A stretch of 64,000 nucleotides of DNA, taken from assembly GCA_951812755.1 (NCBI GenBank), contig OX638329.1, positions 124,001 through 188,000 on the forward strand. Direction: 5' to 3'. The translations under genes and the position numbers were made by a program. The first letter of the stretch is position 1. Every line of letters begins with the position of its first letter. Shown here piece after piece: positions 1-64,000 of this stretch. This DNA is from an uncultured Latescibacterota bacterium. GTDB lineage: Bacteria > Latescibacterota > UBA2968. A model generated the notes under the pieces. The model was not told where the DNA came from. It did no database searches and worked only from the letters and a program-made list of their open reading frames with translations.

Positions 1-2
1 TC

Positions 3-3000
3 AGCGGCACATCGCCCTCAACCGTCAGCTTCAGCGCCAATCAGGCCACCGCCACACTCACAGTCGCAACGGATGACGATAATACAGATGAGCTGAATGG
101 CACGATAAGAGCACAACTACAGAGCGGAACAGACTATACAACAGGCTCTCCATCCTCGGCAACCGTCACCGTTGAAGACAACGACATGCCACAGCTATCA
201 ATCGGTGCGGACCAGACCGTTGCAGAGAGCGCGGGCAGCATGGAATTCACCGTGACACTAAATGGACCGAATGCACAGACAGTAACGGTGGACTATGAGA
301 CATCGGACGGCACGGCGACACAACCTGGCGACTATACGCGAAGGAGCGGCAGGCTGACATTCTCCCCGAGCGGAGCCCGCTCACAGACCATCCGCGTGAC
401 GATCCGGGATGACAATATAGATGAGAACAATGAAAACTTCACCCTGACGCTGAGCAATGTGAGCAACGCGACGCTGGGGACTGCCTCTGCGACCGGAACG
501 ATCACCGATGATGACACGCGCGGAGTCAGCGTGGAGCCGACGGCACTGAACGTGCCGGAAAATGGCAGCAACACCTACAGGGTGAAACTGGATTCGGAGC
601 CTACGGAGAACGTGACCGTGTCGGTGATCGTGCCAACAGGCACAGATGTGTCGGCAAATAAGACGAGTCTAACATTCACGACAGGCAACTGGCGTAACGC
701 GCAGACGGTGAGGGTGGATGCGGCTGATGATACCGACTCGAATTCAGATCCACCGGAGACGATCAGGCACACGGTAAGCGGTGGGGACTACGCCGGAGAG
801 TCAGCAGCCTCGGTGACAGTAACAATCGTCGAAAACGACATATCGACGCTGAGCATTGACAATAAAAGTGCGTCTGAGAGCGCCGGGACAATGTCGTTCA
901 CGGTGCGTCTGAGCGTGGCGAGTACCCAGCCCGTGACAGTAGATTACGCGACATCAAACGGCACGGCGATAGCACCTGGAGACTATACCCCGGATAACGG
1001 CATGCTGACATTCCCTGCGAGTAGCACGGCGTCGCGGACGATCAGTGTGACAATAGTGAACGACGATATAGATGAAGACAACGAAACCTTCACTGTAACA
1101 CTGAGCAATGCGAGCAGCAACGCGATGCTGGCGGGTGGAGGCACCTCCATCTCGGCGACCGGAACGATACAGGACAACGATACGCGCGGCGTGAGGGTAT
1201 CACGCACCTCCCTGACGGTGAACGAGGGAAGCAGCAATACCTACACGGTACAACTCCAGTCGGAACCGACGAGCACAGTAACAGTCGGAGTGTCAGTGAC
1301 CGGCAATACGGACGTATCGGTAGATAAACCAAGTCTAACGTTCACGACCAATACCTGGAACACGGCGCAGACAGTGACGGTATCGGCGGACCAGGACACC
1401 GACTCGACGAACGACTCAGCCACCGTACAACACACAGTCAGCGGCGGCGACTACGGCAACGTAACGGCGGCCTCAGTGAGAGTGACAGTAGATGACGACG
1501 AGACGCCTGGACCACCGACACCGCCAATAACGCAACAGCCACCACAGCCACCACCTACGCCACAGCCACCACCTACGCCACAGCCACCTACGCCACAGCC
1601 ACCTACGCCACAGCCACCTACGCCACAGCCACCTACGCCACAGCCTGGGGTCCCACAGGTATCAATCTCAGCAGGTACCTCACCTGTCACCGAAGGCGAG
1701 GATGCGACATTCACAATCACAGCATCCCCTGCGCCCACAACAGCAATAACCGTGAGCGTAAACGTCAGCGAGACGGAAGATGTCATCAGCGGCACACCGG
1801 AGGCAGCCGTCACCATCGGCACCTCTGGCCAGGCCACACTAACCGTAGCAACGGACGACGATAATGTAAGAGAAGACGACAGCGTAATAACCGCTCAAGT
1901 ACAAACCGGAACAGGCTACACAGTAGGCGATCCATCTTCGGCAACCGTCACCGTGAACGACGACGACGCCCCAGGGGTAAAGGATCCAGATCTGCCAGAA
2001 GTAACAATCACAGCAAATACTGCGATCATCACCGAAGGCGAGGATGCGACATTCACAGTCACAGCGACACCTGCACCCACAACAGAACTGACCGTGAACG
2101 TGAAGGTGACCGATATGGAAGATGTCCTCAGCGGCACACCGCCCTCAACCGTCACCATCAACGCCAACGAGACCACCGCCACACTGACAGTTAATACCGA
2201 AGATGATCAAATAGATGAACCCAATAGCATAGTGAAAGCGCAATTGCAAGACGGAACAGGTTACAAATTGGACAAACCGAACATAGCAAGAGTGCTCGTT
2301 AACGACAACGAAAGCTCCCGCCGAGCCCTGCTATCCACAGACGCAACACTGAAAAGTCTGACAATCAACCCCGGCAAACTGAAACCAGCATTCGACCCGG
2401 CGACATTGGACTACACCGCCTCAGTGGCCAACGCGGTCTCGAAAGTAAAAGTCACCGCAATAGCGAACAACTCGAGCGCAAGCGTAACCATCAACGGTCA
2501 GAACACAACCACATTGGACGTATCACTTGTCGAAGGCGAGAACAACATCACAGTAGTAGTTACAGCCCAAGACAACAGCACACAATTGACCTACACCATT
2601 ACAGTCACCCGCGCTGCTCCAGAGGTTCCACAGGTGACAATCACAGCGAATCCTACAACCATCACAGAAGGCACGGATGCGACATACACAATCACAGCGA
2701 ACCCCGCACCCACAGCCGCACTGAGGGTACGGGTAAATGTCACCCAAACAGGCAAGGTCCTCAGCGGCACACCGCCATCATCAGTCACCTTCCCCGCCAA
2801 CCAGACCACCGCCACCCTCACAGTAGCAACAGATGACGATAATGTAGCTGAAGAAGCCAGCGTGGTAACCGCGCAAGTACAGGCCGGAACAGGCTACACA
2901 GTAAGCACACCCTCATCGGCGAGTGTCACCGTCAACGACAACGATATTCCACAGGTGACAATCACAGCGAATCCTACAACCATCACAGAAGGCACGGATG

Positions 3001-6000
3001 CGACATACACAATCACAGCGAACCCTGTACCAGCAACCCCACTAACTGTGAACGTGAACATCACCCAGACGGAAGATGTCCTCAGCGGCACACCGGCATC
3101 ATCAGTCACCATCGGTACCTCTGGCCAGGTCACACTCACAGTAGCAACAGATGACGATAATGTAGCTGAAGAAGCCAGCGTGGTAACCGCGCAAGTACAG
3201 GCCGGAACAGGCTACACAGTAGGCACACCCTCATCGGCAAGTGTCACCGTCAACGACAACGATATTCCACAGGTGACAATCACAGCGAATCCTACAACCA
3301 TCACAGAAGGCACGGATGCGACATACACAATCACAGCGAACCCTGTACCAGCAACCCCACTAACTGTGAACGTGAACATCACCCAGACGGAAGATATCCT
3401 CAGCGGCACACCGGCATCATCAGTCACCATCGGTACCTCTGGCCAGGTCACACTCACAGTAGCAACAGATGACGACAATGTAGATGAGCCAGATGGCGAG
3501 GTAACAGCAGAATTACAAGCCGGAACAGGCTACACAGTAAGCGACCCATCCTCGGCGAGTGTCACCGTCAATGACAACGATATTCCACAGGTGACAATCA
3601 CAGCGAATCCTACAACCATCACAGAAGGCACGGATGCGACATACACAATCACAGCGAACCCTGTACCAGCAACCCCACTAACTGTGAACGTGAACATCAC
3701 CCAGACGGAAGATGTCCTCAGCGGCACACCGGCATCATCAGTCACCATCGGTACCTCTGGCCAGGTCACACTCACAGTAGCAACAGATGACGATAATGTA
3801 GCTGAAGAAGCCAGCGTGGTAACCGCGCAAGTACAGGCCGGAACAGGCTACACAGTAGGCACACCCTCATCGGCAAGTGTCACCGTCAACGACAACGATA
3901 TTCCACAGGTGACAATCACAGCGAATCCTACAACCATCACAGAAGGCACGGATGCGACATACACAATCACAGCGAACCCTGTACCAGCAACCCCACTAAC
4001 TGTGAACGTGAACATCACCCAGACGGAAGATGTCCTCAGCGGCACACCGGCATCATCAGTCACCATCGGTACCTCTGGCCAGGTCACACTCACAGTAGCA
4101 ACAGATGACGACAATGTAGATGAGCCAGATGGCGAGGTAACAGCAGAATTACAAGCCGGAACAGGCTACACAGTAGGCGACCCATCCTCGGCAAGTGTCA
4201 CCGTCAACGACAACGATATTCCACAGATGGCAATCACAGCGAATCGCGCGAGCGTCACAGAAGGCACGGATGCGACATACACAATCACAGCGAACCCCAG
4301 ACTGGCAACCGCCCTGACTGTGAACGTGAACGTCACCCAGACCGGCGATATCCTCAGCAGCACGCCGCCATCAACCGTCACCTTCAACGCCAACCAGACC
4401 ACCGCCACGCTAAGAGTAGCGACGGACGACGACAATGTGCGCGAATCCGCTGGTACCGTAGTGGCACAAATAACGGCAGGTGTGGGCTACACAGTGGGCA
4501 CACCATCCTCGGCGAGCGTCACCGTCAATGACAACGACACACCCCCGAACTCGCCAGCCACAGGTGCCCCGATAATCATCGGCACACCCAAATTGCGTGA
4601 AACACTAACAGCGGATATCTCCAACATCCGGGATGCCAATGGCCTCACCAATGTCACTTATGCCTATCAGTGGATCCGCGTAATCGGCAGTATGGAGACC
4701 GAAATCCCCGGAGCCACGGCTCCGACATACGAAGTAGTAACAGACGATAGTGGTTACCAATTAAAAGTTCGGGTGAACTTCAACGACGATTTGGGCTATC
4801 CCGAAGAACTCGAAAGCGCGCTGACAGCGATGGTGGTCATACCGGGCGTGACGCCAGTAATAACAATCACAGCGGACCCCCCAAGTGTCACCGAAGGCAC
4901 GGACGCGACATACACAATCACAGCGAACCCCGCACCCACAATCACACTCACCGTGAACATAAGCATCACCGAGACCGCCAAAACCCTCAGCGGCACACCG
5001 CCCTCGACCATCACCGTCAGCGCCGGCCAGACCACCTTGACAGTAGCAACAGACGACGATAAAAAGGACGAACACGCCAGTGTAATAACCGCGCAAGTAC
5101 GAGCCGGAGCAGGCTATACAGTAGGCTCTCCAGCCTCGGCCAGAGTACTCGTGATGGATAACGACTTGCCGCCAGCGATAGACGCAACCCTGAGCAACCT
5201 GACAATCAACCCCGGCGTTATGACCCCGACATTCGCCCCAGCGACATTGTCCTACACCGCATTAGTGCCGAACGCGACCTCAACCGTAACAGTCACAGCA
5301 ACACCCAATAACCCGGACGCAACTGTATCGATCAACGGGCAGACTGCGACCACATTGAACATACCATTTACCGGTGACACGATGGACGTCACAGTAACGG
5401 TAACAGCCGTGGATGGCGTCACCCAATTGACCTACACCATCACAGTCAACCGTGCGCCAGCAGGGCTCCCACAGGTGACCATCAAAGCGAATCCCACAAC
5501 CGTCACCGAAGGCACGAATGCGACATTCACAATCACAGCAAACCAGCCATCGGTAACCGATCTGACCGTGAACATAAGCGTCACTGAAACCGCCAAAATG
5601 CTCAGCGGCACACCCCCCTCGACCGTCACCATCAGCGCCGGCTACACCACCGCCACACTGGCAGTCGCAACAGATGACGACGATGTAGATGAACACGCCA
5701 GCATGGTAAAAGCGCGATTACAAGCCGGAACAGGCTATACAGTAGGCGACCCCTCTTCAGCCAGCGTAATCGTACTGGACGACGAAGTGGTGTTATCGAC
5801 AGACGCAACCCTGAGCAGCCTGATCATCAACCCCGGCACACTGAATCCAGCATTCGATCCCGACACATACACCTACACCGCCACAGTGCCGAACGCGACC
5901 TCTACGGTAACAGTCACAGCAATACCCAGTCACACAGACGCAACCATAACCATCAACGGCCAGACCGCGACCACATTGAACGTGCCATTTACCGGCGACA

Positions 6001-9000
6001 CGATGGACATCGCAGTAACAGTAACCGCCCAGGACAACACCACCCCATTGACCTACACCATCACAGTCAACCGCGACGCCCCATCGACCGACGCAACACT
6101 GAGCGATCTGACAATCAACCCCGGCACACTGAACCCGGCATTCGATCCGGCAACATTGGACTACACTGTCTCAGTGGAAAACGGGATCTCGACAATAACA
6201 ATTACAGCCACAGCCAATAACCCGGGTGCAACCATAACCATCAACGGGCAGACCGCGACCACATTGGACATATCACTTGTCGAAGGCACGAACACCATCA
6301 CAGTAATAGTAACAGCCGAAGACGGCACCACGCAAGTAACCTACACCATTACAGTTACCCGCGACGCGCCGATCCCACAGGTAACCATCTCGGCAGGCAC
6401 CACACCCATCACCGAAGGCACGGCTGCAACCTTCACAATCACAGCGACTCCTGCACCCACAACCGCACTAACCGTGAACGTGAACATCAGTGAAACCGGC
6501 AACGTCATCAGCCGCACACCGCCCCCAACCCTCACCATCAACGCCAACGAGACCACCGCTACTCTCACAGTCGCAACAGATGACGACAATGTAGATGAAG
6601 AAGCCAGCGCAATAACCGCAGCACTACAAGCCGGAACAGGCTATACAGTGGGCGACCCATCCTCGGCAAGCGTCACTGTGAACGACAACGACGCGCCCCC
6701 CAACAATCCAGCCACAGGCGCCCCAACAATCATCGGCACACCCGAAGTGGGAGAAACACTGACAGCCGATGTCTCTAACATCCGGGATGCCGATGGCCTC
6801 ACCAATGTGGCATACATCTATCAGTGGATCCGCGTAATGGGCAGTGTGGAGACCGAAATCTCAGGCGCCACAGGTACAACATACGAAGTCGCAACAGCCG
6901 ACATTGGTCACCAGATAAAAGTCCGGGTAAACTTCACCGACGACCTGGGCAACGCCGAAAAATTGGAAAGCGAATTGACAGCATTCGTCACTGCACCAGC
7001 GGTAACGCCAGTCTTGACAATCACAGCAAGTACCACAACCGTCACCGAAGGCACGGCTGCAACCTTCACAATCACAGCAACCCCTGCGCCCACAACTGCG
7101 CTGACCGTGAACGTGAACATCACCGAAACCGGCAATACCCTCAGCGGCACACCGCCGTCAACCGTCACCATCAGCGCCAACGAGACCACCGCTACTCTCA
7201 CAGCCGCAACAGATGACGACAACGTAGATGAAGAAGCCAGCACAATAACCGCAGCACTACAAGCCGGAACAGGCTACACAGTAGGCGCCCCATCCTCGGC
7301 GAGCGTAACCGTTGAGGACAACGACCTACCCCCGAACTCCCCAGCCACAGGCGCCCCAACAATCAGCGGCACGCCTCAAGTGGGAGAAACACTGACAGCC
7401 GATGTCTCTAACATCCAGGATGCCAATGGCCTCACCAATGTATCATACACCTATCAGTGGATCCGTCTGGTAGGCAGCGCGGAAACCGAGATCATCGGAG
7501 CCACGGGTGTGACATACGCAGTCACAATAACCGATGTTGATCGCCAGCTAAAAGTTCGGGTGAACTTCACCGATGACCTGGGCTACCCCGAAGAATTGGA
7601 AAGCACCTGGACAGCTGTTATTACACCAGAGGAACCTCGCGTGATAAAATTAGACGGATGGCTGGCGCGATTTGGGCGAACAGCATCGAATCACGTCGTC
7701 GAGACAGTGCGCGAACGCGTGAGAGGGCATGTGGGCACCAACCATGTGGTGATCGGCGGATACAACCTGCATGAGATGAATACCAACGGACTATTCTACA
7801 ATCCTACAGGGATGCCGGGCGACTTCCCAATGAGATTTAGCATTGAGGCCGCGCAAAGTGATCAAAACAAAGAGATATTGAAGCAAATAATATCGAGTAC
7901 ATCATTTGCCCTATCTGGCACACTGGGACCGTATAGCGAACCGCGATGGGCAGTGTGGGGCCGGGGCGCAACAACGCGATTTAGCGGCACCGACGACGAT
8001 CAGACAGTAGAAGGCGACGTAACATCCGTCATGCTGGGCATCGACTATGGAGATAACTGTTTCCAGGGCGGACTTGTCCTATCCTACACCATGGGCGATG
8101 GGATACTGGGCACCATCGCCAATACCCGCGACGAATGGTCAGTAGAGACAACGCTGACAGGTGTTTATCCCTGGGCGCGCCTCGCATTGACAAACCGGTT
8201 CTCTGTATGGGGAATGCTGGGCTATGGCGGAGGCGACCTGCCCCTATCGCTCGACGGCATCAAGAAATTAGAGACAGACGCAAACATGGTCATGGGAGCC
8301 ATTGGTACCCGCACCGACCTGGTCGGATCGACCTATCATGACGGATTTACACTGACCCTATCGTCAGATGCCGTGCTATCGCGTGCAAATGCGGATGATC
8401 TGAGAGACTTACTGGAAAACAAGGGCACTGCGAGCCGCGTGCGCGTATTATTAGAGGGATCACACGTACTCTGGGTCGCCGGGGGATCACTGCAACCATT
8501 GGCCGAGGTGGGCATGCGGTATGATGGCGGCGATGCAGACACGGGCATGGGCATAGAATTTGGAGTCGGGATGCGTTATACACTGACCTCGCTGGGCCTG
8601 ATGATTGAAGGTCGAGTGCGCGGCCTCATAGCACACCAGGAAGGCAGTTATGAAGAATGGGGCGGTTCGGGCACAATCCGCCTGTCTCCAAATCCATCGG
8701 GCGAAGGACTATCGCTTCGGGTATCGCCAACATGGGGCGACGCATCTGGCAGCGCGCGTGCCCTGTGGTCGAAGCCCGACATGGGCGACATCGCATCTGG
8801 TCGCAACTCGGAAGTCTATTCATCTAATCGCGTATCCGCCGAAGTAGCTTATGGCGTACCGCTACTGGGCGAAAAATTAATTGCGACGCCATTTATCGGG
8901 CTACAAGACAGGCACAAACGCCTCGGCATCGGCTTGCACAGAGGTTCGTTGTTCGGCTTTGCGGTCGAGGGCATGCAACACAACCAGGACCTTGCCCTGC

Positions 9001-9107
9001 GGGTTCGCGCGGGTATGCATACGCAACACATCATCCTCCGCCTTGAAGGCAGCCTCGACACATACGGTCACCACGCCTATTTCAGACTACACCGCGATAT
9101 GAAGTAA
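3..9107 (+). CDS. Giant Calx-beta/cadherin-like autotransporter, 5'-truncated by the window edge
   Basis: The frame is open from base 3 with Calx-beta sequence (TVEDNDMPQL continues through the first ATG at 186), so the true start lies left of the window; 3034 residues are visible. The protein is probably a surface-displayed adhesin or calcium-dependent matrix protein. From the first visible residue I see Calx-beta repeats with DDDNxDE acidic loops, a Pro-rich linker (about 503-549), a cadherin-like beta-sandwich module (about 775-873, LTINPGxLxPAFDPATLxYT) that recurs three times later, six tandem near-identical Calx-beta units (about 875-1510), and Ig-like PATGAPxIxGTPxxGETL modules (about 1513, 2230 and 2443). 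Then comes a helical linker with ARFGRTASNHVVE and an autotransporter-type barrel from about residue 2655 to the end. The barrel is homologous to that of the giant gene at 11921. The family call is firm; ligand and role are unknown. Confidence 0.88.
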   Translation, partial: SGTSPSTVSFSANQATATLTVATDDDNTDELNGTIRAQLQSGTDYTTGSPSSATVTVEDNDMPQLSIGADQTVAESAGSMEFTVTLNGPNAQTVTVDYETSDGTATQPGDYTRRSGRLTFSPSGARSQTIRVTIRDDNIDENNENFTLTLSNVSNATLGTASATGTITDDDTRGVSVEPTALNVPENGSNTYRVKLDSEPTENVTVSVIVPTGTDVSANKTSLTFTTGNWRNAQTVRVDAADDTDSNSDPPETIRHTVSGGDYAGESAASVTVTIVENDISTLSIDNKSASESAGTMSFTVRLSVASTQPVTVDYATSNGTAIAPGDYTPDNGMLTFPASSTASRTISVTIVNDDIDEDNETFTVTLSNASSNAMLAGGGTSISATGTIQDNDTRGVRVSRTSLTVNEGSSNTYTVQLQSEPTSTVTVGVSVTGNTDVSVDKPSLTFTTNTWNTAQTVTVSADQDTDSTNDSATVQHTVSGGDYGNVTAASVRVTVDDDETPGPPTPPITQQPPQPPPTPQPPPTPQPPTPQPPTPQPPTPQPPTPQPGVPQVSISAGTSPVTEGEDATFTITASPAPTTAITVSVNVSETEDVISGTPEAAVTIGTSGQATLTVATDDDNVREDDSVITAQVQTGTGYTVGDPSSATVTVNDDDAPGVKDPDLPEVTITANTAIITEGEDATFTVTATPAPTTELTVNVKVTDMEDVLSGTPPSTVTINANETTATLTVNTEDDQIDEPNSIVKAQLQDGTGYKLDKPNIARVLVNDNESSRRALLSTDATLKSLTINPGKLKPAFDPATLDYTASVANAVSKVKVTAIANNSSASVTINGQNTTTLDVSLVEGENNITVVVTAQDNSTQLTYTITVTRAAPEVPQVTITANPTTITEGTDATYTITANPAPTAALRVRVNVTQTGKVLSGTPPSSVTFPANQTTATLTVATDDDNVAEEASVVTAQVQAGTGYTVSTPSSASVTVNDNDIPQVTITANPTTITEGTDATYTITANPVPATPLTVNVNITQTEDVLSGTPASSVTIGTSGQVTLTVATDDDNVAEEASVVTAQVQAGTGYTVGTPSSASVTVNDNDIPQVTITANPTTITEGTDATYTITANPVPATPLTVNVNITQTEDILSGTPASSVTIGTSGQVTLTVATDDDNVDEPDGEVTAELQAGTGYTVSDPSSASVTVNDNDIPQVTITANPTTITEGTDATYTITANPVPATPLTVNVNITQTEDVLSGTPASSVTIGTSGQVTLTVATDDDNVAEEASVVTAQVQAGTGYTVGTPSSASVTVNDNDIPQVTITANPTTITEGTDATYTITANPVPATPLTVNVNITQTEDVLSGTPASSVTIGTSGQVTLTVATDDDNVDEPDGEVTAELQAGTGYTVGDPSSASVTVNDNDIPQMAITANRASVTEGTDATYTITANPRLATALTVNVNVTQTGDILSSTPPSTVTFNANQTTATLRVATDDDNVRESAGTVVAQITAGVGYTVGTPSSASVTVNDNDTPPNSPATGAPIIIGTPKLRETLTADISNIRDANGLTNVTYAYQWIRVIGSMETEIPGATAPTYEVVTDDSGYQLKVRVNFNDDLGYPEELESALTAMVVIPGVTPVITITADPPSVTEGTDATYTITANPAPTITLTVNISITETAKTLSGTPPSTITVSAGQTTLTVATDDDKKDEHASVITAQVRAGAGYTVGSPASARVLVMDNDLPPAIDATLSNLTINPGVMTPTFAPATLSYTALVPNATSTVTVTATPNNPDATVSINGQTATTLNIPFTGDTMDVTVTVTAVDGVTQLTYTITVNRAPAGLPQVTIKANPTTVTEGTNATFTITANQPSVTDLTVNISVTETAKMLSGTPPSTVTISAGYTTATLAVATDDDDVDEHASMVKARLQAGTGYTVGDPSSASVIVLDDEVVLSTDATLSSLIINPGTLNPAFDPDTYTYTATVPNATSTVTVTAIPSHTDATITINGQTATTLNVPFTGDTMDIAVTVTAQDNTTPLTYTITVNRDAPSTDATLSDLTINPGTLNPAFDPATLDYTVSVENGISTITITATANNPGATITINGQTATTLDISLVEGTNTITVIVTAEDGTTQVTYTITVTRDAPIPQVTISAGTTPITEGTAATFTITATPAPTTALTVNVNISETGNVISRTPPPTLTINANETTATLTVATDDDNVDEEASAITAALQAGTGYTVGDPSSASVTVNDNDAPPNNPATGAPTIIGTPEVGETLTADVSNIRDADGLTNVAYIYQWIRVMGSVETEISGATGTTYEVATADIGHQIKVRVNFTDDLGNAEKLESELTAFVTAPAVTPVLTITASTTTVTEGTAATFTITATPAPTTALTVNVNITETGNTLSGTPPSTVTISANETTATLTAATDDDNVDEEASTITAALQAGTGYTVGAPSSASVTVEDNDLPPNSPATGAPTISGTPQVGETLTADVSNIQDANGLTNVSYTYQWIRLVGSAETEIIGATGVTYAVTITDVDRQLKVRVNFTDDLGYPEELESTWTAVITPEEPRVIKLDGWLARFGRTASNHVVETVRERVRGHVGTNHVVIGGYNLHEMNTNGLFYNPTGMPGDFPMRFSIEAAQSDQNKEILKQIISSTSFALSGTLGPYSEPRWAVWGRGATTRFSGTDDDQTVEGDVTSVMLGIDYGDNCFQGGLVLSYTMGDGILGTIANTRDEWSVETTLTGVYPWARLALTNRFSVWGMLGYGGGDLPLSLDGIKKLETDANMVMGAIGTRTDLVGSTYHDGFTLTLSSDAVLSRANADDLRDLLENKGTASRVRVLLEGSHVLWVAGGSLQPLAEVGMRYDGGDADTGMGIEFGVGMRYTLTSLGLMIEGRVRGLIAHQEGSYEEWGGSGTIRLSPNPSGEGLSLRVSPTWGDASGSARALWSKPDMGDIASGRNSEVYSSNRVSAEVAYGVPLLGEKLIATPFIGLQDRHKRLGIGLHRGSLFGFAVEGMQHNQDLALRVRAGMHTQHIILRLEGSLDTYGHHAYFRLHRDMK
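1540..1645 (+). repeat. 15-bp microrepeat encoding a Pro/Thr/Gln linker
   Basis: Tandem copies of a cagccacctacgcca-type unit encode repeating PTPQP. Because the unit is a multiple of three, gain or loss of copies would change linker length without breaking the frame. Confidence 0.85.
2946..4217 (+). repeat. Four tandem 318-bp Calx-beta units arranged as an A-B-A-B dimer
   Basis: The start ATTCCACAGGTGACAATCAC recurs at 2946, 3264, 3582 and 3900 (period 318 bp, 106 aa), with a diverged unit at 4218 and a related one at 2625. Units 1 and 3 share the AEEASVV variant and appear identical. Units 2 and 4 share the DEPDGEV variant and differ at only a few bases. The real duplication unit is therefore 636 bp. 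Confidence 0.9.
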
Positions 9108-9113
9108 GATTTA

Positions 9114-10112
9114 ATGACCCTCAAAACCCTGAACCACACCCTCTCCAAATTCCGAAACCTCGCCATCCTCGTCATCGGTGACTACTTCCTCGACCGCTAT
9201 CTCATCACTGATCCCGACCTCGCCGAAACATCCATCGAAACCGGCCTTGAAGCACGCCAGATAGTCGCCATTCGCAACCAGCCCGGCGCAGCCGGCACCA
9301 TCACCTCCAACCTCTGCGCCCTCGGCATTGGACACGTCTATGCCCTGGGTATAATCGGCCGCGATGGTCAGGGCTATGACCTCAAACAGGGATTGCGCGC
9401 CACGGGTGTAGATATCACCCACCTCATCGAAACGCCCGACCGCTTTACCCCGACTTATACCAAACCCATAAACAAAAAAACAGGCGCTGAAATGGAACGC
9501 CTGGACATAAAAAATCGAACGCCCCTACCCCTCGACCTCGAAAATCAACTCATCAAAACCCTGCACCTTCTCCTCCCCAAAGTAGATGGCGTCATAGCCC
9601 TCGACCAGGTACAGGAACCCAACTGCGGTGTACTCACAGATCGCATCGTTGCCGAACTCGCCAAACTCGCCAAAACGCATCCCAACACCACATGCTTCGC
9701 CGACTCCCGCACCCGCATCACTAACTTCAAAAATGTCATCCTCAAAGCCAACCGCGACGAAGCCATTCACGCCATTGGAGAACGCGACCTCAACCAATGT
9801 GCCCGCATCTTTTCCCGGCGCACCGGCAAACCCGTCTTCATCACCCTTGGGCCCGACGGCATTCTCGTTGCCAACAACGAAAACCTCACGCATATTCCCG
9901 GTATAAAAATTCCGCTCCCCATCGACATTGTGGGCGCAGGCGACAGCGTCTCCGCATCCGTTGTCTCCGCCCTTTGTGCCAGCGCATCACTATCCGACGC
10001 CGCCCAAATAGGCGTATTGGCCTCATCCATCACCATACAACAAATCGGCACAACCGGCACAGCCTCGCCCGAACAGATCGCAAAGCGATTTCGAGATACC
10101 CAAACGTCTTAA
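9114..10112 (+). CDS. PfkB-family sugar kinase (RfaE/HldE N-domain-like)
   Basis: This 332-aa protein is a ribokinase-fold carbohydrate kinase expected to phosphorylate a sugar with ATP in the cytoplasm. The N-terminus (LVIGDYFLDRYL) and the DxVGAGDS-type motif (DIVGAGDSVSAS, near residue 270) give the sugar-binding start and the anion hole with catalytic Asp. The N-terminal pattern GDxFLDRYxxxxP and QPGAAG resemble the heptose-7-phosphate kinase domain of HldE, but no nucleotidyltransferase domain follows. The substrate cannot be read from sequence. The gene begins 6 bp after the stop of the giant autotransporter and ends 10 bp before the sulfatase, so the three are probably co-transcribed. 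A partner role in processing a sugar released by the sulfatase is inference. Confidence 0.85.
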   Translation: MTLKTLNHTLSKFRNLAILVIGDYFLDRYLITDPDLAETSIETGLEARQIVAIRNQPGAAGTITSNLCALGIGHVYALGIIGRDGQGYDLKQGLRATGVDITHLIETPDRFTPTYTKPINKKTGAEMERLDIKNRTPLPLDLENQLIKTLHLLLPKVDGVIALDQVQEPNCGVLTDRIVAELAKLAKTHPNTTCFADSRTRITNFKNVILKANRDEAIHAIGERDLNQCARIFSRRTGKPVFITLGPDGILVANNENLTHIPGIKIPLPIDIVGAGDSVSASVVSALCASASLSDAAQIGVLASSITIQQIGTTGTASPEQIAKRFRDTQTS

Positions 10113-10122
10113 AAGGAACCCC

Positions 10123-11400
10123 ATGTCCGACAAACCCAACTTCATCGTATTCATGAGCGACGACCACGGGCACCGCGACCTCTCTTGCATGGGCGCGACC
10201 GACTTTCAAACCCCCAACTTTGACCGCATCGCCTCTCGGGGTGCCAAACTCACCCGCTGGTATTCCAATGCCCCGATCTGCTCAGCCGGGCGCTGCGGCA
10301 TACTCACCGGACGCTATCCCATTGCCGCGGGCATTCCCGGCAACGTAGGCGTAACTGCCGACGGCCTGTCGCCGGACTTGCCCACCATACCCAAAGCACT
10401 CAAAAACCTGGGCTATCAAACCTATATGTCGGGCAAATGGCACCTGGGCAACCGCGAACCTTTCTTGCCGCACAACCACGGCTTTGACCACTGGTTTGGC
10501 TTCACCAACGGCTGTATCGACTACTACTCGCACATCTTCTACTGGGCGCTATCTTCAAAAAACCAGGCGCGGCACGACCTCTGGGAAGACGGCAGAGAAG
10601 TGTATCACAACGGCACCTACTTCGTCGATCTCATGCGCGACAAAGCCATTGAATACATCCAAAAAGCCAAAAACGACGGACGTCCCTTCTTCATGTACAT
10701 CCCATTCAACACCCCGCACTATCCCCTGCACGCGCCAGAAGAATACATGGAACGCTATGCCCACTTGCCCCGCTCGCGACAACTCATGACCGCCATGCTC
10801 ACCGTCATGGACGACGCCATCGGCAAAATCCTCGACGAACTCGAGCGCTTAGACATCTTTGACAACACCTGCATCTTCTTTCAACCCGACCACGGCCCCT
10901 CGCGCGAACCGCGCAACTGGACCGACGGCACAGACCTCCCCTATCCCGGCGGCGACACAGGTGGCCTGCGCGGGCACAAAGGCACCCTCTGGGAAGGCGG
11001 CATCCGCGTCCCCACCCTCATGAGCTGGCCCGCGCGCGTACAGGGCGGAAAAACCATCGACGAAATCGGCATCGGCATGGACATCTTCCCCACCATCCTC
11101 ACCGCCGCAGGTGGCGACCCCGAACAATACAACCTCGACGGCACGGACATTCTCCCCATGATCACCGACAATGCCCCCTCACCACACGGCGACCTCTTCT
11201 GGACACAAGGACCCAAAGGCAACACCCGCGCAATACAACACGACCGCTACAAACTCCTCCTCGACCAAAACGAAATACACCTCTCCAACCTCAACACCGA
11301 CCCCAATGAAACCACCAATATCGCAGGCGACGAACCCGACCTGACCAACGACCTCCTCACCCGCCTCAATGAATGGCACGCTAAAGAAGTGGGAAGTTAG
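10123..11400 (+). CDS. Formylglycine-type sulfatase (arylsulfatase A-like)
   Basis: This 425-aa alkaline-phosphatase-superfamily hydrolase is expected to cleave sulfate esters, probably from a sulfated sugar. N-terminal FIVFMSDDHG supplies metal-binding Asp residues. CSAGRCGILTGRYP (near residue 49) is the formylglycine signature, with Ala at the usual Pro position of CxPxR, a tolerated variant; the Cys must be oxidised by a formylglycine-generating enzyme. SGKWHLG and FFQPDHGP match further active-site motifs. The ATG is supported by AAAAGGA at 10111-10117. No signal peptide is visible, unlike most secreted sulfatases, so the enzyme may act in the cytoplasm on imported substrate. It follows the kinase by 10 bp and is probably co-transcribed. 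Confidence 0.93.
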   Translation: MSDKPNFIVFMSDDHGHRDLSCMGATDFQTPNFDRIASRGAKLTRWYSNAPICSAGRCGILTGRYPIAAGIPGNVGVTADGLSPDLPTIPKALKNLGYQTYMSGKWHLGNREPFLPHNHGFDHWFGFTNGCIDYYSHIFYWALSSKNQARHDLWEDGREVYHNGTYFVDLMRDKAIEYIQKAKNDGRPFFMYIPFNTPHYPLHAPEEYMERYAHLPRSRQLMTAMLTVMDDAIGKILDELERLDIFDNTCIFFQPDHGPSREPRNWTDGTDLPYPGGDTGGLRGHKGTLWEGGIRVPTLMSWPARVQGGKTIDEIGIGMDIFPTILTAAGGDPEQYNLDGTDILPMITDNAPSPHGDLFWTQGPKGNTRAIQHDRYKLLLDQNEIHLSNLNTDPNETTNIAGDEPDLTNDLLTRLNEWHAKEVGS

Positions 11401-11569
11401 AAGGAAGAAGGAAGAAGTCTCCACCCAACCCCCAAAGGCTGGTATTTCATCTCCCCTTCACCCTTCACCCTTCACCCTTCCCAGCCTCCAGGTGGTGGTC
11501 AAAAAACGTTTGCATAAAATCTGATAACTTAATAAATTAGACTCGCTCCATAAACTGGCAAAAAAATAG

Positions 11570-11679
11570 CCGCATTATATCTGCGGAGATGGCAGAAGAC
11601 CGCCCGGATTGGTAGCCTGTGGCCTTCTGCCGAAACAAACAGAGAGGGAAACGGTCTTGCAAACCGCAACCCACTCTCT
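11570..11679 (+). promoter_or_regulatory. Cluster of three stem-loops upstream of the giant gene; possible structured leader RNA
   Basis: Stem 1 pairs CCGCA (11570-11574) with TGCGG (11582-11586). Stem 2 pairs GGCAGAAG (11591-11598) with CTTCTGCC (11624-11631). Stem 3 pairs AGAGA plus GGG (11641-11648) with CCC plus TCTCT (11670-11679), enclosing CGGT/ACCG around a CTTGCAA loop. It matches no riboswitch consensus I know, and the transcribed strand is not proven. Confidence 0.35.
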
Positions 11680-11799
11680 TTCACAATGTAAAGTTCCGCG
11701 ACCACAAAATCAAGTTGCATTTTTCCGCTGCTTTCCGCTTCGAGGGCCTGCGAGATCATCGTGGCGTTTCGAGATGGCAGTTAACCACACACCATGAGG

Positions 11800-11813
11800 A
11801 ACAGGCACCTGTT
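11800..11813. promoter_or_regulatory. Palindrome AACAGG-CA-CCTGTT, possible operator
   Basis: Perfect 6-bp arms with a 2-bp centre lie 45 bp upstream of the TATAAT box of the giant gene. A repressor or activator site is possible, but no regulator is encoded nearby. Confidence 0.3.
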
Positions 11814-11857
11814 TAAAATTATGCAAGGATACATTTTATGGATATAAAGTCAATAAA

Positions 11858-11863
11858 TATAAT
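11858..11863 (+). promoter_or_regulatory. Candidate -10 box TATAAT for the second giant gene
   Basis: An exact TATAAT lies 57 bp upstream of the start codon in an AT-rich stretch. The hexamer 17 bp upstream (TTTATG) is a weak -35 match, so the call rests on the -10 box alone. Confidence 0.35.
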
Positions 11864-11920
11864 AACTTATCCCCCTTCCCGCTTCGAGCTCTTTCATTCT
11901 ACATAGTCAGGAGGGATATA

Positions 11921-14900
11921 ATGTCATTCCTCCTGACCACAATGCTACGCCGGTGCTGCGCCCTGATCCTGATCCTGTTGTGCGTCCTGACGGTCCCTGA
12001 TGCCGCTGCCCAGACGATCACCCTTTCCCTATCGCCAACGAGCCTGACAGAAGACGCCGGTAGTGCCGACATCGCAGTGACCGCCACGCTCTCTGCGACC
12101 CGGAGCAGTGCCACGACCATCACCCTCTCGCTGGCGGGCACGGCAACCGAAGGAGCGGGCAAAGACTACACAGCGCAGGACCCGCTGCCCACCATCACCA
12201 TCCCGGCCAACACAGCTACAGGAAATACAACCCTCGTCGTCTCGCCCAGAGACGACACCTTCTACGAAGGGGACGAGACCATCGAAGTGAACGGCAGCGC
12301 CGGCAGCTTGACCGTGACCGGTGCCTCCCTGACCCTGACGGACAACGATGAAGCGCCGTCGGTACGACTGCTCTTTCTGGATTTTTTCATTTTATCCGAA
12401 AGCGTTGTTACCACGCCAGTGACCGTGGCGTTGGAGGCACGCCTGGAAGGTGGGACCACCCTGGAAGAGGACCTCGACATCACGATTGTCCTGACAGGCT
12501 CGACCAAAGACAGCGACTACACGGTGAATCCGGACCCCCTGCCCACCATCACCATAAACGCCGGAGAAACCACGGGACGCCTGACATTCACCATCGCGAT
12601 CATAGACGATGCGCTATCTGAGAGAGAAACTATTCATTTTGGGGGCAGAGTGGACGCCCCTGACCCAATGCTGACGATAATATCCGCGGGTGGGAAAGAA
12701 ATCTTAGACAATGATAGGGTAGAGTTTCTTTTGCGTTCAATCAAAAGAACGGATGAACAGGGCAACGGTGCCTGGATGTACAAAGACAACCCAACAAACA
12801 TAATAGTTAAAGCGCTCAGTCAACCCTTCACTGTCGCACTCGGGGCACCTGCAACCTTTACACTTACATCGAATAGTTTTTTCACAATAAGCCCTGATCC
12901 CCTGGTAATCACCATCGGGGCCGATCAGGTTCCGCCTGAGGCGAGCGCGACGGTAAGGGTGACGTACATAGCTCCAGATAAAGAAACACTTTCTATGGAT
13001 GTAGTCCGTCAAGTAAGTGATGCCACACTTAATTATGATGGCCCGTTCCAGTTCAGATTTCCCCCTCACGAACGTCCCCGGATAAACGTATTGGCGGGTG
13101 ATAATAATTATAATCTGACGTCCGTCGAGCTTTCGGACAACGAACGCTACATCGAAGGTGACAGAATCTTTTTTCGTATCCATTATACAGGCTCATTTAT
13201 TTCTACACGGGATCCAACCCTGGAGTTCTATCTCGACGACGAGCTGCGCCAAGCTACCTGTATTCTGACTTGCTTTTACCAGGTGCGTTCCGGCGATTTT
13301 GCAAACACCATCCGCGTCCCTGTGCAGGGGAACATCTATCCGGCAGACGCAGTGTTTACCCATGCGAGATCCGAACAATCCGTCACTTTGAACTCCGCCA
13401 TCACAACCGAACATACGTTCTCGGCACAGGTGCGCGGCGGCCTGAATTACATTGAGCTTCTGACCGATCTGGAAAGCCTGCAGGAAGGAGTCGGTGCGAC
13501 CAGGGTGGAAGTCCAGGCGACAATTTTACAGGGACGTCTCAGCGGCACCGACATCGAGATTCCGCTCGTCCTGACCGATGACACGACGACCCCTGCCGAC
13601 TATACGGTGAGCGGTACGCAGGCGATCACCATTCCCGCAAATCAGTCCAGCGGCTCCACAACGCTTCTCATCACGCCAGTAGATGATTACGTCAAGGAAA
13701 ACCGCACCGAGACCGTGCAGATAGCGGGCGGGATGTCGGAATACTGGGTAGAGGGAACCAATCTGAAAATCATCGACGCGCCGAGCATCATGTTGTCGGT
13801 GTCTCCATCAACCATCACCGAGGACGGCGGTGCGCAGCAAGTGACAGTCACCGCGGGGCTGGGGGATCCGAGCGACCAGGTGCGCCCGCGCCCGATTCCG
13901 GTGACGCTGAGGCTTTTCGGCCGTGCTGGCTCTGGCGACTACTCGGTGGCCGAGCAACTCATCGTCACCATTCCGGTCAATGCGCGGTCGGCAACCAAGA
14001 CCCTGACCTTTACGCCCGTGAACGACCGGCTGCTTGAGGGCGACGAGACGATTGTGTTGCGCGGCTCAACCCCCGGCCTGACCGTGGAAAGCACGGAGCT
14101 TACACTAATAGACGACGATATGGTGCCGGAAGTCCGGCTGATCATAGACGACAACACGATCTCCGAGAGCGACGGGGCAGCAACGCAGGTGATGGTAACG
14201 GCAGAACTGGATCCCTCGGTAATCACCAACAATAATACGATCGTAACCCTGCACCTGATGGGTTCGGCGGTGCAGGGCAGTGGTGGAGACTACACCGCGG
14301 CGTGGAGTCCGTCGAACAAACAGATCACGGTCCCGGCCCTGTCGGATGCGGGCACGGCACCGGTGAGGCTGACGCTGAGGCCGCAGCAGGACGATGTGGC
14401 CGAAGGCGACGAGACCATCGAGGTAGAAGGGATGGCCGTGGTGGGAAATACGGGGGTCGAGCGGATCGTTCGCGTGGCGACCATCACGCTGAAGGACGAC
14501 GACCTGCCGGACGTGGTGATCGACCCAACGGCGCTTGCGGTGCCGGAAGGAGGCAGCAATACCTACACGGTAAAACTCACAACCGAGCCAACCGGCAATG
14601 TCACGATCGGCATGATCACAGTACTGTCGGCAACGGACATATCGACAGACAGGACCGCGCTGACGTTCACGCCGAACAACTGGAACCAGGCGCAGACGAT
14701 GACGGTGCGTGCGGTGGAGGACAACGATGCGATCGTGGACGATCCGGTGACGCTGACGCACACGGTGAGTGGCGGAGGCTACGGGGATGTGGAAGTGGAT
14801 GACGTGGTCGTGACGATCACGGAGAACGACACACCCGTGCTGAGTATCGCGCCTGCGAGCCTTGAAGAGGCAGACGCCAACATGACGTTTACGGTGACAC

Positions 14901-17900
14901 TGAATGTATTTAGCGACAAGGAAATCACGGTGGATTACGCAACCTCGGACGGGACAGCCACCGCGGGAGAGGACTACACGGCGGTGACGGCAACCACGCT
15001 GACGTTCACGGCGGGGACGAGAGAACAGACCATCTCGGTACCAATTATAGAGGACGAGTTAGACGAGGACGACGAGACCTTTACCGTGACGCTGAGCAAC
15101 GTGAGCAACGCGACCTTGAGCGGGGGCGGGCAGACCCTGTCGGCGACCGGCACGATCATAAACGACGACAGGAAACCTGTGGTGACGCTGACGCCTGCGA
15201 GCCAGAGCGTTTTGGAGGACGCGGGCAGCATGGCGTTCACGGTGACGCTCGATGCGGAGAGCAGCAAGGAAATCACGGTGGATTACGCAACCTCGGACGG
15301 CACGGCGACAGAACCTGATGACTATGGACAGAAGACCGGCACCCTGACGTTCAGTCCGGGAGAATCCCTGACCGAGGTCGTCACAGTGTCGATTGAAGAT
15401 GACGAACTGGATGAAGACAACGAAACCTTCACAATGACACTCAGTACGCCGGTAAACGCGGTATTTGCAGGCGATGCGAGTGCCATCAACGCAACGGGAA
15501 CGATTACAGATGACGACGACACGCCGAGTCTGAGCATCGCGGATGCGCGCATAGAGGAAGCGAGCGCGAACATGGCGTTCACGGTAACGCTGAGTGCGGC
15601 GAGTGCGAAAACGGTAACAGTGGATTACGCAACCTCGGACGGTACGGCGACAGAACCTGATGACTACGAGGAGCAGGCCAGCACCCTGACCTTTGATCCG
15701 GGGGAGACGACAAAGGAGATTCAGGTACAGATTTTGGAGGACGATATAGATGAGGCGGAAGAAGAGACCTTCACAGTGACACTGAGCAATCCAGGCAACG
15801 CGACGATAGCGGACGCAACCGCAACCGGCACCATCGAGGACGACGACGATCCGCGAGTGGAGGTGTCGTTTGACGCGGAGAACTACACGGTGAACGAGGG
15901 CGAAACAGTGACCGTGACCGTGCGCCTGGACAAGGACCCGGAACGCACGGTGGTAATCCCGCTGAGGAGAACGCACCAGGACGGCGCAACGACTGCCGAC
16001 TATTCGGGTGTGTCGTCAAGCCTGACGTTCAATGCTGGCGAGACGGAAATAGAGATCGCTTTCACCGCCATTGACGACAATATAGATGACGACGACGAAA
16101 AGGTGGTGCTCGGCTTCGGCACGCTGCCAGACCGGGTCAGTACGGGCACCGGGACCGCGACCACGGCCACGGTGGCGATCAACGACGACGACGACCCGCA
16201 GGTGACGGTGTCGTATGACAAGACCAGCTATTCAGTAGCGGAAGGCGCGACGCAGACCGTGAGGGTGCGCCTGGACAAGGATCCGGAACGCACGGTGGAG
16301 ATTCCGATAGATAAGACACACCAGAACGGCGCGACAGAGGACGACTATTCTGGCGTACCAGAGAACGTGACCTTCAACGCAGGCGAGATGGAAAAGACCT
16401 TTACTTTCACCGCCACCGACGACGACATAGATGACAACAACGAAAAGGTGGTGCTCGGCTTTGGTACGCTGACGGATAACAGGGTGACCAGGGGTAGCTC
16501 GGCCACGATAACAATCACCGACGACGATGAGCGCGGGGTAACGGTAGAACCGACGACATTGAACGTGCCGGAAGGTGAGAGCAGGACGTACACGGTGGTG
16601 CTCAAATCGGAGCCGACCGCCGATGTGACCGTGACCGTGACCGTGCCGTCGGGCAGGACGGGGGACGTGAGCGTGAGCGGATCGCCGTTGACATTCACAT
16701 CGAGCAACTGGCGCGAGGCGCAGACCGTGACGGTCAGCGCGGTAGATGACAACGCCGTCACGCCGGATGCGGATGTAACGCTGACACATGGGGTGAGTGG
16801 GGGAGACTATGCGGGCGAGTCGGCGTCTTCGGTAAGAGTGACGATCATCAACGACGACAGTCCGACCCTGACGATTGATGATGTGCGCGCGTCGGAAGAC
16901 ACCGAAATGATGATATTCACGGTGGAGCTGAGCCAGGCAATTGCAGAAGCGGTGACAGTGACCTACCAGACCTTGAATGGCACGGCAACGGCACCTTCGG
17001 ACTACACGGCGGTGACGGCAACCCCCCTGGAGTTCGCGTCGAACCAGACCAGCGAGACTATTTCCGTATCGATAGAGAACGACGCCCTGGACGAAGAGGA
17101 CGAGACCTTCAGAGTGCGGCTCAGCAATGCGAGCAACGCGACAATAGCCGATGCCGAGGCGATCGGAACAATTGAGGATGACGACCCCGAGCCCGTGTTG
17201 ACGCTGAGTCCGGCGAGCCTGAGTGCTTCGGAGGGCGCGGGCAGCATGGCATTTACGGTAACGCTGGGCGCGGCGAGCGCGAAGACGGTCACGGTGAACT
17301 TCCAGACCTCGGATGGCACGGCAGAATCGGGCAAAGACTACACGGAGACGAGCAGACCACTGACGTTCTCACCGGGAGGAAATCTCACACAGACCATCTC
17401 AGTGCCGATCACACACGACGCCTTAGATGAAGAGGACGAGACCTTCAAGGTGGCGCTGAGCGGGGCATCCAACGCGACGATAACAGGCGACGAGGCGATC
17501 GGGACGATTGAAGACGACGATCCCGAGCCCGTGCTGACGCTCACACCAGCGAACCAGACGGTTTCGGAGGGCGCGGGCAGCATGGCATTTACGGTAACAC
17601 TGGGCGCACAGAGCGCGAAGACAGTCACGGTGAACTACGCCACGGTAAACGGCACGGCAACAGCACCTTCGGACTACACGGCGACGAGCGGTATGCTGAC
17701 CTTCTCGCCGGGCGACCCGCTTACCCGGACCTTCACCGTGCCGATTCGGGACGACGACGAGGACGAGGATGAAGAGGAAAATTTCACATTAACACTGAGT
17801 GCGGCGGTGAACGCGACCTTCAGCGGGGGCGGGACAACCCTGTCGGCGACCGGGACAATCCGCGACGACGACGTTCCACTCGTGAGGCTGGAGTTCATCC

Positions 17901-20900
17901 CGGGATTCCAGAGCGTCAATGAGGGCGAGATGGTGACCGTGACGGTGGGGCTGCGAGGTAATGCCGATCCCGAGCGCACACTATCGATCCCGCTGACGGT
18001 AATGGGGACGCCCTTCGCCCCGGATGCTGGCCCTAACGACTATTCGGGCGTACCGTCAAGCGTGACCCTCAACAGCAGCAACCGGAGCAGTTCCTTCACG
18101 TTCACAGCCATCGACGACAATATCGATGAAGGGGATGGTACACGGGATTACGAGCAACTCAGAATCGGCTCCGGGATGCTGCCGGATCGCGTTGAGTTGA
18201 CTTCGGCAGAGTCTCGGCGCACTGGGGCTATACGGATTCTGGACAACGACGAAGCAAAGTTGTCGATCGCGGATGAGAGCGTCCGGGAGAGCGCGAGAAA
18301 CATGACATTCATGGTGACGATGAGCGTGCCGAGCAGCAGAGAGGTAACGGTGCGCTACGAGACCGGGGACGCGACCGCAACAGTGGGGAAGGATTACACG
18401 GCGGCAAATGGCACGCTGACATTCTCACCCGGCGATACGGAAAAGACCTTCACGGTGCCGATTCTTCAGGACGCCTTAGATGAAGAGGACGAGACCTTCA
18501 CCGTGAGTCTGAGCAATGTGACCAACGCAGCCATAGAGGACAACGAGGCGACCGGGACAATTGAAGACGACGACGAGCCACCAATGCTGCGCATCGCGGA
18601 TGCGAGCATAGAGGAACATGACGAGGACATGGTCTTTACGGTAACGCTGGGCGCACCGAGCGAGAAAACCATAATGGTGAGCTACGCGACCTCGAATAAC
18701 ACGGCAGAATCGGGCAAAGACTATACGGAGACGAGCGGCATGCTGACCTTCTCGCCGGGCGATCCCCTCATGCAGGAAATCCGTGTGCCTATTTTGGAGG
18801 ACGCCTTAGACGAAGAGGACGAGGAAGACTTCACCGTGACGCTCAGTGGAGAATCCAACGCGACAATAAGTGATGCGAGCGCGACCGGGACAATTGAAGA
18901 CGACGATGATCCGCCGGCACTTTCGATAGGGGATGAGAGTGAGTCGGAAGATGTGGGGACGATGACATTCACGGTGACACTCAGCGCGCCGAGCGCGAAA
19001 ACCGTGCGGGTGAATTACGCGACCTCGAATAACACGGCAACGGCACCTTCGGACTACACGGCGAGGAACGGGATGCTGACCTTCTCGCCGGGCGACACGG
19101 AAAAGACCTTCACGGTGTCGATTATAGATGACGCTTTGGACGAAGAGGACGAAGAAGAGTTCACAATCAGGCTGAGCCTCTCATCCAATGCCAACGCGAC
19201 ACTGCGGGATGCTGTGGCGACCGGGACGATTGAGGACAACGACGACCCGCCAGTGCTGAGTATCGCAGAAGAAAGCCTGATGGAGAATGGGGGAACGATG
19301 CGGTTCAGGGTCAGGTTAAACGTGGCCAGCAGCAGACAGGTGACAGTGCGCTACGCGACCCTGGACGGGACAGCGACGGTGGATGAGGACTACACATCGG
19401 CAATCGGCCTCTTGACATTCTCTCCAGGAACAACAGAACAGACCATGTCCGTGCCGATTCTTCAGGACGCGATAGACGAAGAGGACGAGACCTTCACGGT
19501 CAGGCTGAGTTTCCCGACCAGCGCGACGCTCTTCGGTGGTGGGGCGACCCTGTCGACTACCGGGACGATCAGAGACGACGACGACCCGCCCGTGCTGAGC
19601 ATCAGGGATGCGAGTTTGGAGGAAGAGGACGCCGGCATGGTGTTCATCGTGAGTCTGAGTGCTGAGAGCGCCAAGACGATCACGGTAGATTACGCGACGA
19701 TGGCCGGGACAGCGACGGCGGGGGTGGATTACACGGAGAGGAACGGCACGCTGACCTTTGAACCGGGCGATCTCCTCACGCAGACGATCGCAGTGCCGAT
19801 TATAGAGGACGCGATAGACGAAGAAGACGAGGAGACCTTCAAGGTGACGCTGAGCATGGCATCTAATGCGACGCTTATGGACGACGAAGCGACCGGAACG
19901 ATCAGGGATGACGACGACCCGCCCGTGCTGAGCATCGGCACGGACCAGACCCTGACAGAGGCGGACGCGGACATGGTCTTCACGGTGAGTCTGAGTGCGG
20001 CGAGCAGCAAAGAAATCACGGTGAACTACGCAACCTCGAATGTCACGGCAGAATCGGGCAAAGACTACACGGCGAGGAGCGGCACACTGATGTTTGAACC
20101 TGGCGAAAGTCTCATTCAGACGATCTCAGTACCGATCTTTGACGACAATATAGATGAAGAAGAAGAGACCTTCACGTTGGGGTTAAGCAACGTGCAAAAC
20201 GCGACACTGGACGACGCAAACGCCACCGGAACGATCACCGACGACGAGGTAACACCGACGGTAACGCTCACACTGACACCGACCTCAATTGGAGAAAACG
20301 GTGAAATCAGCACAGTAACGGCAACGTTGAGCGGCGCTTCAAGTGAAGCCGTGACCGTAACCGTATCTGCATCAGCAGTATCCCCTGCTGTATCGGGCGA
20401 CTTTAACCTGAGCGGGAACAAGAGGCTGACGATTGCGGCTGGCGCGACCACCAGCACAGGTCAAGTAACCATCAGGGCGGTGAACAACAATGTGGATGCA
20501 CCGAACAAAACAATCACCGTATCGGGCAGCGCGAGCGGAGGACTCGACGTGGCAGATCCAACTTCACAAACCCTGACGATTGAGGACGATGAGGACACAC
20601 CAACGGTAACGCTGACACTGTCGCCGACCTCAATTGGAGAGAACGGCGGCACAAGCAGGGTGACAGCGCGTTTGAGCGGACGGTCAAGCGAAGACGTGAC
20701 AGTAACCGTATTCACCACAGCGGAATTTCCGGCAGTATCGAACGACTTCACGCAAAGCGGAACGACACTGACCATTACATCAGGCGCGACCACCAGCACG
20801 GGTACAGTCACCATCACGGCGGTGAACAACGACACCGACGCGCCAGACAAAGAAATCACCGTATCTGGCAGCGCGAGCGGAGGACTCGGCGTGGCGCACC

Positions 20901-23900
20901 CGGCGGACAAGACACTGACAATTAGGGACGATGAGGCGTTGCCGACGGTAATGCTGACACTGACGCCGACTTCAATTGGAGAGAACGGCGGCATCAGTAC
21001 GGTAACAGCGAGTATGAACAGACCATCGAGCGAAGCCGTGACCGTGACCGTGTCTGCGGTATCAGTATCCCCGGCAATGGCGAGCGATTTTACCCTCAGC
21101 GGGACGACGCTGACGATTGCGGCGGGTTCTACGACCAGTACAGGTACAGTGACCATCACAGCGGTGAACAACGGCACCGACGCGCCAGACAAAAAAATCA
21201 CCGTATCTGGCAGCGCGAGCGGGGGTCGGGGGGTATCGGCACCGGATGCAGTGACGCTGACGATCACCGACGATGAGGACTTGCCAGAGGTGACGCTGGC
21301 GCTATCACAAACTTCAATTGCGGAAAACGGTGGGGTCAGCGCAGTAACAGCGATGCTGAACAGACCGTCGAGCGAAGCCGTGACCGTAACCGTGTCTGCT
21401 GCTGCAGTGTCCCCGGCAGTATCGGGTGACTTCACCTTGAGCGGGAACAGGAGGCTGACGATCACAGCGGGGCAGACGATGAGCACAGGTACAGTCACCA
21501 TCACGGCGGTGAACAATGATACTGACGCACCGAACAAGGAAATCACCGTATCGGCAAGCGCGAGCGGAGGACTCGGTGTGGCAGCACCGGATGCCCAAAC
21601 CCTGACGATAGTGGACGACGAAGATACGCCAACAGTGATGTTGGTGCTGACGCCGCAGGAGATTGGAGAGAACGGTGAGGTCAGCACAGTGACGGCAACG
21701 CTGAGCGGCAAGTCGAGTCAAGCCGTGACCGTAACCGTGTCTGCCGCGGCGGTACCTCCGGCAGTGGCGGAAGATTTTACGCAAAGCGGAACAACGCTGA
21801 CGATCACAGCGGGTTCTACGACCAGTACACGTAGAGTGACCATCAGGGCGGTGGACAACAATGTGGATGCACCGAACAAAGAAATCACCGTATCTGCAAC
21901 CGTGAGCGGGGGAGGTGGCGCGGTAGCACCGACTTCCCAAATCCTGACGATCACCGATGATGAAGGCGCACCAACAGTGACATTGGTGCTTAATCCGTCG
22001 TCGATAAATGAGAACGGTGGTGTAAGTACAGTGACAGCAACCCTGACTGGACCATCGAGCGATGACGTGACAGTGACGGTGATCTCGGCGTCTATGGATA
22101 TCACGCTGAGCACGAACAAGACACTGACGATCACAGCGGGTCAGACCACGAGCACAGGTACAGTCACCATCACGGCGGTGAACAACGAGACCGACGCGCC
22201 AGACAAAGAAATCACCGTATCTGGCAGCGCGAGTGCGGATGTGACATCACCGACTTCTCAAACACTGACGATAGTGGACGACGAAGATACGCCAACAGTG
22301 ACATTGGTGCTTAATCCGTCGTCGATAAATGAGAACGGTGGTGTAAGTACAGTGACAGCAACCCTGACTGGACCATCGAGCGATGACGTGACAGTGACGG
22401 TGATCTCGGCGTCTATGGATATCACGCTGAGCACGAACAAGACACTGACGATCACAGCGGGTCAGACCACGAGTACGGGTACAGTAACCATCACAGCGGT
22501 GAACAACGGCACCGACGCGCCAGACAAAGAAATCACCGTATCTGGCAGCGCGAGCGGGGGTCGGGGGGTATCGGCACCGGATGCAGTGACGCTGACGATC
22601 ACCGACGATGAGGACTTGCCAGAGGTGACGCTGGCGCTATCACAAACTTCAATTGCGGAAAACGGTGGGGTCAGCGCAATAACAGCGATGCTGAACAGAC
22701 CGTCGAGCGAAGCCGTGACTGTAACCGTGTCTGCCGCGGCGGTACCTCCGGCAGTATCGGGTGACTTCACCTTGAGCGGGAACAGGAGGTTGACGATTGC
22801 AGCGGGGCAGACGATGAGTATGGGGACGGTGACCATCACGGCAGAGAATAATACCGTAGATGCACCGAACAAGGAGATCACCGTATCTGCAACCGTGCGC
22901 GGGGGAGGTGGCGTGATAGCACCAGAAGACCAGACACTGATGATCATCGACGACGAAGGGGCACCAACAGTAATGCTGGTGTTGACACCGGACGAGATTG
23001 GAGAAAATGGCGGCACAAGCAGGGTGACAGCAACCTTGAGCGGTGCTTCAAGTGACCCCGTTACCGTGACGGTATCTGCCAATGCGGTATTCCCTGCTGT
23101 GTCGAGCGATTTTACGCAAAGCGGAACAACGCTGACGATCACAGCGGGTCAGACCACGAGCACGGGTACAGTGACCATACGTGCGGTGAACAACAACACG
23201 GATGCGCCCAACAAAGAAATCTCGGTATCTGCAACCGTGAGCGGGGGAGGTGGCGCGGTAGCACCGACTTCCCAAACCCTGACGATCACCGACGATGAGA
23301 CAACGCCTACAGTGACGCTGACACTGTCGCCGACCTCAATTGGAGAGAACGGCGGCATCAGCACGGTGACAGCGAGTATGAACAGACCGTCGAGCGAAGG
23401 GGTAACAGTAACCGTGTCTGCGGCGTCTGGGGACATCACGCAAAGCGGAACAACGCTAATGATCACAGCGGGTCAGACGACGAGCACAGGTACTGTAACC
23501 ATCACGGCGGTGAACAACAATGTAGATGCACCGAACAAGACCGTCACAGTATCCGGCAGCGCGAACGGGGGACTGGGAGTGATGGACCCGACTTCCCAAA
23601 CGCTGACGATTACCGATGACGACACGCGCGGGGTGACGATCTCGACCAATGATCTGACGGTGACAGAGGGCAACAGCGCGGACTACACGGTAAAACTGGA
23701 CACGGAACCGACGGGAGATGTGATCATCGCGGTGAATGTGCCATCGGGTTCGGAGGTCTCGGTAGATGATGCCACGTTGCGGTTCACGACGAGCAACTAT
23801 AACAATCCGCAAACCGTGACGGTGACGGCAGAAGCGGACGAGGACGCAGTGGCCGACGCGCCAGTGACGCTGAGCCACACGGTCAGCGGCAACGACTATC

Positions 23901-26900
23901 AGGGGGTGTCTGCGGCCAATGTAAGGGTGACGATCATTGAGGCCAACACACCGACGCTGACGATTGCGGATGTGCGTGCGGCGGAGAACGTCGGGAACAT
24001 GGCGTTTGAAGTAACCCTGAGCGTAGCCAGCAGCAACGCGGTGACAGTGGATTACGCGACCGCGAATGGCACGGCGATGGCGGGAGACGACTACAGGGCA
24101 CGGAATGGCACACTGACCTTTTCGCCGGGCGGGACACGCACGCGGACGATCAGCGTACCCATCATCAACGATACGATAGATGAAGATGAGGAAGAGACGT
24201 TTACCGTAAGCCTGAGCAACGCGAGCAACGCGATGATAGGCGATGCGAGCGCGACCGGGACGATTGAGGACAACGATGTGCCGCAGGTCGAAGTATCGTT
24301 TGCTCGAGACACCTATACGGTAAACGAGGGAAGCGCAGTGATGATGGTCGTGTCGCTGAACAAAGATCCAGAACGCGAGGTAATCATTCCGATCCTGACG
24401 TCGCACCAGGGCGGTGCGACAACTGCCGACTATTCGAGGATACCGCCGAGTGTGACCTTCAACGCAGGCGAAAGAGAAAAGACCTTTGAGATCACCGCGA
24501 CCGACGATGGGATAGACGATGACAACGAGACCATAACACTCCGTTTCGGCAACCTGCCAACTCGGGTTACGGCGGGTAGCCCATCTACTGTCGAAATCGC
24601 AATCACCGATGGCGACATTCCCGAGGTGACCGTATCGTTCGCCCGGGCAAGCTATACGGCTTCCGAAGGCGGCAATGCGGTAACAGTACAGGTGCGCCTG
24701 AGCGCGGATCCCGAGCGCACAGTGATCATCCCACTGACAGCGACGGGGCGCAACGGCGCCGAGACCAACGACTATGACTTGCCATCAACGAACCTGACCT
24801 TCAATCCCACCGAGACCGTGCAGACCTTTACTCTCACGGCAACCGACGACGACATAGATGACGACAACGAGACCGTAGAACTCGGCTTTGGCACTTTACC
24901 TGATAAGGTCAGCGCTGCCCTTGTCCGCCCGACCACGGTGATATCCCTGGCCGACAACGACACACGCGGGGCGAGGGTATTCCCCACGACTGTGAACGTG
25001 CCGGAAGGCGACAGCAATACCTATGTGGTGGAACTGACCTCGCAACCGACCGCGCCGGTGACGGTGACAGTTGCGGGTGCCTCCGGGGACATAAGCGTGA
25101 GCGGCTCGCCGTTGACATTCCCGCCGGACGACTGGCGCGAGGCGCAGACAGTGACGGTCAGCGCGGCTGAGGACAACGATGCCCTATCGGATGATCCGGT
25201 GACACTGACGCATGCCGTCAGCGGCGGGGACTACGGTGCAGTGACGGCTGATGCTGTAGAGGTGAGGATCACCGAGAACGACGCGCCGGTCCTGACGATT
25301 AATGACGAGCGCGGGGTCGAGAACATCGGCAGGATGATGTTCGAGGTAACCCTGAGCCAGATTAGCAGCGACGTAGTAAGGGTGGATTATGCGACGCAGG
25401 GCGGTTCGGCCACACAGGGAACGGACTACACGCAGACGAGCGGCACGCTGACATTCTCGTCGGGCGACACGGAAAAACAGATCGCGGTGACGATTCGGGA
25501 CGACGCCATAGACGAAAACGACGAGACCTTCACCGTGACGCTGAGCAATGCACAAAACGCAGAACTGGCAAACAACGAGGCAACCGGAACCATCATCGAC
25601 AACGATGAACCAACGCCTACGCCACCAACGCCTACGCCACCAACGCCTACGCCACCAACGCCTACACCACCAACGCCTACGCCACCTCCTGTCTTGCCCG
25701 AGGTAATCGTTTCCTTTGGTGAAGCGAGCTATGAGGCTACGGAAGGCGGTAGCGCTGCAATGGTGCGGGTATCTCTGAGTGCAGACCCCGAGCGCGAGGT
25801 GACAATACCCCTGACAGCGACGCCGGAAAATGGAGCCACAGATGCCGACTATTCCGGCGTGCCTGAACGTATCACCTTCTCCAATGGCGAGACGAGCAAA
25901 ACCTTTGAGGTCGTGGCCTTAGATGACGATATAGACGATGACGACGAGAGCATAACACTCTCATTCGGCACATTACCTGATAACGTGGAAGCGGGCAGTC
26001 CTGCCACAGCCACAGTATCTCTTACCGACAATGACGTTTCTGTGACTGTTTCCTTTGATCAAGCGCGCTACACAGCAGCGGAAGGAGGAACTGCGGCAAC
26101 CATAATGGTACGCCTGAGCGCGGATCCAAAGCGCGAGGTGACAATCCCACTGACAGTCACCTCTGCCAATGGAGCCACATCTGCCGACTATTCCGGCGTG
26201 CCTGAACGTATTACCTTCTCCAATGGCGAGACGAGCAAAACCTTTGAGGTCGTGGCCTTAGATGACGATATAGACGATGACGACGAGAGCATAACACTCT
26301 CATTCGGCACGCTACCTGATAACGTGGAAGCGGGCAGTCCTGCCACAGTAGTACTTGCCGACAATGACGATCCCGTAGTAACAGTGTCTTTTGATCAAAC
26401 GCGCTATAAGACAACCGAAGGCGGTAACACAGCGACGATACGGGTATCTCTGAGCGCGGACCCCGAGCGCACCGTAGCCATCCTACTCATCGTAACGCCG
26501 AAAAATGGAGCCACAGAAGATGACTATGCTGGCGTGCCACAAAGCATCATCTTCACCAGCGGCGAGACCGAAAAAACCTTTGAGATTGTGGCCGTAGATG
26601 ATGAGATAGACGATGACGACGAGAGCATAACACTGAGTTTTGGCACATTATCACACAGGGTCAACCCGGGCAGTCTTGCCACAGTAGCACTTGCCGACAA
26701 TGACGACCCTGTGGTAACCGTTTCCTTTGGTCAAGCCCACTATAGGGCAGCAGAGGGCGGGCGCGCTGCGACGGTGCGGGTATCTCTGAGTGCAGACCCC
26801 GAGCGCACCGTAATAATCCCCCTATCAGCGACGCCCGCCAACAGGGCCACAGAGGCCGACTATTCCGGTGTGCCTGAAAGTATAACCTTTACCAATGGCG

Positions 26901-29900
26901 AGACCGAAAAAACCTTTGAGATCACCGCCACCGACGATGAGATAGACGATGACGACGAGAGCATAACACTCTCATTCGGCACGCTACCTGATAACGTGGA
27001 ATCGGGCAGTCCTGCCACAATAGCACTTATCGACAATGACGATCCCGTAGTGAATGTCTCCTTTGGCCAAGTGACCTATGAAGCAACCGAGGGTGGCAGC
27101 ACGGCTATGGTAATCGTGTCCCTGAGCGCGGACCCCGAGCGCACGGTCGCCATCCCACTCATCGCAACACCTGCCAATGGGGCCACACAGGACGACTATT
27201 CCGGTGTGCCTGAAAGTATAACCTTTACCAATGGCGAGACCGAAAAAACCTTTGAGATCACCGCCACCGACGATGATATAGATGATGATGACGAGAGCAT
27301 AACACTCTCATTCGGCACGCTACCTGATAACGTGGAAGCGGGCAGTCCTGCCACAGTAGCACTTGCCGACAATGACGATCCCGTAGTGAATGTCTCCTTT
27401 GGCCAAGTGACCTATGAAGCAACCGAGGGTGGCAGCACGGCTATGGTGATCGTGTCCCTGAGCGCGGACCCCGAGCGCACGGTCGCCATCCCACTCATCG
27501 CAACACCTGCTAATGGGGCCACACAGGACGACTATTCCGGCGTACCACAAAGCATCACCTTTAATAGCGGTGAGACGAACAAAACCTTTGAGATCACCGC
27601 CACCGACGATGATATAGACGATGACGACGAGAGCATAACACTCTCATTCGGCACGCTATCTGACCGCGTCGAGGCAGGCAGTCCTGCCACAGTAGCACTT
27701 ATCGACAACGACGACCCCATAGTAGCAGTCTCCTTTGATCGTGCAACCTACGAGACAACCGAGGGTGGCAGCACGGCTATGGTAATCGTGTCCCTGAGCG
27801 CGGACCCCGAGCGCACGGTCGCCATCCCACTCATCGCAACACCTGCTAATGGGGCCACACAGGACGACTATTCCGGCGTACCACAAAGCATCACCTTTAA
27901 TAGCGGTGAGACGAACAAAACCTTTGAGATCACCGCCACCGACGATGATATAGACGATGACGACGAGAGCATAACACTCTCATTCGGCACGCTATCTGAC
28001 CGCGTCGAGGCAGGCAGTCCTGCCACAGTAGCACTTATCGACAACGACGACCCCATAGTCGAGGTCTCCTTCGAGCAATCAACCTACGAGACAACCGAGG
28101 GTGGTAGCACAGCACTGGTGACCCTGACCCTGAGTGCGGACCCCGAGCGCACAGTCGTCATCCCACTCATCGCAATGCCGGAAAATGGTGCCACACAGGA
28201 CGACTATTCCGGCGTACCACAAAGCATCACCTTTAATAGCGGTGAGACGAACAAAACCTTTGAGATCACCGCCACCGACGATGAGATAGATGATGACGAC
28301 GAGAGCATGACGCTCACCTTCGGCACCCTGCCGCACAAAGTTCGCACAGGGCGTCCCTCAACAGCGATGGTGAGTCTAATAGACAACGACGATCCCATAG
28401 TCGAGGTCTCCTTTGATCAAACAACCTACGAGACAACCGAAGGTGGCAGCGCAGCACTGGTAACCCTGACCCTGAGTGCGGATCCCGAGCGCACGGTCGC
28501 CATCCCACTCATCGCAATGCCGGAAAATGGTGCCACAGATGCCGACTATTCCGGCATACCACAAAGCATCACTTTTCACAGGGGCGAGACCGAAAAAACT
28601 TTTGAGATCACTGCCACCGACGACGATATAGACGATGACGACGAGACCATGACACTTACCTTTGGCACATTACCACACAGGGTCAACCCGGGCAATTTTT
28701 CAACAGCGATGGTAAGTCTGATAGATGACGACGATCCCATAGTCACAGTCTCCTTTGATCGTGCAACCTACGAGACAACCGAGGGTGGTAGCGCGGCGAG
28801 AATAACCGTAACCCTGAGTGCAGATCCCGAGCGCACAGTAGTAATCCCCCTGATCGCAACACCTGCCAATGGTGCCACACAGGACGACTATTCCGGCATA
28901 CCACAAAGCATCACCTTTCACAGGGGCGAAACCGAAAAAACTTTTGAGATCACTGCCACCGACGACGATATAGACGATGACGACGAGAGCATAACACTCA
29001 CCTTTGGCACATTACCACACAGGGTCAACCCGGGCAATTTTTCAACAGCGATGGTAAGTCTGATAGATGACGACGATCCCATAGTCGAAGTATCCTTTGA
29101 TCGTGCAACCTACGAGACAACCGAAGGAGGCAGCGCAGTGCGGGTGATCGTGTCTCTAAGTGCGGACCCCGAGCGCTCGGTCACCATTCCACTCATCGCA
29201 ACACCTGCCAATGGTACCACACAGGACGACTATTCCGGTGTACCTGAGAGCATCACCTTTCACAGGGGTGAGACGGAGAAGACCTTTGAGATCACTGCCA
29301 CTGACGACGATATAGACGATGACGACGAGACCATCGCACTCACCTTTGGCACCCTGCTACACAGGGTCAATAAGGGCAATCTCACAACAGCGATGGTAAG
29401 TCTGATAGATGACGACGATCCCATAGTCACAGTCTCCTTTGGTGAAGCGAGTTACGAAACTACCGAAGGAGGCAGCGCAGTGCGGGTGATCGTGTCTCTA
29501 AGTGCGGACCCCGAGCGCACAGTAGTAATCCCCCTGATCGCAACACCTGCCAATGGTGCCACACAGGACGACTATTCCGGCATACCACAAAGCATCACCT
29601 TTCACAGGGGCGAAACCGAAAAAACTTTTGAGATCACCGCCACTGACGACGATATAGACGATGACGGCGAGAGCATAACACTCACCTTTGGCACCCTGCT
29701 ACACAGGGTCAATAAGGGCAATCTCACAACAGCGATGGTAAGTCTGATAGATGACGACGATCCCATAGTCGAAGTATCCTTTGGTGAAGCGAGTTACGAA
29801 ACTACCGAAGGAGGCAGCGCGGCGAGAATAACTGTAACCCTGAGTGCAGATCCCGAGCGCACAGTAGTAATCCCCCTGATCGCAACACCTGCCAATGGTG

Positions 29901-32647
29901 CCACACAGGACGACTATTCCGGCATACCACAAAGCATCACCTTCACCCCAGGCGAGACCGAAAAAACTTTTGAGATCACTGCCACTGACGACGATATAGA
30001 CGATGACGACGAGACCATCGCACTCACCTTTGGCACCCTGCTACACAGGGTCAATGAGGGCAATCTCACAACAGCGATGGTAAGTCTGATAGATGACGAC
30101 GATCCCATAGTCGAAGTATCCTTTGGTGAAGCGAGTTACGAAACTACCGAAGGAGGCAGCGCGGCGAGAATAACCGTAACCCTGAGTGCAGATCCCGAGC
30201 GCACGGTGGAAATACCCCTGATCGCAACACCTGCCAATGGTGCCACACAGGACGACTATTCCGGTGTACCTGAGAGCATCACCTTTCACAGGGGTGAGAC
30301 GGAGAAGACCTTTGAGATCACCGCCACCGACGACGATATAGACGATGACGGCGAGACCATCGCACTCACCTTTGGCACATTACCACACAGGGTCAATTTG
30401 GGCAACCAATCCACCGTAACAATTATCGACACTGACCAACGCGGCATAACCGTGTCGGTGACAGAATTGGCCGTTCCCGAAGGAGATACCCGCACCTACA
30501 CAGTCGTGCTACACAGCACCCCGACAGCGCCTGTGACCATCGATATAACCGGAATGACAAATACGGACGTGTCGGTAGGCACAGCACAGTTGACATTCAC
30601 AGCAGAGAACTGGAACGTACCCCAGGACGTGGTGGTCGCAGCACAGGACGACACTGACGCAATAGTAGAAAGCGCGACACTCCGCCACGCCATAAGCGGC
30701 GGAGACTACGGCGAAGTCGTCGTGCCATCAGTTATCGTGACAATCATCGAAGACGACACACCGGCGATAACGATGGAGAATGAGAGCGTCATTGAACACG
30801 CCAGAGAGATGGTATTCACCGTCGTATTGGATATACAAAGCAGCAACGAAGTGACGGTGAATTACACGACCAACAGCGGCACGGCAGAAGCCCGCACAGA
30901 CTACACTGCAGTGCAGGGCACCTTGCGCTTTGCCGCCTTACAGACCGAACAGACGATCAGCGTGCCAATCATTGACGACGATATAGACGAGGACCCCGAG
31001 ACATTCACAATGACGCTGAGCAATCCCATGCACGCGACCCTGCCCGAGGCCACCGCCACAGGCACGATTGAAGACAACGATGCCGCAGCGCGGGCAATGG
31101 AAGTGCTCCTATCCAATGTGGGACGAATGGTGGCGACAGACGCCGTTGACGTCATCAGCAGGCGATTTGATCAGCGCTCATTCTCCAGGTCCGCGCTCAT
31201 CACACTCGGCGGACGAACCCTGCTGCGACACCACAGAGCAAGTGCTGAACAGTGGCACGCACTCGTGGGAGTGGCGCACAGTGTAATACAGGCCCTCGGC
31301 GTAGATATCTATACGCCAGCAGACCTGAGCATGCGGGGCGCTCACCTGTATGGGATGGATACGAGGGTGCGGACGTTCCGACCCAATGTAGCGAACATGG
31401 GGATGCAGACATCCCGACCACAGGGCATAGTACAAATGCGCCGGGTTACGCCATGGGAGTTGCTATCGCGCAGTGCCTTTAACATGCCGTTGAATCACCT
31501 GGATAAAGGGAACAGATGGACGCTTTGGGGACGGGGTGCAGCGAGCGGATTTTCAGGTCATCCAAGTGCCATACGCAGAATGACCTCGGATGGCTTCAGC
31601 GGATACATCGGCATAGATTACCAGGCGCGGGCAAATGTTTTGATCGGACTGGCCCTCACCCACAGCGTGGGCGACCTCAACTACAAAAGCAGAGATAAAG
31701 TCACGCTGGTGCCCGTCGATTTTGGCATCACGAGCGTACTGCCTTACGCCCATTATCAGGTACATCCTCGGCTGGGGATATGGGGCCTTCTCGGCGCAGG
31801 TCGCGGCAGTGTGAATCTGACAGACAAAGAGGGAATCGTTGAGACAGATCTGAAATTGCTGATGGGCGCGGCAGGGGGCCGGCAAGACCTGATGAGATGG
31901 CGGAAGATTAACTTCGCGATGAAAGCAGACGCCTTTATCGCAGCAATGGCATCGGGCGAAAACGAGAGATTGCCAGAAATATGGGAAGACGTGGAGCGCG
32001 TGCGGATGCTCCTCGAGGCGCGCACCACCTATGCATCTGGCATAGCATCGCAGTTCCGCCAGCGCATAGAAATCGGCGGACGCTGGGACATGGGACGTGT
32101 GGAGAAAGGCGCAGGCATGGACATAGGCGGAGGGATCGAATACGCGCACATAGACCGCGGAATTGGCCTATCCATAGACGGGCGATACTTACTAACACAC
32201 GAGCAGGTCGGCTACGGCGAATGGGGCGCGGGTCTGACGTTGCAGATCAATCCGGGATGGGGCAGGCCCGGACTGGTCCTGTCTGTGGCACCGGGATGGG
32301 GCGCACCCATCCGCAGCGCCGAGGCCCTCTATCGCAGCACCCCGGGACTGAGACTGGTACCTGTGTACAGGCCACAGCGCGAGATAGGGATGGAACCCGA
32401 CCGGTTTGAAGTCGATTTGGGCTATCGGCTGTTGACACACGCCGGAAATGGACTAATGACGCCTTATGGTGGGTTTTCAACCAGTGGGTGGGGCTATCAA
32501 AGCTATCGCATAGGCGGGCGTATGGAAGTGGGCAAGCGTATAGAAATAGGCGATGGCATGGCCCTGAGCGTGGAGGGCGAGCGCCAGGCACGGGGGCGTG
32601 GCGAGGCAGCTTATGGCATCTATCTGCGCGGGCACATGCGATGGTAG
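11921..32647 (+). CDS. Giant 6908-aa Calx-beta repeat autotransporter
   Basis: This is a complete secreted, probably surface-anchored protein of well over 600 kDa. The start ATG is fixed by AGGAGGG at 11909-11915. A signal peptide (residues 1-30, hydrophobic ALILILLCVLTV, cleavage near DAAAQ) is followed by diverged Calx-beta-like domains (to about 860). Next come canonical Calx-beta domains mixed with RGVxVxPTxLxVPEG modules (about 860-2770), ten SIGENGG-type repeats (about 2776-3890), a mixed zone, a Pro/Thr linker (about 4563-4588), fourteen 112-aa DIDDDDE repeats (about 4590-6168), a last RGI and Calx-beta pair, a helical linker and the C-terminal barrel (about 6525-6908). The acidic loops fit calcium binding. 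Barrel and linker resemble those of the gene ending at 9107. Adhesion or biofilm function is inference. Confidence 0.92.
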   Translation: MSFLLTTMLRRCCALILILLCVLTVPDAAAQTITLSLSPTSLTEDAGSADIAVTATLSATRSSATTITLSLAGTATEGAGKDYTAQDPLPTITIPANTATGNTTLVVSPRDDTFYEGDETIEVNGSAGSLTVTGASLTLTDNDEAPSVRLLFLDFFILSESVVTTPVTVALEARLEGGTTLEEDLDITIVLTGSTKDSDYTVNPDPLPTITINAGETTGRLTFTIAIIDDALSERETIHFGGRVDAPDPMLTIISAGGKEILDNDRVEFLLRSIKRTDEQGNGAWMYKDNPTNIIVKALSQPFTVALGAPATFTLTSNSFFTISPDPLVITIGADQVPPEASATVRVTYIAPDKETLSMDVVRQVSDATLNYDGPFQFRFPPHERPRINVLAGDNNYNLTSVELSDNERYIEGDRIFFRIHYTGSFISTRDPTLEFYLDDELRQATCILTCFYQVRSGDFANTIRVPVQGNIYPADAVFTHARSEQSVTLNSAITTEHTFSAQVRGGLNYIELLTDLESLQEGVGATRVEVQATILQGRLSGTDIEIPLVLTDDTTTPADYTVSGTQAITIPANQSSGSTTLLITPVDDYVKENRTETVQIAGGMSEYWVEGTNLKIIDAPSIMLSVSPSTITEDGGAQQVTVTAGLGDPSDQVRPRPIPVTLRLFGRAGSGDYSVAEQLIVTIPVNARSATKTLTFTPVNDRLLEGDETIVLRGSTPGLTVESTELTLIDDDMVPEVRLIIDDNTISESDGAATQVMVTAELDPSVITNNNTIVTLHLMGSAVQGSGGDYTAAWSPSNKQITVPALSDAGTAPVRLTLRPQQDDVAEGDETIEVEGMAVVGNTGVERIVRVATITLKDDDLPDVVIDPTALAVPEGGSNTYTVKLTTEPTGNVTIGMITVLSATDISTDRTALTFTPNNWNQAQTMTVRAVEDNDAIVDDPVTLTHTVSGGGYGDVEVDDVVVTITENDTPVLSIAPASLEEADANMTFTVTLNVFSDKEITVDYATSDGTATAGEDYTAVTATTLTFTAGTREQTISVPIIEDELDEDDETFTVTLSNVSNATLSGGGQTLSATGTIINDDRKPVVTLTPASQSVLEDAGSMAFTVTLDAESSKEITVDYATSDGTATEPDDYGQKTGTLTFSPGESLTEVVTVSIEDDELDEDNETFTMTLSTPVNAVFAGDASAINATGTITDDDDTPSLSIADARIEEASANMAFTVTLSAASAKTVTVDYATSDGTATEPDDYEEQASTLTFDPGETTKEIQVQILEDDIDEAEEETFTVTLSNPGNATIADATATGTIEDDDDPRVEVSFDAENYTVNEGETVTVTVRLDKDPERTVVIPLRRTHQDGATTADYSGVSSSLTFNAGETEIEIAFTAIDDNIDDDDEKVVLGFGTLPDRVSTGTGTATTATVAINDDDDPQVTVSYDKTSYSVAEGATQTVRVRLDKDPERTVEIPIDKTHQNGATEDDYSGVPENVTFNAGEMEKTFTFTATDDDIDDNNEKVVLGFGTLTDNRVTRGSSATITITDDDERGVTVEPTTLNVPEGESRTYTVVLKSEPTADVTVTVTVPSGRTGDVSVSGSPLTFTSSNWREAQTVTVSAVDDNAVTPDADVTLTHGVSGGDYAGESASSVRVTIINDDSPTLTIDDVRASEDTEMMIFTVELSQAIAEAVTVTYQTLNGTATAPSDYTAVTATPLEFASNQTSETISVSIENDALDEEDETFRVRLSNASNATIADAEAIGTIEDDDPEPVLTLSPASLSASEGAGSMAFTVTLGAASAKTVTVNFQTSDGTAESGKDYTETSRPLTFSPGGNLTQTISVPITHDALDEEDETFKVALSGASNATITGDEAIGTIEDDDPEPVLTLTPANQTVSEGAGSMAFTVTLGAQSAKTVTVNYATVNGTATAPSDYTATSGMLTFSPGDPLTRTFTVPIRDDDEDEDEEENFTLTLSAAVNATFSGGGTTLSATGTIRDDDVPLVRLEFIPGFQSVNEGEMVTVTVGLRGNADPERTLSIPLTVMGTPFAPDAGPNDYSGVPSSVTLNSSNRSSSFTFTAIDDNIDEGDGTRDYEQLRIGSGMLPDRVELTSAESRRTGAIRILDNDEAKLSIADESVRESARNMTFMVTMSVPSSREVTVRYETGDATATVGKDYTAANGTLTFSPGDTEKTFTVPILQDALDEEDETFTVSLSNVTNAAIEDNEATGTIEDDDEPPMLRIADASIEEHDEDMVFTVTLGAPSEKTIMVSYATSNNTAESGKDYTETSGMLTFSPGDPLMQEIRVPILEDALDEEDEEDFTVTLSGESNATISDASATGTIEDDDDPPALSIGDESESEDVGTMTFTVTLSAPSAKTVRVNYATSNNTATAPSDYTARNGMLTFSPGDTEKTFTVSIIDDALDEEDEEEFTIRLSLSSNANATLRDAVATGTIEDNDDPPVLSIAEESLMENGGTMRFRVRLNVASSRQVTVRYATLDGTATVDEDYTSAIGLLTFSPGTTEQTMSVPILQDAIDEEDETFTVRLSFPTSATLFGGGATLSTTGTIRDDDDPPVLSIRDASLEEEDAGMVFIVSLSAESAKTITVDYATMAGTATAGVDYTERNGTLTFEPGDLLTQTIAVPIIEDAIDEEDEETFKVTLSMASNATLMDDEATGTIRDDDDPPVLSIGTDQTLTEADADMVFTVSLSAASSKEITVNYATSNVTAESGKDYTARSGTLMFEPGESLIQTISVPIFDDNIDEEEETFTLGLSNVQNATLDDANATGTITDDEVTPTVTLTLTPTSIGENGEISTVTATLSGASSEAVTVTVSASAVSPAVSGDFNLSGNKRLTIAAGATTSTGQVTIRAVNNNVDAPNKTITVSGSASGGLDVADPTSQTLTIEDDEDTPTVTLTLSPTSIGENGGTSRVTARLSGRSSEDVTVTVFTTAEFPAVSNDFTQSGTTLTITSGATTSTGTVTITAVNNDTDAPDKEITVSGSASGGLGVAHPADKTLTIRDDEALPTVMLTLTPTSIGENGGISTVTASMNRPSSEAVTVTVSAVSVSPAMASDFTLSGTTLTIAAGSTTSTGTVTITAVNNGTDAPDKKITVSGSASGGRGVSAPDAVTLTITDDEDLPEVTLALSQTSIAENGGVSAVTAMLNRPSSEAVTVTVSAAAVSPAVSGDFTLSGNRRLTITAGQTMSTGTVTITAVNNDTDAPNKEITVSASASGGLGVAAPDAQTLTIVDDEDTPTVMLVLTPQEIGENGEVSTVTATLSGKSSQAVTVTVSAAAVPPAVAEDFTQSGTTLTITAGSTTSTRRVTIRAVDNNVDAPNKEITVSATVSGGGGAVAPTSQILTITDDEGAPTVTLVLNPSSINENGGVSTVTATLTGPSSDDVTVTVISASMDITLSTNKTLTITAGQTTSTGTVTITAVNNETDAPDKEITVSGSASADVTSPTSQTLTIVDDEDTPTVTLVLNPSSINENGGVSTVTATLTGPSSDDVTVTVISASMDITLSTNKTLTITAGQTTSTGTVTITAVNNGTDAPDKEITVSGSASGGRGVSAPDAVTLTITDDEDLPEVTLALSQTSIAENGGVSAITAMLNRPSSEAVTVTVSAAAVPPAVSGDFTLSGNRRLTIAAGQTMSMGTVTITAENNTVDAPNKEITVSATVRGGGGVIAPEDQTLMIIDDEGAPTVMLVLTPDEIGENGGTSRVTATLSGASSDPVTVTVSANAVFPAVSSDFTQSGTTLTITAGQTTSTGTVTIRAVNNNTDAPNKEISVSATVSGGGGAVAPTSQTLTITDDETTPTVTLTLSPTSIGENGGISTVTASMNRPSSEGVTVTVSAASGDITQSGTTLMITAGQTTSTGTVTITAVNNNVDAPNKTVTVSGSANGGLGVMDPTSQTLTITDDDTRGVTISTNDLTVTEGNSADYTVKLDTEPTGDVIIAVNVPSGSEVSVDDATLRFTTSNYNNPQTVTVTAEADEDAVADAPVTLSHTVSGNDYQGVSAANVRVTIIEANTPTLTIADVRAAENVGNMAFEVTLSVASSNAVTVDYATANGTAMAGDDYRARNGTLTFSPGGTRTRTISVPIINDTIDEDEEETFTVSLSNASNAMIGDASATGTIEDNDVPQVEVSFARDTYTVNEGSAVMMVVSLNKDPEREVIIPILTSHQGGATTADYSRIPPSVTFNAGEREKTFEITATDDGIDDDNETITLRFGNLPTRVTAGSPSTVEIAITDGDIPEVTVSFARASYTASEGGNAVTVQVRLSADPERTVIIPLTATGRNGAETNDYDLPSTNLTFNPTETVQTFTLTATDDDIDDDNETVELGFGTLPDKVSAALVRPTTVISLADNDTRGARVFPTTVNVPEGDSNTYVVELTSQPTAPVTVTVAGASGDISVSGSPLTFPPDDWREAQTVTVSAAEDNDALSDDPVTLTHAVSGGDYGAVTADAVEVRITENDAPVLTINDERGVENIGRMMFEVTLSQISSDVVRVDYATQGGSATQGTDYTQTSGTLTFSSGDTEKQIAVTIRDDAIDENDETFTVTLSNAQNAELANNEATGTIIDNDEPTPTPPTPTPPTPTPPTPTPPTPTPPPVLPEVIVSFGEASYEATEGGSAAMVRVSLSADPEREVTIPLTATPENGATDADYSGVPERITFSNGETSKTFEVVALDDDIDDDDESITLSFGTLPDNVEAGSPATATVSLTDNDVSVTVSFDQARYTAAEGGTAATIMVRLSADPKREVTIPLTVTSANGATSADYSGVPERITFSNGETSKTFEVVALDDDIDDDDESITLSFGTLPDNVEAGSPATVVLADNDDPVVTVSFDQTRYKTTEGGNTATIRVSLSADPERTVAILLIVTPKNGATEDDYAGVPQSIIFTSGETEKTFEIVAVDDEIDDDDESITLSFGTLSHRVNPGSLATVALADNDDPVVTVSFGQAHYRAAEGGRAATVRVSLSADPERTVIIPLSATPANRATEADYSGVPESITFTNGETEKTFEITATDDEIDDDDESITLSFGTLPDNVESGSPATIALIDNDDPVVNVSFGQVTYEATEGGSTAMVIVSLSADPERTVAIPLIATPANGATQDDYSGVPESITFTNGETEKTFEITATDDDIDDDDESITLSFGTLPDNVEAGSPATVALADNDDPVVNVSFGQVTYEATEGGSTAMVIVSLSADPERTVAIPLIATPANGATQDDYSGVPQSITFNSGETNKTFEITATDDDIDDDDESITLSFGTLSDRVEAGSPATVALIDNDDPIVAVSFDRATYETTEGGSTAMVIVSLSADPERTVAIPLIATPANGATQDDYSGVPQSITFNSGETNKTFEITATDDDIDDDDESITLSFGTLSDRVEAGSPATVALIDNDDPIVEVSFEQSTYETTEGGSTALVTLTLSADPERTVVIPLIAMPENGATQDDYSGVPQSITFNSGETNKTFEITATDDEIDDDDESMTLTFGTLPHKVRTGRPSTAMVSLIDNDDPIVEVSFDQTTYETTEGGSAALVTLTLSADPERTVAIPLIAMPENGATDADYSGIPQSITFHRGETEKTFEITATDDDIDDDDETMTLTFGTLPHRVNPGNFSTAMVSLIDDDDPIVTVSFDRATYETTEGGSAARITVTLSADPERTVVIPLIATPANGATQDDYSGIPQSITFHRGETEKTFEITATDDDIDDDDESITLTFGTLPHRVNPGNFSTAMVSLIDDDDPIVEVSFDRATYETTEGGSAVRVIVSLSADPERSVTIPLIATPANGTTQDDYSGVPESITFHRGETEKTFEITATDDDIDDDDETIALTFGTLLHRVNKGNLTTAMVSLIDDDDPIVTVSFGEASYETTEGGSAVRVIVSLSADPERTVVIPLIATPANGATQDDYSGIPQSITFHRGETEKTFEITATDDDIDDDGESITLTFGTLLHRVNKGNLTTAMVSLIDDDDPIVEVSFGEASYETTEGGSAARITVTLSADPERTVVIPLIATPANGATQDDYSGIPQSITFTPGETEKTFEITATDDDIDDDDETIALTFGTLLHRVNEGNLTTAMVSLIDDDDPIVEVSFGEASYETTEGGSAARITVTLSADPERTVEIPLIATPANGATQDDYSGVPESITFHRGETEKTFEITATDDDIDDDGETIALTFGTLPHRVNLGNQSTVTIIDTDQRGITVSVTELAVPEGDTRTYTVVLHSTPTAPVTIDITGMTNTDVSVGTAQLTFTAENWNVPQDVVVAAQDDTDAIVESATLRHAISGGDYGEVVVPSVIVTIIEDDTPAITMENESVIEHAREMVFTVVLDIQSSNEVTVNYTTNSGTAEARTDYTAVQGTLRFAALQTEQTISVPIIDDDIDEDPETFTMTLSNPMHATLPEATATGTIEDNDAAARAMEVLLSNVGRMVATDAVDVISRRFDQRSFSRSALITLGGRTLLRHHRASAEQWHALVGVAHSVIQALGVDIYTPADLSMRGAHLYGMDTRVRTFRPNVANMGMQTSRPQGIVQMRRVTPWELLSRSAFNMPLNHLDKGNRWTLWGRGAASGFSGHPSAIRRMTSDGFSGYIGIDYQARANVLIGLALTHSVGDLNYKSRDKVTLVPVDFGITSVLPYAHYQVHPRLGIWGLLGAGRGSVNLTDKEGIVETDLKLLMGAAGGRQDLMRWRKINFAMKADAFIAAMASGENERLPEIWEDVERVRMLLEARTTYASGIASQFRQRIEIGGRWDMGRVEKGAGMDIGGGIEYAHIDRGIGLSIDGRYLLTHEQVGYGEWGAGLTLQINPGWGRPGLVLSVAPGWGAPIRSAEALYRSTPGLRLVPVYRPQREIGMEPDRFEVDLGYRLLTHAGNGLMTPYGGFSTSGWGYQSYRIGGRMEVGKRIEIGDGMALSVEGERQARGRGEAAYGIYLRGHMRW
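20245..23610 (+). repeat. Ten SIGENGG-type repeats of about 315-336 bp
   Basis: Units starting P(T/E)V-L-L-SIxENGG recur ten times. Units beginning at 21971 and 22292 share an apparently identical stretch of about 190 bp (321 bp apart). A block of roughly 300 bp near 21180 recurs near 22515, displaced by 1335 bp, which indicates segmental duplication or gene conversion. Confidence 0.85.
25606..25685 (+). repeat. 15-bp microrepeat encoding a Pro/Thr linker
   Basis: About five copies of a gccaccaacgcctac unit encode PTPTP repeats, separating two repeat blocks of the giant protein. The linker in the first giant is also built from a 15-bp unit. Confidence 0.85.
25690..30425 (+). repeat. Fourteen tandem 336-bp (112-aa) acidic Calx-beta units
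   Basis: Each unit reads VxVSFxxxxYxxxEGGS, then SADPER, DDYSG and the acidic loop DDDIDDDDE. Spacing is 336 bp where checked (27051 to 27387; 27392 to 27728). The units at about 27387-27722 and 27723-28058 are nearly identical at DNA level, so the array has been homogenised or recently expanded. Confidence 0.9.
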
Positions 32648-32677
32648 TCATCGCGGCTTAAACCATGCCGCAATGAC
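32647..32677. repeat. REP-like palindrome at the stop codon of the giant gene
   Basis: Arms GTCATCGCGGC (32647-32657) and GCCGCAATGAC (32667-32677) pair with one mismatch. This is a member of the dispersed family seen at 36008, 38923, 43753 and 46166. Confidence 0.75.
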
Positions 32678-32718
32678 AAAGGCACCAACCAGCCCCCAGC
32701 CCTTCTTTTTTATCTGCG

Positions 32719-32745
32719 AAAAACGCTCAAATTATTCGCGTTTTT
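32719..32745. terminator. Bidirectional intrinsic terminator between convergent genes
   Basis: AAAAACGC (32719-32726) pairs with GCGTTTTT (32738-32745) and is followed by further T residues. It separates the giant gene on the plus strand from the SDR gene on the minus strand. Confidence 0.6.
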
Positions 32746-32771
32746 TTCTGCGTCATCTGCGGATCACACTT

Positions 32772-33530
32772 CTACCCCCTCCCCCCCTTCACACTCCACA
32801 CCGAACCCGACGTATAAGTATTGCGTTCAGAACACAAAAACTCAATCACCTCGGCCACCTCCTCCGGATCCGAATACCGCCCCATCGCCTGACCCGGGGG
32901 ACTGGCAACATGCTCGGGCGAAAACCTCGGCACCACCATCTCAGTCAACGCCCGCCCCGGCTCCACGCCATTGACAAACACCCCATCTTTGCAATACGCA
33001 TTGCCCAACGCGCCGATAAACGAATACACAGCCCCCTTCGACACCGAATACGGCACCTGATTCGGGCTACCATTGCGCGCACCCGAAGTAATCGTCACAC
33101 AGCGCCCCCAACCGCCTGCGAGCATGTGGGGAATTGCAGTCTGGTGAAAATGATAAACCCCGTACACATTGATACGCATCACCTTATCAAACTGCGCCAC
33201 AGGTTGCTCAAAAAACGGCTTCTCCCACCCCAAAATACCCGCACAACACACCAGAATATCCAGCCTTCCAAAACGCTCAACCGCTTGTGCCACACATGTC
33301 TGAACAGCGGACTCATCCGTCACATCAGTCTCCACAAACATCGCCTCCTGTCCCAATGCCTCGATCTTTTCAACCGTCTCCATCCCCTCTTCTGCCAGAA
33401 CATCGGCAATAACAACATCCCGCCCCTCCTCTGCAATCCGAACCGCCGTTGCCCCACCAATACCCCGCGCCCCACCCGTAACAAGCGCAACCCGCCGTTC
33501 CTTTTCCGCTGCAAAACGCAAATTCGACAT
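32772..33530 (-). CDS. Short-chain dehydrogenase/reductase (SDR)
   Basis: This 252-aa classical SDR performs NAD(P)-dependent oxidoreduction in the cytoplasm. It has the Rossmann motif TGGARGIG near the N-terminus, the NAG-equivalent CCAGILG, a catalytic Ser in ITSGARNG and the YSVSK catalytic Tyr/Lys pair. The start at 33530 is chosen over an ATG 27 bp upstream because GAGGAGGG sits just before it and would lie inside the coding sequence otherwise. The gene is divergent from the enolase-superfamily gene at 33632, and shared control with a sugar or sugar-acid pathway is plausible. Substrate is unknown; glucose dehydrogenase-like and oxoacyl-ACP reductase-like enzymes share these motifs. Confidence 0.9.
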   Translation of the reverse strand: MSNLRFAAEKERRVALVTGGARGIGGATAVRIAEEGRDVVIADVLAEEGMETVEKIEALGQEAMFVETDVTDESAVQTCVAQAVERFGRLDILVCCAGILGWEKPFFEQPVAQFDKVMRINVYGVYHFHQTAIPHMLAGGWGRCVTITSGARNGSPNQVPYSVSKGAVYSFIGALGNAYCKDGVFVNGVEPGRALTEMVVPRFSPEHVASPPGQAMGRYSDPEEVAEVIEFLCSERNTYTSGSVWSVKGGRG

Positions 33531-33542
33531 CTCACCCTCCTC
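33531..33542 (-). promoter_or_regulatory. Ribosome-binding site that fixes the SDR start
   Basis: The minus strand reads GAGGAGGGTGAG directly before the ATG at 33530, a near-perfect Shine-Dalgarno match. Confidence 0.7.
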
Positions 33543-33582
33543 ATATTCTATTTCCATTGCTCATTGTCGTCTCATAGGTTAA

Positions 33583-33588
33583 TATAAT
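33583..33588 (+). promoter_or_regulatory. Candidate -10 box TATAAT of the dehydratase-like gene
   Basis: An exact TATAAT lies in the 101-bp divergent intergenic region, 43 bp before the plus-strand start. No strong -35 box is seen at standard spacing. Confidence 0.35.
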
Positions 33589-33631
33589 CTAAGTTGCGAC
33601 CAATTCCATACTTGAATACAAGGAGTAAATC

Positions 33632-34759
33632 ATGAAAATCGACCAGGTCGAACACTTCCTGCTCGGCAACAGCTATGTCGTCCGCCTCACAACCGACACC
33701 GGCATCTCCGGCATTGGAACCTCTGCCTGCTGGGGTTATCCCGAAGCCATTCAATCCATAGCCAAAGTCTTCAAAGAATACCTCATCGGACAAAACCCCA
33801 TGCGCATTGAACACCACTGGCAGCACCTCTACCGCATGGCTCCCTTTCGCGGCACCGCGCTTTGCGGCGCAGTCAGCGCAATGGACATCGCCCTGTACGA
33901 CATCAAAGGCAAACACTTTCAAGTCCCCGTCTGGGAACTGCTCGGTGGCAACTGCCGCGACAAAATTCGCCTGCACCTGCTCGCGGGCGGTCCCACACCC
34001 GAACAAGTGTATAAAAACGCAAAAGCCGCCGTTGCCGAAGGCTTTACCGCCATCAAATTTGATCCCATCACAGGCGGATACCAGAACCAGGCGCAATCGC
34101 GCATCATACAAAACGCCGTCGAAATCGTCGCCGCTGCCCGCGAAGCCGCCGGACCCGATGTGGATCTCATCGTGGAAGTCCACCGCAAACTCACCCCAAT
34201 GGTCGCCGTAGCCCTGGGCGAAGCCCTTGTGCCCTATCACCTCTACTTCATGGAAGACCCCATCCAGATAGACACCATCACCACCCAGGCAGAAATCGCC
34301 AAACGCATCCCCGTACCCCTGGGCAATGGCGAACGCTTTACCTCAATATGGGAATTTCGCGAACTCCTCGAACACGGCGGACCCCAATACGTGCGTCCAG
34401 ACATTGCCCTGGCAGGAGGCCTGACCCACTGTAAAAAAATCGCCGCCATCGCCGAATCCTACCACTGCGCGGTCGTCACCCACAACTTCCTCAGCCCCCT
34501 GGGCACAGCCGCATCCCTTCACCTCGACGTTAGTATCCCCAACTTCATCACCCAGGAATACTCCAAAAACGACGAAAGCGAACGCAACGCCGTGTACAAA
34601 TGCGCGCACAAACGCGAAGGTGGTTATATCCCCCTTCCCGGAGCACCTGGCCTGGGCGTTGAACTCGACGACGCCAAAATCCCCGACACGCCCTTTGCCC
34701 CCCTGACCAAAGTCAGTACACCGAGACGAGAGGACGGATCAATCGCGTATGCGGTGTGA
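33632..34759 (+). CDS. Mandelate racemase/muconate lactonizing family dehydratase (galactonate dehydratase-like)
   Basis: This 375-aa enolase-superfamily enzyme has the MR_MLE layout: an N-terminal capping domain and a barrel with acid/base and metal ligands. The visible catalytic signature is IVEVHRK (acid/base His near residue 180), MEDPI (metal Glu), NGERF (metal Glu), RPDIALAGGLTH and THNFLSP (second catalytic His). This pattern is closest to the D-galactonate/D-mannonate dehydratase group, which removes water from sugar acids to give 2-keto-3-deoxy acids. AAGGAGT at 33620-33626 supports the start. The neighbouring SDR could oxidise a sugar before dehydration, but the substrate is not fixed by sequence. 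The end overlaps the methyltransferase gene by 11 bp. Confidence 0.88.
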   Translation: MKIDQVEHFLLGNSYVVRLTTDTGISGIGTSACWGYPEAIQSIAKVFKEYLIGQNPMRIEHHWQHLYRMAPFRGTALCGAVSAMDIALYDIKGKHFQVPVWELLGGNCRDKIRLHLLAGGPTPEQVYKNAKAAVAEGFTAIKFDPITGGYQNQAQSRIIQNAVEIVAAAREAAGPDVDLIVEVHRKLTPMVAVALGEALVPYHLYFMEDPIQIDTITTQAEIAKRIPVPLGNGERFTSIWEFRELLEHGGPQYVRPDIALAGGLTHCKKIAAIAESYHCAVVTHNFLSPLGTAASLHLDVSIPNFITQEYSKNDESERNAVYKCAHKREGGYIPLPGAPGLGVELDDAKIPDTPFAPLTKVSTPRREDGSIAYAV

Positions 34760-35927
34760 AACAGATTACAAAACCGCCATACTCAATGCGGTATCAAACC
34801 CCGAGACCTTTCTCAGGCTTACCCTGAGCCATCCGCGTCGCGGCACAATCTGGACCAAAATCGCCGTCCGCGTGGTCCAGATCAAAAACGCGCCCCACCT
34901 CCAGATCGCGCGATATAGCCGCACGCAAGACATCACGGAAAATATCCCGCTGACCAACGCGAACACCGCGCTCGAAGAACTACTCGCCTTGCCCTTCTCA
35001 CAAATCCACGTACAAAATAGTCGCGAAGACCTGCACATCCGCATCACAAAAAAAGGCCGCACACTATTCAAACGCGCAAAACCCTCGCGTCCAAATGCCC
35101 AACCCGCCCTATCGCACAACCGCGTCAAACACCATCCCCTATCTGACAACCGACCCGACGCCTTCCTGCAGGGCCTCGGCATCATGGATCAAAACGGGCG
35201 CGTGCGTCCATCCATGCGCGACAAATTCAAACAGATCAACGCCTTTCTCCACCACCTGCAACCCGTCATACCAGCATCGAAACACCCCCTCACCCTCATA
35301 GACTGCGGCTGCGGCAACGCGTATCTCACATTTGCAGCGTATCACTACCTGAACAACATCCAGAACATCCCCGCGCAACTCATCGGCATCGACCACAACC
35401 CATCCCTCATCGCCAAATGTCGCAACCTCGCCCGTGACCTCGGCTGGACAGACCTCGCCTTTCGCGAATCCAGCATCGCCGACTTCACACCCCAAACACC
35501 GCCCGACATCGTCTTTAGCCTGCACGCCTGCGACACAGCAACCGACGACGCCATTGCCCGCGCCGTACAGTGGAACAGCCCCGTCATCCTCGCAGCGCCC
35601 TGCTGCCAACACGAACTGCGCCCACAACTCGACGCTTATGTCTTCGCACCCGTAATGGCGCACGGCATCCTCAAAGGGCGCACTGCCGACATCCTCACCG
35701 ACGCCTGCCGCGCACAACTCCTGCGCATATTGGACTATCGCACCGAACTCATAGAATTCATCGACTCCAAACACACGCCCAAAAACATCCTCATCCGCGC
35801 AAAAAAAACCTCCCGAACAAGTGATCCAACCCTCGTTCAAGAGTATTGCAACCTGCGCGACTTCTGGCACATCAAACCCAGCCTCGAACAACTGCTCGCC
35901 CGCGAACTCGCGCCCCTTTTATCTTGA
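34749..35927 (+). CDS. SAM-dependent methyltransferase of the Methyltransf_32 type
   Basis: This 392-aa protein has an N-terminal region of about 150 residues with no recognised fold, followed by a Rossmann methyltransferase domain. The domain shows the SAM-binding motif DCGCGNAYLTF (near residue 185), GIDHNPSL for the ribose-binding acid, SLHACDTATDDA and APCCQHEL, which are hallmarks of the Methyltransf_32 family whose substrates are mostly unknown (RNA or protein suspected). The ATG overlaps the dehydratase coding region by 11 bp, so the two are translationally coupled. Functional linkage to sugar metabolism is not evident. An RNA target is only a guess. Confidence 0.8.
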   Translation: MRCETDYKTAILNAVSNPETFLRLTLSHPRRGTIWTKIAVRVVQIKNAPHLQIARYSRTQDITENIPLTNANTALEELLALPFSQIHVQNSREDLHIRITKKGRTLFKRAKPSRPNAQPALSHNRVKHHPLSDNRPDAFLQGLGIMDQNGRVRPSMRDKFKQINAFLHHLQPVIPASKHPLTLIDCGCGNAYLTFAAYHYLNNIQNIPAQLIGIDHNPSLIAKCRNLARDLGWTDLAFRESSIADFTPQTPPDIVFSLHACDTATDDAIARAVQWNSPVILAAPCCQHELRPQLDAYVFAPVMAHGILKGRTADILTDACRAQLLRILDYRTELIEFIDSKHTPKNILIRAKKTSRTSDPTLVQEYCNLRDFWHIKPSLEQLLARELAPLLS

Positions 35928-35962
35928 CACAAGTACATAAAAAATTTTGTTTTAAAACATAG

Positions 35963-36106
35963 TACTCTTTCAAAAAAATTTACTGATATATTTTTCTGAC
36001 AGACTGGATTGCGGCTAACACCATGCCGCAATGACAACCGCCGTTCGTCACTCCGGCGGAAGCCGGAGTCCAGTGAGTTTAGGTATGAAACTTATTTGAA
36101 AGAGTA
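35963..36106. mobile_element. MITE-like element, copy 1
   Basis: A 144-bp non-coding element with 12-bp terminal inverted repeats, TACTCTTTCAAA (35963-35974) and its complement (36095-36106), is flanked on both sides by ATAG. Inside are two REP-type hairpins: ATTGCGGC/GCCGCAAT (36008-36032) and CTCCGGC/GCCGGAG (36051-36068). No transposase is encoded. Confidence 0.7.
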
Positions 36107-36110
36107 ATAG

Positions 36111-36254
36111 TACTCTTTCAAAAAAATTTGTTGATATGTTTTTTTAATAGACTGGATTGCGGCTAACCCCCTGCCGCAATGACAACCGCTGTTCGTCACT
36201 CCGGCGTAGGCCGGAGTCCAGTAGGTTTAGACACGAAACTTATTTGAAATAGTA
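36111..36254. mobile_element. MITE-like element, copy 2, in tandem
   Basis: This second 144-bp copy is in the same orientation, 148 bp downstream, with the same terminal repeats (one mismatch on the right) and the same internal hairpins. ATAG flanks it at 36107-36110 and 36255-36258, as expected for 4-bp target duplications or for tandem amplification of one unit. Confidence 0.7.
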
Positions 36255-36293
36255 ATAGTTTTTCGGGTTTTTATAAGTGTGAGGAGAATAGCC

Positions 36294-36464
36294 ATGTGGA
36301 GAGACCCAATTGTGGAGGAAATACATGCTGTTCGCAAGAAAATCGCTGAAGACTGCAATTATGACTTCAAACAGATTGTCGAACGCCTCAGACAAAAGGA
36401 AAAAACCCATAAAGATAGGATTGTATCTTTCCCACCACATCGCATTGGAGAAACGCACCAATAA
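36294..36464 (+). CDS. Small orphan protein of the WRDPIVEEI type
   Basis: This 56-aa soluble protein has no membrane segment and a charged, mostly helical sequence (WRDPIVEEIHAVRKKIAED, then FKQIVERLRQKEK). The start at ATG 36294 is chosen because GAGGAG lies at 36281-36286; an in-frame GTG at 36279 lacks such a site. Short proteins beginning DPIVEEI occur widely as orphan or antitoxin-like genes, but I cannot assign a function, and no toxin-like partner is visible downstream. It stands between tandem MITE-like copies and a strong terminator in a plastic segment. Confidence 0.55.
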   Translation: MWRDPIVEEIHAVRKKIAEDCNYDFKQIVERLRQKEKTHKDRIVSFPPHRIGETHQ

Positions 36465-36586
36465 GGAATGCCGCACACTGATGCTGGTTCTGAATGGATC
36501 GGATTTTCCGCGTGCCTCGCTTACCTCCTCGTAACTCCGCCTTGCAAATCTATAACCCCTTCAACCGCATCTATCCAGAAACAAAA

Positions 36587-36620
36587 AACGGGTAGAGAAT
36601 ATTGCGATTCTCTACCCGTT
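36587..36620. terminator. Strong bidirectional terminator hairpin
   Basis: A perfect 14-bp stem pairs AACGGGTAGAGAAT (36587-36600) with its complement (36607-36620) around a 6-base loop, with A-rich and T-rich flanks. It serves both the small plus-strand gene and the minus-strand methyltransferase remnant. Confidence 0.85.
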
Positions 36621-36637
36621 TCTTTCTAATGGACGTA

Positions 36638-36895
36638 TCAATACGCCTCGATTTTCTTCTGCCATTCATCCCATTCCTTTTCAACTTCTCGAAAAGCTGC
36701 CGCGATTCCCTCGTTGTCTTTCCAAATGCCGTGCGTCTGTGCCCGTGCTTCCAGCACCTTTTCTTTATTTTTTCCCAAAAGGGTGAGTTGTTTCGCGGGA
36801 AGTTCCGGGCGTTTTCGTTGTCGAAGGGCTTCTGGAATACGCATCCCGCCAATGCCAGCAAACAAATCAATAAATGTCCAATTGCTCGTATTCAT
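36638..36895 (-). pseudogene. Remnant of a DNA (cytosine-5) methyltransferase
   Basis: The first 20 residues (FIDLFAGIGGMRI) are motif I of a C5 DNA methyltransferase, but the frame then runs into an unrelated charged tail (residues 20-85, ending EWQKKIEAY). The PC, ENV and target-recognition motifs of the normal 300-400 aa enzyme are absent. An internal in-frame deletion or fusion is the simplest reading. With the adjacent IS607 element it suggests a lost restriction-modification locus. The remnant cannot be a working methyltransferase. Confidence 0.6.
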
Positions 36896-36916
36896 TACTC
36901 TGGATTATTCCTATCT

Positions 36917-37015
36917 TTAGAGTTCGAGCCAATCGTTCTTCTCTGTGAACTCAAAATGAAAGGGGATGTCACGTACAACTGAAAAATCTACAAGATTGAG
37001 CCGATCCTTTTTCAT
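36917..37015 (-). CDS. Possible 32-aa ORF upstream of the methyltransferase remnant
   Basis: The minus strand encodes a 32-residue frame beginning MKKDRLNLVDF and ending KNDWLEL, 21 bp before the methyltransferase remnant. It may be the tail of a gene interrupted by the IS607 insertion, re-opened by chance at an ATG, or a real small gene. No ribosome-binding site of note is seen. Confidence 0.25.
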   Translation of the reverse strand: MKKDRLNLVDFSVVRDIPFHFEFTEKNDWLEL

Positions 37016-37031
37016 TAACAGTAATTAACTA

Positions 37032-38246
37032 TTAACGATGCCCATTACAAATGCTTGCCTGTTGTAGTGGGGGGTGATCTCCCAAAGCACGGAGAAAGAT
37101 TCCCCGTGCGCCGTTTAAGTCTCTATCCATTGTTTGTCCGTCGTTTCCTGTTACTGTTTTGCGCCCGCCGAGACTGTCTATAACTTCGCCAGTCCAACTC
37201 ACTGTTTTAGACGTGTATGCCTCGTTTGCGTCTATGACCAGTTTGCCGTGCTCAAACGCTTTGTGCTTGAGAAATTGGCTGAAGCGATAATGACTAAGCG
37301 TGAGCATTTGGCGTACAGACTTGCGCCTTAATTTGCGCTTACCACGCTTGACCATGTTAGACGGCTCGAATTTGGGTAGCAGGATAACATCAAAGTTTTT
37401 GACCAGAAAACATGCTACTTTGTGGTGCATCTCGTCAACGAGGTCTCGTATCTTGTGTCGGATACGGTTACATGCTCTAAGCATGCGGTATCTACGCTTT
37501 GCCAATACTTTTGTTGAGCGAGAAATGAGGTCGTCTAAGTGCTGGCACAATCGCTGTATTTTACCGATTGCAAAGCGACCTAAAAAGCCACAACTGTTTT
37601 CTGAAAAAAACGCTTGGAAACAGCGAACACCTGGATCAAGTGCAACGACACGCGCTTGGTTCTCGCCTACGTGCCGTTGCACTTGTGTTGGAATAGTCAC
37701 ATAATAGCGTCCTTGATGGACAACTAAGCGACTATCCCGAATGTTATCAGGCAATGATTCGCTATAATGAATCTTACCTAATTTTGTGTGATACAAGCCT
37801 TTTGGCTTTACAGCAGATTTTGGTATATAACAAGATTGCTTAGGATGCTTGCGCGACTTGAAGCGTAATTTGTGTTTTCTCTGCTTGTCAATCTTGTTCT
37901 TTCTCTTTGCCTCACTCATTGCAACACATGCGTCGCGTATAGCAACGCTCTTAGACTGATAAGGCGCGTATGTCGCCCATGCTGGCAAGTCGCCGAGTAT
38001 GTCGCCCTTTATAGCTTTCCAACTTGCCACTGTATCAGGCTGTTTTAAATACTCAACAGTCTTGTTATACACATAGCGAGTAACGCCTATCCATTGCTTG
38101 ACAATCGTTCTTTGTTCAGCCGTCAGATAAAGACGTATCTTTTTTGATCTGACTATGGTAGCGTCTAAGTCCGTGCAATCTGCGAGAGAACGTATGCAAG
38201 ATGGACAAAATATCGTGGACAAGTTCTTCTTGTGGACTCTCGTCAT
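37032..38246 (-). CDS. tnpB: IS607-family TnpB, RNA-guided nuclease
   Basis: This 404-aa RuvC-type nuclease (ancestor type of Cas12) encoded by an IS element probably cuts DNA guided by an RNA from the element end. All three catalytic acids are present: Asp in ALDPGVRCF, Glu in LPKFEPSNM and Asp in MDRDLNGARG. The zinc-ribbon cysteines usual between the last two are replaced (TSKTVSWTGE, KTVTGNDG), as in a cysteine-free TnpB subgroup. ATG 38246 is the first in-frame ATG near the core (KKIRLYLTAEQ), overlapping tnpA by 131 bp. The frame stays open to 38570, deep inside tnpA, so a longer N-terminus is possible. Confidence 0.85.
   Translation of the reverse strand: MTRVHKKNLSTIFCPSCIRSLADCTDLDATIVRSKKIRLYLTAEQRTIVKQWIGVTRYVYNKTVEYLKQPDTVASWKAIKGDILGDLPAWATYAPYQSKSVAIRDACVAMSEAKRKNKIDKQRKHKLRFKSRKHPKQSCYIPKSAVKPKGLYHTKLGKIHYSESLPDNIRDSRLVVHQGRYYVTIPTQVQRHVGENQARVVALDPGVRCFQAFFSENSCGFLGRFAIGKIQRLCQHLDDLISRSTKVLAKRRYRMLRACNRIRHKIRDLVDEMHHKVACFLVKNFDVILLPKFEPSNMVKRGKRKLRRKSVRQMLTLSHYRFSQFLKHKAFEHGKLVIDANEAYTSKTVSWTGEVIDSLGGRKTVTGNDGQTMDRDLNGARGIFLRALGDHPPLQQASICNGHR
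37034..37115 (-). ncRNA. Possible TnpB guide (omega/re) RNA at the tnpB 3' end
   Basis: By family knowledge the guide RNA overlaps the 3' end of tnpB and runs past the element end. A stable hairpin GCACGG/CCGTGC (37087-37092 with 37104-37109) lies just before the stop codon. RNA boundaries and guide cannot be set from sequence alone. Confidence 0.3.
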
Positions 38247-38691
38247 TTCTGCTGAGAACCACGACCTCGCCACCGTTTTGTTGCGCCATCCACTCAATGA
38301 GTTCAAAGCCAAATCTTGTAAGACGGTCTTTGTGGGCAACCACAATTTTGAGTTTTTCCCCGCTATGTAGTCGCTCCAATATGGAAAGTAATCCTCTTCG
38401 CTTGTAGTTGAGTCCACCGCCAATGTCTTTGACAATTTCCGCTCCTTTGAATTGCTCTTGCATAGACGCGACTTGTCTATCAAGGTCGTCTTTTTGTTTT
38501 GGGCTACTGACTCGGCAGTAGCAAACAACGGCAGGGCTAATTGACCCTCGCAAGTAGTCATCGACATCATATCTGCGCTGTCCCGTTTTTGTGCGAAAAG
38601 ATTTAATACGACCAGTATCAGCCCAACGCCTCAATGTGTTGGGGTGCAATCCTAATCGCTCGCATGCAACTCTACTCGGAACATAATTCAT
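38116..38691 (-). CDS. tnpA: IS607-family TnpA serine recombinase
   Basis: This 191-aa transposase has an N-terminal MerR-like helix-turn-helix (residues 1-45, VACERLGLHPNTLRRWAD) that binds element ends, and a small serine recombinase domain with the nucleophile in CYCRVSSPKQ. Further conserved parts are KDIGGGLNYKRRG, HKDRLTRFGFELIEWM and DILSILHTFSRRLHGLRRY. ATG 38691 is preferred over an upstream TTG at 38706. The length is typical of the family. The 3' part is overlapped by the tnpB frame. It probably mediates excision and integration of the element. Confidence 0.9.
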   Translation of the reverse strand: MNYVPSRVACERLGLHPNTLRRWADTGRIKSFRTKTGQRRYDVDDYLRGSISPAVVCYCRVSSPKQKDDLDRQVASMQEQFKGAEIVKDIGGGLNYKRRGLLSILERLHSGEKLKIVVAHKDRLTRFGFELIEWMAQQNGGEVVVLSRNDESPQEELVHDILSILHTFSRRLHGLRRYHSQIKKDTSLSDG

Positions 38692-38706
38692 ATCAATGAT
38701 ATACAA

Positions 38707-39072
38707 AAAAAGTTAGCAAAAGTAAATGTTTTATCTACTTTGCGTTAGCCTTCAACGGCAACTCTATTTTTACTCAGATTTTCGTGTCATGAGCTTACAA
38801 ATTCCTTATCTTCTTTGGCACTATTTTTTTTCATTTAAAAATGCCAATAAAGAGTTAAAAGCCCCTCCCCCATCCTGGACGCCTGCTTAAGGCATGCAGG
38901 CGTGACGATTGGAATAGCACCCGTCATTGCGGCACGTTTTTAGCCGCCACGCGCAAGCACAACGCCAGTAATCCAGAAAGGTTTTGTTTGTTATTGCGCT
39001 ATAATTTCTACTCTTTATTCGCATTAAAATACAGGTATATATCCTACCACCACATAACGTTGAGGAAAAAGC
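38707..39072. other. Intergenic region with REP-like palindromes
   Basis: No gene is seen in these 366 bp. An AT-rich part borders tnpA. Palindrome GCCTGC/GCAGGC (38881-38901) with its flanking CCATCCTGGAC is followed by GTCATTGCGGC/GCCGC (38923-38947). The first module recurs in inverted orientation at 46203-46245. Confidence 0.6.
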
Positions 39073-40470
39073 ATGAGATATTTTATAGTAATCTGTATCC
39101 TGAGCCTATTGCATCACCCGACATTCGCACAGAATGGAAAAGCACTCTACATGACATATTGCGCGCAGTGTCACGGACCCGACTTGAGAGGGGGCAATGC
39201 ACCGAGCATGGTCGATGGCATCTGGAAATACGGAGACGGACGCGGCTATCGCATCCGCAACATCAAAAACGGACTCACCGACCTGGGCATGCCCGGCTAT
39301 GACAAACAGCTCACAAACAGGCAGATTGCGATGATCGTAGATTTTATCGAACAACAAGAAAAAGAAGTGGGCCAACCCAAACCTCCGCCGCCCGACTTTG
39401 TACAAACACTGGACTACGATATCAATGTAGATATCTGGGTCCAGGACCTGAAAATCCCCTGGGGAATCGACTTCATCGACCCACAAACAGCACTGATTAC
39501 CGAGCGTCCCGGCACACTGCGAATGGTAAAAAACGGACAACTCCTCGACCCCGTCGCGGGAACGCCCCAGGTAGTTCACGAAGGACAGGGCGGTTTAATG
39601 GACGTAGCAATAGACCCGAATTACGCTGAAAATGGATGGATTTACCTCGCCTACAGCCATGAACTCGCCCGCATTGCAGGGCAGCGACGGTCCCCAGCAA
39701 TGACGCGCCTCGTGCGCGGCCACATCAGGAACAACACCTATGTCAACCAACAAGTAATCTACGAAGCCCCACATGAAACCTATAGCACCACCCGGCATCA
39801 CTATGGCACCCGCATCGTATTCGATGCAGACGGATACCTCTACTTTGCAGTAGGAGACCGGGGCGCGCAAAACCAGGCACAGGACTTGACCCGGCCAAAT
39901 GGCAAAGTCCACCGCATCCACACAGACGGACGCATCCCCACAGACAATCCGTTCGCAGAAACAGAGGGCGCACTAAAAACCATCTATTCCTATGGTCATC
40001 GCAATCCCCAGGGCATGGCAGTCAACCCGGTTACTGGTAAAATATGGGACGGCGAGCACGGACCAATGGGCGGTGACGAACTCAACGTCGTAGCCAGAGG
40101 AAAAAACTACGGCTGGCCTGAAATCACCTACGGCCTCAACTACAACGGCACAATAGTCTCCGACCTCGTCAGCCAACCGGGGATGGAACAGCCAACCCTT
40201 TATTGGCGACCATCAATCGCCATCTGCGGCATCAACTTTTACCAGGGCAATATGTTCCCCAAATGGCAAAACAAATTGCTCGTGGCATCCCTGAAATACG
40301 AAGATGTACGAGTCCTATCCGTTAATGGAGACCGCGTCATACACGAAGAAGTAATCCTCAAAAACGCGGGACGGGTGCGCGAAGCTATATCCGGACCAGA
40401 CGGCGCAGTGTACGTAGTGCTCAACCAGCCCGATATGATCTTGCGCTTAACGCTAAATGAAGAGAGATAA
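39073..40470 (+). CDS. Cytochrome c-PQQ sugar dehydrogenase fusion (GSDH-like)
   Basis: This 465-aa periplasmic protein is predicted to oxidise an aldose or similar sugar with PQQ and pass electrons to its own haem. A signal peptide (residues 1-20, ending TFAQ) is followed by a cytochrome c domain with CAQCH haem attachment near residue 30 and an axial Met in LGMPGY. From about residue 115 runs a GSDH beta-propeller: ERPGTLRMV, GQGGLMDVAIDPNY, GTRIVFDADGYLY, YGHRNPQGMAV and the glucose dehydrogenase B-type GEHGPMGGDE segment. The haem domain is N-terminal here. GAGG upstream of the ATG supports the start. PQQ synthesis genes are not in the window. Confidence 0.88.
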   Translation: MRYFIVICILSLLHHPTFAQNGKALYMTYCAQCHGPDLRGGNAPSMVDGIWKYGDGRGYRIRNIKNGLTDLGMPGYDKQLTNRQIAMIVDFIEQQEKEVGQPKPPPPDFVQTLDYDINVDIWVQDLKIPWGIDFIDPQTALITERPGTLRMVKNGQLLDPVAGTPQVVHEGQGGLMDVAIDPNYAENGWIYLAYSHELARIAGQRRSPAMTRLVRGHIRNNTYVNQQVIYEAPHETYSTTRHHYGTRIVFDADGYLYFAVGDRGAQNQAQDLTRPNGKVHRIHTDGRIPTDNPFAETEGALKTIYSYGHRNPQGMAVNPVTGKIWDGEHGPMGGDELNVVARGKNYGWPEITYGLNYNGTIVSDLVSQPGMEQPTLYWRPSIAICGINFYQGNMFPKWQNKLLVASLKYEDVRVLSVNGDRVIHEEVILKNAGRVREAISGPDGAVYVVLNQPDMILRLTLNEER

Positions 40471-40563
40471 AGATCATTAGCCGCTTAAAAAAAATCCCTT
40501 TTTTCATCTGCATTCGGGATTGATTTCGGTATATTTGAACTAAACAACCCATTAGACGTGGTC

Positions 40564-40606
40564 TTGACATCTGGCCATCTTCGAATACATTGAAGAGTAG
40601 TATAAT
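40564..40606 (+). promoter_or_regulatory. Possible promoter elements of the toxin-antitoxin operon
   Basis: Exact TTGACA (40564-40569) and TATAAT (40601-40606) occur upstream of the antitoxin gene, but their 31-bp spacing is too long for one standard promoter. TATAAT alone may serve as the -10 box. Confidence 0.35.
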
Positions 40607-40668
40607 TCGCATTGTAGATCGCCTACTACGCCGTAAACACGCCACCAAAAATAGGGGAACTCCACGTT

Positions 40669-41268
40669 ATGTCTGACCTCACACCTGCTGAGACGTTCAT
40701 ACCGACACTGGAAGTGCCTCAGTTCAAAGAACACAAGACGACCCAGGTTGCTGCGATACTCGCAACTTATTGTGGCGGTAAAATTGATGTACATAAACTG
40801 GTCAAATTAATTTATCTCATTGATAGAGAGTCTCTGAAACGTCGGGGAAGTCCAATAACTTATGACCGTCCATATAACATGCCATTAGGCCCAACACCAG
40901 GTAACACATATCGTCTCATTAACAATCCGTGGACAGGGGAATATTGGTCTCAATTTTTTTCTCCTCCTGAATCCCCGCATGTCATTAAGTTACTCAGGGA
41001 TGATACAGGTGAAGATAAACTATCTCGCTTTGAAATTGATTTGATACGCGAGGTATTTGAGAAATTCGGGAAAAAATCATTTAATGAATTACAGAGATAC
41101 ATGCATTCTTTACCAGAATTTGATGACCCTGGCAGATTGTCTTCTCCAATAGATTGGGACACCTTGCTCAAGGCTGTGGGATGGTATGGTGATGATTTAA
41201 TAGCGATTAAACAAAAACTCAGTGGAAGGGCAATGTTTGAACGCAGGATTGAAAATATGAGTCAATAA
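40669..41268 (+). CDS. Panacea-domain (DUF4065/SocA-like) antitoxin
   Basis: This 199-aa soluble protein has a Panacea domain (about residues 25-150), recognised from KLVKLIYLIDRESLKRRG, SPITYDRPYNMPLGPTPGN and the following helical part ending FNELQRYMHSLPEF. Panacea proteins are established as antitoxins that neutralise many unrelated toxins encoded beside them, and SocA of Caulobacter is also a proteolysis adaptor for its toxin. The gene is followed 16 bp later by a 121-aa protein with a PemK-like pattern, then a terminator, so the pair forms a compact operon. Toxin identity and antitoxin mechanism remain inference. Confidence 0.72.
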   Translation: MSDLTPAETFIPTLEVPQFKEHKTTQVAAILATYCGGKIDVHKLVKLIYLIDRESLKRRGSPITYDRPYNMPLGPTPGNTYRLINNPWTGEYWSQFFSPPESPHVIKLLRDDTGEDKLSRFEIDLIREVFEKFGKKSFNELQRYMHSLPEFDDPGRLSSPIDWDTLLKAVGWYGDDLIAIKQKLSGRAMFERRIENMSQ

Positions 41269-41284
41269 ATAAGATAGGAAAAAT

Positions 41285-41650
41285 ATGCCGTTAGCAGGAA
41301 GATGTGTATTGATTGATGATTCTGGGGGACATCATTTATACTTATTTCTTATAGAATGCGTGGGCAATCCACCACAAACAATACTGTTGAACATCACGTC
41401 ATGGTATCCGGGAATAGATGAAACATGTATCCTTCAACCGAATGATCATCCTTTTGTCCGAACGAAATCGGTTATTGCTTATGAATATGCGGACATACTG
41501 GAAGAATGGCGGGCCAATATTCTTCTGCGTGATGGTATTTTTCAACCGCCTATAGCACCAACCCTATTGCTCAAAATTCGTCAAGGGCTTTGTGAATCAG
41601 ACGAAACACCAGAAGAAGTAAAAGAGTTTTATCAAAGGTATTGCACATAA
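41285..41650 (+). CDS. Putative toxin of the Panacea pair, PemK/MazF-like
   Basis: This 121-aa protein contains LLNITSWYPGIDETCILQP followed by NDHPFVRTKSVIAYEYAD, a pattern of PemK-like endoribonuclease toxins (NITT...D.sC.L..GDHPFI...S.V.Y). The size fits a small toxin. It lies 16 bp after the antitoxin gene and 35 bp before a strong terminator. In this layout the antitoxin is first, and co-expression would keep the toxin blocked. MazF-type RNA cleavage is predicted from fold resemblance only, and catalytic residues cannot be assigned with certainty. Confidence 0.5.
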   Translation: MPLAGRCVLIDDSGGHHLYLFLIECVGNPPQTILLNITSWYPGIDETCILQPNDHPFVRTKSVIAYEYADILEEWRANILLRDGIFQPPIAPTLLLKIRQGLCESDETPEEVKEFYQRYCT

Positions 41651-41684
41651 TTGAAATTATTTTTCGGCAAAGTGGACGGATGAC

Positions 41685-41716
41685 AAAAGGGATGCAAACA
41701 ACCTTGCATCCCTTTT
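41685..41716 (+). terminator. Intrinsic terminator of the toxin-antitoxin operon
   Basis: AAAAGGGATGCAA (41685-41697) pairs with TTGCATCCCTTTT (41704-41716) around a 6-base loop and is followed by a CTTTT tract. The stem is perfect. Confidence 0.9.
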
Positions 41717-41741
41717 CTTTTAAGGTAAAATTTTATACATC

Positions 41742-43727
41742 ATGGCATTCGCGCAACCCATAAACAACACCGAAGCCTTGCCCAATCGCGACCGCGTAAC
41801 CGCGCGTTGTGTCCTGCTGGGGTTGGGACTCGTCATAACCGTAAACACCTGGCCCATCTACGGACTCTATGTAATCCACATCAACCAGATGGTATTCAGC
41901 TACATGGCGATGGCACTCATGATCCCATTTGTAGTGCTATCCCTGGGGCTGAACGTACTCCTGCGAAAATACTGGCCCCGCGCCGCGTTTTCCCCCCTCG
42001 AAATGGCCATCGTATTTTCCATGGGGCTGGTGGGCGCATTATTTCCCCTCATGAACTTCACCGGACTCATCATGGGGCACCTCGCAACCCCCTATTATTT
42101 TGCCTCCGCGCAAAACCGGTGGTCCGAATTTCTCCATCCGCACTTGCCGCACTGGTTATTCCCCACAGATGACAACGGCGCCATGCGCCTCTTCTTCGAA
42201 GGCCTGCCGCCCGGCCATGCAATACCATGGGAAGTCTGGATCGTACCCCTATTCTGGTGGTTTGCATTTGCAGGCGCAATCACCTGGACCTGCTTGTGCA
42301 TCGCCGTGATTTTGCGACGACAGTGGTCCGAACACGAAAAACTGCCATTTCCCGCGGCACAGGTCGCGCTGGAACTCGTACGAGAAGAAAACAAAAAAAT
42401 ATGGCCGCCTCTCGTAGGCCGCCCGGCATTCTGGATCGGCATGGCAATTCCACTAACCGTAATATGCTGGAATATCCTATCGTATTTCATGCCCGACTTC
42501 CCAAAAATACCCATCACACGAGCGGGTGACGGCGTCACATTTTTGCACATCAGTCGATATATTCCAGATCGGTACTTCTATATCGGAATACAATTTTTTA
42601 TCGCGGGCTTTGCCTACTGGACCAGCCTGGACGTACTATTTTCCATCTGGTTTTTTTATCTACTCGTCGTAGCCGAAGTCTATACCTTTAACCGAATCGG
42701 ATACACCATTGGAACACCGGGACTGTGGTCTTCAACACACGCAGCCAATGCCTGGCAGGCATTTGGCGCACTCGCATGTATGCTATGCCTGGGATTGTGG
42801 ATGGGACGCGAACACCTCAAAGGCGTCTGGCATGCCATCAGAGGGCGAAAAAAATTAGACGACACCGAAGAACTCATGTCCTACCGCACAGCCGGCTTAT
42901 GTGGCCTAGCCGGATTGTTATTCATCATCGGATGGCTACACACCGCGGGCATGGCCTGGTACGTAATCGTACCCTTTCTAATCGGCATGGGCATATTGTA
43001 CATAGGCATAGCCCGCGTCATTGCCGAAAGCGGATTGGTCTATCTGCGCGGCTCCATGATGCCCCCGACCTTCGCCCTCTACACCCTCGGCTCGGCGAAT
43101 GTCCCGGCGGCGAGCATGGCAAATTTCGCGTTCTCTTTTGCGTATTTTACAGACGCCAAAAGCCTCGCCATGGCCAGCATGGCGCATTGCTCGTGGATCA
43201 CAGCAGCCATAAAAGGACGCAAACGCATGATAGCGATTGCCCTGGTACTGGCCGGCATTGCAGCCGCAGTCTCATCAGTCGCATTCACACTGTATCTGGG
43301 CTATGAAACCGGCGCGTATAACTTCAGAGCATTTGAATTTCGCACGCACCCGCGGATCTTCGACTACTGGATCCGACAGATGCAAACCTTTAACCCACCC
43401 GACTGGAAGCGAATTGGATTCTTCGGCTTTGGCGCAGCCGGAATGGCACTATTGACATTCTTGCGGTATCGCGTATCCTGGTGGCCCTTGCACCCCGTTG
43501 GATTCGCCATCATGGAAACCCAGGCCGTGCGGGGAACGATCTTTACAATATTCCTCGTATGGCTGTGCAAATTGCTCATCCTGCAAATCGGCGGCATCGC
43601 GCTATACCGCAAAGGCCAACCATTATTTCTCGGTATCCTCGTCGGGTTTATCCTGGGCGTGGCAATCTCGGCAACAGTAGATACAATCTGGTTTCCAGGC
43701 AGCGGGCATTCGGTTCACCATTGGTAA
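41742..43727 (+). CDS. Large polytopic membrane protein, DUF6785/DUF6784-like
   Basis: This 661-aa integral membrane protein has roughly fourteen hydrophobic segments spread over the whole length, beginning with LGLVITVNTWPIYGLYVI near residue 28. Recognisable conserved parts include FSPLEMAIVFSMGLVGALFP, FWWFAFAGAITWTCLCIAVI, KLPFPAAQVALELV and YRVSWWPLHPVGFAI, which match large proteins of the DUF6785/DUF6784 group, distantly similar to oligopeptide transporters (OPT). Its substrate is unknown. It stands alone, after the toxin-antitoxin terminator and before a REP-rich gap leading into the atp operon. Only a weak ribosome-binding site precedes the ATG. Confidence 0.7.
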   Translation: MAFAQPINNTEALPNRDRVTARCVLLGLGLVITVNTWPIYGLYVIHINQMVFSYMAMALMIPFVVLSLGLNVLLRKYWPRAAFSPLEMAIVFSMGLVGALFPLMNFTGLIMGHLATPYYFASAQNRWSEFLHPHLPHWLFPTDDNGAMRLFFEGLPPGHAIPWEVWIVPLFWWFAFAGAITWTCLCIAVILRRQWSEHEKLPFPAAQVALELVREENKKIWPPLVGRPAFWIGMAIPLTVICWNILSYFMPDFPKIPITRAGDGVTFLHISRYIPDRYFYIGIQFFIAGFAYWTSLDVLFSIWFFYLLVVAEVYTFNRIGYTIGTPGLWSSTHAANAWQAFGALACMLCLGLWMGREHLKGVWHAIRGRKKLDDTEELMSYRTAGLCGLAGLLFIIGWLHTAGMAWYVIVPFLIGMGILYIGIARVIAESGLVYLRGSMMPPTFALYTLGSANVPAASMANFAFSFAYFTDAKSLAMASMAHCSWITAAIKGRKRMIAIALVLAGIAAAVSSVAFTLYLGYETGAYNFRAFEFRTHPRIFDYWIRQMQTFNPPDWKRIGFFGFGAAGMALLTFLRYRVSWWPLHPVGFAIMETQAVRGTIFTIFLVWLCKLLILQIGGIALYRKGQPLFLGILVGFILGVAISATVDTIWFPGSGHSVHHW

Positions 43728-43752
43728 ATAAAGGACCGACAGAATAACGATT

Positions 43753-43836
43753 GTCATTGCGGCATGTTTTTAGCCGCAATCCAGAAGGGTTTAGAAGTAA
43801 TCCAGAGACTGGACGCCTGCTTAAAACATGCAGGCG
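43753..43836. repeat. Pair of REP-like palindromes before the atp operon
   Basis: GTCATTGCGGC/GCCGCAAT (43753-43780) is followed by CGCCTGC/GCAGGCG (43814-43836). The same two modules occur at 38880-38947 and 46166-46223. Confidence 0.8.
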
Positions 43837-43891
43837 TGACGAACACCTATCTTCATTGCGCTTATTTTTAATCCTTAATGGTATTACTAAA

Positions 43892-44146
43892 ATGAAAAAA
43901 CATCATACAGACAAAAACTCGAGTATTAGTCAAGCCTACCGCAGTGTAGGCCCCTATTTAACCCTGGGCATGCAACTCATCGCCACAATTTTGCTATGTG
44001 TATTTGCGGGACATTGGGCAGATGGCAAATTTGACACCTCGCCCCTGTGGACCTTAATCGGTGGCCTGTTGGGCATTGCCGCGGGATTTTACCACTTCTT
44101 TAAAGCCGTCTTAAAAATGGACCGCAAATCGGAGGAAGATGCGTGA
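43892..44146 (+). CDS. AtpI-like small membrane protein (ATPase_gene1 type)
   Basis: This 84-aa protein has two predicted membrane segments (LTLGMQLIATILLCVFAGHWADG and SPLWTLIGGLLGIAAGFYHFF) joined by a short loop, the usual form of the F1Fo-ATPase-associated AtpI/ATPase_gene1 family. Members assist c-ring assembly or Mg2+ uptake. The start is set at ATG 43892 because the in-frame sequence upstream is REP palindrome, not protein. It is the first gene of the atp operon. Its TGA overlaps the next gene's GTG (GTGA), so the two are coupled. Confidence 0.8.
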   Translation: MKKHHTDKNSSISQAYRSVGPYLTLGMQLIATILLCVFAGHWADGKFDTSPLWTLIGGLLGIAAGFYHFFKAVLKMDRKSEEDA

Positions 44147-44532
44147 GGTCTTTTGTCAAACAAATCGCCGTCGTCTTATTGGTCGCGTGGGTCCTCGGAG
44201 CCTACCCACTCTACCTGTGGAAGGGAACAGATATACTCATTGCCGCAGGGGTTGGCTGTGCGATTTGCACCCTGAATGCACTCGCCGGCGCATGGCTCGC
44301 ATTGTGGGGCATGCGCCGGGATAACCGCACATTTATGACCGTCGTATTCGGCGGAATGGGGATTCGCCTAATTATTGTACTCATTTTCTTTTTTGTCGCA
44401 CTAAAATTAGTTAAACTTCACGTTTTTAGCTTGACTCTTTCCTTATTTTTATTTTACGTAGTGTTTCAGATTTTAGAGATTCGGTTCTTCGTCGGGCGCC
44501 CGTCCGACAAAGCCAATAATTCAGGAGTCTGA
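44143..44532 (+). CDS. Second small membrane protein of the atp operon (ATP synthase subunit I-like)
   Basis: This 129-aa protein has four predicted membrane segments (VVLLVAWVLGAYPLYLW, ILIAAGVGCAICTLNALAGA, IRLIIVLIFFFVALKLV, FSLTLSLFLFYVVFQILEI). Operon position and topology match ATP-synt_I proteins, which sit between the AtpI-like gene and atpB in many bacteria and support c-ring assembly. Sequence identity is weak, so the family call is by context. The GTG start overlaps the upstream stop by four bases. The atpB start follows 3 bp after the stop, with AGGAG at 44522-44526 inside this gene's end. Confidence 0.65.
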   Translation: MRSFVKQIAVVLLVAWVLGAYPLYLWKGTDILIAAGVGCAICTLNALAGAWLALWGMRRDNRTFMTVVFGGMGIRLIIVLIFFFVALKLVKLHVFSLTLSLFLFYVVFQILEIRFFVGRPSDKANNSGV

Positions 44533-44535
44533 CGG

Positions 44536-45333
44536 ATGGCAGCACAGGCAGAGGAGCAAAGTGGCGGCAGTTTCATCCTCGAGCATATCACAGACCATCA
44601 CGAGCTTCACCTCGGTCCACTCCATATCCCCCTTCCTCATATTGAGCTTTTTGGCATTGATATGTCCATTACGGGCCATCTCGTCATGATGTGGGTCGCC
44701 TCTCTATTACTCATTCTCACCCTGATCACTTCCACAAAACGACGCGGACTCATACCCTCGGGCTTTGCCAATGCAATTGAAGCCGTTGCCATATTTATCC
44801 GCGACGACGTCGCCCGGCCCAATCTGGGCGAGCGGGACGCCCCGAAATACATGCCGTTCTTAATGACGGTCTTTTTCTTTATCCTCTTCTGCAATCTATT
44901 GGGATTAATACCCTTTGGACAAACCCCAACGGGCAATATCAATGTAACTGCGACACTGGCGGGTATTTCATTTGCAATGATGCTCGGCGCGGGGATCAAA
45001 CACAATGGCTTATTCGGTTTTTTCAAAGGCCTGATCCCCCCCAATTTGCCAATTGCATTATTGCCGCTCATGATCCCGCTGGAATTTCTGGGCCTCTTGA
45101 CCAAACCATTTGCCCTGTGCATTCGACTCTTTGCCAATATGCTGGCCGGTCATGTCGTAATATTGTCTTTGATCGGCATCATTTTTATTCTCGGTTATTT
45201 TGTCGCCCCCATTTCCATTGCTTTTGCACTGGCAATGTACATGTTGGAAATTTTTATCGCTTTTCTTCAAGCTTATGTATTCACGCTCCTGACCGCCCTG
45301 TTTGTGGGCCTGTGTATTCATCAGGAGCATTGA
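44536..45333 (+). CDS. atpB: F1Fo ATP synthase subunit a
   Basis: This 265-aa integral membrane subunit forms the proton half-channels against the c-ring. It contains the essential Arg in helix 4 (ALCIRLFANMLAGH), the family segments IPFGQTPTGNINVTATLA and IPLEFLGLLTKPF, and an Ala/Phe-rich last helix (IAFLQAYVFTLLTALFVG). The length is normal for the family. It follows the subunit I-like gene by 3 bp and precedes atpE by 27 bp. There is no sign of disruption, so this is the housekeeping copy. Confidence 0.97.
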   Translation: MAAQAEEQSGGSFILEHITDHHELHLGPLHIPLPHIELFGIDMSITGHLVMMWVASLLLILTLITSTKRRGLIPSGFANAIEAVAIFIRDDVARPNLGERDAPKYMPFLMTVFFFILFCNLLGLIPFGQTPTGNINVTATLAGISFAMMLGAGIKHNGLFGFFKGLIPPNLPIALLPLMIPLEFLGLLTKPFALCIRLFANMLAGHVVILSLIGIIFILGYFVAPISIAFALAMYMLEIFIAFLQAYVFTLLTALFVGLCIHQEH

Positions 45334-45597
<264 letters not shown>

Positions 45598-45629
45598 ACA
45601 ACCGAACGCGGTGAAAGAGAGACATAATA

Positions 45630-46130
45630 ATGGATTTGTTGAGTCCAAACCCCGGCTTGATCATCTGGACGCTCATCACATTTGTGCTCGTCTTGCTCGT
45701 TTTGAAGAAATTTGTTTGGGGACCGTTATTGTCGGCACTCGACCAGCGAGAAACGCGCATCCGCGAAGCACTCGAGCAAGCCGATAAAGCGCGTGCCGAA
45801 GCCGAACGATCCGCCGAAGAGAACAAACAGGCACTCGCACAGGCGCAGGCAGAAGCTCAGGCCGCGATTAACAAAGCACGCGAAGACGCCGAACAGGTCG
45901 CTCGGGACGTGCAAGAACGCGCCGAAGCCGACGCCCAACAGCTTCTCGAACAGGCGCGTCGCACCATACAACAAGAGCGCAATCAGGCTCTCCAGACATT
46001 GCGTCAGCAAACAGCCGAACTGGCCATTCTCGCTGCGGGACAATTGCTGGAAGAAAATTTGGACGATGAGCACAACAAAAAAATCGTAGATGATTTCATC
46101 AACCGCATGCCAGATACACAGCAAAATTGA
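45630..46130 (+). CDS. atpF: F1Fo ATP synthase subunit b
   Basis: This 166-aa peripheral stalk subunit has one N-terminal membrane helix (residues 9-27, [19 protein letters not shown]) followed by a long charged coiled coil rich in Ala, Glu and Gln. The second half holds [19 protein letters not shown], typical of the delta-binding end. Only one b gene is visible, so a homodimer is likely. It is separated from atpH by a 131-bp gap containing REP palindromes, the largest gap inside the operon. Confidence 0.94.
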
Positions 46131-46165
46131 GTGACCAGCAGTCAGCCCACCCAACTACCCCGTGG

Positions 46166-46223
46166 ATCGCGGCTAAAATCATGCCGCGATGACAATCGTC
46201 ACGCCTGCATGCCTTAAGCAGGC
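46166..46223. repeat. REP-like palindromes between atpF and atpH
   Basis: ATCGCGGC/GCCGCGAT (46166-46190) and GCCTGC/GCAGGC (46203-46223) form two hairpins inside the operon. The second module, with its flank to about 46245, is an inverted near-copy of 38868-38912. Confidence 0.8.
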
Positions 46224-46261
46224 GTCCAGGATGGGGGTGGGGAGTTAATAAAGGATTTTTC

Positions 46262-46801
46262 GTGAGCCAGTCAGCCGTTTCCATCCGATATACCGGCGCA
46301 TTGATCGATGCCGCGCAAGAAAGCGGGGTATTGGATCGGGTTGAAGCCGATGTGCAGGCATTATTGGACTTATTGCACGCCTCGGAAGACCTGCGGGGAT
46401 TTGTCGCAGATCCGATGATGCAATCCGAACAAAAGCGCGCGGTATTGAACAAATTGCTCGCCGGCAAAGTCGAGGAAGTGACCCTTAGATTTTTACTGCT
46501 GCTTTGCGACAATCGCCGCGAACGCGTATTGCCCGAGTTGCTGTCGGATTTCCTATCCGTATTGGAAGACCGGCGCGGTCAGGCCACAGCCCAGGTAACG
46601 GTCGCTGCGCCCCTGTCCTCTGAACAGGAAACGCAATTGATTGCAAAGCTCTCGACCTATTCTGGCAAGCAGGTGCGATTGGAAACCACAATAGACGAAC
46701 AATTGAAAGCCGGGTTTGTGGTGCGGCTCGGTGACCGTGTATTTGATGGCACACTGGCCACGCAACTCAATCGGTTGCGACAACGCCTCGTGTCCGATTA
46801 A
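46262..46801 (+). CDS. atpH: F1Fo ATP synthase subunit delta
   Basis: This 179-aa OSCP/delta-type subunit links the b stalk to the alpha subunits. The N-terminal helical bundle ([20 protein letters not shown]) and the C-terminal segment with [19 protein letters not shown] are the recognised family ends. A GTG start with AAAGGAT 6-12 bases upstream is used. The gene is 17 bp before atpA. Translation may depend on ribosomes re-initiating after the REP gap, or mRNA ends may be trimmed there. Confidence 0.93.
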
Positions 46802-46818
46802 AAGAAGGCAGGCAAAAC

Positions 46819-48336
46819 ATGGCGACGAATTTGCAGATTCGCCCCGACGAAATTTCGGCACTGCTCAAACAGCAGATCCTGGATTCCAGGATTGACATAG
46901 ACGTCTATGAAAGCGGCACCGTACAGCAGGTAGGTGACGGTGTGGCCCGTGTGCAGGGGCTGGGCAACGTGCAGACCAGTGAACTGGTCGAATTTCCCAA
47001 TGGTATTATGGGGATGGCACTCAACCTCGAAGAAGACAACGTGGGCTGTGTGTTATTTGGCGATGACACATTGATCCGCGAAGGCGACGAGGCCAAACGC
47101 ACCGGACGCATTGCCGAAGTACCCGTGGGCGAAGCCCTCCTGGGCCGCGTGGTAAATCCACTCGGCCTGCCAATAGATGGCAAAGGCCCAATTGACGCCG
47201 AAGCGACACTTCCCATTGAACGCAAGGCACCCGGCGTCATTGAGCGGCAGCCCGTAACCGAAGCCCTGATGACCGGATTAAAAGTAATCGACTCAACCGT
47301 GCCAATCGGGCGGGGACAGCGCGAATTGATCATCGGCGACCGGCAAACGGGCAAGACAGCGATTGGCGTCGATACCATCATCAACCAGAAAAACAGCGAT
47401 GTAAAGTGCATTTATGTAGCCATTGGGCAAAAAGCTTCGACAGTGGCCAAAGTCGTGGCCGAACTGGAAGCCAATGGCGCAATGGAATACACCGTTGTCG
47501 TATCGGCCACAGCCAGTGAACCCGCCCCGCTTCAATTCCTATCTCCCTATTCGGGCTGCTCAATGGGCGAGTATTTCCGCGACAAGGGCGAACACGCGCT
47601 GATCATTTACGACGATTTGTCCAAACAAGCGTGGGCTTATCGCGAGATGTCACTGGTATTGCGCCGTCCGCCGGGCCGCGAAGCCTATCCCGGCGACGTA
47701 TTTTATTTGCACTCGCGCCTGCTCGAGCGCGCTGCCAAGATGAGTGATGAACAGGGCGCGGGTTCGCTCACCGCATTGCCCGTAATCGAAATTCTGGAGG
47801 GCGATGTATCCACCTTTGTGCCCACCAATGTGATATCGATTACCGATGGACAGATCTTGCTCAAACCCGAGTTGTTCTACGCGGGTATTCGCCCAGCCAT
47901 GGATGTGGGCGCGTCTGTATCGCGCGTGGGCAGTTCGGCACAGACGAGCGCGATGAAGGCCGTTGCCAGAACCATCAAAGCCGATATCTCGCGCTACAAC
48001 GAAGTCAAAGCCTTTGCGATGTTCGGCACAGAAGGCCTGGACGCCTCAACTCAAAATTTGTTGAACCACGGCGAGAAGTTAATCGATATTCTCAAGCAAG
48101 ATCAATACTCGCCGATGTCTCTACCAGAACAGACCGTGGCACTTTTTGCCGCCAATCTGGTCGATGATTTGCCCACTGAAGATGTGCGTCGCTTTGAGCG
48201 AGAATTGCTGGCGCATATAAGCCACAGTGAGTTGATGGAAGAAATCCGCGAGAGCGAAGATCTAAGCGATGAAAATGCCGAAAAACTCACAGAAATCATC
48301 GAGAACTTTAAGCGCGGCTTCCGCGTATCGGTATAA
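46819..48336 (+). CDS. atpA: F1 ATP synthase subunit alpha
   Basis: This 505-aa non-catalytic nucleotide-binding subunit of the F1 head has the Walker A motif [10 protein letters not shown] near residue 170, conserved [17 protein letters not shown] in the C-terminal domain, and the catalytic-site Arg in [11 protein letters not shown]. The length is normal. It lies between atpH and atpG with short gaps, and its sequence is intact and conserved, so it is the working copy. Confidence 0.98.
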
Positions 48337-48354
48337 GAGCACAAAGGACCGGAT

Positions 48355-50591
<2,237 letters not shown>

Positions 50592-50617
50592 AAATTGAGA
50601 CTTAAGGAACGGTATTC

Positions 50618-50645
50618 TTAATTCCTAATTCTTAATTCCTAATTG
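50618..50645. repeat. AT-rich short repeats upstream of atpC
   Basis: An aattcctaattcttaatt-type tandem run of 7-9 bp units lies 10 bp before the atpC start. A similar run is at 60084-60119 before the M23 peptidase gene. Confidence 0.65.
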
Positions 50646-50654
50646 CTTTCTAAA

Positions 50655-51059
50655 ATGGCCTCTTTCCAATTAGACATCGTAACACCTGAAAAAACCGTGT
50701 ACTCCGGCGAAATTGAGCATTTTCAAGCGCCGGGTGTTGACGGCGGCTTTGGCGTACTGGCGCGCCACCAACCCATGCTGGCCGCACTCGGCATTGGTCG
50801 GGTCGGCTTCCGAGAAGCAGACGGCACCGAGCGCACCCTCGCCATCAGCGGCGGATTCGCCAATGTATCGGGGGACGGTGCAACAATCCTCGCAGAAGCA
50901 GCCGAATTTGGCGACGAGATCGACATAGAACGCGCGCGCGCCGCGCGAGACCGCGCACAAGAGCGATTGGACAACCGCACGCCAGACGTAGATGTCGAAC
51001 GCGCACAAGCCGCACTCGCACGGGCATTTATGCGGCTGCGCGTGTCGGGTACTGAATAG
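50655..51059 (+). CDS. atpC: F1 ATP synthase subunit epsilon
   Basis: This 134-aa subunit of the rotor has an N-terminal beta-sandwich (LDIVTPEKTVYSGEIEHFQ, GGFGVLARHQPMLAALGIG) and two C-terminal helices (RARAARDRAQERLDNR, VERAQAALARAFMRLRVS) that may inhibit ATP hydrolysis. ATG 50655 is preferred over TTG 50643, which adds four non-conserved residues. No clear ribosome site precedes it, only the AT-rich repeat. Its 3' end has a degenerate copy at about 53041-53096. Confidence 0.95.
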   Translation: MASFQLDIVTPEKTVYSGEIEHFQAPGVDGGFGVLARHQPMLAALGIGRVGFREADGTERTLAISGGFANVSGDGATILAEAAEFGDEIDIERARAARDRAQERLDNRTPDVDVERAQAALARAFMRLRVSGTE

Positions 51060-51132
51060 CAATTTTAAAAATAGAATCGCGCAGGCGTGAGGTGACAATT
51101 TCCCGGTCGCGTCGCCGCGAAAGGTGTTAATA

Positions 51133-51261
51133 GTGGTTGACAGTGTAATTCTGCAAGGATTACCCAAACGTTATAGTATTCACGTCAATGGCCCGTGGTG
51201 TATTACGTTCGAATGGCAAGATGGTGATGCACTAAGGGTCAATCTTGAGCAATATCATTGA
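51133..51261 (+). pseudogene. C-terminal remnant of a HigB toxin
   Basis: A frame ending at TGA 51259-51261 encodes YSIHVNGPWCITFEWQDGD followed by ALRVNLEQYH, the C-terminal strand-rich end of RelE-family HigB (consensus WSIxVNGNWRITFxFxDGDA...YxDYH). The first 50 or so residues of HigB are missing; upstream the frame meets TGA at 51088. The antitoxin gene begins 7 bp later, so this was a higBA module whose toxin has decayed. Confidence 0.7.
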
Positions 51262-51268
51262 GGTGACA

Positions 51269-51598
51269 ATGGCCGAATATCCCGTCAAACGTCCGTTGAA
51301 GCGCGCGCCTGTCCATCCGGGTGAGATTCTGCGCGAAGATGTATTGCCATCGCTTGAGTTATCGGTGAGTGAAACTGCTCGACGACTCGGTGTTTCGCGT
51401 CAACAATTGCATCGCGTTCTGGCCTGCACGCATCCGATTACAACAGAAATGGCACTGAGAATAGGAAAACTCGTCGGCAACGGTCCTGGACTCTGGTTGC
51501 GCCTGCAACAAGCTTGTGATTTGTGGCGTGTAGAGCAGTGTTTGAAAGACGAACTTGCAGAAATAAGACCTGCGAATTTGACCCACTCCCAGGGCTAA
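51269..51598 (+). CDS. higA: HigA-type antitoxin, HTH XRE family
   Basis: This 109-aa DNA-binding antitoxin has the family start RAPVHPGEILREDVLPSLEL, a helix-turn-helix (SVSETARRLGVSRQQLHRVL, residues 35-55) and the C-terminal NGPGLWLRLQQACDLWRVEQ segment. ATG 51269 is chosen over an upstream in-frame TTG at 51245 that lies within the toxin end; GAGGTG just before it can act as ribosome site. Only a toxin remnant is present upstream, so the protein may be an orphan antitoxin kept for immunity against a related toxin or as a regulator. Confidence 0.88.
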   Translation: MAEYPVKRPLKRAPVHPGEILREDVLPSLELSVSETARRLGVSRQQLHRVLACTHPITTEMALRIGKLVGNGPGLWLRLQQACDLWRVEQCLKDELAEIRPANLTHSQG

Positions 51599-51671
51599 AG
51601 CATTACTACGTGGTTTGGGCAATGGATTAAAAACCGTGTGAAAAGTCGTTAAATAAGGATAAGAATTAAAC

Positions 51672-52697
51672 ATGCCTGATATTGCGCGAAACGTACTCGT
51701 AACAGGTGCTGCGGGATTTATTGGCTTTCATCTCTCCAAACGACTGCTCGAAATGGGTCATTCGGTAGTCGGATTGGACAATGTGAACGACTATTACAAC
51801 ACCCAACTCAAAGAAGATCGCCTATCTATTCTCAAGCGGGAAGACGGATTCAAATTTGTTCGCCTGCACCTTGAGGACGAAGAAAGAATAGCAAACCTCT
51901 TCCGCGCAGAGAACTTTTCTCACGTCATCAACCTCGCGGCCCAGGCGGGTATGCCTTACAGCCTCAAAAATCCCCAGGCCTTCGTCAAAAGCAATGTCAT
52001 GGGCTTCCTCAACATCCTGGAAGGATGCCGCCATAGCGGCATCGAACATCTGGTCTATGCATCCTCCAGTTCTGTTTTTGGCTTGAACACCACCACGCCC
52101 GCTAACATCCATCAAAATGTCGATCATCCGATCAGCCTGTACGCTGCGACAAAAAAATCAGATGAACTAATGGCGCATGCGTATAGCCATCTATACGGCA
52201 TTCCCACCACGGGATTGCGCTTCTTCTCAGTCTATGGACCCTGGGGACGTCCAGATGGGGTCGCCTATCTGTGGACCAGAGCCATCCTGAAAAACCGACC
52301 GGTCAAAGTCTATAATCACGGCAAGATGCGCCGCAGTTTTACGTACGTCAGCGACATTGTCGAAGGGGTAGCGCGCGTATTGTCAAATCCCGCAGTGCCA
52401 GACCCCGAATGGACGGGACAATGTCCTGATCCGGGATCGAGTTCCAGCCCTTATCGGATTTACAATATTGGCAATTCCAATGTCATAGAACTGGAGTATT
52501 TCCTCTCGCTATTGGAAGATTTGCTGGGCAAAAAGGCTATCCGAAAAGATATGCCCATACCGCCTGGAGATTTCACGGATAATGCAGCAGATGTATCGGA
52601 CCTCATGCGAGATGTCGGCTACAATCCCTCAACACCCATAGAAACAGGACTTGCAAATTTTGTCGCGTGGTATAAGGACTATCACAACGTGAAGTGA
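51672..52697 (+). CDS. UDP-glucuronate 4-epimerase-like NAD-dependent sugar epimerase
   Basis: This 341-aa extended SDR acts on nucleotide sugars. It has the Rossmann motif VTGAAGFIGFHLSKRLLE, LDNVNDYYN typical of UDP-glucuronate 4-epimerases (CapI/LspL), catalytic SSSSV and YAATK (Tyr/Lys), and LRFFSVYGPWGRPD. Such enzymes make UDP-galacturonate for capsule, lipopolysaccharide or exopolysaccharide. TAAGGAT precedes the ATG. It stands alone between higA and a nadE-derived fragment, without glycosyltransferases nearby. The exact sugar is inferred from similarity. Confidence 0.88.
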   Translation: MPDIARNVLVTGAAGFIGFHLSKRLLEMGHSVVGLDNVNDYYNTQLKEDRLSILKREDGFKFVRLHLEDEERIANLFRAENFSHVINLAAQAGMPYSLKNPQAFVKSNVMGFLNILEGCRHSGIEHLVYASSSSVFGLNTTTPANIHQNVDHPISLYAATKKSDELMAHAYSHLYGIPTTGLRFFSVYGPWGRPDGVAYLWTRAILKNRPVKVYNHGKMRRSFTYVSDIVEGVARVLSNPAVPDPEWTGQCPDPGSSSSPYRIYNIGNSNVIELEYFLSLLEDLLGKKAIRKDMPIPPGDFTDNAADVSDLMRDVGYNPSTPIETGLANFVAWYKDYHNVK

Positions 52698-52702
52698 ATC
52701 GG

Positions 52703-52748
52703 AGAATGGACAATCGTTTTCGCGTCCGAATGCGCGAGGCGTAATTTA
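52703..52748 (-). pseudogene. Degenerate fragment of the nadE 3' end
   Basis: On the minus strand the sequence still reads ITPRAFGRE before losing the nadE pattern, matching KITPRAFGRDRRLP of NadE at 56296-56345. The two share 17 identical bases (TCGCGTCCGAATGCGCG) and about 80% identity over 43 bp. It lies immediately after the epimerase stop codon. Confidence 0.55.
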
Positions 52749-52837
52749 AGACGGTCTGTTGACACCCTGTTGGATTTCGGCTATATTGCACAAAGGATCA
52801 CTCTCGGCCTTATAGCACATACTCAGGAGGGGCGGCA

Positions 52838-53026
52838 ATGGCAGATGCCGGACTGGAGAATCGGCAGTCCTGGATTGAGGGCGCGTATGAGCAAATGGAT
52901 AAACGCATTAAGCTGATGGAAGACCTTTACCAGAGCATTGAGAGAAAATTGTGGACCCTTATTGCCCTGGCTATTGGTTCTCTGCTTGGTGTTTTGGCAT
53001 CTTTAGTTGGCATACTACTAAAATAG
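52838..53026 (+). CDS. Small single-pass membrane protein
   Basis: This 62-aa protein has a charged amphipathic N-terminal half (QMDKRIKLMEDLYQSIERK, coiled-coil prone) and one C-terminal membrane helix (LWTLIALAIGSLLGVLASLVGILL). AGGAGG at 52825-52830 gives a strong start at ATG 52838. The function is not recognised; the shape is common for tail-anchored-like small proteins. It is bracketed by degraded nadE and atpC end fragments. Confidence 0.7.
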   Translation: MADAGLENRQSWIEGAYEQMDKRIKLMEDLYQSIERKLWTLIALAIGSLLGVLASLVGILLK

Positions 53027-53040
53027 CAATCAGCCAACAG

Positions 53041-53096
53041 CACTGGCACGGGTGTTATGTCGAGTCGCGTGTCAGGCACTGAATAGTATTTTTAGA
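53041..53096 (+). pseudogene. Degenerate copy of the atpC 3' end
   Basis: This stretch aligns with 51014-51070 over about 54 bp (roughly 80% identity with two single-base gaps), including the shared CGCGTGTC and ACTGAATAG with the stop codon and following AT tract. The copy is frameshifted and cannot encode the epsilon helix. Confidence 0.6.
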
Positions 53097-53103
53097 AGGA
53101 GAA

Positions 53104-53193
53104 ATGAAAAAGCACGCTCTGTCTATAGCGTGCTTTTTTGTTTCCCTTTGTGATTCAGGGTTCTTTTCGACCAAACTCAGATTGTGCAATTAA
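53104..53193 (+). CDS. Possible 29-aa mini-ORF with signal-peptide-like start
   Basis: AGAAGGAG (53094-53101) precedes ATG 53104, and the frame starts MKKHALSIACFFVSLC, resembling the beginning of an exported protein. It stops after 29 codons. The start region also forms a perfect terminator hairpin, so this could be a broken gene start or chance. Low confidence. Confidence 0.25.
   Translation: MKKHALSIACFFVSLCDSGFFSTKLRLCN
53107..53139 (+). terminator. Intrinsic terminator
   Basis: AAAAAGCACGCT (53107-53118) pairs perfectly with AGCGTGCTTTTT (53127-53138), loop of 8 bases, followed by T residues. It ends transcription downstream of the small membrane protein gene. Confidence 0.85.
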
Positions 53194-53450
53194 ACACACG
53201 TTTGTATCATACAGTAATACTCCACAATTCTAAAGAAAAATGTACCTGTACTATTCAGGCCAAAACCCCAAGGTGGTATGGTGAAAGCTCAAGAAGAATA
53301 TAAGGAACAAATCATCAACCTATAAGTCTATGTTGCGAAAGCAGATTACTTTGGGGTAATGATACATTAGGCAGATGATACAATGTATCCTTTAATGGCA
53401 TTTTTCCAAACCAGATTGACCTCTCCACCTATTGGAAAAGGAGATGTCCG
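53194..53450. other. Intergenic region before the small outer-membrane barrel gene
   Basis: No gene is supported. A palindrome GATACATT/AATGTATC (53361-53368 with 53382-53389) may be an operator or weak hairpin. A strong AAAGGAG lies at 53437-53443 for the following gene. Confidence 0.4.
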
Positions 53451-54023
53451 ATGGTCGCAAAAACCGTGTTGTTCGTATTCGCCATTCTACTTCTTCCGCT
53501 TCAAAACAGCGATGCCCAAGACCATGACAAGCGCGTAGAAGCCTCTTTCGCGATAGGCAGACACTTTGTCCTCAATGACTATATCGACCCACGATTACGA
53601 GTCGGGGACTCAGACGGGTATATGTGCGTCCATTTGCGCTACAATTTTACCAAAACGCAGTCCGCTGGTGTGCGCTATGGCGGTGGAGATTATGATGGTC
53701 TGCCCCGTCTTGTCGGCGAAAATTATGATTTTGAGGGTATTCGCGATTCGGACTGGGTGAAAGATTTGTTCGCCACCTATCGTTATAGCTGGAGAAAGAG
53801 AAAGCCTTTACGCATCTATTTTGAGACTGGATTAGGCGTAAGTGGAGCCATCCGACCTTCCGACAAGGGTTTAAAATTTGCTCTTTGTTTTGCAGTAGGA
53901 TCAAAGCGTTTTATAGGTCAACATTGGTCTCTCGGTTTGGAATCCAGAGGGATAGGCTTTAGGCAGGAAAAGCAGACGATAAACGTCAATGAACTCACCT
54001 TCGTATTGGGATATTTATTCTGA
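53451..54023 (+). CDS. Small outer-membrane beta-barrel protein
   Basis: This 190-aa protein begins with a signal peptide (TVLFVFAILLLPLQNSDAQ) followed by alternating hydrophobic/polar strands typical of eight-stranded barrels: VEASFAIGRHFVL, YMCVHLRYNF, SAGVRYGGGDY, LFATYRYSW, RIYFETGLGVSGA, WSLGLESRGIGF and LTFVLGYLF. It ends with an aromatic residue (Phe), a targeting feature of outer-membrane barrels. AAAGGAG 53437-53443 supports ATG 53451. It resembles OmpW/OmpA-like porin-type proteins in shape, but no specific family is proven. The adjacent gene encodes a dockerin-like secreted protein. Confidence 0.7.
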   Translation: MVAKTVLFVFAILLLPLQNSDAQDHDKRVEASFAIGRHFVLNDYIDPRLRVGDSDGYMCVHLRYNFTKTQSAGVRYGGGDYDGLPRLVGENYDFEGIRDSDWVKDLFATYRYSWRKRKPLRIYFETGLGVSGAIRPSDKGLKFALCFAVGSKRFIGQHWSLGLESRGIGFRQEKQTINVNELTFVLGYLF

Positions 54024-54159
54024 TGAGGGCATGTCGCCGCCCCAATAAGGAGCAAAACATGAAATACGCCAATAGAAAATGAATACGGTATCACAAATCG
54101 AGAGATTGCATTGCAAATAGGCGGCGGTTTTCCTGTTTCAAGGCTGGGAGGAGATTAAA

Positions 54160-55557
54160 ATGAAATCTGTCATGTCAACATATATTCGCAGGATCCTCGT
54201 AGTAGCAATAGCTACTGGTGTGATGGGGAGCACTGGATGGGGGCAGGAGATTGAGACGGCTGTGACCTCATTTGTGATAGGCGGCGTGACACTCCAGGAA
54301 GATGTGAAGAACCCCCCCGTGCCGAGTGGCATGCAGAGATTTGAAATCACAATGAATAAACCAGTCGTAACCATTCGGGAATTAGAAGAGCCATACACGC
54401 TACCCTATTTCGATGGTGACAGCATTGCTATAGCAACTATCACCAAGCGCTATGACATTGACAGAGATCTTATTTCCTATCCTCCTGATCTGATTATAGA
54501 GGTTCTAACTGCTCCTGACCTGGCAGCCAGTGCGGATGGCTTTACATTAACAGGGACTATCAATTTGCCTGACAGTATGAGCTACCAGGTCCTTATTGGT
54601 GAGTCGGATCCAGACCCTATTGATGAACAGCAGCAATATTTCTTTGGGACTTCAGAACTGCCAGATGCTGTTATTTCCGGTGTAGGCACCTTACCTGATG
54701 GTTTTACAATGAATAGGGATTCACACCCAGGCGGGGCCGCAATTATTGACCCTGAGCGATTTGTGAAAGTTTTTCCATACTATCAAGAATTCGATGATCT
54801 GATTCTATTATCTATGGTTCGCATTGCCGATTTCAATGAACAACAGATGTTTGAAATAAAACATGTCCCTGATGGCGCTTATGCAATGATAATGGGAGCG
54901 GATCTGCTCGATTCAGTGGGAAATAGGTTTCGGTCACTTACTCCCAGAGGAATCAATTTTACGACAGGTGAGGTCGATTCTACCGAATTTGTTCATGTCA
55001 TTGGTGGCAAAAGTGTAACAGATTTACAAATGATGTTACAGATAGTACCGCGGGATCCAGAGCCACAGATTTCTGAAATTCTGGAGGTCAAGGTTCAAAG
55101 TGTCAATGCTGAAACGAAATCGTTTGTCATTCAACCTGGCAACCAACAAATACAGATAGATGCTTCAGAGGCCCTGACAGTTTCCCCAGGCCAAATAAGT
55201 GCTGAGGAGATCCTCAAGATCTTTTTGTTTCATAATCCTGATGATTTCGCACGCATCATTTTTCCTATTACCGACCTGATGGTAGGAGATACCGTTTCTC
55301 TCCTGGGAACATACACTTCTGAAACAATGTTCCAGGCCTTTATAGTAATCCGCCATGAATCGCCTCTGGTACGGAATGGTGATATAGATGGTGATGGAGA
55401 TGTCGATTTTTCTGATTTTCTACTCTTTGTTTCTGCCTTTGGCACGATTGACGGAGGACCGGGATACAATCCCGCGGCAGATTTGGACGGGGATGGTGCG
55501 GTCGTATTCTCAGACTTTCTGATATTTGCCAGTGCCTTTGGCAAACCCGTGGGTTAG
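54160..55557 (+). CDS. Secreted protein with C-terminal dockerin-like EF-hand pair
   Basis: This 465-aa exported protein has a signal peptide (residues 1-28, ending STGWGQ), a long beta-rich middle of unknown family, and at its C-terminus two calcium-binding loops, DIDGDGDVDFSDFLLFVSAFG and DLDGDGAVVFSDFLIFASAFG (split by GTIDGGPGYNPAA). The tail is like type I dockerin repeats. In cellulosome systems these bind cohesins, but many uncultured bacteria use them as sorting or display modules. No cohesin is in the window. GGGAGGAG at 54146-54153 supports ATG 54160. Two terminators follow. Confidence 0.78.
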   Translation: MKSVMSTYIRRILVVAIATGVMGSTGWGQEIETAVTSFVIGGVTLQEDVKNPPVPSGMQRFEITMNKPVVTIRELEEPYTLPYFDGDSIAIATITKRYDIDRDLISYPPDLIIEVLTAPDLAASADGFTLTGTINLPDSMSYQVLIGESDPDPIDEQQQYFFGTSELPDAVISGVGTLPDGFTMNRDSHPGGAAIIDPERFVKVFPYYQEFDDLILLSMVRIADFNEQQMFEIKHVPDGAYAMIMGADLLDSVGNRFRSLTPRGINFTTGEVDSTEFVHVIGGKSVTDLQMMLQIVPRDPEPQISEILEVKVQSVNAETKSFVIQPGNQQIQIDASEALTVSPGQISAEEILKIFLFHNPDDFARIIFPITDLMVGDTVSLLGTYTSETMFQAFIVIRHESPLVRNGDIDGDGDVDFSDFLLFVSAFGTIDGGPGYNPAADLDGDGAVVFSDFLIFASAFGKPVG

Positions 55558-55579
55558 GAGTATGGTATAACACACAATA

Positions 55580-55610
55580 AACAGCCCAGGGGCTGACCCT
55601 CTGGGCTGTT
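55580..55610 (+). terminator. Intrinsic terminator after the dockerin-like gene
   Basis: AACAGCCCAG (55580-55589) pairs with CTGGGCTGTT (55601-55610), followed by TTCTATTTCT. Confidence 0.85.
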
Positions 55611-55631
55611 TTCTATTTCTCTAAAATGAAA

Positions 55632-55657
55632 AGAGCGAGTCCTTTTTGGCTCGCTCT
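55632..55657 (+). terminator. Second tandem terminator
   Basis: AGAGCGAG (55632-55639) pairs with CTCGCTCT (55650-55657), followed by CTTTTTATT. It lies 21 bp after the first terminator, with inverted AAAA before it, so it also works for minus-strand transcripts. Confidence 0.75.
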
Positions 55658-55683
55658 CTTTTTATTAAAATACTTCGTTGTAC

Positions 55684-55722
55684 TGCGCGGGGCATAATTC
55701 AAGACGGCTCGTTGGCACCCTT
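55684..55722 (-). pseudogene. Second degenerate nadE-end-like fragment
   Basis: From 55684 the sequence aligns with 52732-52770 (about 80-85% over 37 bp), sharing GCGCG..GC.TAATT.AAGACGG. Both fragments extend the nadE-like piece with the same non-nadE flank, so they are copies of one another rather than independent events. Confidence 0.45.
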
Positions 55723-55754
55723 TTGCTTTGGACCATATGGACACCCTTTGGCAA

Positions 55755-56255
55755 CTACTGAGTTTTTATTGGCAGTATAAGTCGCATCTTGAATGTGGTG
55801 CTTTTGTCTTCAACGCTAAGATCAGTGCGGATTTTGGGATTGTCTTTATTTTTCATTGATATATTGCAAGGGGCTGTAAATATCACCTGTCGGTGGGCTT
55901 GTTGGTTGATCTCAACGAGACCGGGAAAAATATTAATCACTGCGCGTTGATTAATCTCGCGAACACTATCAAAGGAACCGTACTCGCTTATGACGCCCTC
56001 AGCCAGGCCACCCACTCGCCTGCAGGCCTCGACAGCGGCTCTCACAGAGGAATATTGCTGCTTAACAGTAAATTTGACAAACTTTTGATCATTTTCAAAC
56101 CTTGCAAGAGCGTCCAAACCCCACAACTTCCCCTTATAACTCCCCTTATCTGGTCCCACTTCTACTTTTTTCCATGTTTCTTCTGCGCGGATAGATGACG
56201 TATGCGACATCACCCAAAAAAAACATAGCGTTGCTAAAATCACACTGGCCCTCAT
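55755..56255 (-). CDS. Secreted protein of unknown function
   Basis: This 166-aa protein has a signal peptide (MRASVILATLCFFWVMSHTS, cleavage near SIRAE) and a mature part with no recognised domain; two Cys (AAVEACRR and FTAPCNIS) could form a disulphide. ATG 56255 is chosen because AAGGAGG (56261-56267) lies directly upstream; a longer frame would overlap the nadE end. It is on the same strand as nadE and 17 bp beyond its stop codon, so it may be transcribed as a read-through of the nadE unit. Confidence 0.65.
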   Translation of the reverse strand: MRASVILATLCFFWVMSHTSSIRAEETWKKVEVGPDKGSYKGKLWGLDALARFENDQKFVKFTVKQQYSSVRAAVEACRRVGGLAEGVISEYGSFDSVREINQRAVINIFPGLVEINQQAHRQVIFTAPCNISMKNKDNPKIRTDLSVEDKSTTFKMRLILPIKTQ

Positions 56256-56260
56256 AGCAT

Positions 56261-56267
56261 CCTCCTT
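56261..56267 (-). promoter_or_regulatory. Ribosome-binding site that fixes the start of the secreted protein
   Basis: AAGGAGG on the minus strand lies 5 bases before ATG 56255. Confidence 0.65.
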
Positions 56268-56272
56268 CGCAC

Positions 56273-58000
56273 CTAATATTCCCTGCACCGATTCGTAATG
56301 GGCAAACGTCTATCGCGTCCGAATGCGCGGGGTGTAATCTTAATGCCCGGAGGTGCCTGGCGGCGTTTGTACTCGTTGATATCTACCGTGCGGATAACCC
56401 GCGTGACGAGTTCTTCGTCATAACCCAGCGCGATAATATCTTGCAAACTGGTATCGTCCTCCACATACGCCTTGAGAATGGGATCCAGCACAGAATAAGG
56501 AGGCAAACTATCCGTATCTTTCTGATTATCGCGCAACTCCGCCGTAGGTGGTCGCTCAATAATCGAAACGGGAATAACGGGATGATCCGACAAACCATTG
56601 CGATAATGCGCCAGATCATAAACAAGCGTCTTGTAAATATCCTTAATAACCGCAAACCCACCCGCCATATCGCCGTAAAGCGTGGCATATCCCATACTCA
56701 ATTCGCTCTTATTACCCGGCGCCAGCACCAGCGCGCGGAACTTATTGGCAAGCGCCATCAGCAAAGTACCCCGAATGCGCGGCTGGATATTCTCCTCCGC
56801 AGTATCAGAAGGCAAATCGCCAAACTCATCGGCAAGAAGACCGAGATACTGGTCGAACAACGCTTGAATCGGCAACGTCAGAATGCGAATATCGAGATTC
56901 CCCGCCATCTGCAGGGCATCGTTAAACGTACCCTCTGAAGAGAACTGAGTCGGCATCGTCACACACACCACATTCTCTCTCCCCAGAGCATCGTGTGCAA
57001 CAGCCGTGACAAGTGCCGAGTCAATCCCGCCAGACAACCCGATAAAAACCTTCTCAAACCCATTCTTCACAACATAATCCCGCGTACCCAGAACAAGCGC
57101 ATCGTAGATATTCTCGAGACGCTCATCTGGACGCGGAAAATCTGGTCTCTCAGACGGAGAAAGACATACAGCTTTGGGTTTCAAATCGGGCAGATCAATA
57201 GCACGCGGAGAAGAAACATCGCGTTTCTCCTTGCGCCGACGCGAATCGTGCAGGCGATTGCGAAAAACAGCCTCAACATCCACATCCGCCACCAACAAAT
57301 CTTCCTCAAACCGGGGTGCCCGCGCAACAACGCGCCCTTCCTGATCGACAATCAGGCTACCCCCATCAAAAATGAGTTCATCCTGCCCGCCAACCAGATT
57401 GCAAAAAGCCAGAACAGCGCTATTATCAGTCGCGCGCGTAGCAATCATCTGCTCGCGCAACAACTCTTTGCCATCGTGGAAAGGTGAGGAGGAAATATTG
57501 ATCAGCACCTCGGCATCGCCGACAAGTGCTTGCTCCCGAGCAGGACCGCCGGGATACCAGATATCTTCGCAGATCGTAACCCCAAAAGTGATGCCATTGA
57601 GGCGGTACACCCCTGCGGTCTTGCCAGATTGGAAATAGCGGTCTTCGTCAAAGACGCCGTAATTGGGCAAATAAGTCTTGTGATAAACATCGATCAAGCG
57701 CCCGTCGCAAGCAATAGCTGCGGCATTGTAGATATCGTCGTGACGATCCACAAATCCAAAAATCGCAGCAACACCCTGCGTCGCCCGAACGAGTTCATTC
57801 AGCACATCGAGGTTGGATTGGATAAACCGGGGCTTAAAAAGCAAATCCTCGGGCGGATAGCCCGGGATCGCGAGTTCGGGAAAAACGACAATATGCGCCC
57901 CCAAATCGCGTGCCCTGTGAATATGGTCGAGAATTTTATCACGGTTGCCCGCAAGATCACCGACAGTGACATTGATTTGCGATAGGGCAAGGCGAATCAC
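56273..58000 (-). CDS. nadE: Glutamine-dependent NAD+ synthetase
   Basis: This 575-aa bifunctional enzyme makes NAD+ from deamido-NAD+ and ATP with ammonia from glutamine. The N-terminal nitrilase-fold glutaminase (1-260) has Glu in FPELAIPGYPPEDLL, Lys in VYHKTYLPNYG and Cys in VTICEDIWYPGG. The C-terminal synthetase (about 295-575) has the P-loop GLSGGIDSALV and the family end KRRQAPPGIKITPRAFGRD. The length is normal for the two-domain form. It lies 12 bp after the PpiD-like gene and is probably co-transcribed with it. Confidence 0.97.
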   Translation of the reverse strand: MIRLALSQINVTVGDLAGNRDKILDHIHRARDLGAHIVVFPELAIPGYPPEDLLFKPRFIQSNLDVLNELVRATQGVAAIFGFVDRHDDIYNAAAIACDGRLIDVYHKTYLPNYGVFDEDRYFQSGKTAGVYRLNGITFGVTICEDIWYPGGPAREQALVGDAEVLINISSSPFHDGKELLREQMIATRATDNSAVLAFCNLVGGQDELIFDGGSLIVDQEGRVVARAPRFEEDLLVADVDVEAVFRNRLHDSRRRKEKRDVSSPRAIDLPDLKPKAVCLSPSERPDFPRPDERLENIYDALVLGTRDYVVKNGFEKVFIGLSGGIDSALVTAVAHDALGRENVVCVTMPTQFSSEGTFNDALQMAGNLDIRILTLPIQALFDQYLGLLADEFGDLPSDTAEENIQPRIRGTLLMALANKFRALVLAPGNKSELSMGYATLYGDMAGGFAVIKDIYKTLVYDLAHYRNGLSDHPVIPVSIIERPPTAELRDNQKDTDSLPPYSVLDPILKAYVEDDTSLQDIIALGYDEELVTRVIRTVDINEYKRRQAPPGIKITPRAFGRDRRLPITNRCREY

Positions 58001-58012
58001 GTGTCCGGTCCC

Positions 58013-59836
58013 CTAATAATCGGAGTAGAAGAAGTGACGATAATCGACAATGTCGGCATTCTCTCGCAAATCGGCAAACCAGGCAGTGAAAACCTCCTGG
58101 CGTTTTTGTGAAATCACCTGCTGCAACAACGTCTCTTTTGCCGATTCTAAACCCGTTTTATCAACAGATTGTTTTTCATCTACGCGCAAAATATAAGCCC
58201 CGCGGTCAGTTTTGACGACCTCACTCGTCTGACCTGTTGACAAACGAAATGCCGCGCCCACAAAAGCATTGCGACTCCCCACACTGGGAACAAAGCCCGT
58301 ACGCGCAAAAGGCTGCGGTGTCTGAACCGTGAGATTAAAAAACCCGGCTGCATCTTCGAGTGATTTGCCTGTCTTGATCTGCCCCATCACCTCGGTCAAC
58401 CGACCAGCCGCAACCTCGACCTTCTTTTTCGTTTTCAGACTCGCCTCAATCTGCGGTTTAACTTCGTCCAAAGGCCGAGGACCCGCCTCGCGGATTTCGC
58501 GCAAAGCAAAAACGTGGATACCCTGGTCATTTTCATAAACACTGGAGATATCGCCGGGAGAACCGCGCAAGAATTTGTTCACCAGCCCCGACGTACTATT
58601 GCCCAGCAGAGGGAAAAAGCTGCCAGCGGTAATAAACTCCGAGTCCTGACTTTGCAAATCCCTCTGGTTGATAGCTGCGTCAAACCCGACATCAGCGGCT
58701 ATTTCTGCAAACTCTTCGACAAGCACGCGCAAACTATCGAGCGTATCGCGCCCGGGGCGCACCTCAATGAGAATATGCCGCGCGTGAACCTCGAGGCTAT
58801 CAGCCGCACCTCTCGTCTCCTCCACCTTAATAACATGCCAGCCAAACTGGGTTTTAACGGGATCGGATATTTCCCCCGCATTGAGCGCGAAAGCCGCATC
58901 TTCAAAAGGCTTGACCATGCGACCCCGCCCAAAAAAGCCGAGATCACCACCGCGCGGGCCACTTGGGCCATCGGAATACGCCCTGGCGAGTTCGGCAAAA
59001 TCATCACCGGCTTTGGCCTCGGCGAAAACCCGATCAATCTCGGCTTTGGCTTCGGCTTCATCGCGCGCAGTCGCTGTTTTCGGCACCGAAACAAAAGCCG
59101 CGCGTATGGCGGCATCTTCCTTGTATTCGTTCCGATGGTCTTCGTAATAAGTTTGAATTTCAGCATCCGCGACCAGCGCGAGCGAATCGGGAATAGCATT
59201 GGCATCAAACCCAATATAAGACACGCGCACTTTTTCGTTCTGTTCGATATACGCTTGCTCGAGCTCCGCGTCGGAGACTTTCACCGAACCTACAATAAGC
59301 GTTTCGAGCTTTTGCGAAAGCAACTGACTTCGCGCATTCTCTTCGGCAAACAGAACAAATTGCTTCATTCGAGGATCGCTGTACGTGCTGGGATCGTCGA
59401 GAAATTGATTATATTTAGCGGGATCAAATGTACCGTCGGTCTGGAAAAATTCTTGTTGTTGTATCCACTCGGCGGGTTGTGTGCGATTGATATGATCGAC
59501 CTCAGCATCGGAAACAGCAATGCCGTATTTCTCAATTTGTTGCCCAAACAGGGTTTGCGTAACCACGCGTTCCCAGGTCTGAGAAATAATCTGGCCCACC
59601 TCGGGGTCTTGATTGCCACGCGCCCTGGCCTGCTGAAGGTCATTTTGGACTTCGGCTTCAAATTGCTTCACAGAAATGTCCTGACCATTCACAGAACCCA
59701 TATTATCACCAACAGCGGCAAAACCCCGACTGCTAAAATCAGCCCCCCATTCAAACACCATAAGGCCCACAAAAGCAACCGCAACAATAATCATCATAGC
59801 CTTGATAAAAGTAGCACTACGCATTTGAGCGAGCAT
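58013..59836 (-). CDS. PpiD/SurA-like peptidyl-prolyl isomerase
   Basis: This 607-aa membrane-anchored periplasmic foldase has an N-terminal membrane helix ([19 protein letters not shown]), a SurA-N-type helical chaperone region (about 35-230), a parvulin domain (about 260-370, with [19 protein letters not shown] and [10 protein letters not shown]) and a second degenerate parvulin-like part ending GAYILRVDE. Such proteins help fold exported and outer-membrane proteins, which suits the giant surface proteins here. ATG 59836 is chosen because GGAGGAAAA lies 6 bases upstream. An upstream in-frame start at 59887 lacks such a site. Confidence 0.88.
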
Positions 59837-60083
59837 TGAGACTTTTCCTCCGGATAGGATCAGAATTAAAGGATTGTGCAAAAACACCAGTTTTGTAATC
59901 TACTTGTTGGACTTTGTACTGGCAAGATTTTTTTCTATAACAGCAAGCCAATTCAGTTTCTTGACGAAGATAGGTAAAAGCCCTATACTGGATACGACAA
60001 AAATTAAAAATTAAGAGTTGGGAGGTTGGTGGACTGGCTGCTGGAAATCAGCGATCAGCTTTACTGGCGTTGTGCTCCGCTCC

Positions 60084-60119
60084 CCAATTCCTAATTCTCA
60101 ATTCCTAATTCCTAATTCC
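60084..60119. repeat. AT-rich short repeats upstream of the M23 peptidase
   Basis: Tandem aattcctaattc units end 4 bp before the start codon, resembling the run upstream of atpC. They replace any clear ribosome-binding site. Confidence 0.6.
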
Positions 60120-60122
60120 CAC

Positions 60123-62144
60123 ATGCCTCGCCTACATGCCATAAGCTGCATTATCCTATCCCTCCTCACAACTGCACACGCAGAGAATTATCACTGGCCC
60201 ATGGATGCTCCCCCGGCATTGACATCGACCTTTGGCGAATATCGGGGTGGGCGATTGCACGCGGCAATCGACTTGAAAACCTATGGCAAAGAAGGGTATC
60301 CCGTAACAGCAATTGCCGATGGGTACGTCTGGCGGGTTCGCACATCGCCCTGGGGATACGGCCGGGTGGTATATGTTCAACTCGACAACGGCCTGTTCGC
60401 GCTCTGGGCGCACTTGTCGGGATTTTCCAAACGCATTGAAAAATACGTCCAGCAAGAACAAGACCGCCGCGGAACATACAGCGTAAACCTGTATTTTCGC
60501 CCCGATCAAATCCCCGTCAAGCGCGGAGAAATAGTGGGCTATTCAGGCAGCACGGGCATTGGCGTACCGCATCTGCATTTTGAATTGCGCGATGCGAAAC
60601 ACCGCCCCATCAATCCCCTGCTCCATGGATTTGATATCAAAGACACCATACCCCCAACCATACAGGCAATCGGCCTCGTACCCTTAAATGCAGATGCACG
60701 GGTCAAAAGCGGACACAAGCCAGTGTCATATCGCCTCGCCTATCGGACAAAAGAAAATATCTTCACACATCCCGATACCATATCAGTCTGGGGTCCCATC
60801 GGTATTGGCCTCAAAGTATTTGACCGCGCAAATGACTCTCAGCTAACAAATCGATTGGCCCCTTATCGCATACGACTCCTGGTAAATGGCGAAGAGATAT
60901 TTCAAAAAACCTGTGGCCTATTTGGATACGACGTAACGCGCCACGGAGAACTCGCCTATGACTTTTATATGAGCCGCCGCGGCCTGGGGCGATTTCACAG
61001 CCTGTATCGCAAACCCGGCAACCGCCTGCCTTTTTACGGCGATTACAAAGTGGGATCAGGCGTATTATTTCCAGGAACAAATGCCGACAATGCTGGGCAT
61101 GAACTATCGCCGGACGTACATCGCCTGCAGATTATTGCTGAAGACGTAAAGGGAAATCGCGCAACAGCAGTCGTATTTCTGCGGGTGCGAGACACGAGCG
61201 GAACAGCCCGAACATTTGCCTCCTCCAAAAACTCACCACAGCACAACCCAAAAATAACCTGCAAAATATCCTACTTCCCCACCTTTGCAGTTGTCCGCAT
61301 CACAGCCAATCAGACCCTGTCAGAAATGCCAACCGTGCGGGCACAACTTTCCAAACAATGGACGCGAACCCTCGCAGTTCGGCAAACAGGTTTGCAAACA
61401 TATCAGGTTGTCATTCCATTTGATGAAAAACACGCCGACGACATAAACCTGCAAATTGAGACAAACGGACAAACACAAAATCTGCGGATCACCCAGCAAA
61501 CCGCGACACAAGATGGCGGAGAAATGCGCTCGGATGACGGATTGGTGCGGGTGCGATTTGAGAAAGAAGGCGTTTACGAAACCCTATTTGGACGCATCGT
61601 GTCCGAAAGCCAGATAAAGGACAAACGCATGGTGGGGACCGCGTTTCGGATCATGCCTGGGGATGTGGCATTCAAAGGGGCGGAGATAGCGTTTATCCAC
61701 CCTCCCGATCATCCCAATATAGACAAACTCGGCATTTACAAATGGAATGGAAAAAATAGCTGGACTTTTGTCGATAAAGGACGCGATTCAAAGACAGGTG
61801 CTATAACGGGAAATGTGAGGAACTTTGGCGTATTTGGATTGCTCGCCGATACTGTACCCCCCAGAATTGCCAGCATAACCCCTGCCAACGGCACAGTAAT
61901 CGCACAGCGCCAACCCAGAGTTGCAGCTTCCGTTTGGGATGCATCTTCGGGTATTTGGCGAGATGAAGATATTGTGATGAAAATTGATGGCAAAGCTCTC
62001 ATTGTGGAATACGACCCGGAAGAAAATCGCATCTTTGCCAAACCGCGAAAACCCCTGACGCCCGGGGCGCACAAGTTGGAAGTCATCGTGCGCGACATCT
62101 TTGGCAATGAATCGCGGCGCACCACCGCATTCAGGATACAATAG
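60123..62144 (+). CDS. M23-family (LytM-type) metallopeptidase, secreted
   Basis: This 673-aa exported protein has a signal peptide (MPRLHAISCIILSLLTTAHA) and an M23 zinc peptidase domain (about residues 30-175). Zinc/catalytic residues fit HAAID (His, Asp), WAHL and HLHFELR (His pair); the first motif has Ala where Gly is usual. M23 enzymes cut peptidoglycan cross-bridges or act as regulators. The rest is beta-rich, with an Ig-like segment near the C-terminus (PPRIASITPANGTV). ATG 60123 is chosen because the signal peptide begins there; the in-frame extension to 60018 is repeat. The rhomboid gene follows 2 bp later. Confidence 0.85.
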   Translation: MPRLHAISCIILSLLTTAHAENYHWPMDAPPALTSTFGEYRGGRLHAAIDLKTYGKEGYPVTAIADGYVWRVRTSPWGYGRVVYVQLDNGLFALWAHLSGFSKRIEKYVQQEQDRRGTYSVNLYFRPDQIPVKRGEIVGYSGSTGIGVPHLHFELRDAKHRPINPLLHGFDIKDTIPPTIQAIGLVPLNADARVKSGHKPVSYRLAYRTKENIFTHPDTISVWGPIGIGLKVFDRANDSQLTNRLAPYRIRLLVNGEEIFQKTCGLFGYDVTRHGELAYDFYMSRRGLGRFHSLYRKPGNRLPFYGDYKVGSGVLFPGTNADNAGHELSPDVHRLQIIAEDVKGNRATAVVFLRVRDTSGTARTFASSKNSPQHNPKITCKISYFPTFAVVRITANQTLSEMPTVRAQLSKQWTRTLAVRQTGLQTYQVVIPFDEKHADDINLQIETNGQTQNLRITQQTATQDGGEMRSDDGLVRVRFEKEGVYETLFGRIVSESQIKDKRMVGTAFRIMPGDVAFKGAEIAFIHPPDHPNIDKLGIYKWNGKNSWTFVDKGRDSKTGAITGNVRNFGVFGLLADTVPPRIASITPANGTVIAQRQPRVAASVWDASSGIWRDEDIVMKIDGKALIVEYDPEENRIFAKPRKPLTPGAHKLEVIVRDIFGNESRRTTAFRIQ

Positions 62145-62146
62145 CG

Positions 62147-62833
62147 ATGATGATCCCCCTCAAAGACGAACACCCTTCGGGTCAGGTCCCCGTATTGATG
62201 ATCGGCATTTTGCTGAGCAACGTGGGCATATTTGTGTACGCGTGGTTGTTAGGCGACATCGGATCTCATGTATTTAACGCGCGATATGGGGCAATTCCCT
62301 TTGAGATCATGCACAGTGTTGACGCAATCTCTCCCACCCCCATCCCGATATATTTCACGCTATTATCCTCGATGTTTATGCACGGCGGCATATTACATCT
62401 GGGCGGCAACATGCTGTATCTGTGGATTTTTGGGAACAATATAGAAGCCGTGCTGGGACGTGCGCGGTTCTTGTTCTTCTATTTATTCTGCGGTGTGATT
62501 GCAACCCTATCACATGTGATTTCCGAACCGGCATCCACCATCCCAATGGTGGGTGCCAGTGGTGCGATAGCGGGGATCTTGGGAGGATATCTGGCGGCAT
62601 TCCCCGGCACGCGAATTTTAGTACTGGTATTTTATTTTGTCCTTCGCGTGCCAGCTCTAATCGTACTCGGCGGATGGTTTGTCATTCAATTGCTCAATGC
62701 CTCAAGTGCCAGTAGCACAAGCGACGTCGCGTGGTTCGCCCACATCGCCGGATTTGTCGTGGGCTATGTGCTGATGCGCCAGTGGAAGAACAAAATCCCG
62801 GCCAAAAGAGTATATGAGCAGTGGGAGTATTGA
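62147..62833 (+). CDS. Rhomboid-family intramembrane serine protease
   Basis: This 228-aa polytopic protease has about six membrane segments. The catalytic Ser lies in VGASGAIAGILGG (near residue 143) and the partner His in AWFAHIAGFVVGY. HLGGNMLYLWIFGNNIE is the conserved L1/TM2 part with the Asn that stabilises the oxyanion. The length suits the basic six-helix form. The gene starts 2 bp after the M23 gene, so both are translated from one mRNA. Substrates are unknown; a membrane protein with a helix-breaking segment is expected. Confidence 0.93.
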   Translation: MMIPLKDEHPSGQVPVLMIGILLSNVGIFVYAWLLGDIGSHVFNARYGAIPFEIMHSVDAISPTPIPIYFTLLSSMFMHGGILHLGGNMLYLWIFGNNIEAVLGRARFLFFYLFCGVIATLSHVISEPASTIPMVGASGAIAGILGGYLAAFPGTRILVLVFYFVLRVPALIVLGGWFVIQLLNASSASSTSDVAWFAHIAGFVVGYVLMRQWKNKIPAKRVYEQWEY

Positions 62834-62912
62834 AAAAAGGAAAGACGTAAGACGCGAGACGTAAGTACACCGCCCAACTCACCAGCCTCCAAGCAATCAG
62901 CAGTCAGCAAAA

Positions 62913-62945
62913 AAGTGGCGTGCCCTGAAACAGAGCACGCCACTT
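62913..62945 (+). terminator. Hairpin terminator-like structure
   Basis: AAGTGGCGTGC (62913-62923) pairs perfectly with GCACGCCACTT (62935-62945). The T-tract is poor, so it may be a stabilising hairpin or rho-linked stop after the rhomboid gene. Confidence 0.6.
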
Positions 62946-62964
62946 GTCGTAATATTTGGATTCA

Positions 62965-62989
62965 ATTGTCGTATCACTGATACGACAAT
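62965..62989. promoter_or_regulatory. Perfect palindrome, candidate operator
   Basis: Arms ATTGTCGTATC and GATACGACAAT (11 bp each) flank ACT. A further half-site TTGTCGTA lies at 62944-62951, 23 bp before the equivalent bases of the left arm. The palindrome sits between the plus-strand rhomboid gene and the minus-strand gene ending at 63098. Confidence 0.45.
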
Positions 62990-63097
62990 CTCGAAATCTG
63001 GAATACTCCTGCAAACTGCACCAAACGGTTAATAAAAAATAAGAAAGGTGAGTGTAAAACAAAAGACTTGTAGGCACAAAAGTCTGTGCTATATTTT

Positions 63098-63304
63098 TTA
63101 ACTCTTTTTGTCGTCGTCTGACTCTTTTTCCACGCCATTATTCGCATGAATGATTGACAAATCAATGTCCGGATATGCTTTTTTGATGGCATCAAGAATT
63201 TCTTGACGACCTTCTTGGAGACCTTCTTGGAGACCTTCTTGATGACCCTCTTCACGACCCTCTTCACGACGTTTTTCAAAGAAACGTTCCAGTGCCCAAT
63301 TCAT
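63098..63304 (-). CDS. Small protein resembling the C-terminal tail of Rpn/PD-(D/E)XK transposase-type proteins
   Basis: This 68-aa acidic/basic protein contains tandem EGxxEG tetrapeptides (REEGREEGHQEGLQEGLQEG) encoded by 12-bp units, then EILDAIKKAYPDIDLSI. Such (R/Q)EG repeats with a following helix form the C-terminal end of many Rpn-type (recombination-promoting nuclease) and related proteins of about 250-300 aa. The nuclease domain is absent, so it could be a free-standing tail or a remnant. The ribosome site is weak (AAAGAGA 6 bases upstream). Confidence 0.5.
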   Translation of the reverse strand: MNWALERFFEKRREEGREEGHQEGLQEGLQEGRQEILDAIKKAYPDIDLSIIHANNGVEKESDDDKKS

Positions 63305-63615
63305 GGTATCTCTTTATGTATCTAAAACCGATTTCGAACGATTGTATTCGTCCATAAATCTTAAAAAATGCTGACTATAACAGATTGCAGTGATTTCATT
63401 TGTCGCCAATGGGTCGGGAAAAGGATTTCCCTCCTACGCAACCATATGATGCGATATGGGGATCAGAAACGGACGCTGTTGGAGCGGCATCCTTGCCGCG
63501 ATCAGATGAAAAAAGGATTGCGGCCTACGTGACCACTGGAATCTAACCTGTTTATAGCTATCACTGCAAAACGTTACAATCAGAAAAAATGTAATGGTCT
63601 TGATCAAAATACAAA
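63305..63615. other. Intergenic region with a REP-like palindrome
   Basis: No gene is supported in these 311 bp. GCGGCA (63484-63489) and TGCCGC (63494-63499) form a perfect short hairpin related to the GCGGC repeats elsewhere, followed by a further GATTGCGGCC. Confidence 0.5.
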
Positions 63616-63792
63616 TCAACTTGCTTCGCATTCCGCAATAAATCTTTTCTTTTCTTCCTCTGTCGGTTCGGGATTTCGTATTTGTCTGGGAGCATGAGGG
63701 TCAAGAGCACGGACTGAGCCAATATCAGGATACAGTTTTCTAAGCCTTTCTTCTTCTTCGGGATTAGGATAAAGACTCTTTTGCGGTTTCAT
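63616..63792 (-). CDS. Small charged protein of unknown function
   Basis: This 58-aa hydrophilic protein has no membrane segment and is rich in Pro, Glu and Arg (NPEEEERLRKLYPDIG, EPTEEEKKRFIAEC). ATG 63792 is preferred because AAGGAGG (63798-63804) lies just upstream; the frame extends to 63867 only by overlapping the preceding gene. It follows the partial gene at 63803 by 10 bp, so the two form an operon. No family is recognised; a small antitoxin-like or accessory role is a guess. Confidence 0.55.
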   Translation of the reverse strand: MKPQKSLYPNPEEEERLRKLYPDIGSVRALDPHAPRQIRNPEPTEEEKKRFIAECEAS

Positions 63793-63797
63793 AAAAG

Positions 63798-63804
63798 CCT
63801 CCTT
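63798..63804 (-). promoter_or_regulatory. Ribosome-binding site that fixes the 58-aa gene start
   Basis: AAGGAGG, 5 bases before ATG 63792, overlaps the stop codon of the upstream gene, a sign of coupled translation. Confidence 0.6.
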
Positions 63805-64000
63805 AATCTTTTGGGGTAATGTGCCCCTGGAGATTATAAGATTCTTCAGAAATAAACCTGAACCCATCCCTTCGGTCTATGATTGCAATATGTATATCAC
63901 CACCAACCGTAGGCATAGAGTTTCCAAATTCTTGTACTCTGATCATCAGTTCAATAAGCCAATATACACAATTTATAGCATTTTGATCCGAAAAATCGCT
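63803..64000 (-). CDS. Partial gene entering from the right edge, unknown function
   Basis: The minus strand is open from base 64000 to TAA at 63803-63805, giving 65 C-terminal residues that include CVYWLIELMIRVQEFGNSMP and VGGDIHIAIIDRRDGFRFIS. No recognised family. The frame has protein-like composition and is followed 10 bp later by the 58-aa gene with a strong ribosome site, so it is probably a real gene cut by the window edge. Confidence 0.55.
   Translation of the reverse strand, partial: SDFSDQNAINCVYWLIELMIRVQEFGNSMPTVGGDIHIAIIDRRDGFRFISEESYNLQGHITPKD

Follow-up and report, generated by a model that had tools for sequence, protein, structure and literature searches.

Two predicted giant autotransporters flank a conserved msrB-kinase-sulfatase unit, probably by chance

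A sugar kinase gene and a sulfatase gene are flanked by two very long Calx-beta genes in the window studied here (i.e., the whole 64,000-nucleotide stretch of DNA that was analysed, G000:C1:124001-188000, from the one-contig, 6.53-Mb genome G000 of an uncultured Latescibacterota-type bacterium; positions are those of the window unless a genome or locus is named). Our preferred reading, to which we give a probability of about 0.8, is that both are independent, movable or losable barrel-anchored giants located by chance around a conserved msrB-kinase-sulfatase unit. Kinase and sulfatase are kept together in relatives lacking one or both giants, which suggests that the four genes are chance neighbours. 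The giants would then be separate members of a patchy family of barrel-anchored giant autotransporters, probably accessory genes that come and go at intergenic sites in an otherwise stable chromosome, and would function independently of the kinase and sulfatase.

Architecture of the giants and their neighbours

The four genes are all encoded on the + strand, in the order giant 1, PfkB-type kinase, sulfatase and giant 2, and open reading frames and Pfam matches agree with the first-pass annotation in placing a Calx-beta giant on either side of the kinase and sulfatase. The tight gene order also proposed there holds for giant 1, kinase and sulfatase (gaps of 6 and 10 bp, respectively), but not for sulfatase and giant 2, which are separated by a 520-bp spacer (11401..11920) in which a sigma-54 promoter was searched for and not found. 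This spacer contains a 7-bp tandem repeat (CCCTTCA x3.9, 11454-11480) ~440 bp upstream of giant 2, the copy number of which could vary.

Giant 1 (3580 aa, G000:C1:122365-133107) begins ~40 bp after msrB, 1635 bp before the window, and its 3' part extends over 3..9107. The N-terminus is a plain Sec signal peptide (MFSQIEQIFSHLIRIRLTAFILMLALPIAAKAQ; ...LMLALPIAAKAQ, read directly from the sequence), followed by a passenger of Calx-beta, cadherin-like and Calx-like repeats, and then by a Pro linker, a putatively helical linker and a barrel. Two PF03160 Calx-beta domains lie above the Pfam cut-off in the in-window part (180..1181, G000:C1:124180-124515 and 124834-125181), alongside four PF12733 cadherin-like stretches and a weak LapA-domain match under cut-off (E 6e-4). 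A tandem-repeat scan identified the Pro linker (1551..1645, 15-bp units encoding PPTPQ repeats) and a 318-bp array of 106-aa Calx-like modules (2626..4382, 91% matches). The linker and autotransporter-type barrel, recognized through BLASTP and profiles, occupy 7620..9107, and this barrel is matched in Pfam by OMP_b-brl only, at 25.9 bits for a cut-off of 28.7.

Giant 2 (11921..32647, 6908 aa) displays a similar organization, with a signal peptide (...LLCVLTVPDAAAQ, read directly from the sequence), 33 PF03160 Calx-beta copies above the Pfam cut-off, a Pro linker of 15-bp units with PTPTP repeats detected in the same type of scan (25609..25686), a 342-bp tandem array of 11.7 Calx-beta units (26450..30405), and a linker and autotransporter-type barrel (31076..32647) weakly matching PF03797 (E 0.0018, 18.5 bits, below the 26-bit cut-off). 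Calx-beta domains, RGVxVxP-type modules and 15-bp-unit Pro linkers, all previously noticed in the sequence, were indeed found in both giants. Start codons and signal peptides of the giants were read by eye. Each giant would be exported by Sec and inserted by BAM as the most likely route, and its very long Calx-beta/Ig-like repeat passenger would be displayed on the cell surface as a long rod, most likely a calcium-stiffened adhesin or spacer.

Between the giants, the kinase (9114..10112, PfkB E 7.5e-26) is nearest to RfaE/HldE domain I, yet far under the model cut-off (136 vs. 345 bits), and the sulfatase (10123..11400, PF00884, E 1.4e-54) includes a CSAGR formylglycine-type motif. On the other side of giant 2, a REP-like palindrome (GCGGCTTAAACCATGCCGC, 32653..32671, + strand) lies just past the stop codon, followed by an SDR dehydrogenase (32772..33557, - strand) which in relatives is the next gene directly after the sulfatase. 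An element related to this palindrome is also located inside a 148-bp tandem repeat (35959-36259), and an IS607-like element, read by eye as a serine recombinase gene that overlaps one for a TnpB-like transposase, lies at 37032-38706.

Gene order around the kinase-sulfatase pair in relatives

A search for the kinase covered 41 genomes, and the regions around it were then read. Within the genus, the sample carrying the kinase-sulfatase pair comprised eight genomes (G000-G004, G006, G007 and G009), several of them draft, and the gene order was stable: msrB, kinase, sulfatase, a convergent SDR, a mandelate-racemase-like gene and a methyltransferase-like gene. Giant 1 is present in five of these (G000, G001, G002, G003 and G007) and absent from the other three, in which msrB and the kinase are separated by ~83 bp (G004), ~2 bp (G006) and ~136 bp (G009). 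In G001, G003 and G007 the 3' end of giant 1 precedes the kinase and the contig ends within the giant, so that its location between msrB and kinase is confirmed on both sides in G000 and G002 only. Giant 2 lies between sulfatase and SDR in G000 alone (1/8). The sulfatase-SDR junction is a short, near-identical sequence in six giant-2-free genomes, and in G007 a ~145-bp spacer with no giant, which holds the same REP-like palindrome as found after giant 2; since this palindrome has 134 copies in genome G000 (at ≤1 mismatch), it does not provide specific evidence of a scar in G007. Outside of the genus, the kinase adjoins the sulfatase in G014 (genus g5), on a 12-kb contig that carries no giant.

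Overall, the giant-kinase-sulfatase-giant order, first taken for a linked unit, is absent from all seven other genus genomes carrying the pair, which stands without giant 1 in three of them and without either giant in G014. The pair thus persists in relatives unlinked to the giants, an observation that the first-pass annotation had itself named as speaking against its proposal.

This occupancy pattern bears directly on the surface matrix tied to sulfated glycan use that had been suggested from the sequence, in which the giants would display or hold a sulfated glycan processed by the kinase and sulfatase. Such a functional matrix would fit the arrangement of giant 1, kinase and sulfatase on one strand with 6- and 10-bp gaps, as well as the retention of giant 1 at its site in five of the eight genomes. 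It is however contradicted by the occurrence of the pair in genomes lacking giant 1 (three genus members, plus genus g5) or giant 2 (7/7 other genus members examined), and by the sulfatase, in the sequence of which no signal peptide was seen upon inspection. Export-signalled, co-conserved glycan-handling genes were sought near the pair and not found, so that the region does not qualify as a sulfatase-linked polysaccharide utilisation locus; its conserved neighbours are msrB, the SDR, mandelate-racemase-like and methyltransferase-like genes, and cytochrome genes. Likewise, the neighbours of eight other barrel loci include neither the kinase nor the kinase-sulfatase pair, the sole sulfatase-like neighbour being four genes off in the G006 region. 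With at least 152 sulfatases in G000, the chance of a sulfatase neighbour is about 6% for any given gene (based on ~5,400 genes, a number estimated from the 6.53-Mb genome), and for a genome with three barrel giants a sulfatase beside one of them is unsurprising. Several sulfatases were also found in Latescibacteria single-cell genomes (PMC4454575), and an enrichment of sulfatases compared with Latescibacteria was reported for PAUC34f and Poribacteria (PMC7081726). Taken together, these results make the surface matrix very improbable, and there is no giant-sulfatase system here.

A looser tie deserves more consideration for giant 1. Given the 6- and 10-bp gaps, giant 1, kinase and sulfatase may be co-transcribed in the five carriers, and a functional link between them specific to these carriers may exist. 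Alternatively, giant 1 could stem from an ancestral msrB-giant 1-kinase-sulfatase operon, with a weak functional tie and a loss of the giant in some lineages. A tree of five core genes, with modest support, separates three groups ({G000,G009}, {G001,G003,G007} and {G002,G004,G006}), and the giant 1 carriers are spread over all three, with 89-92% identity between their giant-1 barrels. An ancestral giant 1 with later losses fits this distribution, and repeated gain is compatible with it as well. Against the operon, the loss of the giant in 3/8 genomes leaves the pair unchanged, which makes any tie dispensable, and the poorly supported tree of giant-1 barrels shows no clear match to the core tree. 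We thus regard the ancestral operon as possible, if rather unlikely.

A patchy barrel family

Giants 1 and 2 have homologous barrels (33% identity over 285 aa, E 2e-34, BLASTP), and an alignment of 23 members clearly delineates a family that has the linker (LARFGRT...) and barrel in common. The expectation that the barrels would prove related upon HMM comparison was borne out: they are related to each other, and 11 of the 23 match PF03797 (Autotransporter) at E ≤ 0.01 (best E 3.4e-14). Neither window barrel reaches any curated Pfam cut-off, and searching G000 with PF03797 alone yielded no match, where the family's own profile does match. No matching chain was found when searching solved structures with the barrel profile, no relative of the barrel in plasmid records, and no description of these giants in the literature. 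An AF2 model of the giant 1 barrel, built from only three sequences, had a pLDDT of 29. On sequence grounds, giants 1 and 2 are predicted type V autotransporters, a known kind; as the window barrels taken alone fall under the cut-offs, this label derives from the 11/23 family matches combined with the signal peptides and overall architecture.

The family was detected in 18 of 64 genomes of the phylum, all within one class, and is thus patchy. Its longest frames are a third barrel giant in G000 (11,240 aa, approximately G000:C1:890348-924070, minus strand, with many Calx-beta domains), 750 kb from the window giants, and a 10,886-aa giant in G008 (G008:C1 about 4853000-4885732). The latter lies in a gap between housekeeping genes, its neighbours being orthologues of the NAD synthase/PpiD (56273-59887) and ATP synthase genes (44536-50591) of the window. 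Two further giant frames of G000 (4,913 and 8,739 aa, C1 about 6.28-6.32 Mb) have weak Calx-beta matches, and the barrel of the giant 1/2 family was not detected in them.

In the barrel tree, the three giants of G000 belong to three different clades, and giant 2 groups with G002_C53, G006_C2 and G015_C60 (support 95-96%). The giants had initially been described as paralogues with a common linker and barrel: the homology stands, and the tree indicates distant relatives rather than recent duplicates. A tandem duplication of giants 1 and 2 is rejected on the basis of this tree. Their origin from a local duplication around the kinase-sulfatase pair, as could be imagined from their same strand, same architecture and neighbouring positions, is hardly credible when barrel identity is a mere 33% and the clades are different and well supported, and when the barrels nearest to that of giant 2 lie at other loci of G002 and G006. 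The separate clades support the view of giants 1 and 2 as independent members of the family.

Regulators at other barrel loci and likeness to known systems

In relatives, a full-length NtrC-type regulator is recurrently located directly upstream of barrel autotransporters, preceded at several loci by a PAS-type histidine kinase. This sample was found during exploration rather than chosen beforehand, and comprises 18 regulator loci (17 at ≥62% identity over most of the length, and one at 51%). At eight of these, the regulator is immediately followed by a barrel autotransporter or by a gene with a barrel autotransporter's start sequence (G002, G006, G008, G015, G016 and G037, plus truncated starts in G040 and G027). 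Regions showing this arrangement include G008 L104 1502-3415, G002 L099 2319-4241, G006 L101 4159-6039, G015 L110 2024-3928 and G037 L113 18450-19499. Since the barrel is directly downstream at only 8/18 loci, the partnership is not exclusive, and the regulator as a general, exclusive partner of barrel giants is ruled out.

The sigma-54 consensus YTGGCACRNNNNTTGCW was found with ≤2 mismatches at seven of the eight regulator-barrel loci (≤1 at six), for a background of 2 sites at ≤1 mismatch per 481 kb of strand sequence; at the G016 locus, the site was sought and absent. These TTGGCACRNTTTNTGCA-like sites precede the end of the upstream sequence scanned by some 50 to 200 bases, with TTGCAA-type palindromes or repeats further upstream at several loci. 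A sigma-54 site also occurs downstream of the regulator at 3/10 regulator loci lacking a barrel gene. In G037 (L113 4714-18166, G037:C1:3478000-3497500), three tandem barrel autotransporters cluster with a fourth gene that shares their start, with a sigma-54-like site in each of the three spacers examined. No sigma-54 site was found before giants 1, 2 and 3 of G000 or before the second giant of G008, no NtrC-type regulator adjoins giants 1, 2 and 3 upstream, and a full-length regulator gene of this type is absent from G000. The barrel clade of giant 2 includes three regulator-linked modules, the giant 2 site itself being without a regulator.

It is tempting to speculate, and we see the odds as about even, that part of the barrel-giant family forms signal-response modules, in which the upstream PAS-type histidine kinase and NtrC-type regulator would switch on the giant through a strong sigma-54 promoter and TTGCAA-type palindromes. 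This recurring association of giant autotransporters with a two-component/sigma-54 switch makes regulation testable in an uncultured lineage, and is a more interesting lead than the giant-sulfatase tie. For the latter, the exact empty and occupied sites of two giant genes in one genus illustrate that a giant surface protein can be encoded right beside metabolic genes by accident.

Among known systems, type Va autotransporters (PF03797) share with the giants a Sec signal peptide, a surface-type passenger, and a C-terminal linker and barrel. They differ in that the window barrels are under the Pfam cut-off, and that the giants' passengers consist of Calx-beta/cadherin-like repeats rather than a called beta-helix. 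These passengers are also far longer than is usual for classical autotransporters. As very long tandem Ig-like/Calx-beta rods, and with the weak LapA match of giant 1, the giants resemble adhesins of the RTX/LapA and SiiE kinds, but they are anchored by their own barrel, and no adjoining type I secretion genes were noted. Finally, those barrels of relatives that are preceded by an NtrC-type regulator and by a -24/-12 promoter are reminiscent of sigma-54 cell-surface gene sets (Francke et al., 2011, PMC3162934), from which the window giants differ in having neither regulator nor promoter. Autotransporters are unmentioned in that study, in which sigma-54 is viewed as controlling the exterior of bacteria, and the regulator-barrel theme of the relatives agrees with this view.

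Follow-up and report, generated by a model that had tools for sequence, protein, structure and literature searches.

Panacea antitoxins were named by Kurata et al. in 2022 (PMC8832971), who list PemK among their toxin partners. In that paper, the toxins (PanTs) of Pseudomonas moraviensis and Bifidobacterium ruminantium were validated and are neutralised by Panacea proteins (PanAs). Both lack CDD hits, resemble EndoA, PemK and MazF by HHpred and inhibit protein synthesis. For the P. moraviensis PanT, which is toxic, the cognate PanA both neutralises the toxin and comes down with it in pull-downs, and the toxin acts as a specific inhibitor of protein synthesis. The paper also reports eight tested PanTs that were non-toxic in E. 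coli, five that were toxic but not rescued, and tested PanAs that needed neither ClpXP nor Lon. SocAB of Caulobacter resembles these systems in its Panacea antitoxin but differs in mechanism, as its Panacea protein is a ClpXP adaptor, neutralisation proceeds by proteolysis and SocB blocks replication (PMC8832971). The NetFlax study of 2023 (PMC10440598) describes MazF/PemK as a common fold in the network and stand-alone Panacea domains as neutralising directly.

We analyzed a stretch of 64,000 nucleotides from an uncultured Latescibacterota bacterium (hereafter, the window) and focused on two adjacent genes on its forward strand, panA (40669..41268, 199 aa) and panT (41285..41650, 121 aa; its product is called T below). 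The two open reading frames are separated by 16 nt, against at most 100 nt for a PanAT locus. Downstream lies the intrinsic terminator hairpin of the operon (41685..41716, forward strand; inverted repeat I2), followed by a T-rich tail. In the inverted-repeat search its 13-bp arms (41685-41697/41704-41716) are 100% complementary and enclose a 6-nt loop. The hairpin folds at -18.6 kcal/mol (z -4.1), a value equalled by 1 of 200 shuffles, and was not listed by a simple terminator scan. The initial annotation, made from the sequence alone, had described a compact two-gene operon at 40669-41650 ended by a perfect terminator; its coordinates are exact and the stem is indeed perfect. Promoter-like sites in the region number six against 5.7 expected by chance, and given this chance-level count we do not claim the best of them (40564-40591) as a promoter. 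Within the cassette, a search for repeats and operators returned only short two-copy repeats, which we judged to be chance. One 15-nt inverted-repeat pair (40494-40508/41679-41693, 93% complementary) was considered as a possible mobile-element mark but, as a single pair, was set aside.

We interpret panA and panT, with considerable confidence, as a type II toxin-antitoxin operon belonging to the PanAT systems, in which a toxin of the MazF/PemK fold is held in check by Panacea. Free PanT would stop growth, most likely through RNA cleavage that blocks translation. The stand-alone PanA encoded upstream would bind PanT directly and keep it inactive. Loss of PanA, or a trigger such as a phage that disturbs the complex, would release PanT and halt the cell. 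Such a release would favour retention of the cassette by the genome and may help the population to withstand phage.

PanA matches SocA_Panacea (PF13274) over residues 44-148 with E 1e-16 and a score of 62.2 bits (cut-off 25.7), so the upstream gene was correctly called a Panacea antitoxin. All 19 aligned PanA members, the window included (alignment A4), match PF13274, and only one match to any other family was found among them, in one member (E 2.6e-4). Because these PanAs match almost no family but PF13274, direct, conformational neutralisation is the natural expectation for the window pair. In the alignment, the window PanA carries about 17 extra N-terminal residues that most phage relatives lack. 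Its AlphaFold model (pLDDT 82.6, pTM 0.80) is of low confidence over the 10 N-terminal residues and near residues 88-107, and its best VIA-align match, to a putative phage protein (7r6s_A), is weak (Z 4.0). Across 33 PanAT pairs, picked by hand to reduce redundancy and all with two open frames, the signature triplet of PanA is GPV in 22, GPT in 8 (the window and seven relatives) and GPI in 3. In one PanA, G62A and V64S together are reported to abolish neutralisation, while either change alone does not (PMC8832971).

T itself had no match in Pfam (E up to 1), NCBIfam or PADLOC, and a match to PemK/MazF (PF02452) was absent in 24 T members. It does match phrog_19071 (E 9e-10), as do all 24 aligned T proteins, the window included (best E 4.9e-59). 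The T proteins thus belong to a family that itself carries no function in PHROGs. Searching the PDB by sequence with T, singly and as a profile, returned nothing meaningful.

The initial annotation had put forward structure prediction of the pair as a check. The AlphaFold model of T, built with 22 aligned sequences (the window and related loci), has a pLDDT of 83.1 and a pTM of 0.78, with strands at residues 6-12, 15-22 and 31-39. Searched against the PDB with Foldseek, the best 50 of 283 matches (E up to 10) are MazF-family chains only, a classification made partly by their titles. The best match, 5xe3_A (E 4.7e-4, TM 0.58/0.66), is the sole one of the 283 below E 0.001. VIA-align superimposed the model on MazF-mt3 (5hkc_B; Z 9.6, rmsd 3.3 Å, 101 residues), CcdB (3tcj_B; Z 8.9, 2.8 Å, 93 residues) and Kid (1m1f_B; Z 8.1, 3.5 Å, 95 residues), and rows within one Z of each other count as tied. 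Among viral structure models, the best named matches are PemK-like proteins. By its model, then, T has the MazF/PemK/Kid/CcdB fold, which alone does not fix the target. The PemK-like partner proposed earlier on the basis of one motif is therefore borne out at the level of the fold, by AlphaFold, Foldseek and VIA-align together. The accompanying description as a 121-aa GDHPF-like protein was right about the length and needs amending in the motif, which reads NDHPF in the window; most family members (26 of 33) have G in place of the N.

We compared the profile of the 33 T proteins with that of the 28 top-scoring PF02452 proteins from relatives' genomes (30 loci were retrieved; L146 and L161 were left out). 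One run aligns 99 columns, nearly the whole length. A second has a best local score of 23.5 over 68 columns, higher than any of 100 column shuffles (at most 18.8) and than the reversed profile (12.4). The HH probability in these runs is 14-16%. In the 99-column alignment, which is of low confidence, the 'RP' of MazF with its catalytic Arg (28 of 28) is placed opposite His17-Leu18 of T, where all 33 members have His, and the Thr of the MazF 'ITS' (27 T, 1 S) opposite T38, a position with T in 19 members, S in 11, C in 2 and I in 1. Both correspondences, made at the same low confidence, fit the strand order of the T model, in which the Arg/His position opens strand 2 and the Thr position closes strand 3. 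His17, His55 and Tyr66 are invariant among the T proteins (n=33), and position 45 is Asp in 31 and Glu in 2 of the 33.

In MazF of B. cereus and B. subtilis, the catalytic residues are Arg25 and Thr48. The proposed role of the Arg is that of general acid/base and that of the Thr is to stabilise charge; the enzyme is crippled when either is mutated, and in one mycobacterial MazF the Arg is replaced by Lys (PMC7354611). Because the catalytic Arg is seemingly missing from T, it is not certain that T cuts RNA in the way MazF does; T may be an RNase with an altered active site, or a MazF-fold toxin with a different target. Compared with MazF, PemK and Kid (PF02452), T shares the predicted fold over nearly its whole length and, by the low-confidence alignment, the catalytic Thr position. 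It differs in lacking a Pfam match, in carrying, by the same alignment, His17 at the Arg position in all 33 members, and in being paired with Panacea rather than with MazE or PemI.

The apparent replacement of Arg by His gives some weight to a variant of our interpretation, in which the pair is a Panacea system whose MazF-fold toxin poisons DNA gyrase as CcdB does, or binds some other target, without cutting RNA. The tie between CcdB and MazF chains in structural Z points the same way. We nevertheless consider this variant improbable, as only MazF-family chains occur among the best 50 of 283 Foldseek matches, T38 retains, in the alignment, the position of the catalytic Thr, and the P. moraviensis PanT, probably a homolog, inhibits protein synthesis specifically (PMC8832971). 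This homology is suggested by the antitoxins: the corrected P. moraviensis PanA starts with MIFSEQKVAQ (PMC8832971), against VIFSEQKVAQM in Pseudomonas phage Sirocco, where PanA is paired with a protein of the T family. From this sequence likeness the P. moraviensis PanT is probably a member of the T family, with the proviso that Panacea proteins are known to swap partners.

For the family as a whole, we suggest tentatively, and with somewhat less than even confidence, that phrog_19071 is a distinct branch of MazF-fold toxins. An invariant His would take the place of the catalytic Arg, serving either His-based RNA cutting or another target, and the branch would occur only behind Panacea, and not behind MazE-like antitoxins, in the Latescibacterota, proteobacterial plasmids and phages searched. 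The replacement is possibly unreported. We found no report of a MazF-fold PanT with His for Arg in the literature searched, although the supplementary cluster lists of Kurata et al. may contain such a remark.

Turning to the PanAT operon as a unit, the same Panacea-T order occurs in phages of Klebsiella, Escherichia, Yersinia, Pseudomonas and Vibrio, in a Helicobacter prophage, and on plasmids of Endozoicomonas, Phaeobacter, Acinetobacter and Acetobacter (a second Phaeobacter record, H6/H18, and two Yersinia phages, H13 and H14, among the matched records were not included). The two genes overlap by 4 nt in many of the viral pairs. Window T is deeply diverged from the A1 members found on phages and plasmids (22-29% identity), and 87% identical to its nearest named relative, in Candidatus Latescibacterota bacterium isolate 277c_43 (L004; L012 was taken as the same contig, from its length and sequence). 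Among 5,426 complete E. coli genomes, 205 match the pair of Escherichia phage SKA5, and in 203 the match covers 80% or more of the pair. A scan of genome contigs, which reaches close relatives, gave one locus only, four of eight scans of viral contigs gave no relative, and the phylum of genome G083 gave one of nine genomes, G083 itself. Phage copies occupy ordinary accessory positions, for instance next to an integrase or near a portal gene. Separately, 20 viral contigs (L066, L067, L070 and 17 others) have one of their ends exactly at the T gene (match 1-399), and for many more the end lies 569 bases earlier, at the Panacea gene, which places the pair at the edge of many predicted prophages.

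We also assessed whether the frames were intact across 114 loci, most of them near-identical viral contigs (102 viral loci were confirmed and 80 kept; all 80 entered the test, and frames were listed for 35 of the 76 new ones). Panacea is present in all 94 loci with upstream sequence (one is cut by the contig end); the other 20 start at the T gene, so that what lies upstream is not visible. A motif test found both frames open in 85 loci and a stop in T with an open Panacea in 3. It missed Panacea in 6, all of which carry it in the profile search (L025 is the one cut by the contig end). In total, T contains a stop in four loci (L003, L019, L022 and L039), each with an open Panacea frame, and an open T behind a broken Panacea was found in none of the 88 loci in which the motif test detected Panacea. 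Decay that begins with the toxin is the pattern that a toxin-antitoxin pair should show, although four cases are few. One of the four, L003 (G000:C1:791945-792250), is a third copy of the pair in the window's own genome, with a stop in the toxin gene and an open Panacea frame. Alignment A1 left out L003, L012, L019 and L022, and alignment A3 left out L039 because of the stop in T.

The chromosomal site of the operon can be compared across the genus. It is flanked by a glucose/sorbosone dehydrogenase-type gene (39073-40470) and a DUF6785/DUF6784 gene (41742-43727), both closely matched in all 11 genus genomes and adjacent in 10 (G008 is the exception). In the window, the gap between them (40471-41741) measures 1,271 bp and holds PanAT. 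Five relatives (G001, G004, G005, G006 and G007) have an empty site, with 24 bp between the flanks. In four others (G002, G003, G009 and G010), a gap of 891-893 bp encodes, on the opposite strand, a 98-aa protein and a second protein, which in the L004/G009 copy matches the MqsA-family antitoxin TIGR03830 (66.0 bits against a cut-off of 61.8). In the window, the 20 bp that run from the end of the gap through the start codon of the downstream gene (41725..41744, forward strand) match the right edge of the MqsA-type cassettes, identically in G003, G009 and G010 and with one mismatch in G002; this edge was not seen in the five empty sites. The 22-mer at 41725-41746 occurs once in the window and in none of 100 shuffles, allowing up to 3 mismatches. 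This shared edge makes it probable that PanAT took the place of an MqsA-type cassette that stood here before. The downstream DUF6785/DUF6784 membrane family has 31-60 matches per genome in the 11 genus genomes, a striking expansion.

In L004, a PanAT copy 91% identical to that of the window lies at a distance of a few kilobases, next to a gene for a C5 cytosine methyltransferase. The window retains only the two ends of this methyltransferase region (36628-36821 and 36834-37002). Because PanAT stands at another position in L004, the cassette has thus either changed place or arrived twice. In the window, the methyltransferase remnant (36628-37002) is followed by a resolvase and TnpB-like pair on the reverse strand (37032-38706).

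These observations bear on the possibility that T is not a toxin at all, but a MazF-fold RNA-binding protein that cooperates with Panacea in an ordinary operon of phage or regulatory type. The accessory positions of the phage copies would suit such an operon, and the toxicity of the window pair is something we infer. Still, we think this quite unlikely. The two genes make up a cassette that has its own terminator and occupies a site left empty in close relatives, the broken frames are those of T and not of PanA, several divergent copies reside in one genome, and validated Panacea/MazF-like pairs exist (PMC8832971).

Linkage, selection and divergence of the two genes support the reading of panA and panT as a toxin-antitoxin operon. 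We searched 100 genomes (the window's own and relatives) with T alone, which gave 20 matches in 13 genomes, and separately with Panacea, which gave 52 matches (51 above the cut-off) in 28 genomes. Wide occurrence of each gene without the other had been named in the initial annotation as evidence against a pair. For the toxin we found the opposite, as all 20 T matches lie directly downstream of a Panacea gene on the same strand. Panacea occurs without T in 32 of its 52 matches, as expected from the earlier statement that Panacea proteins pair with many toxins. Between the window and L004, its nearest relative, dN/dS is 0.22 for T and 0.24 for PanA; both frames are under purifying selection, and both are therefore genes. 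Across the 33 pairs, the pairwise distances of T and PanA are strongly correlated (Mantel r 0.852, with 0 of 2000 permutations as high). This correlated divergence stems partly from shared ancestry and shows that T and PanA travel together, not that they are in contact. Although Panacea often stands without T, a chance or remnant adjacency of a Panacea gene and an unrelated small ORF is refuted by the linkage of all 20 T matches in the 100 genomes, and the correlated divergence and a dN/dS of about 0.2 in both genes leave such an adjacency next to no probability.

The window's own genome contains two other Panacea genes with other neighbors. Around position 1495037, Panacea is followed by a 133-aa protein with hydrophobic stretches (L029, 1003-1911), and around 303432 by proteins of 113 and 97 aa, also with hydrophobic stretches (L030, 776-1950). 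None of these small proteins has a Pfam match over the cut-off. By eye, they look like the membrane-acting type of PanT. Besides its T copies, this genome (G000) has eight PF02452 (PemK/MazF) matches, which indicates that it is rich in toxin-antitoxin genes.

The suggestion in the initial annotation that the partner could be a new combination does not stand, because the pairing of Panacea with EndoA/PemK/MazF-like toxins was already known and validated (PMC8832971). The window pair resembles the P. moraviensis and B. ruminantium systems in joining a Panacea antitoxin to a toxin without a recognized domain that is MazF/PemK-like by remote comparison. It differs from them in its deep divergence, its Latescibacterota origin, and the GPT triplet and N-terminal extension of its PanA, and it probably shares its toxin family with the P. 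moraviensis pair. What is new here is the Latescibacterota host and the divergence of the pair, the apparent replacement of Arg by His, the probable cassette exchange at a single site and a suggested function for phrog_19071. This phage family, which lacks a name and occurs behind Panacea in prophages, would thereby gain a function, as a toxin. Finally, a site that within one genus is empty, carries an MqsA-type pair or carries PanAT offers a clean natural example of toxin-antitoxin cassette exchange at one chromosomal spot.
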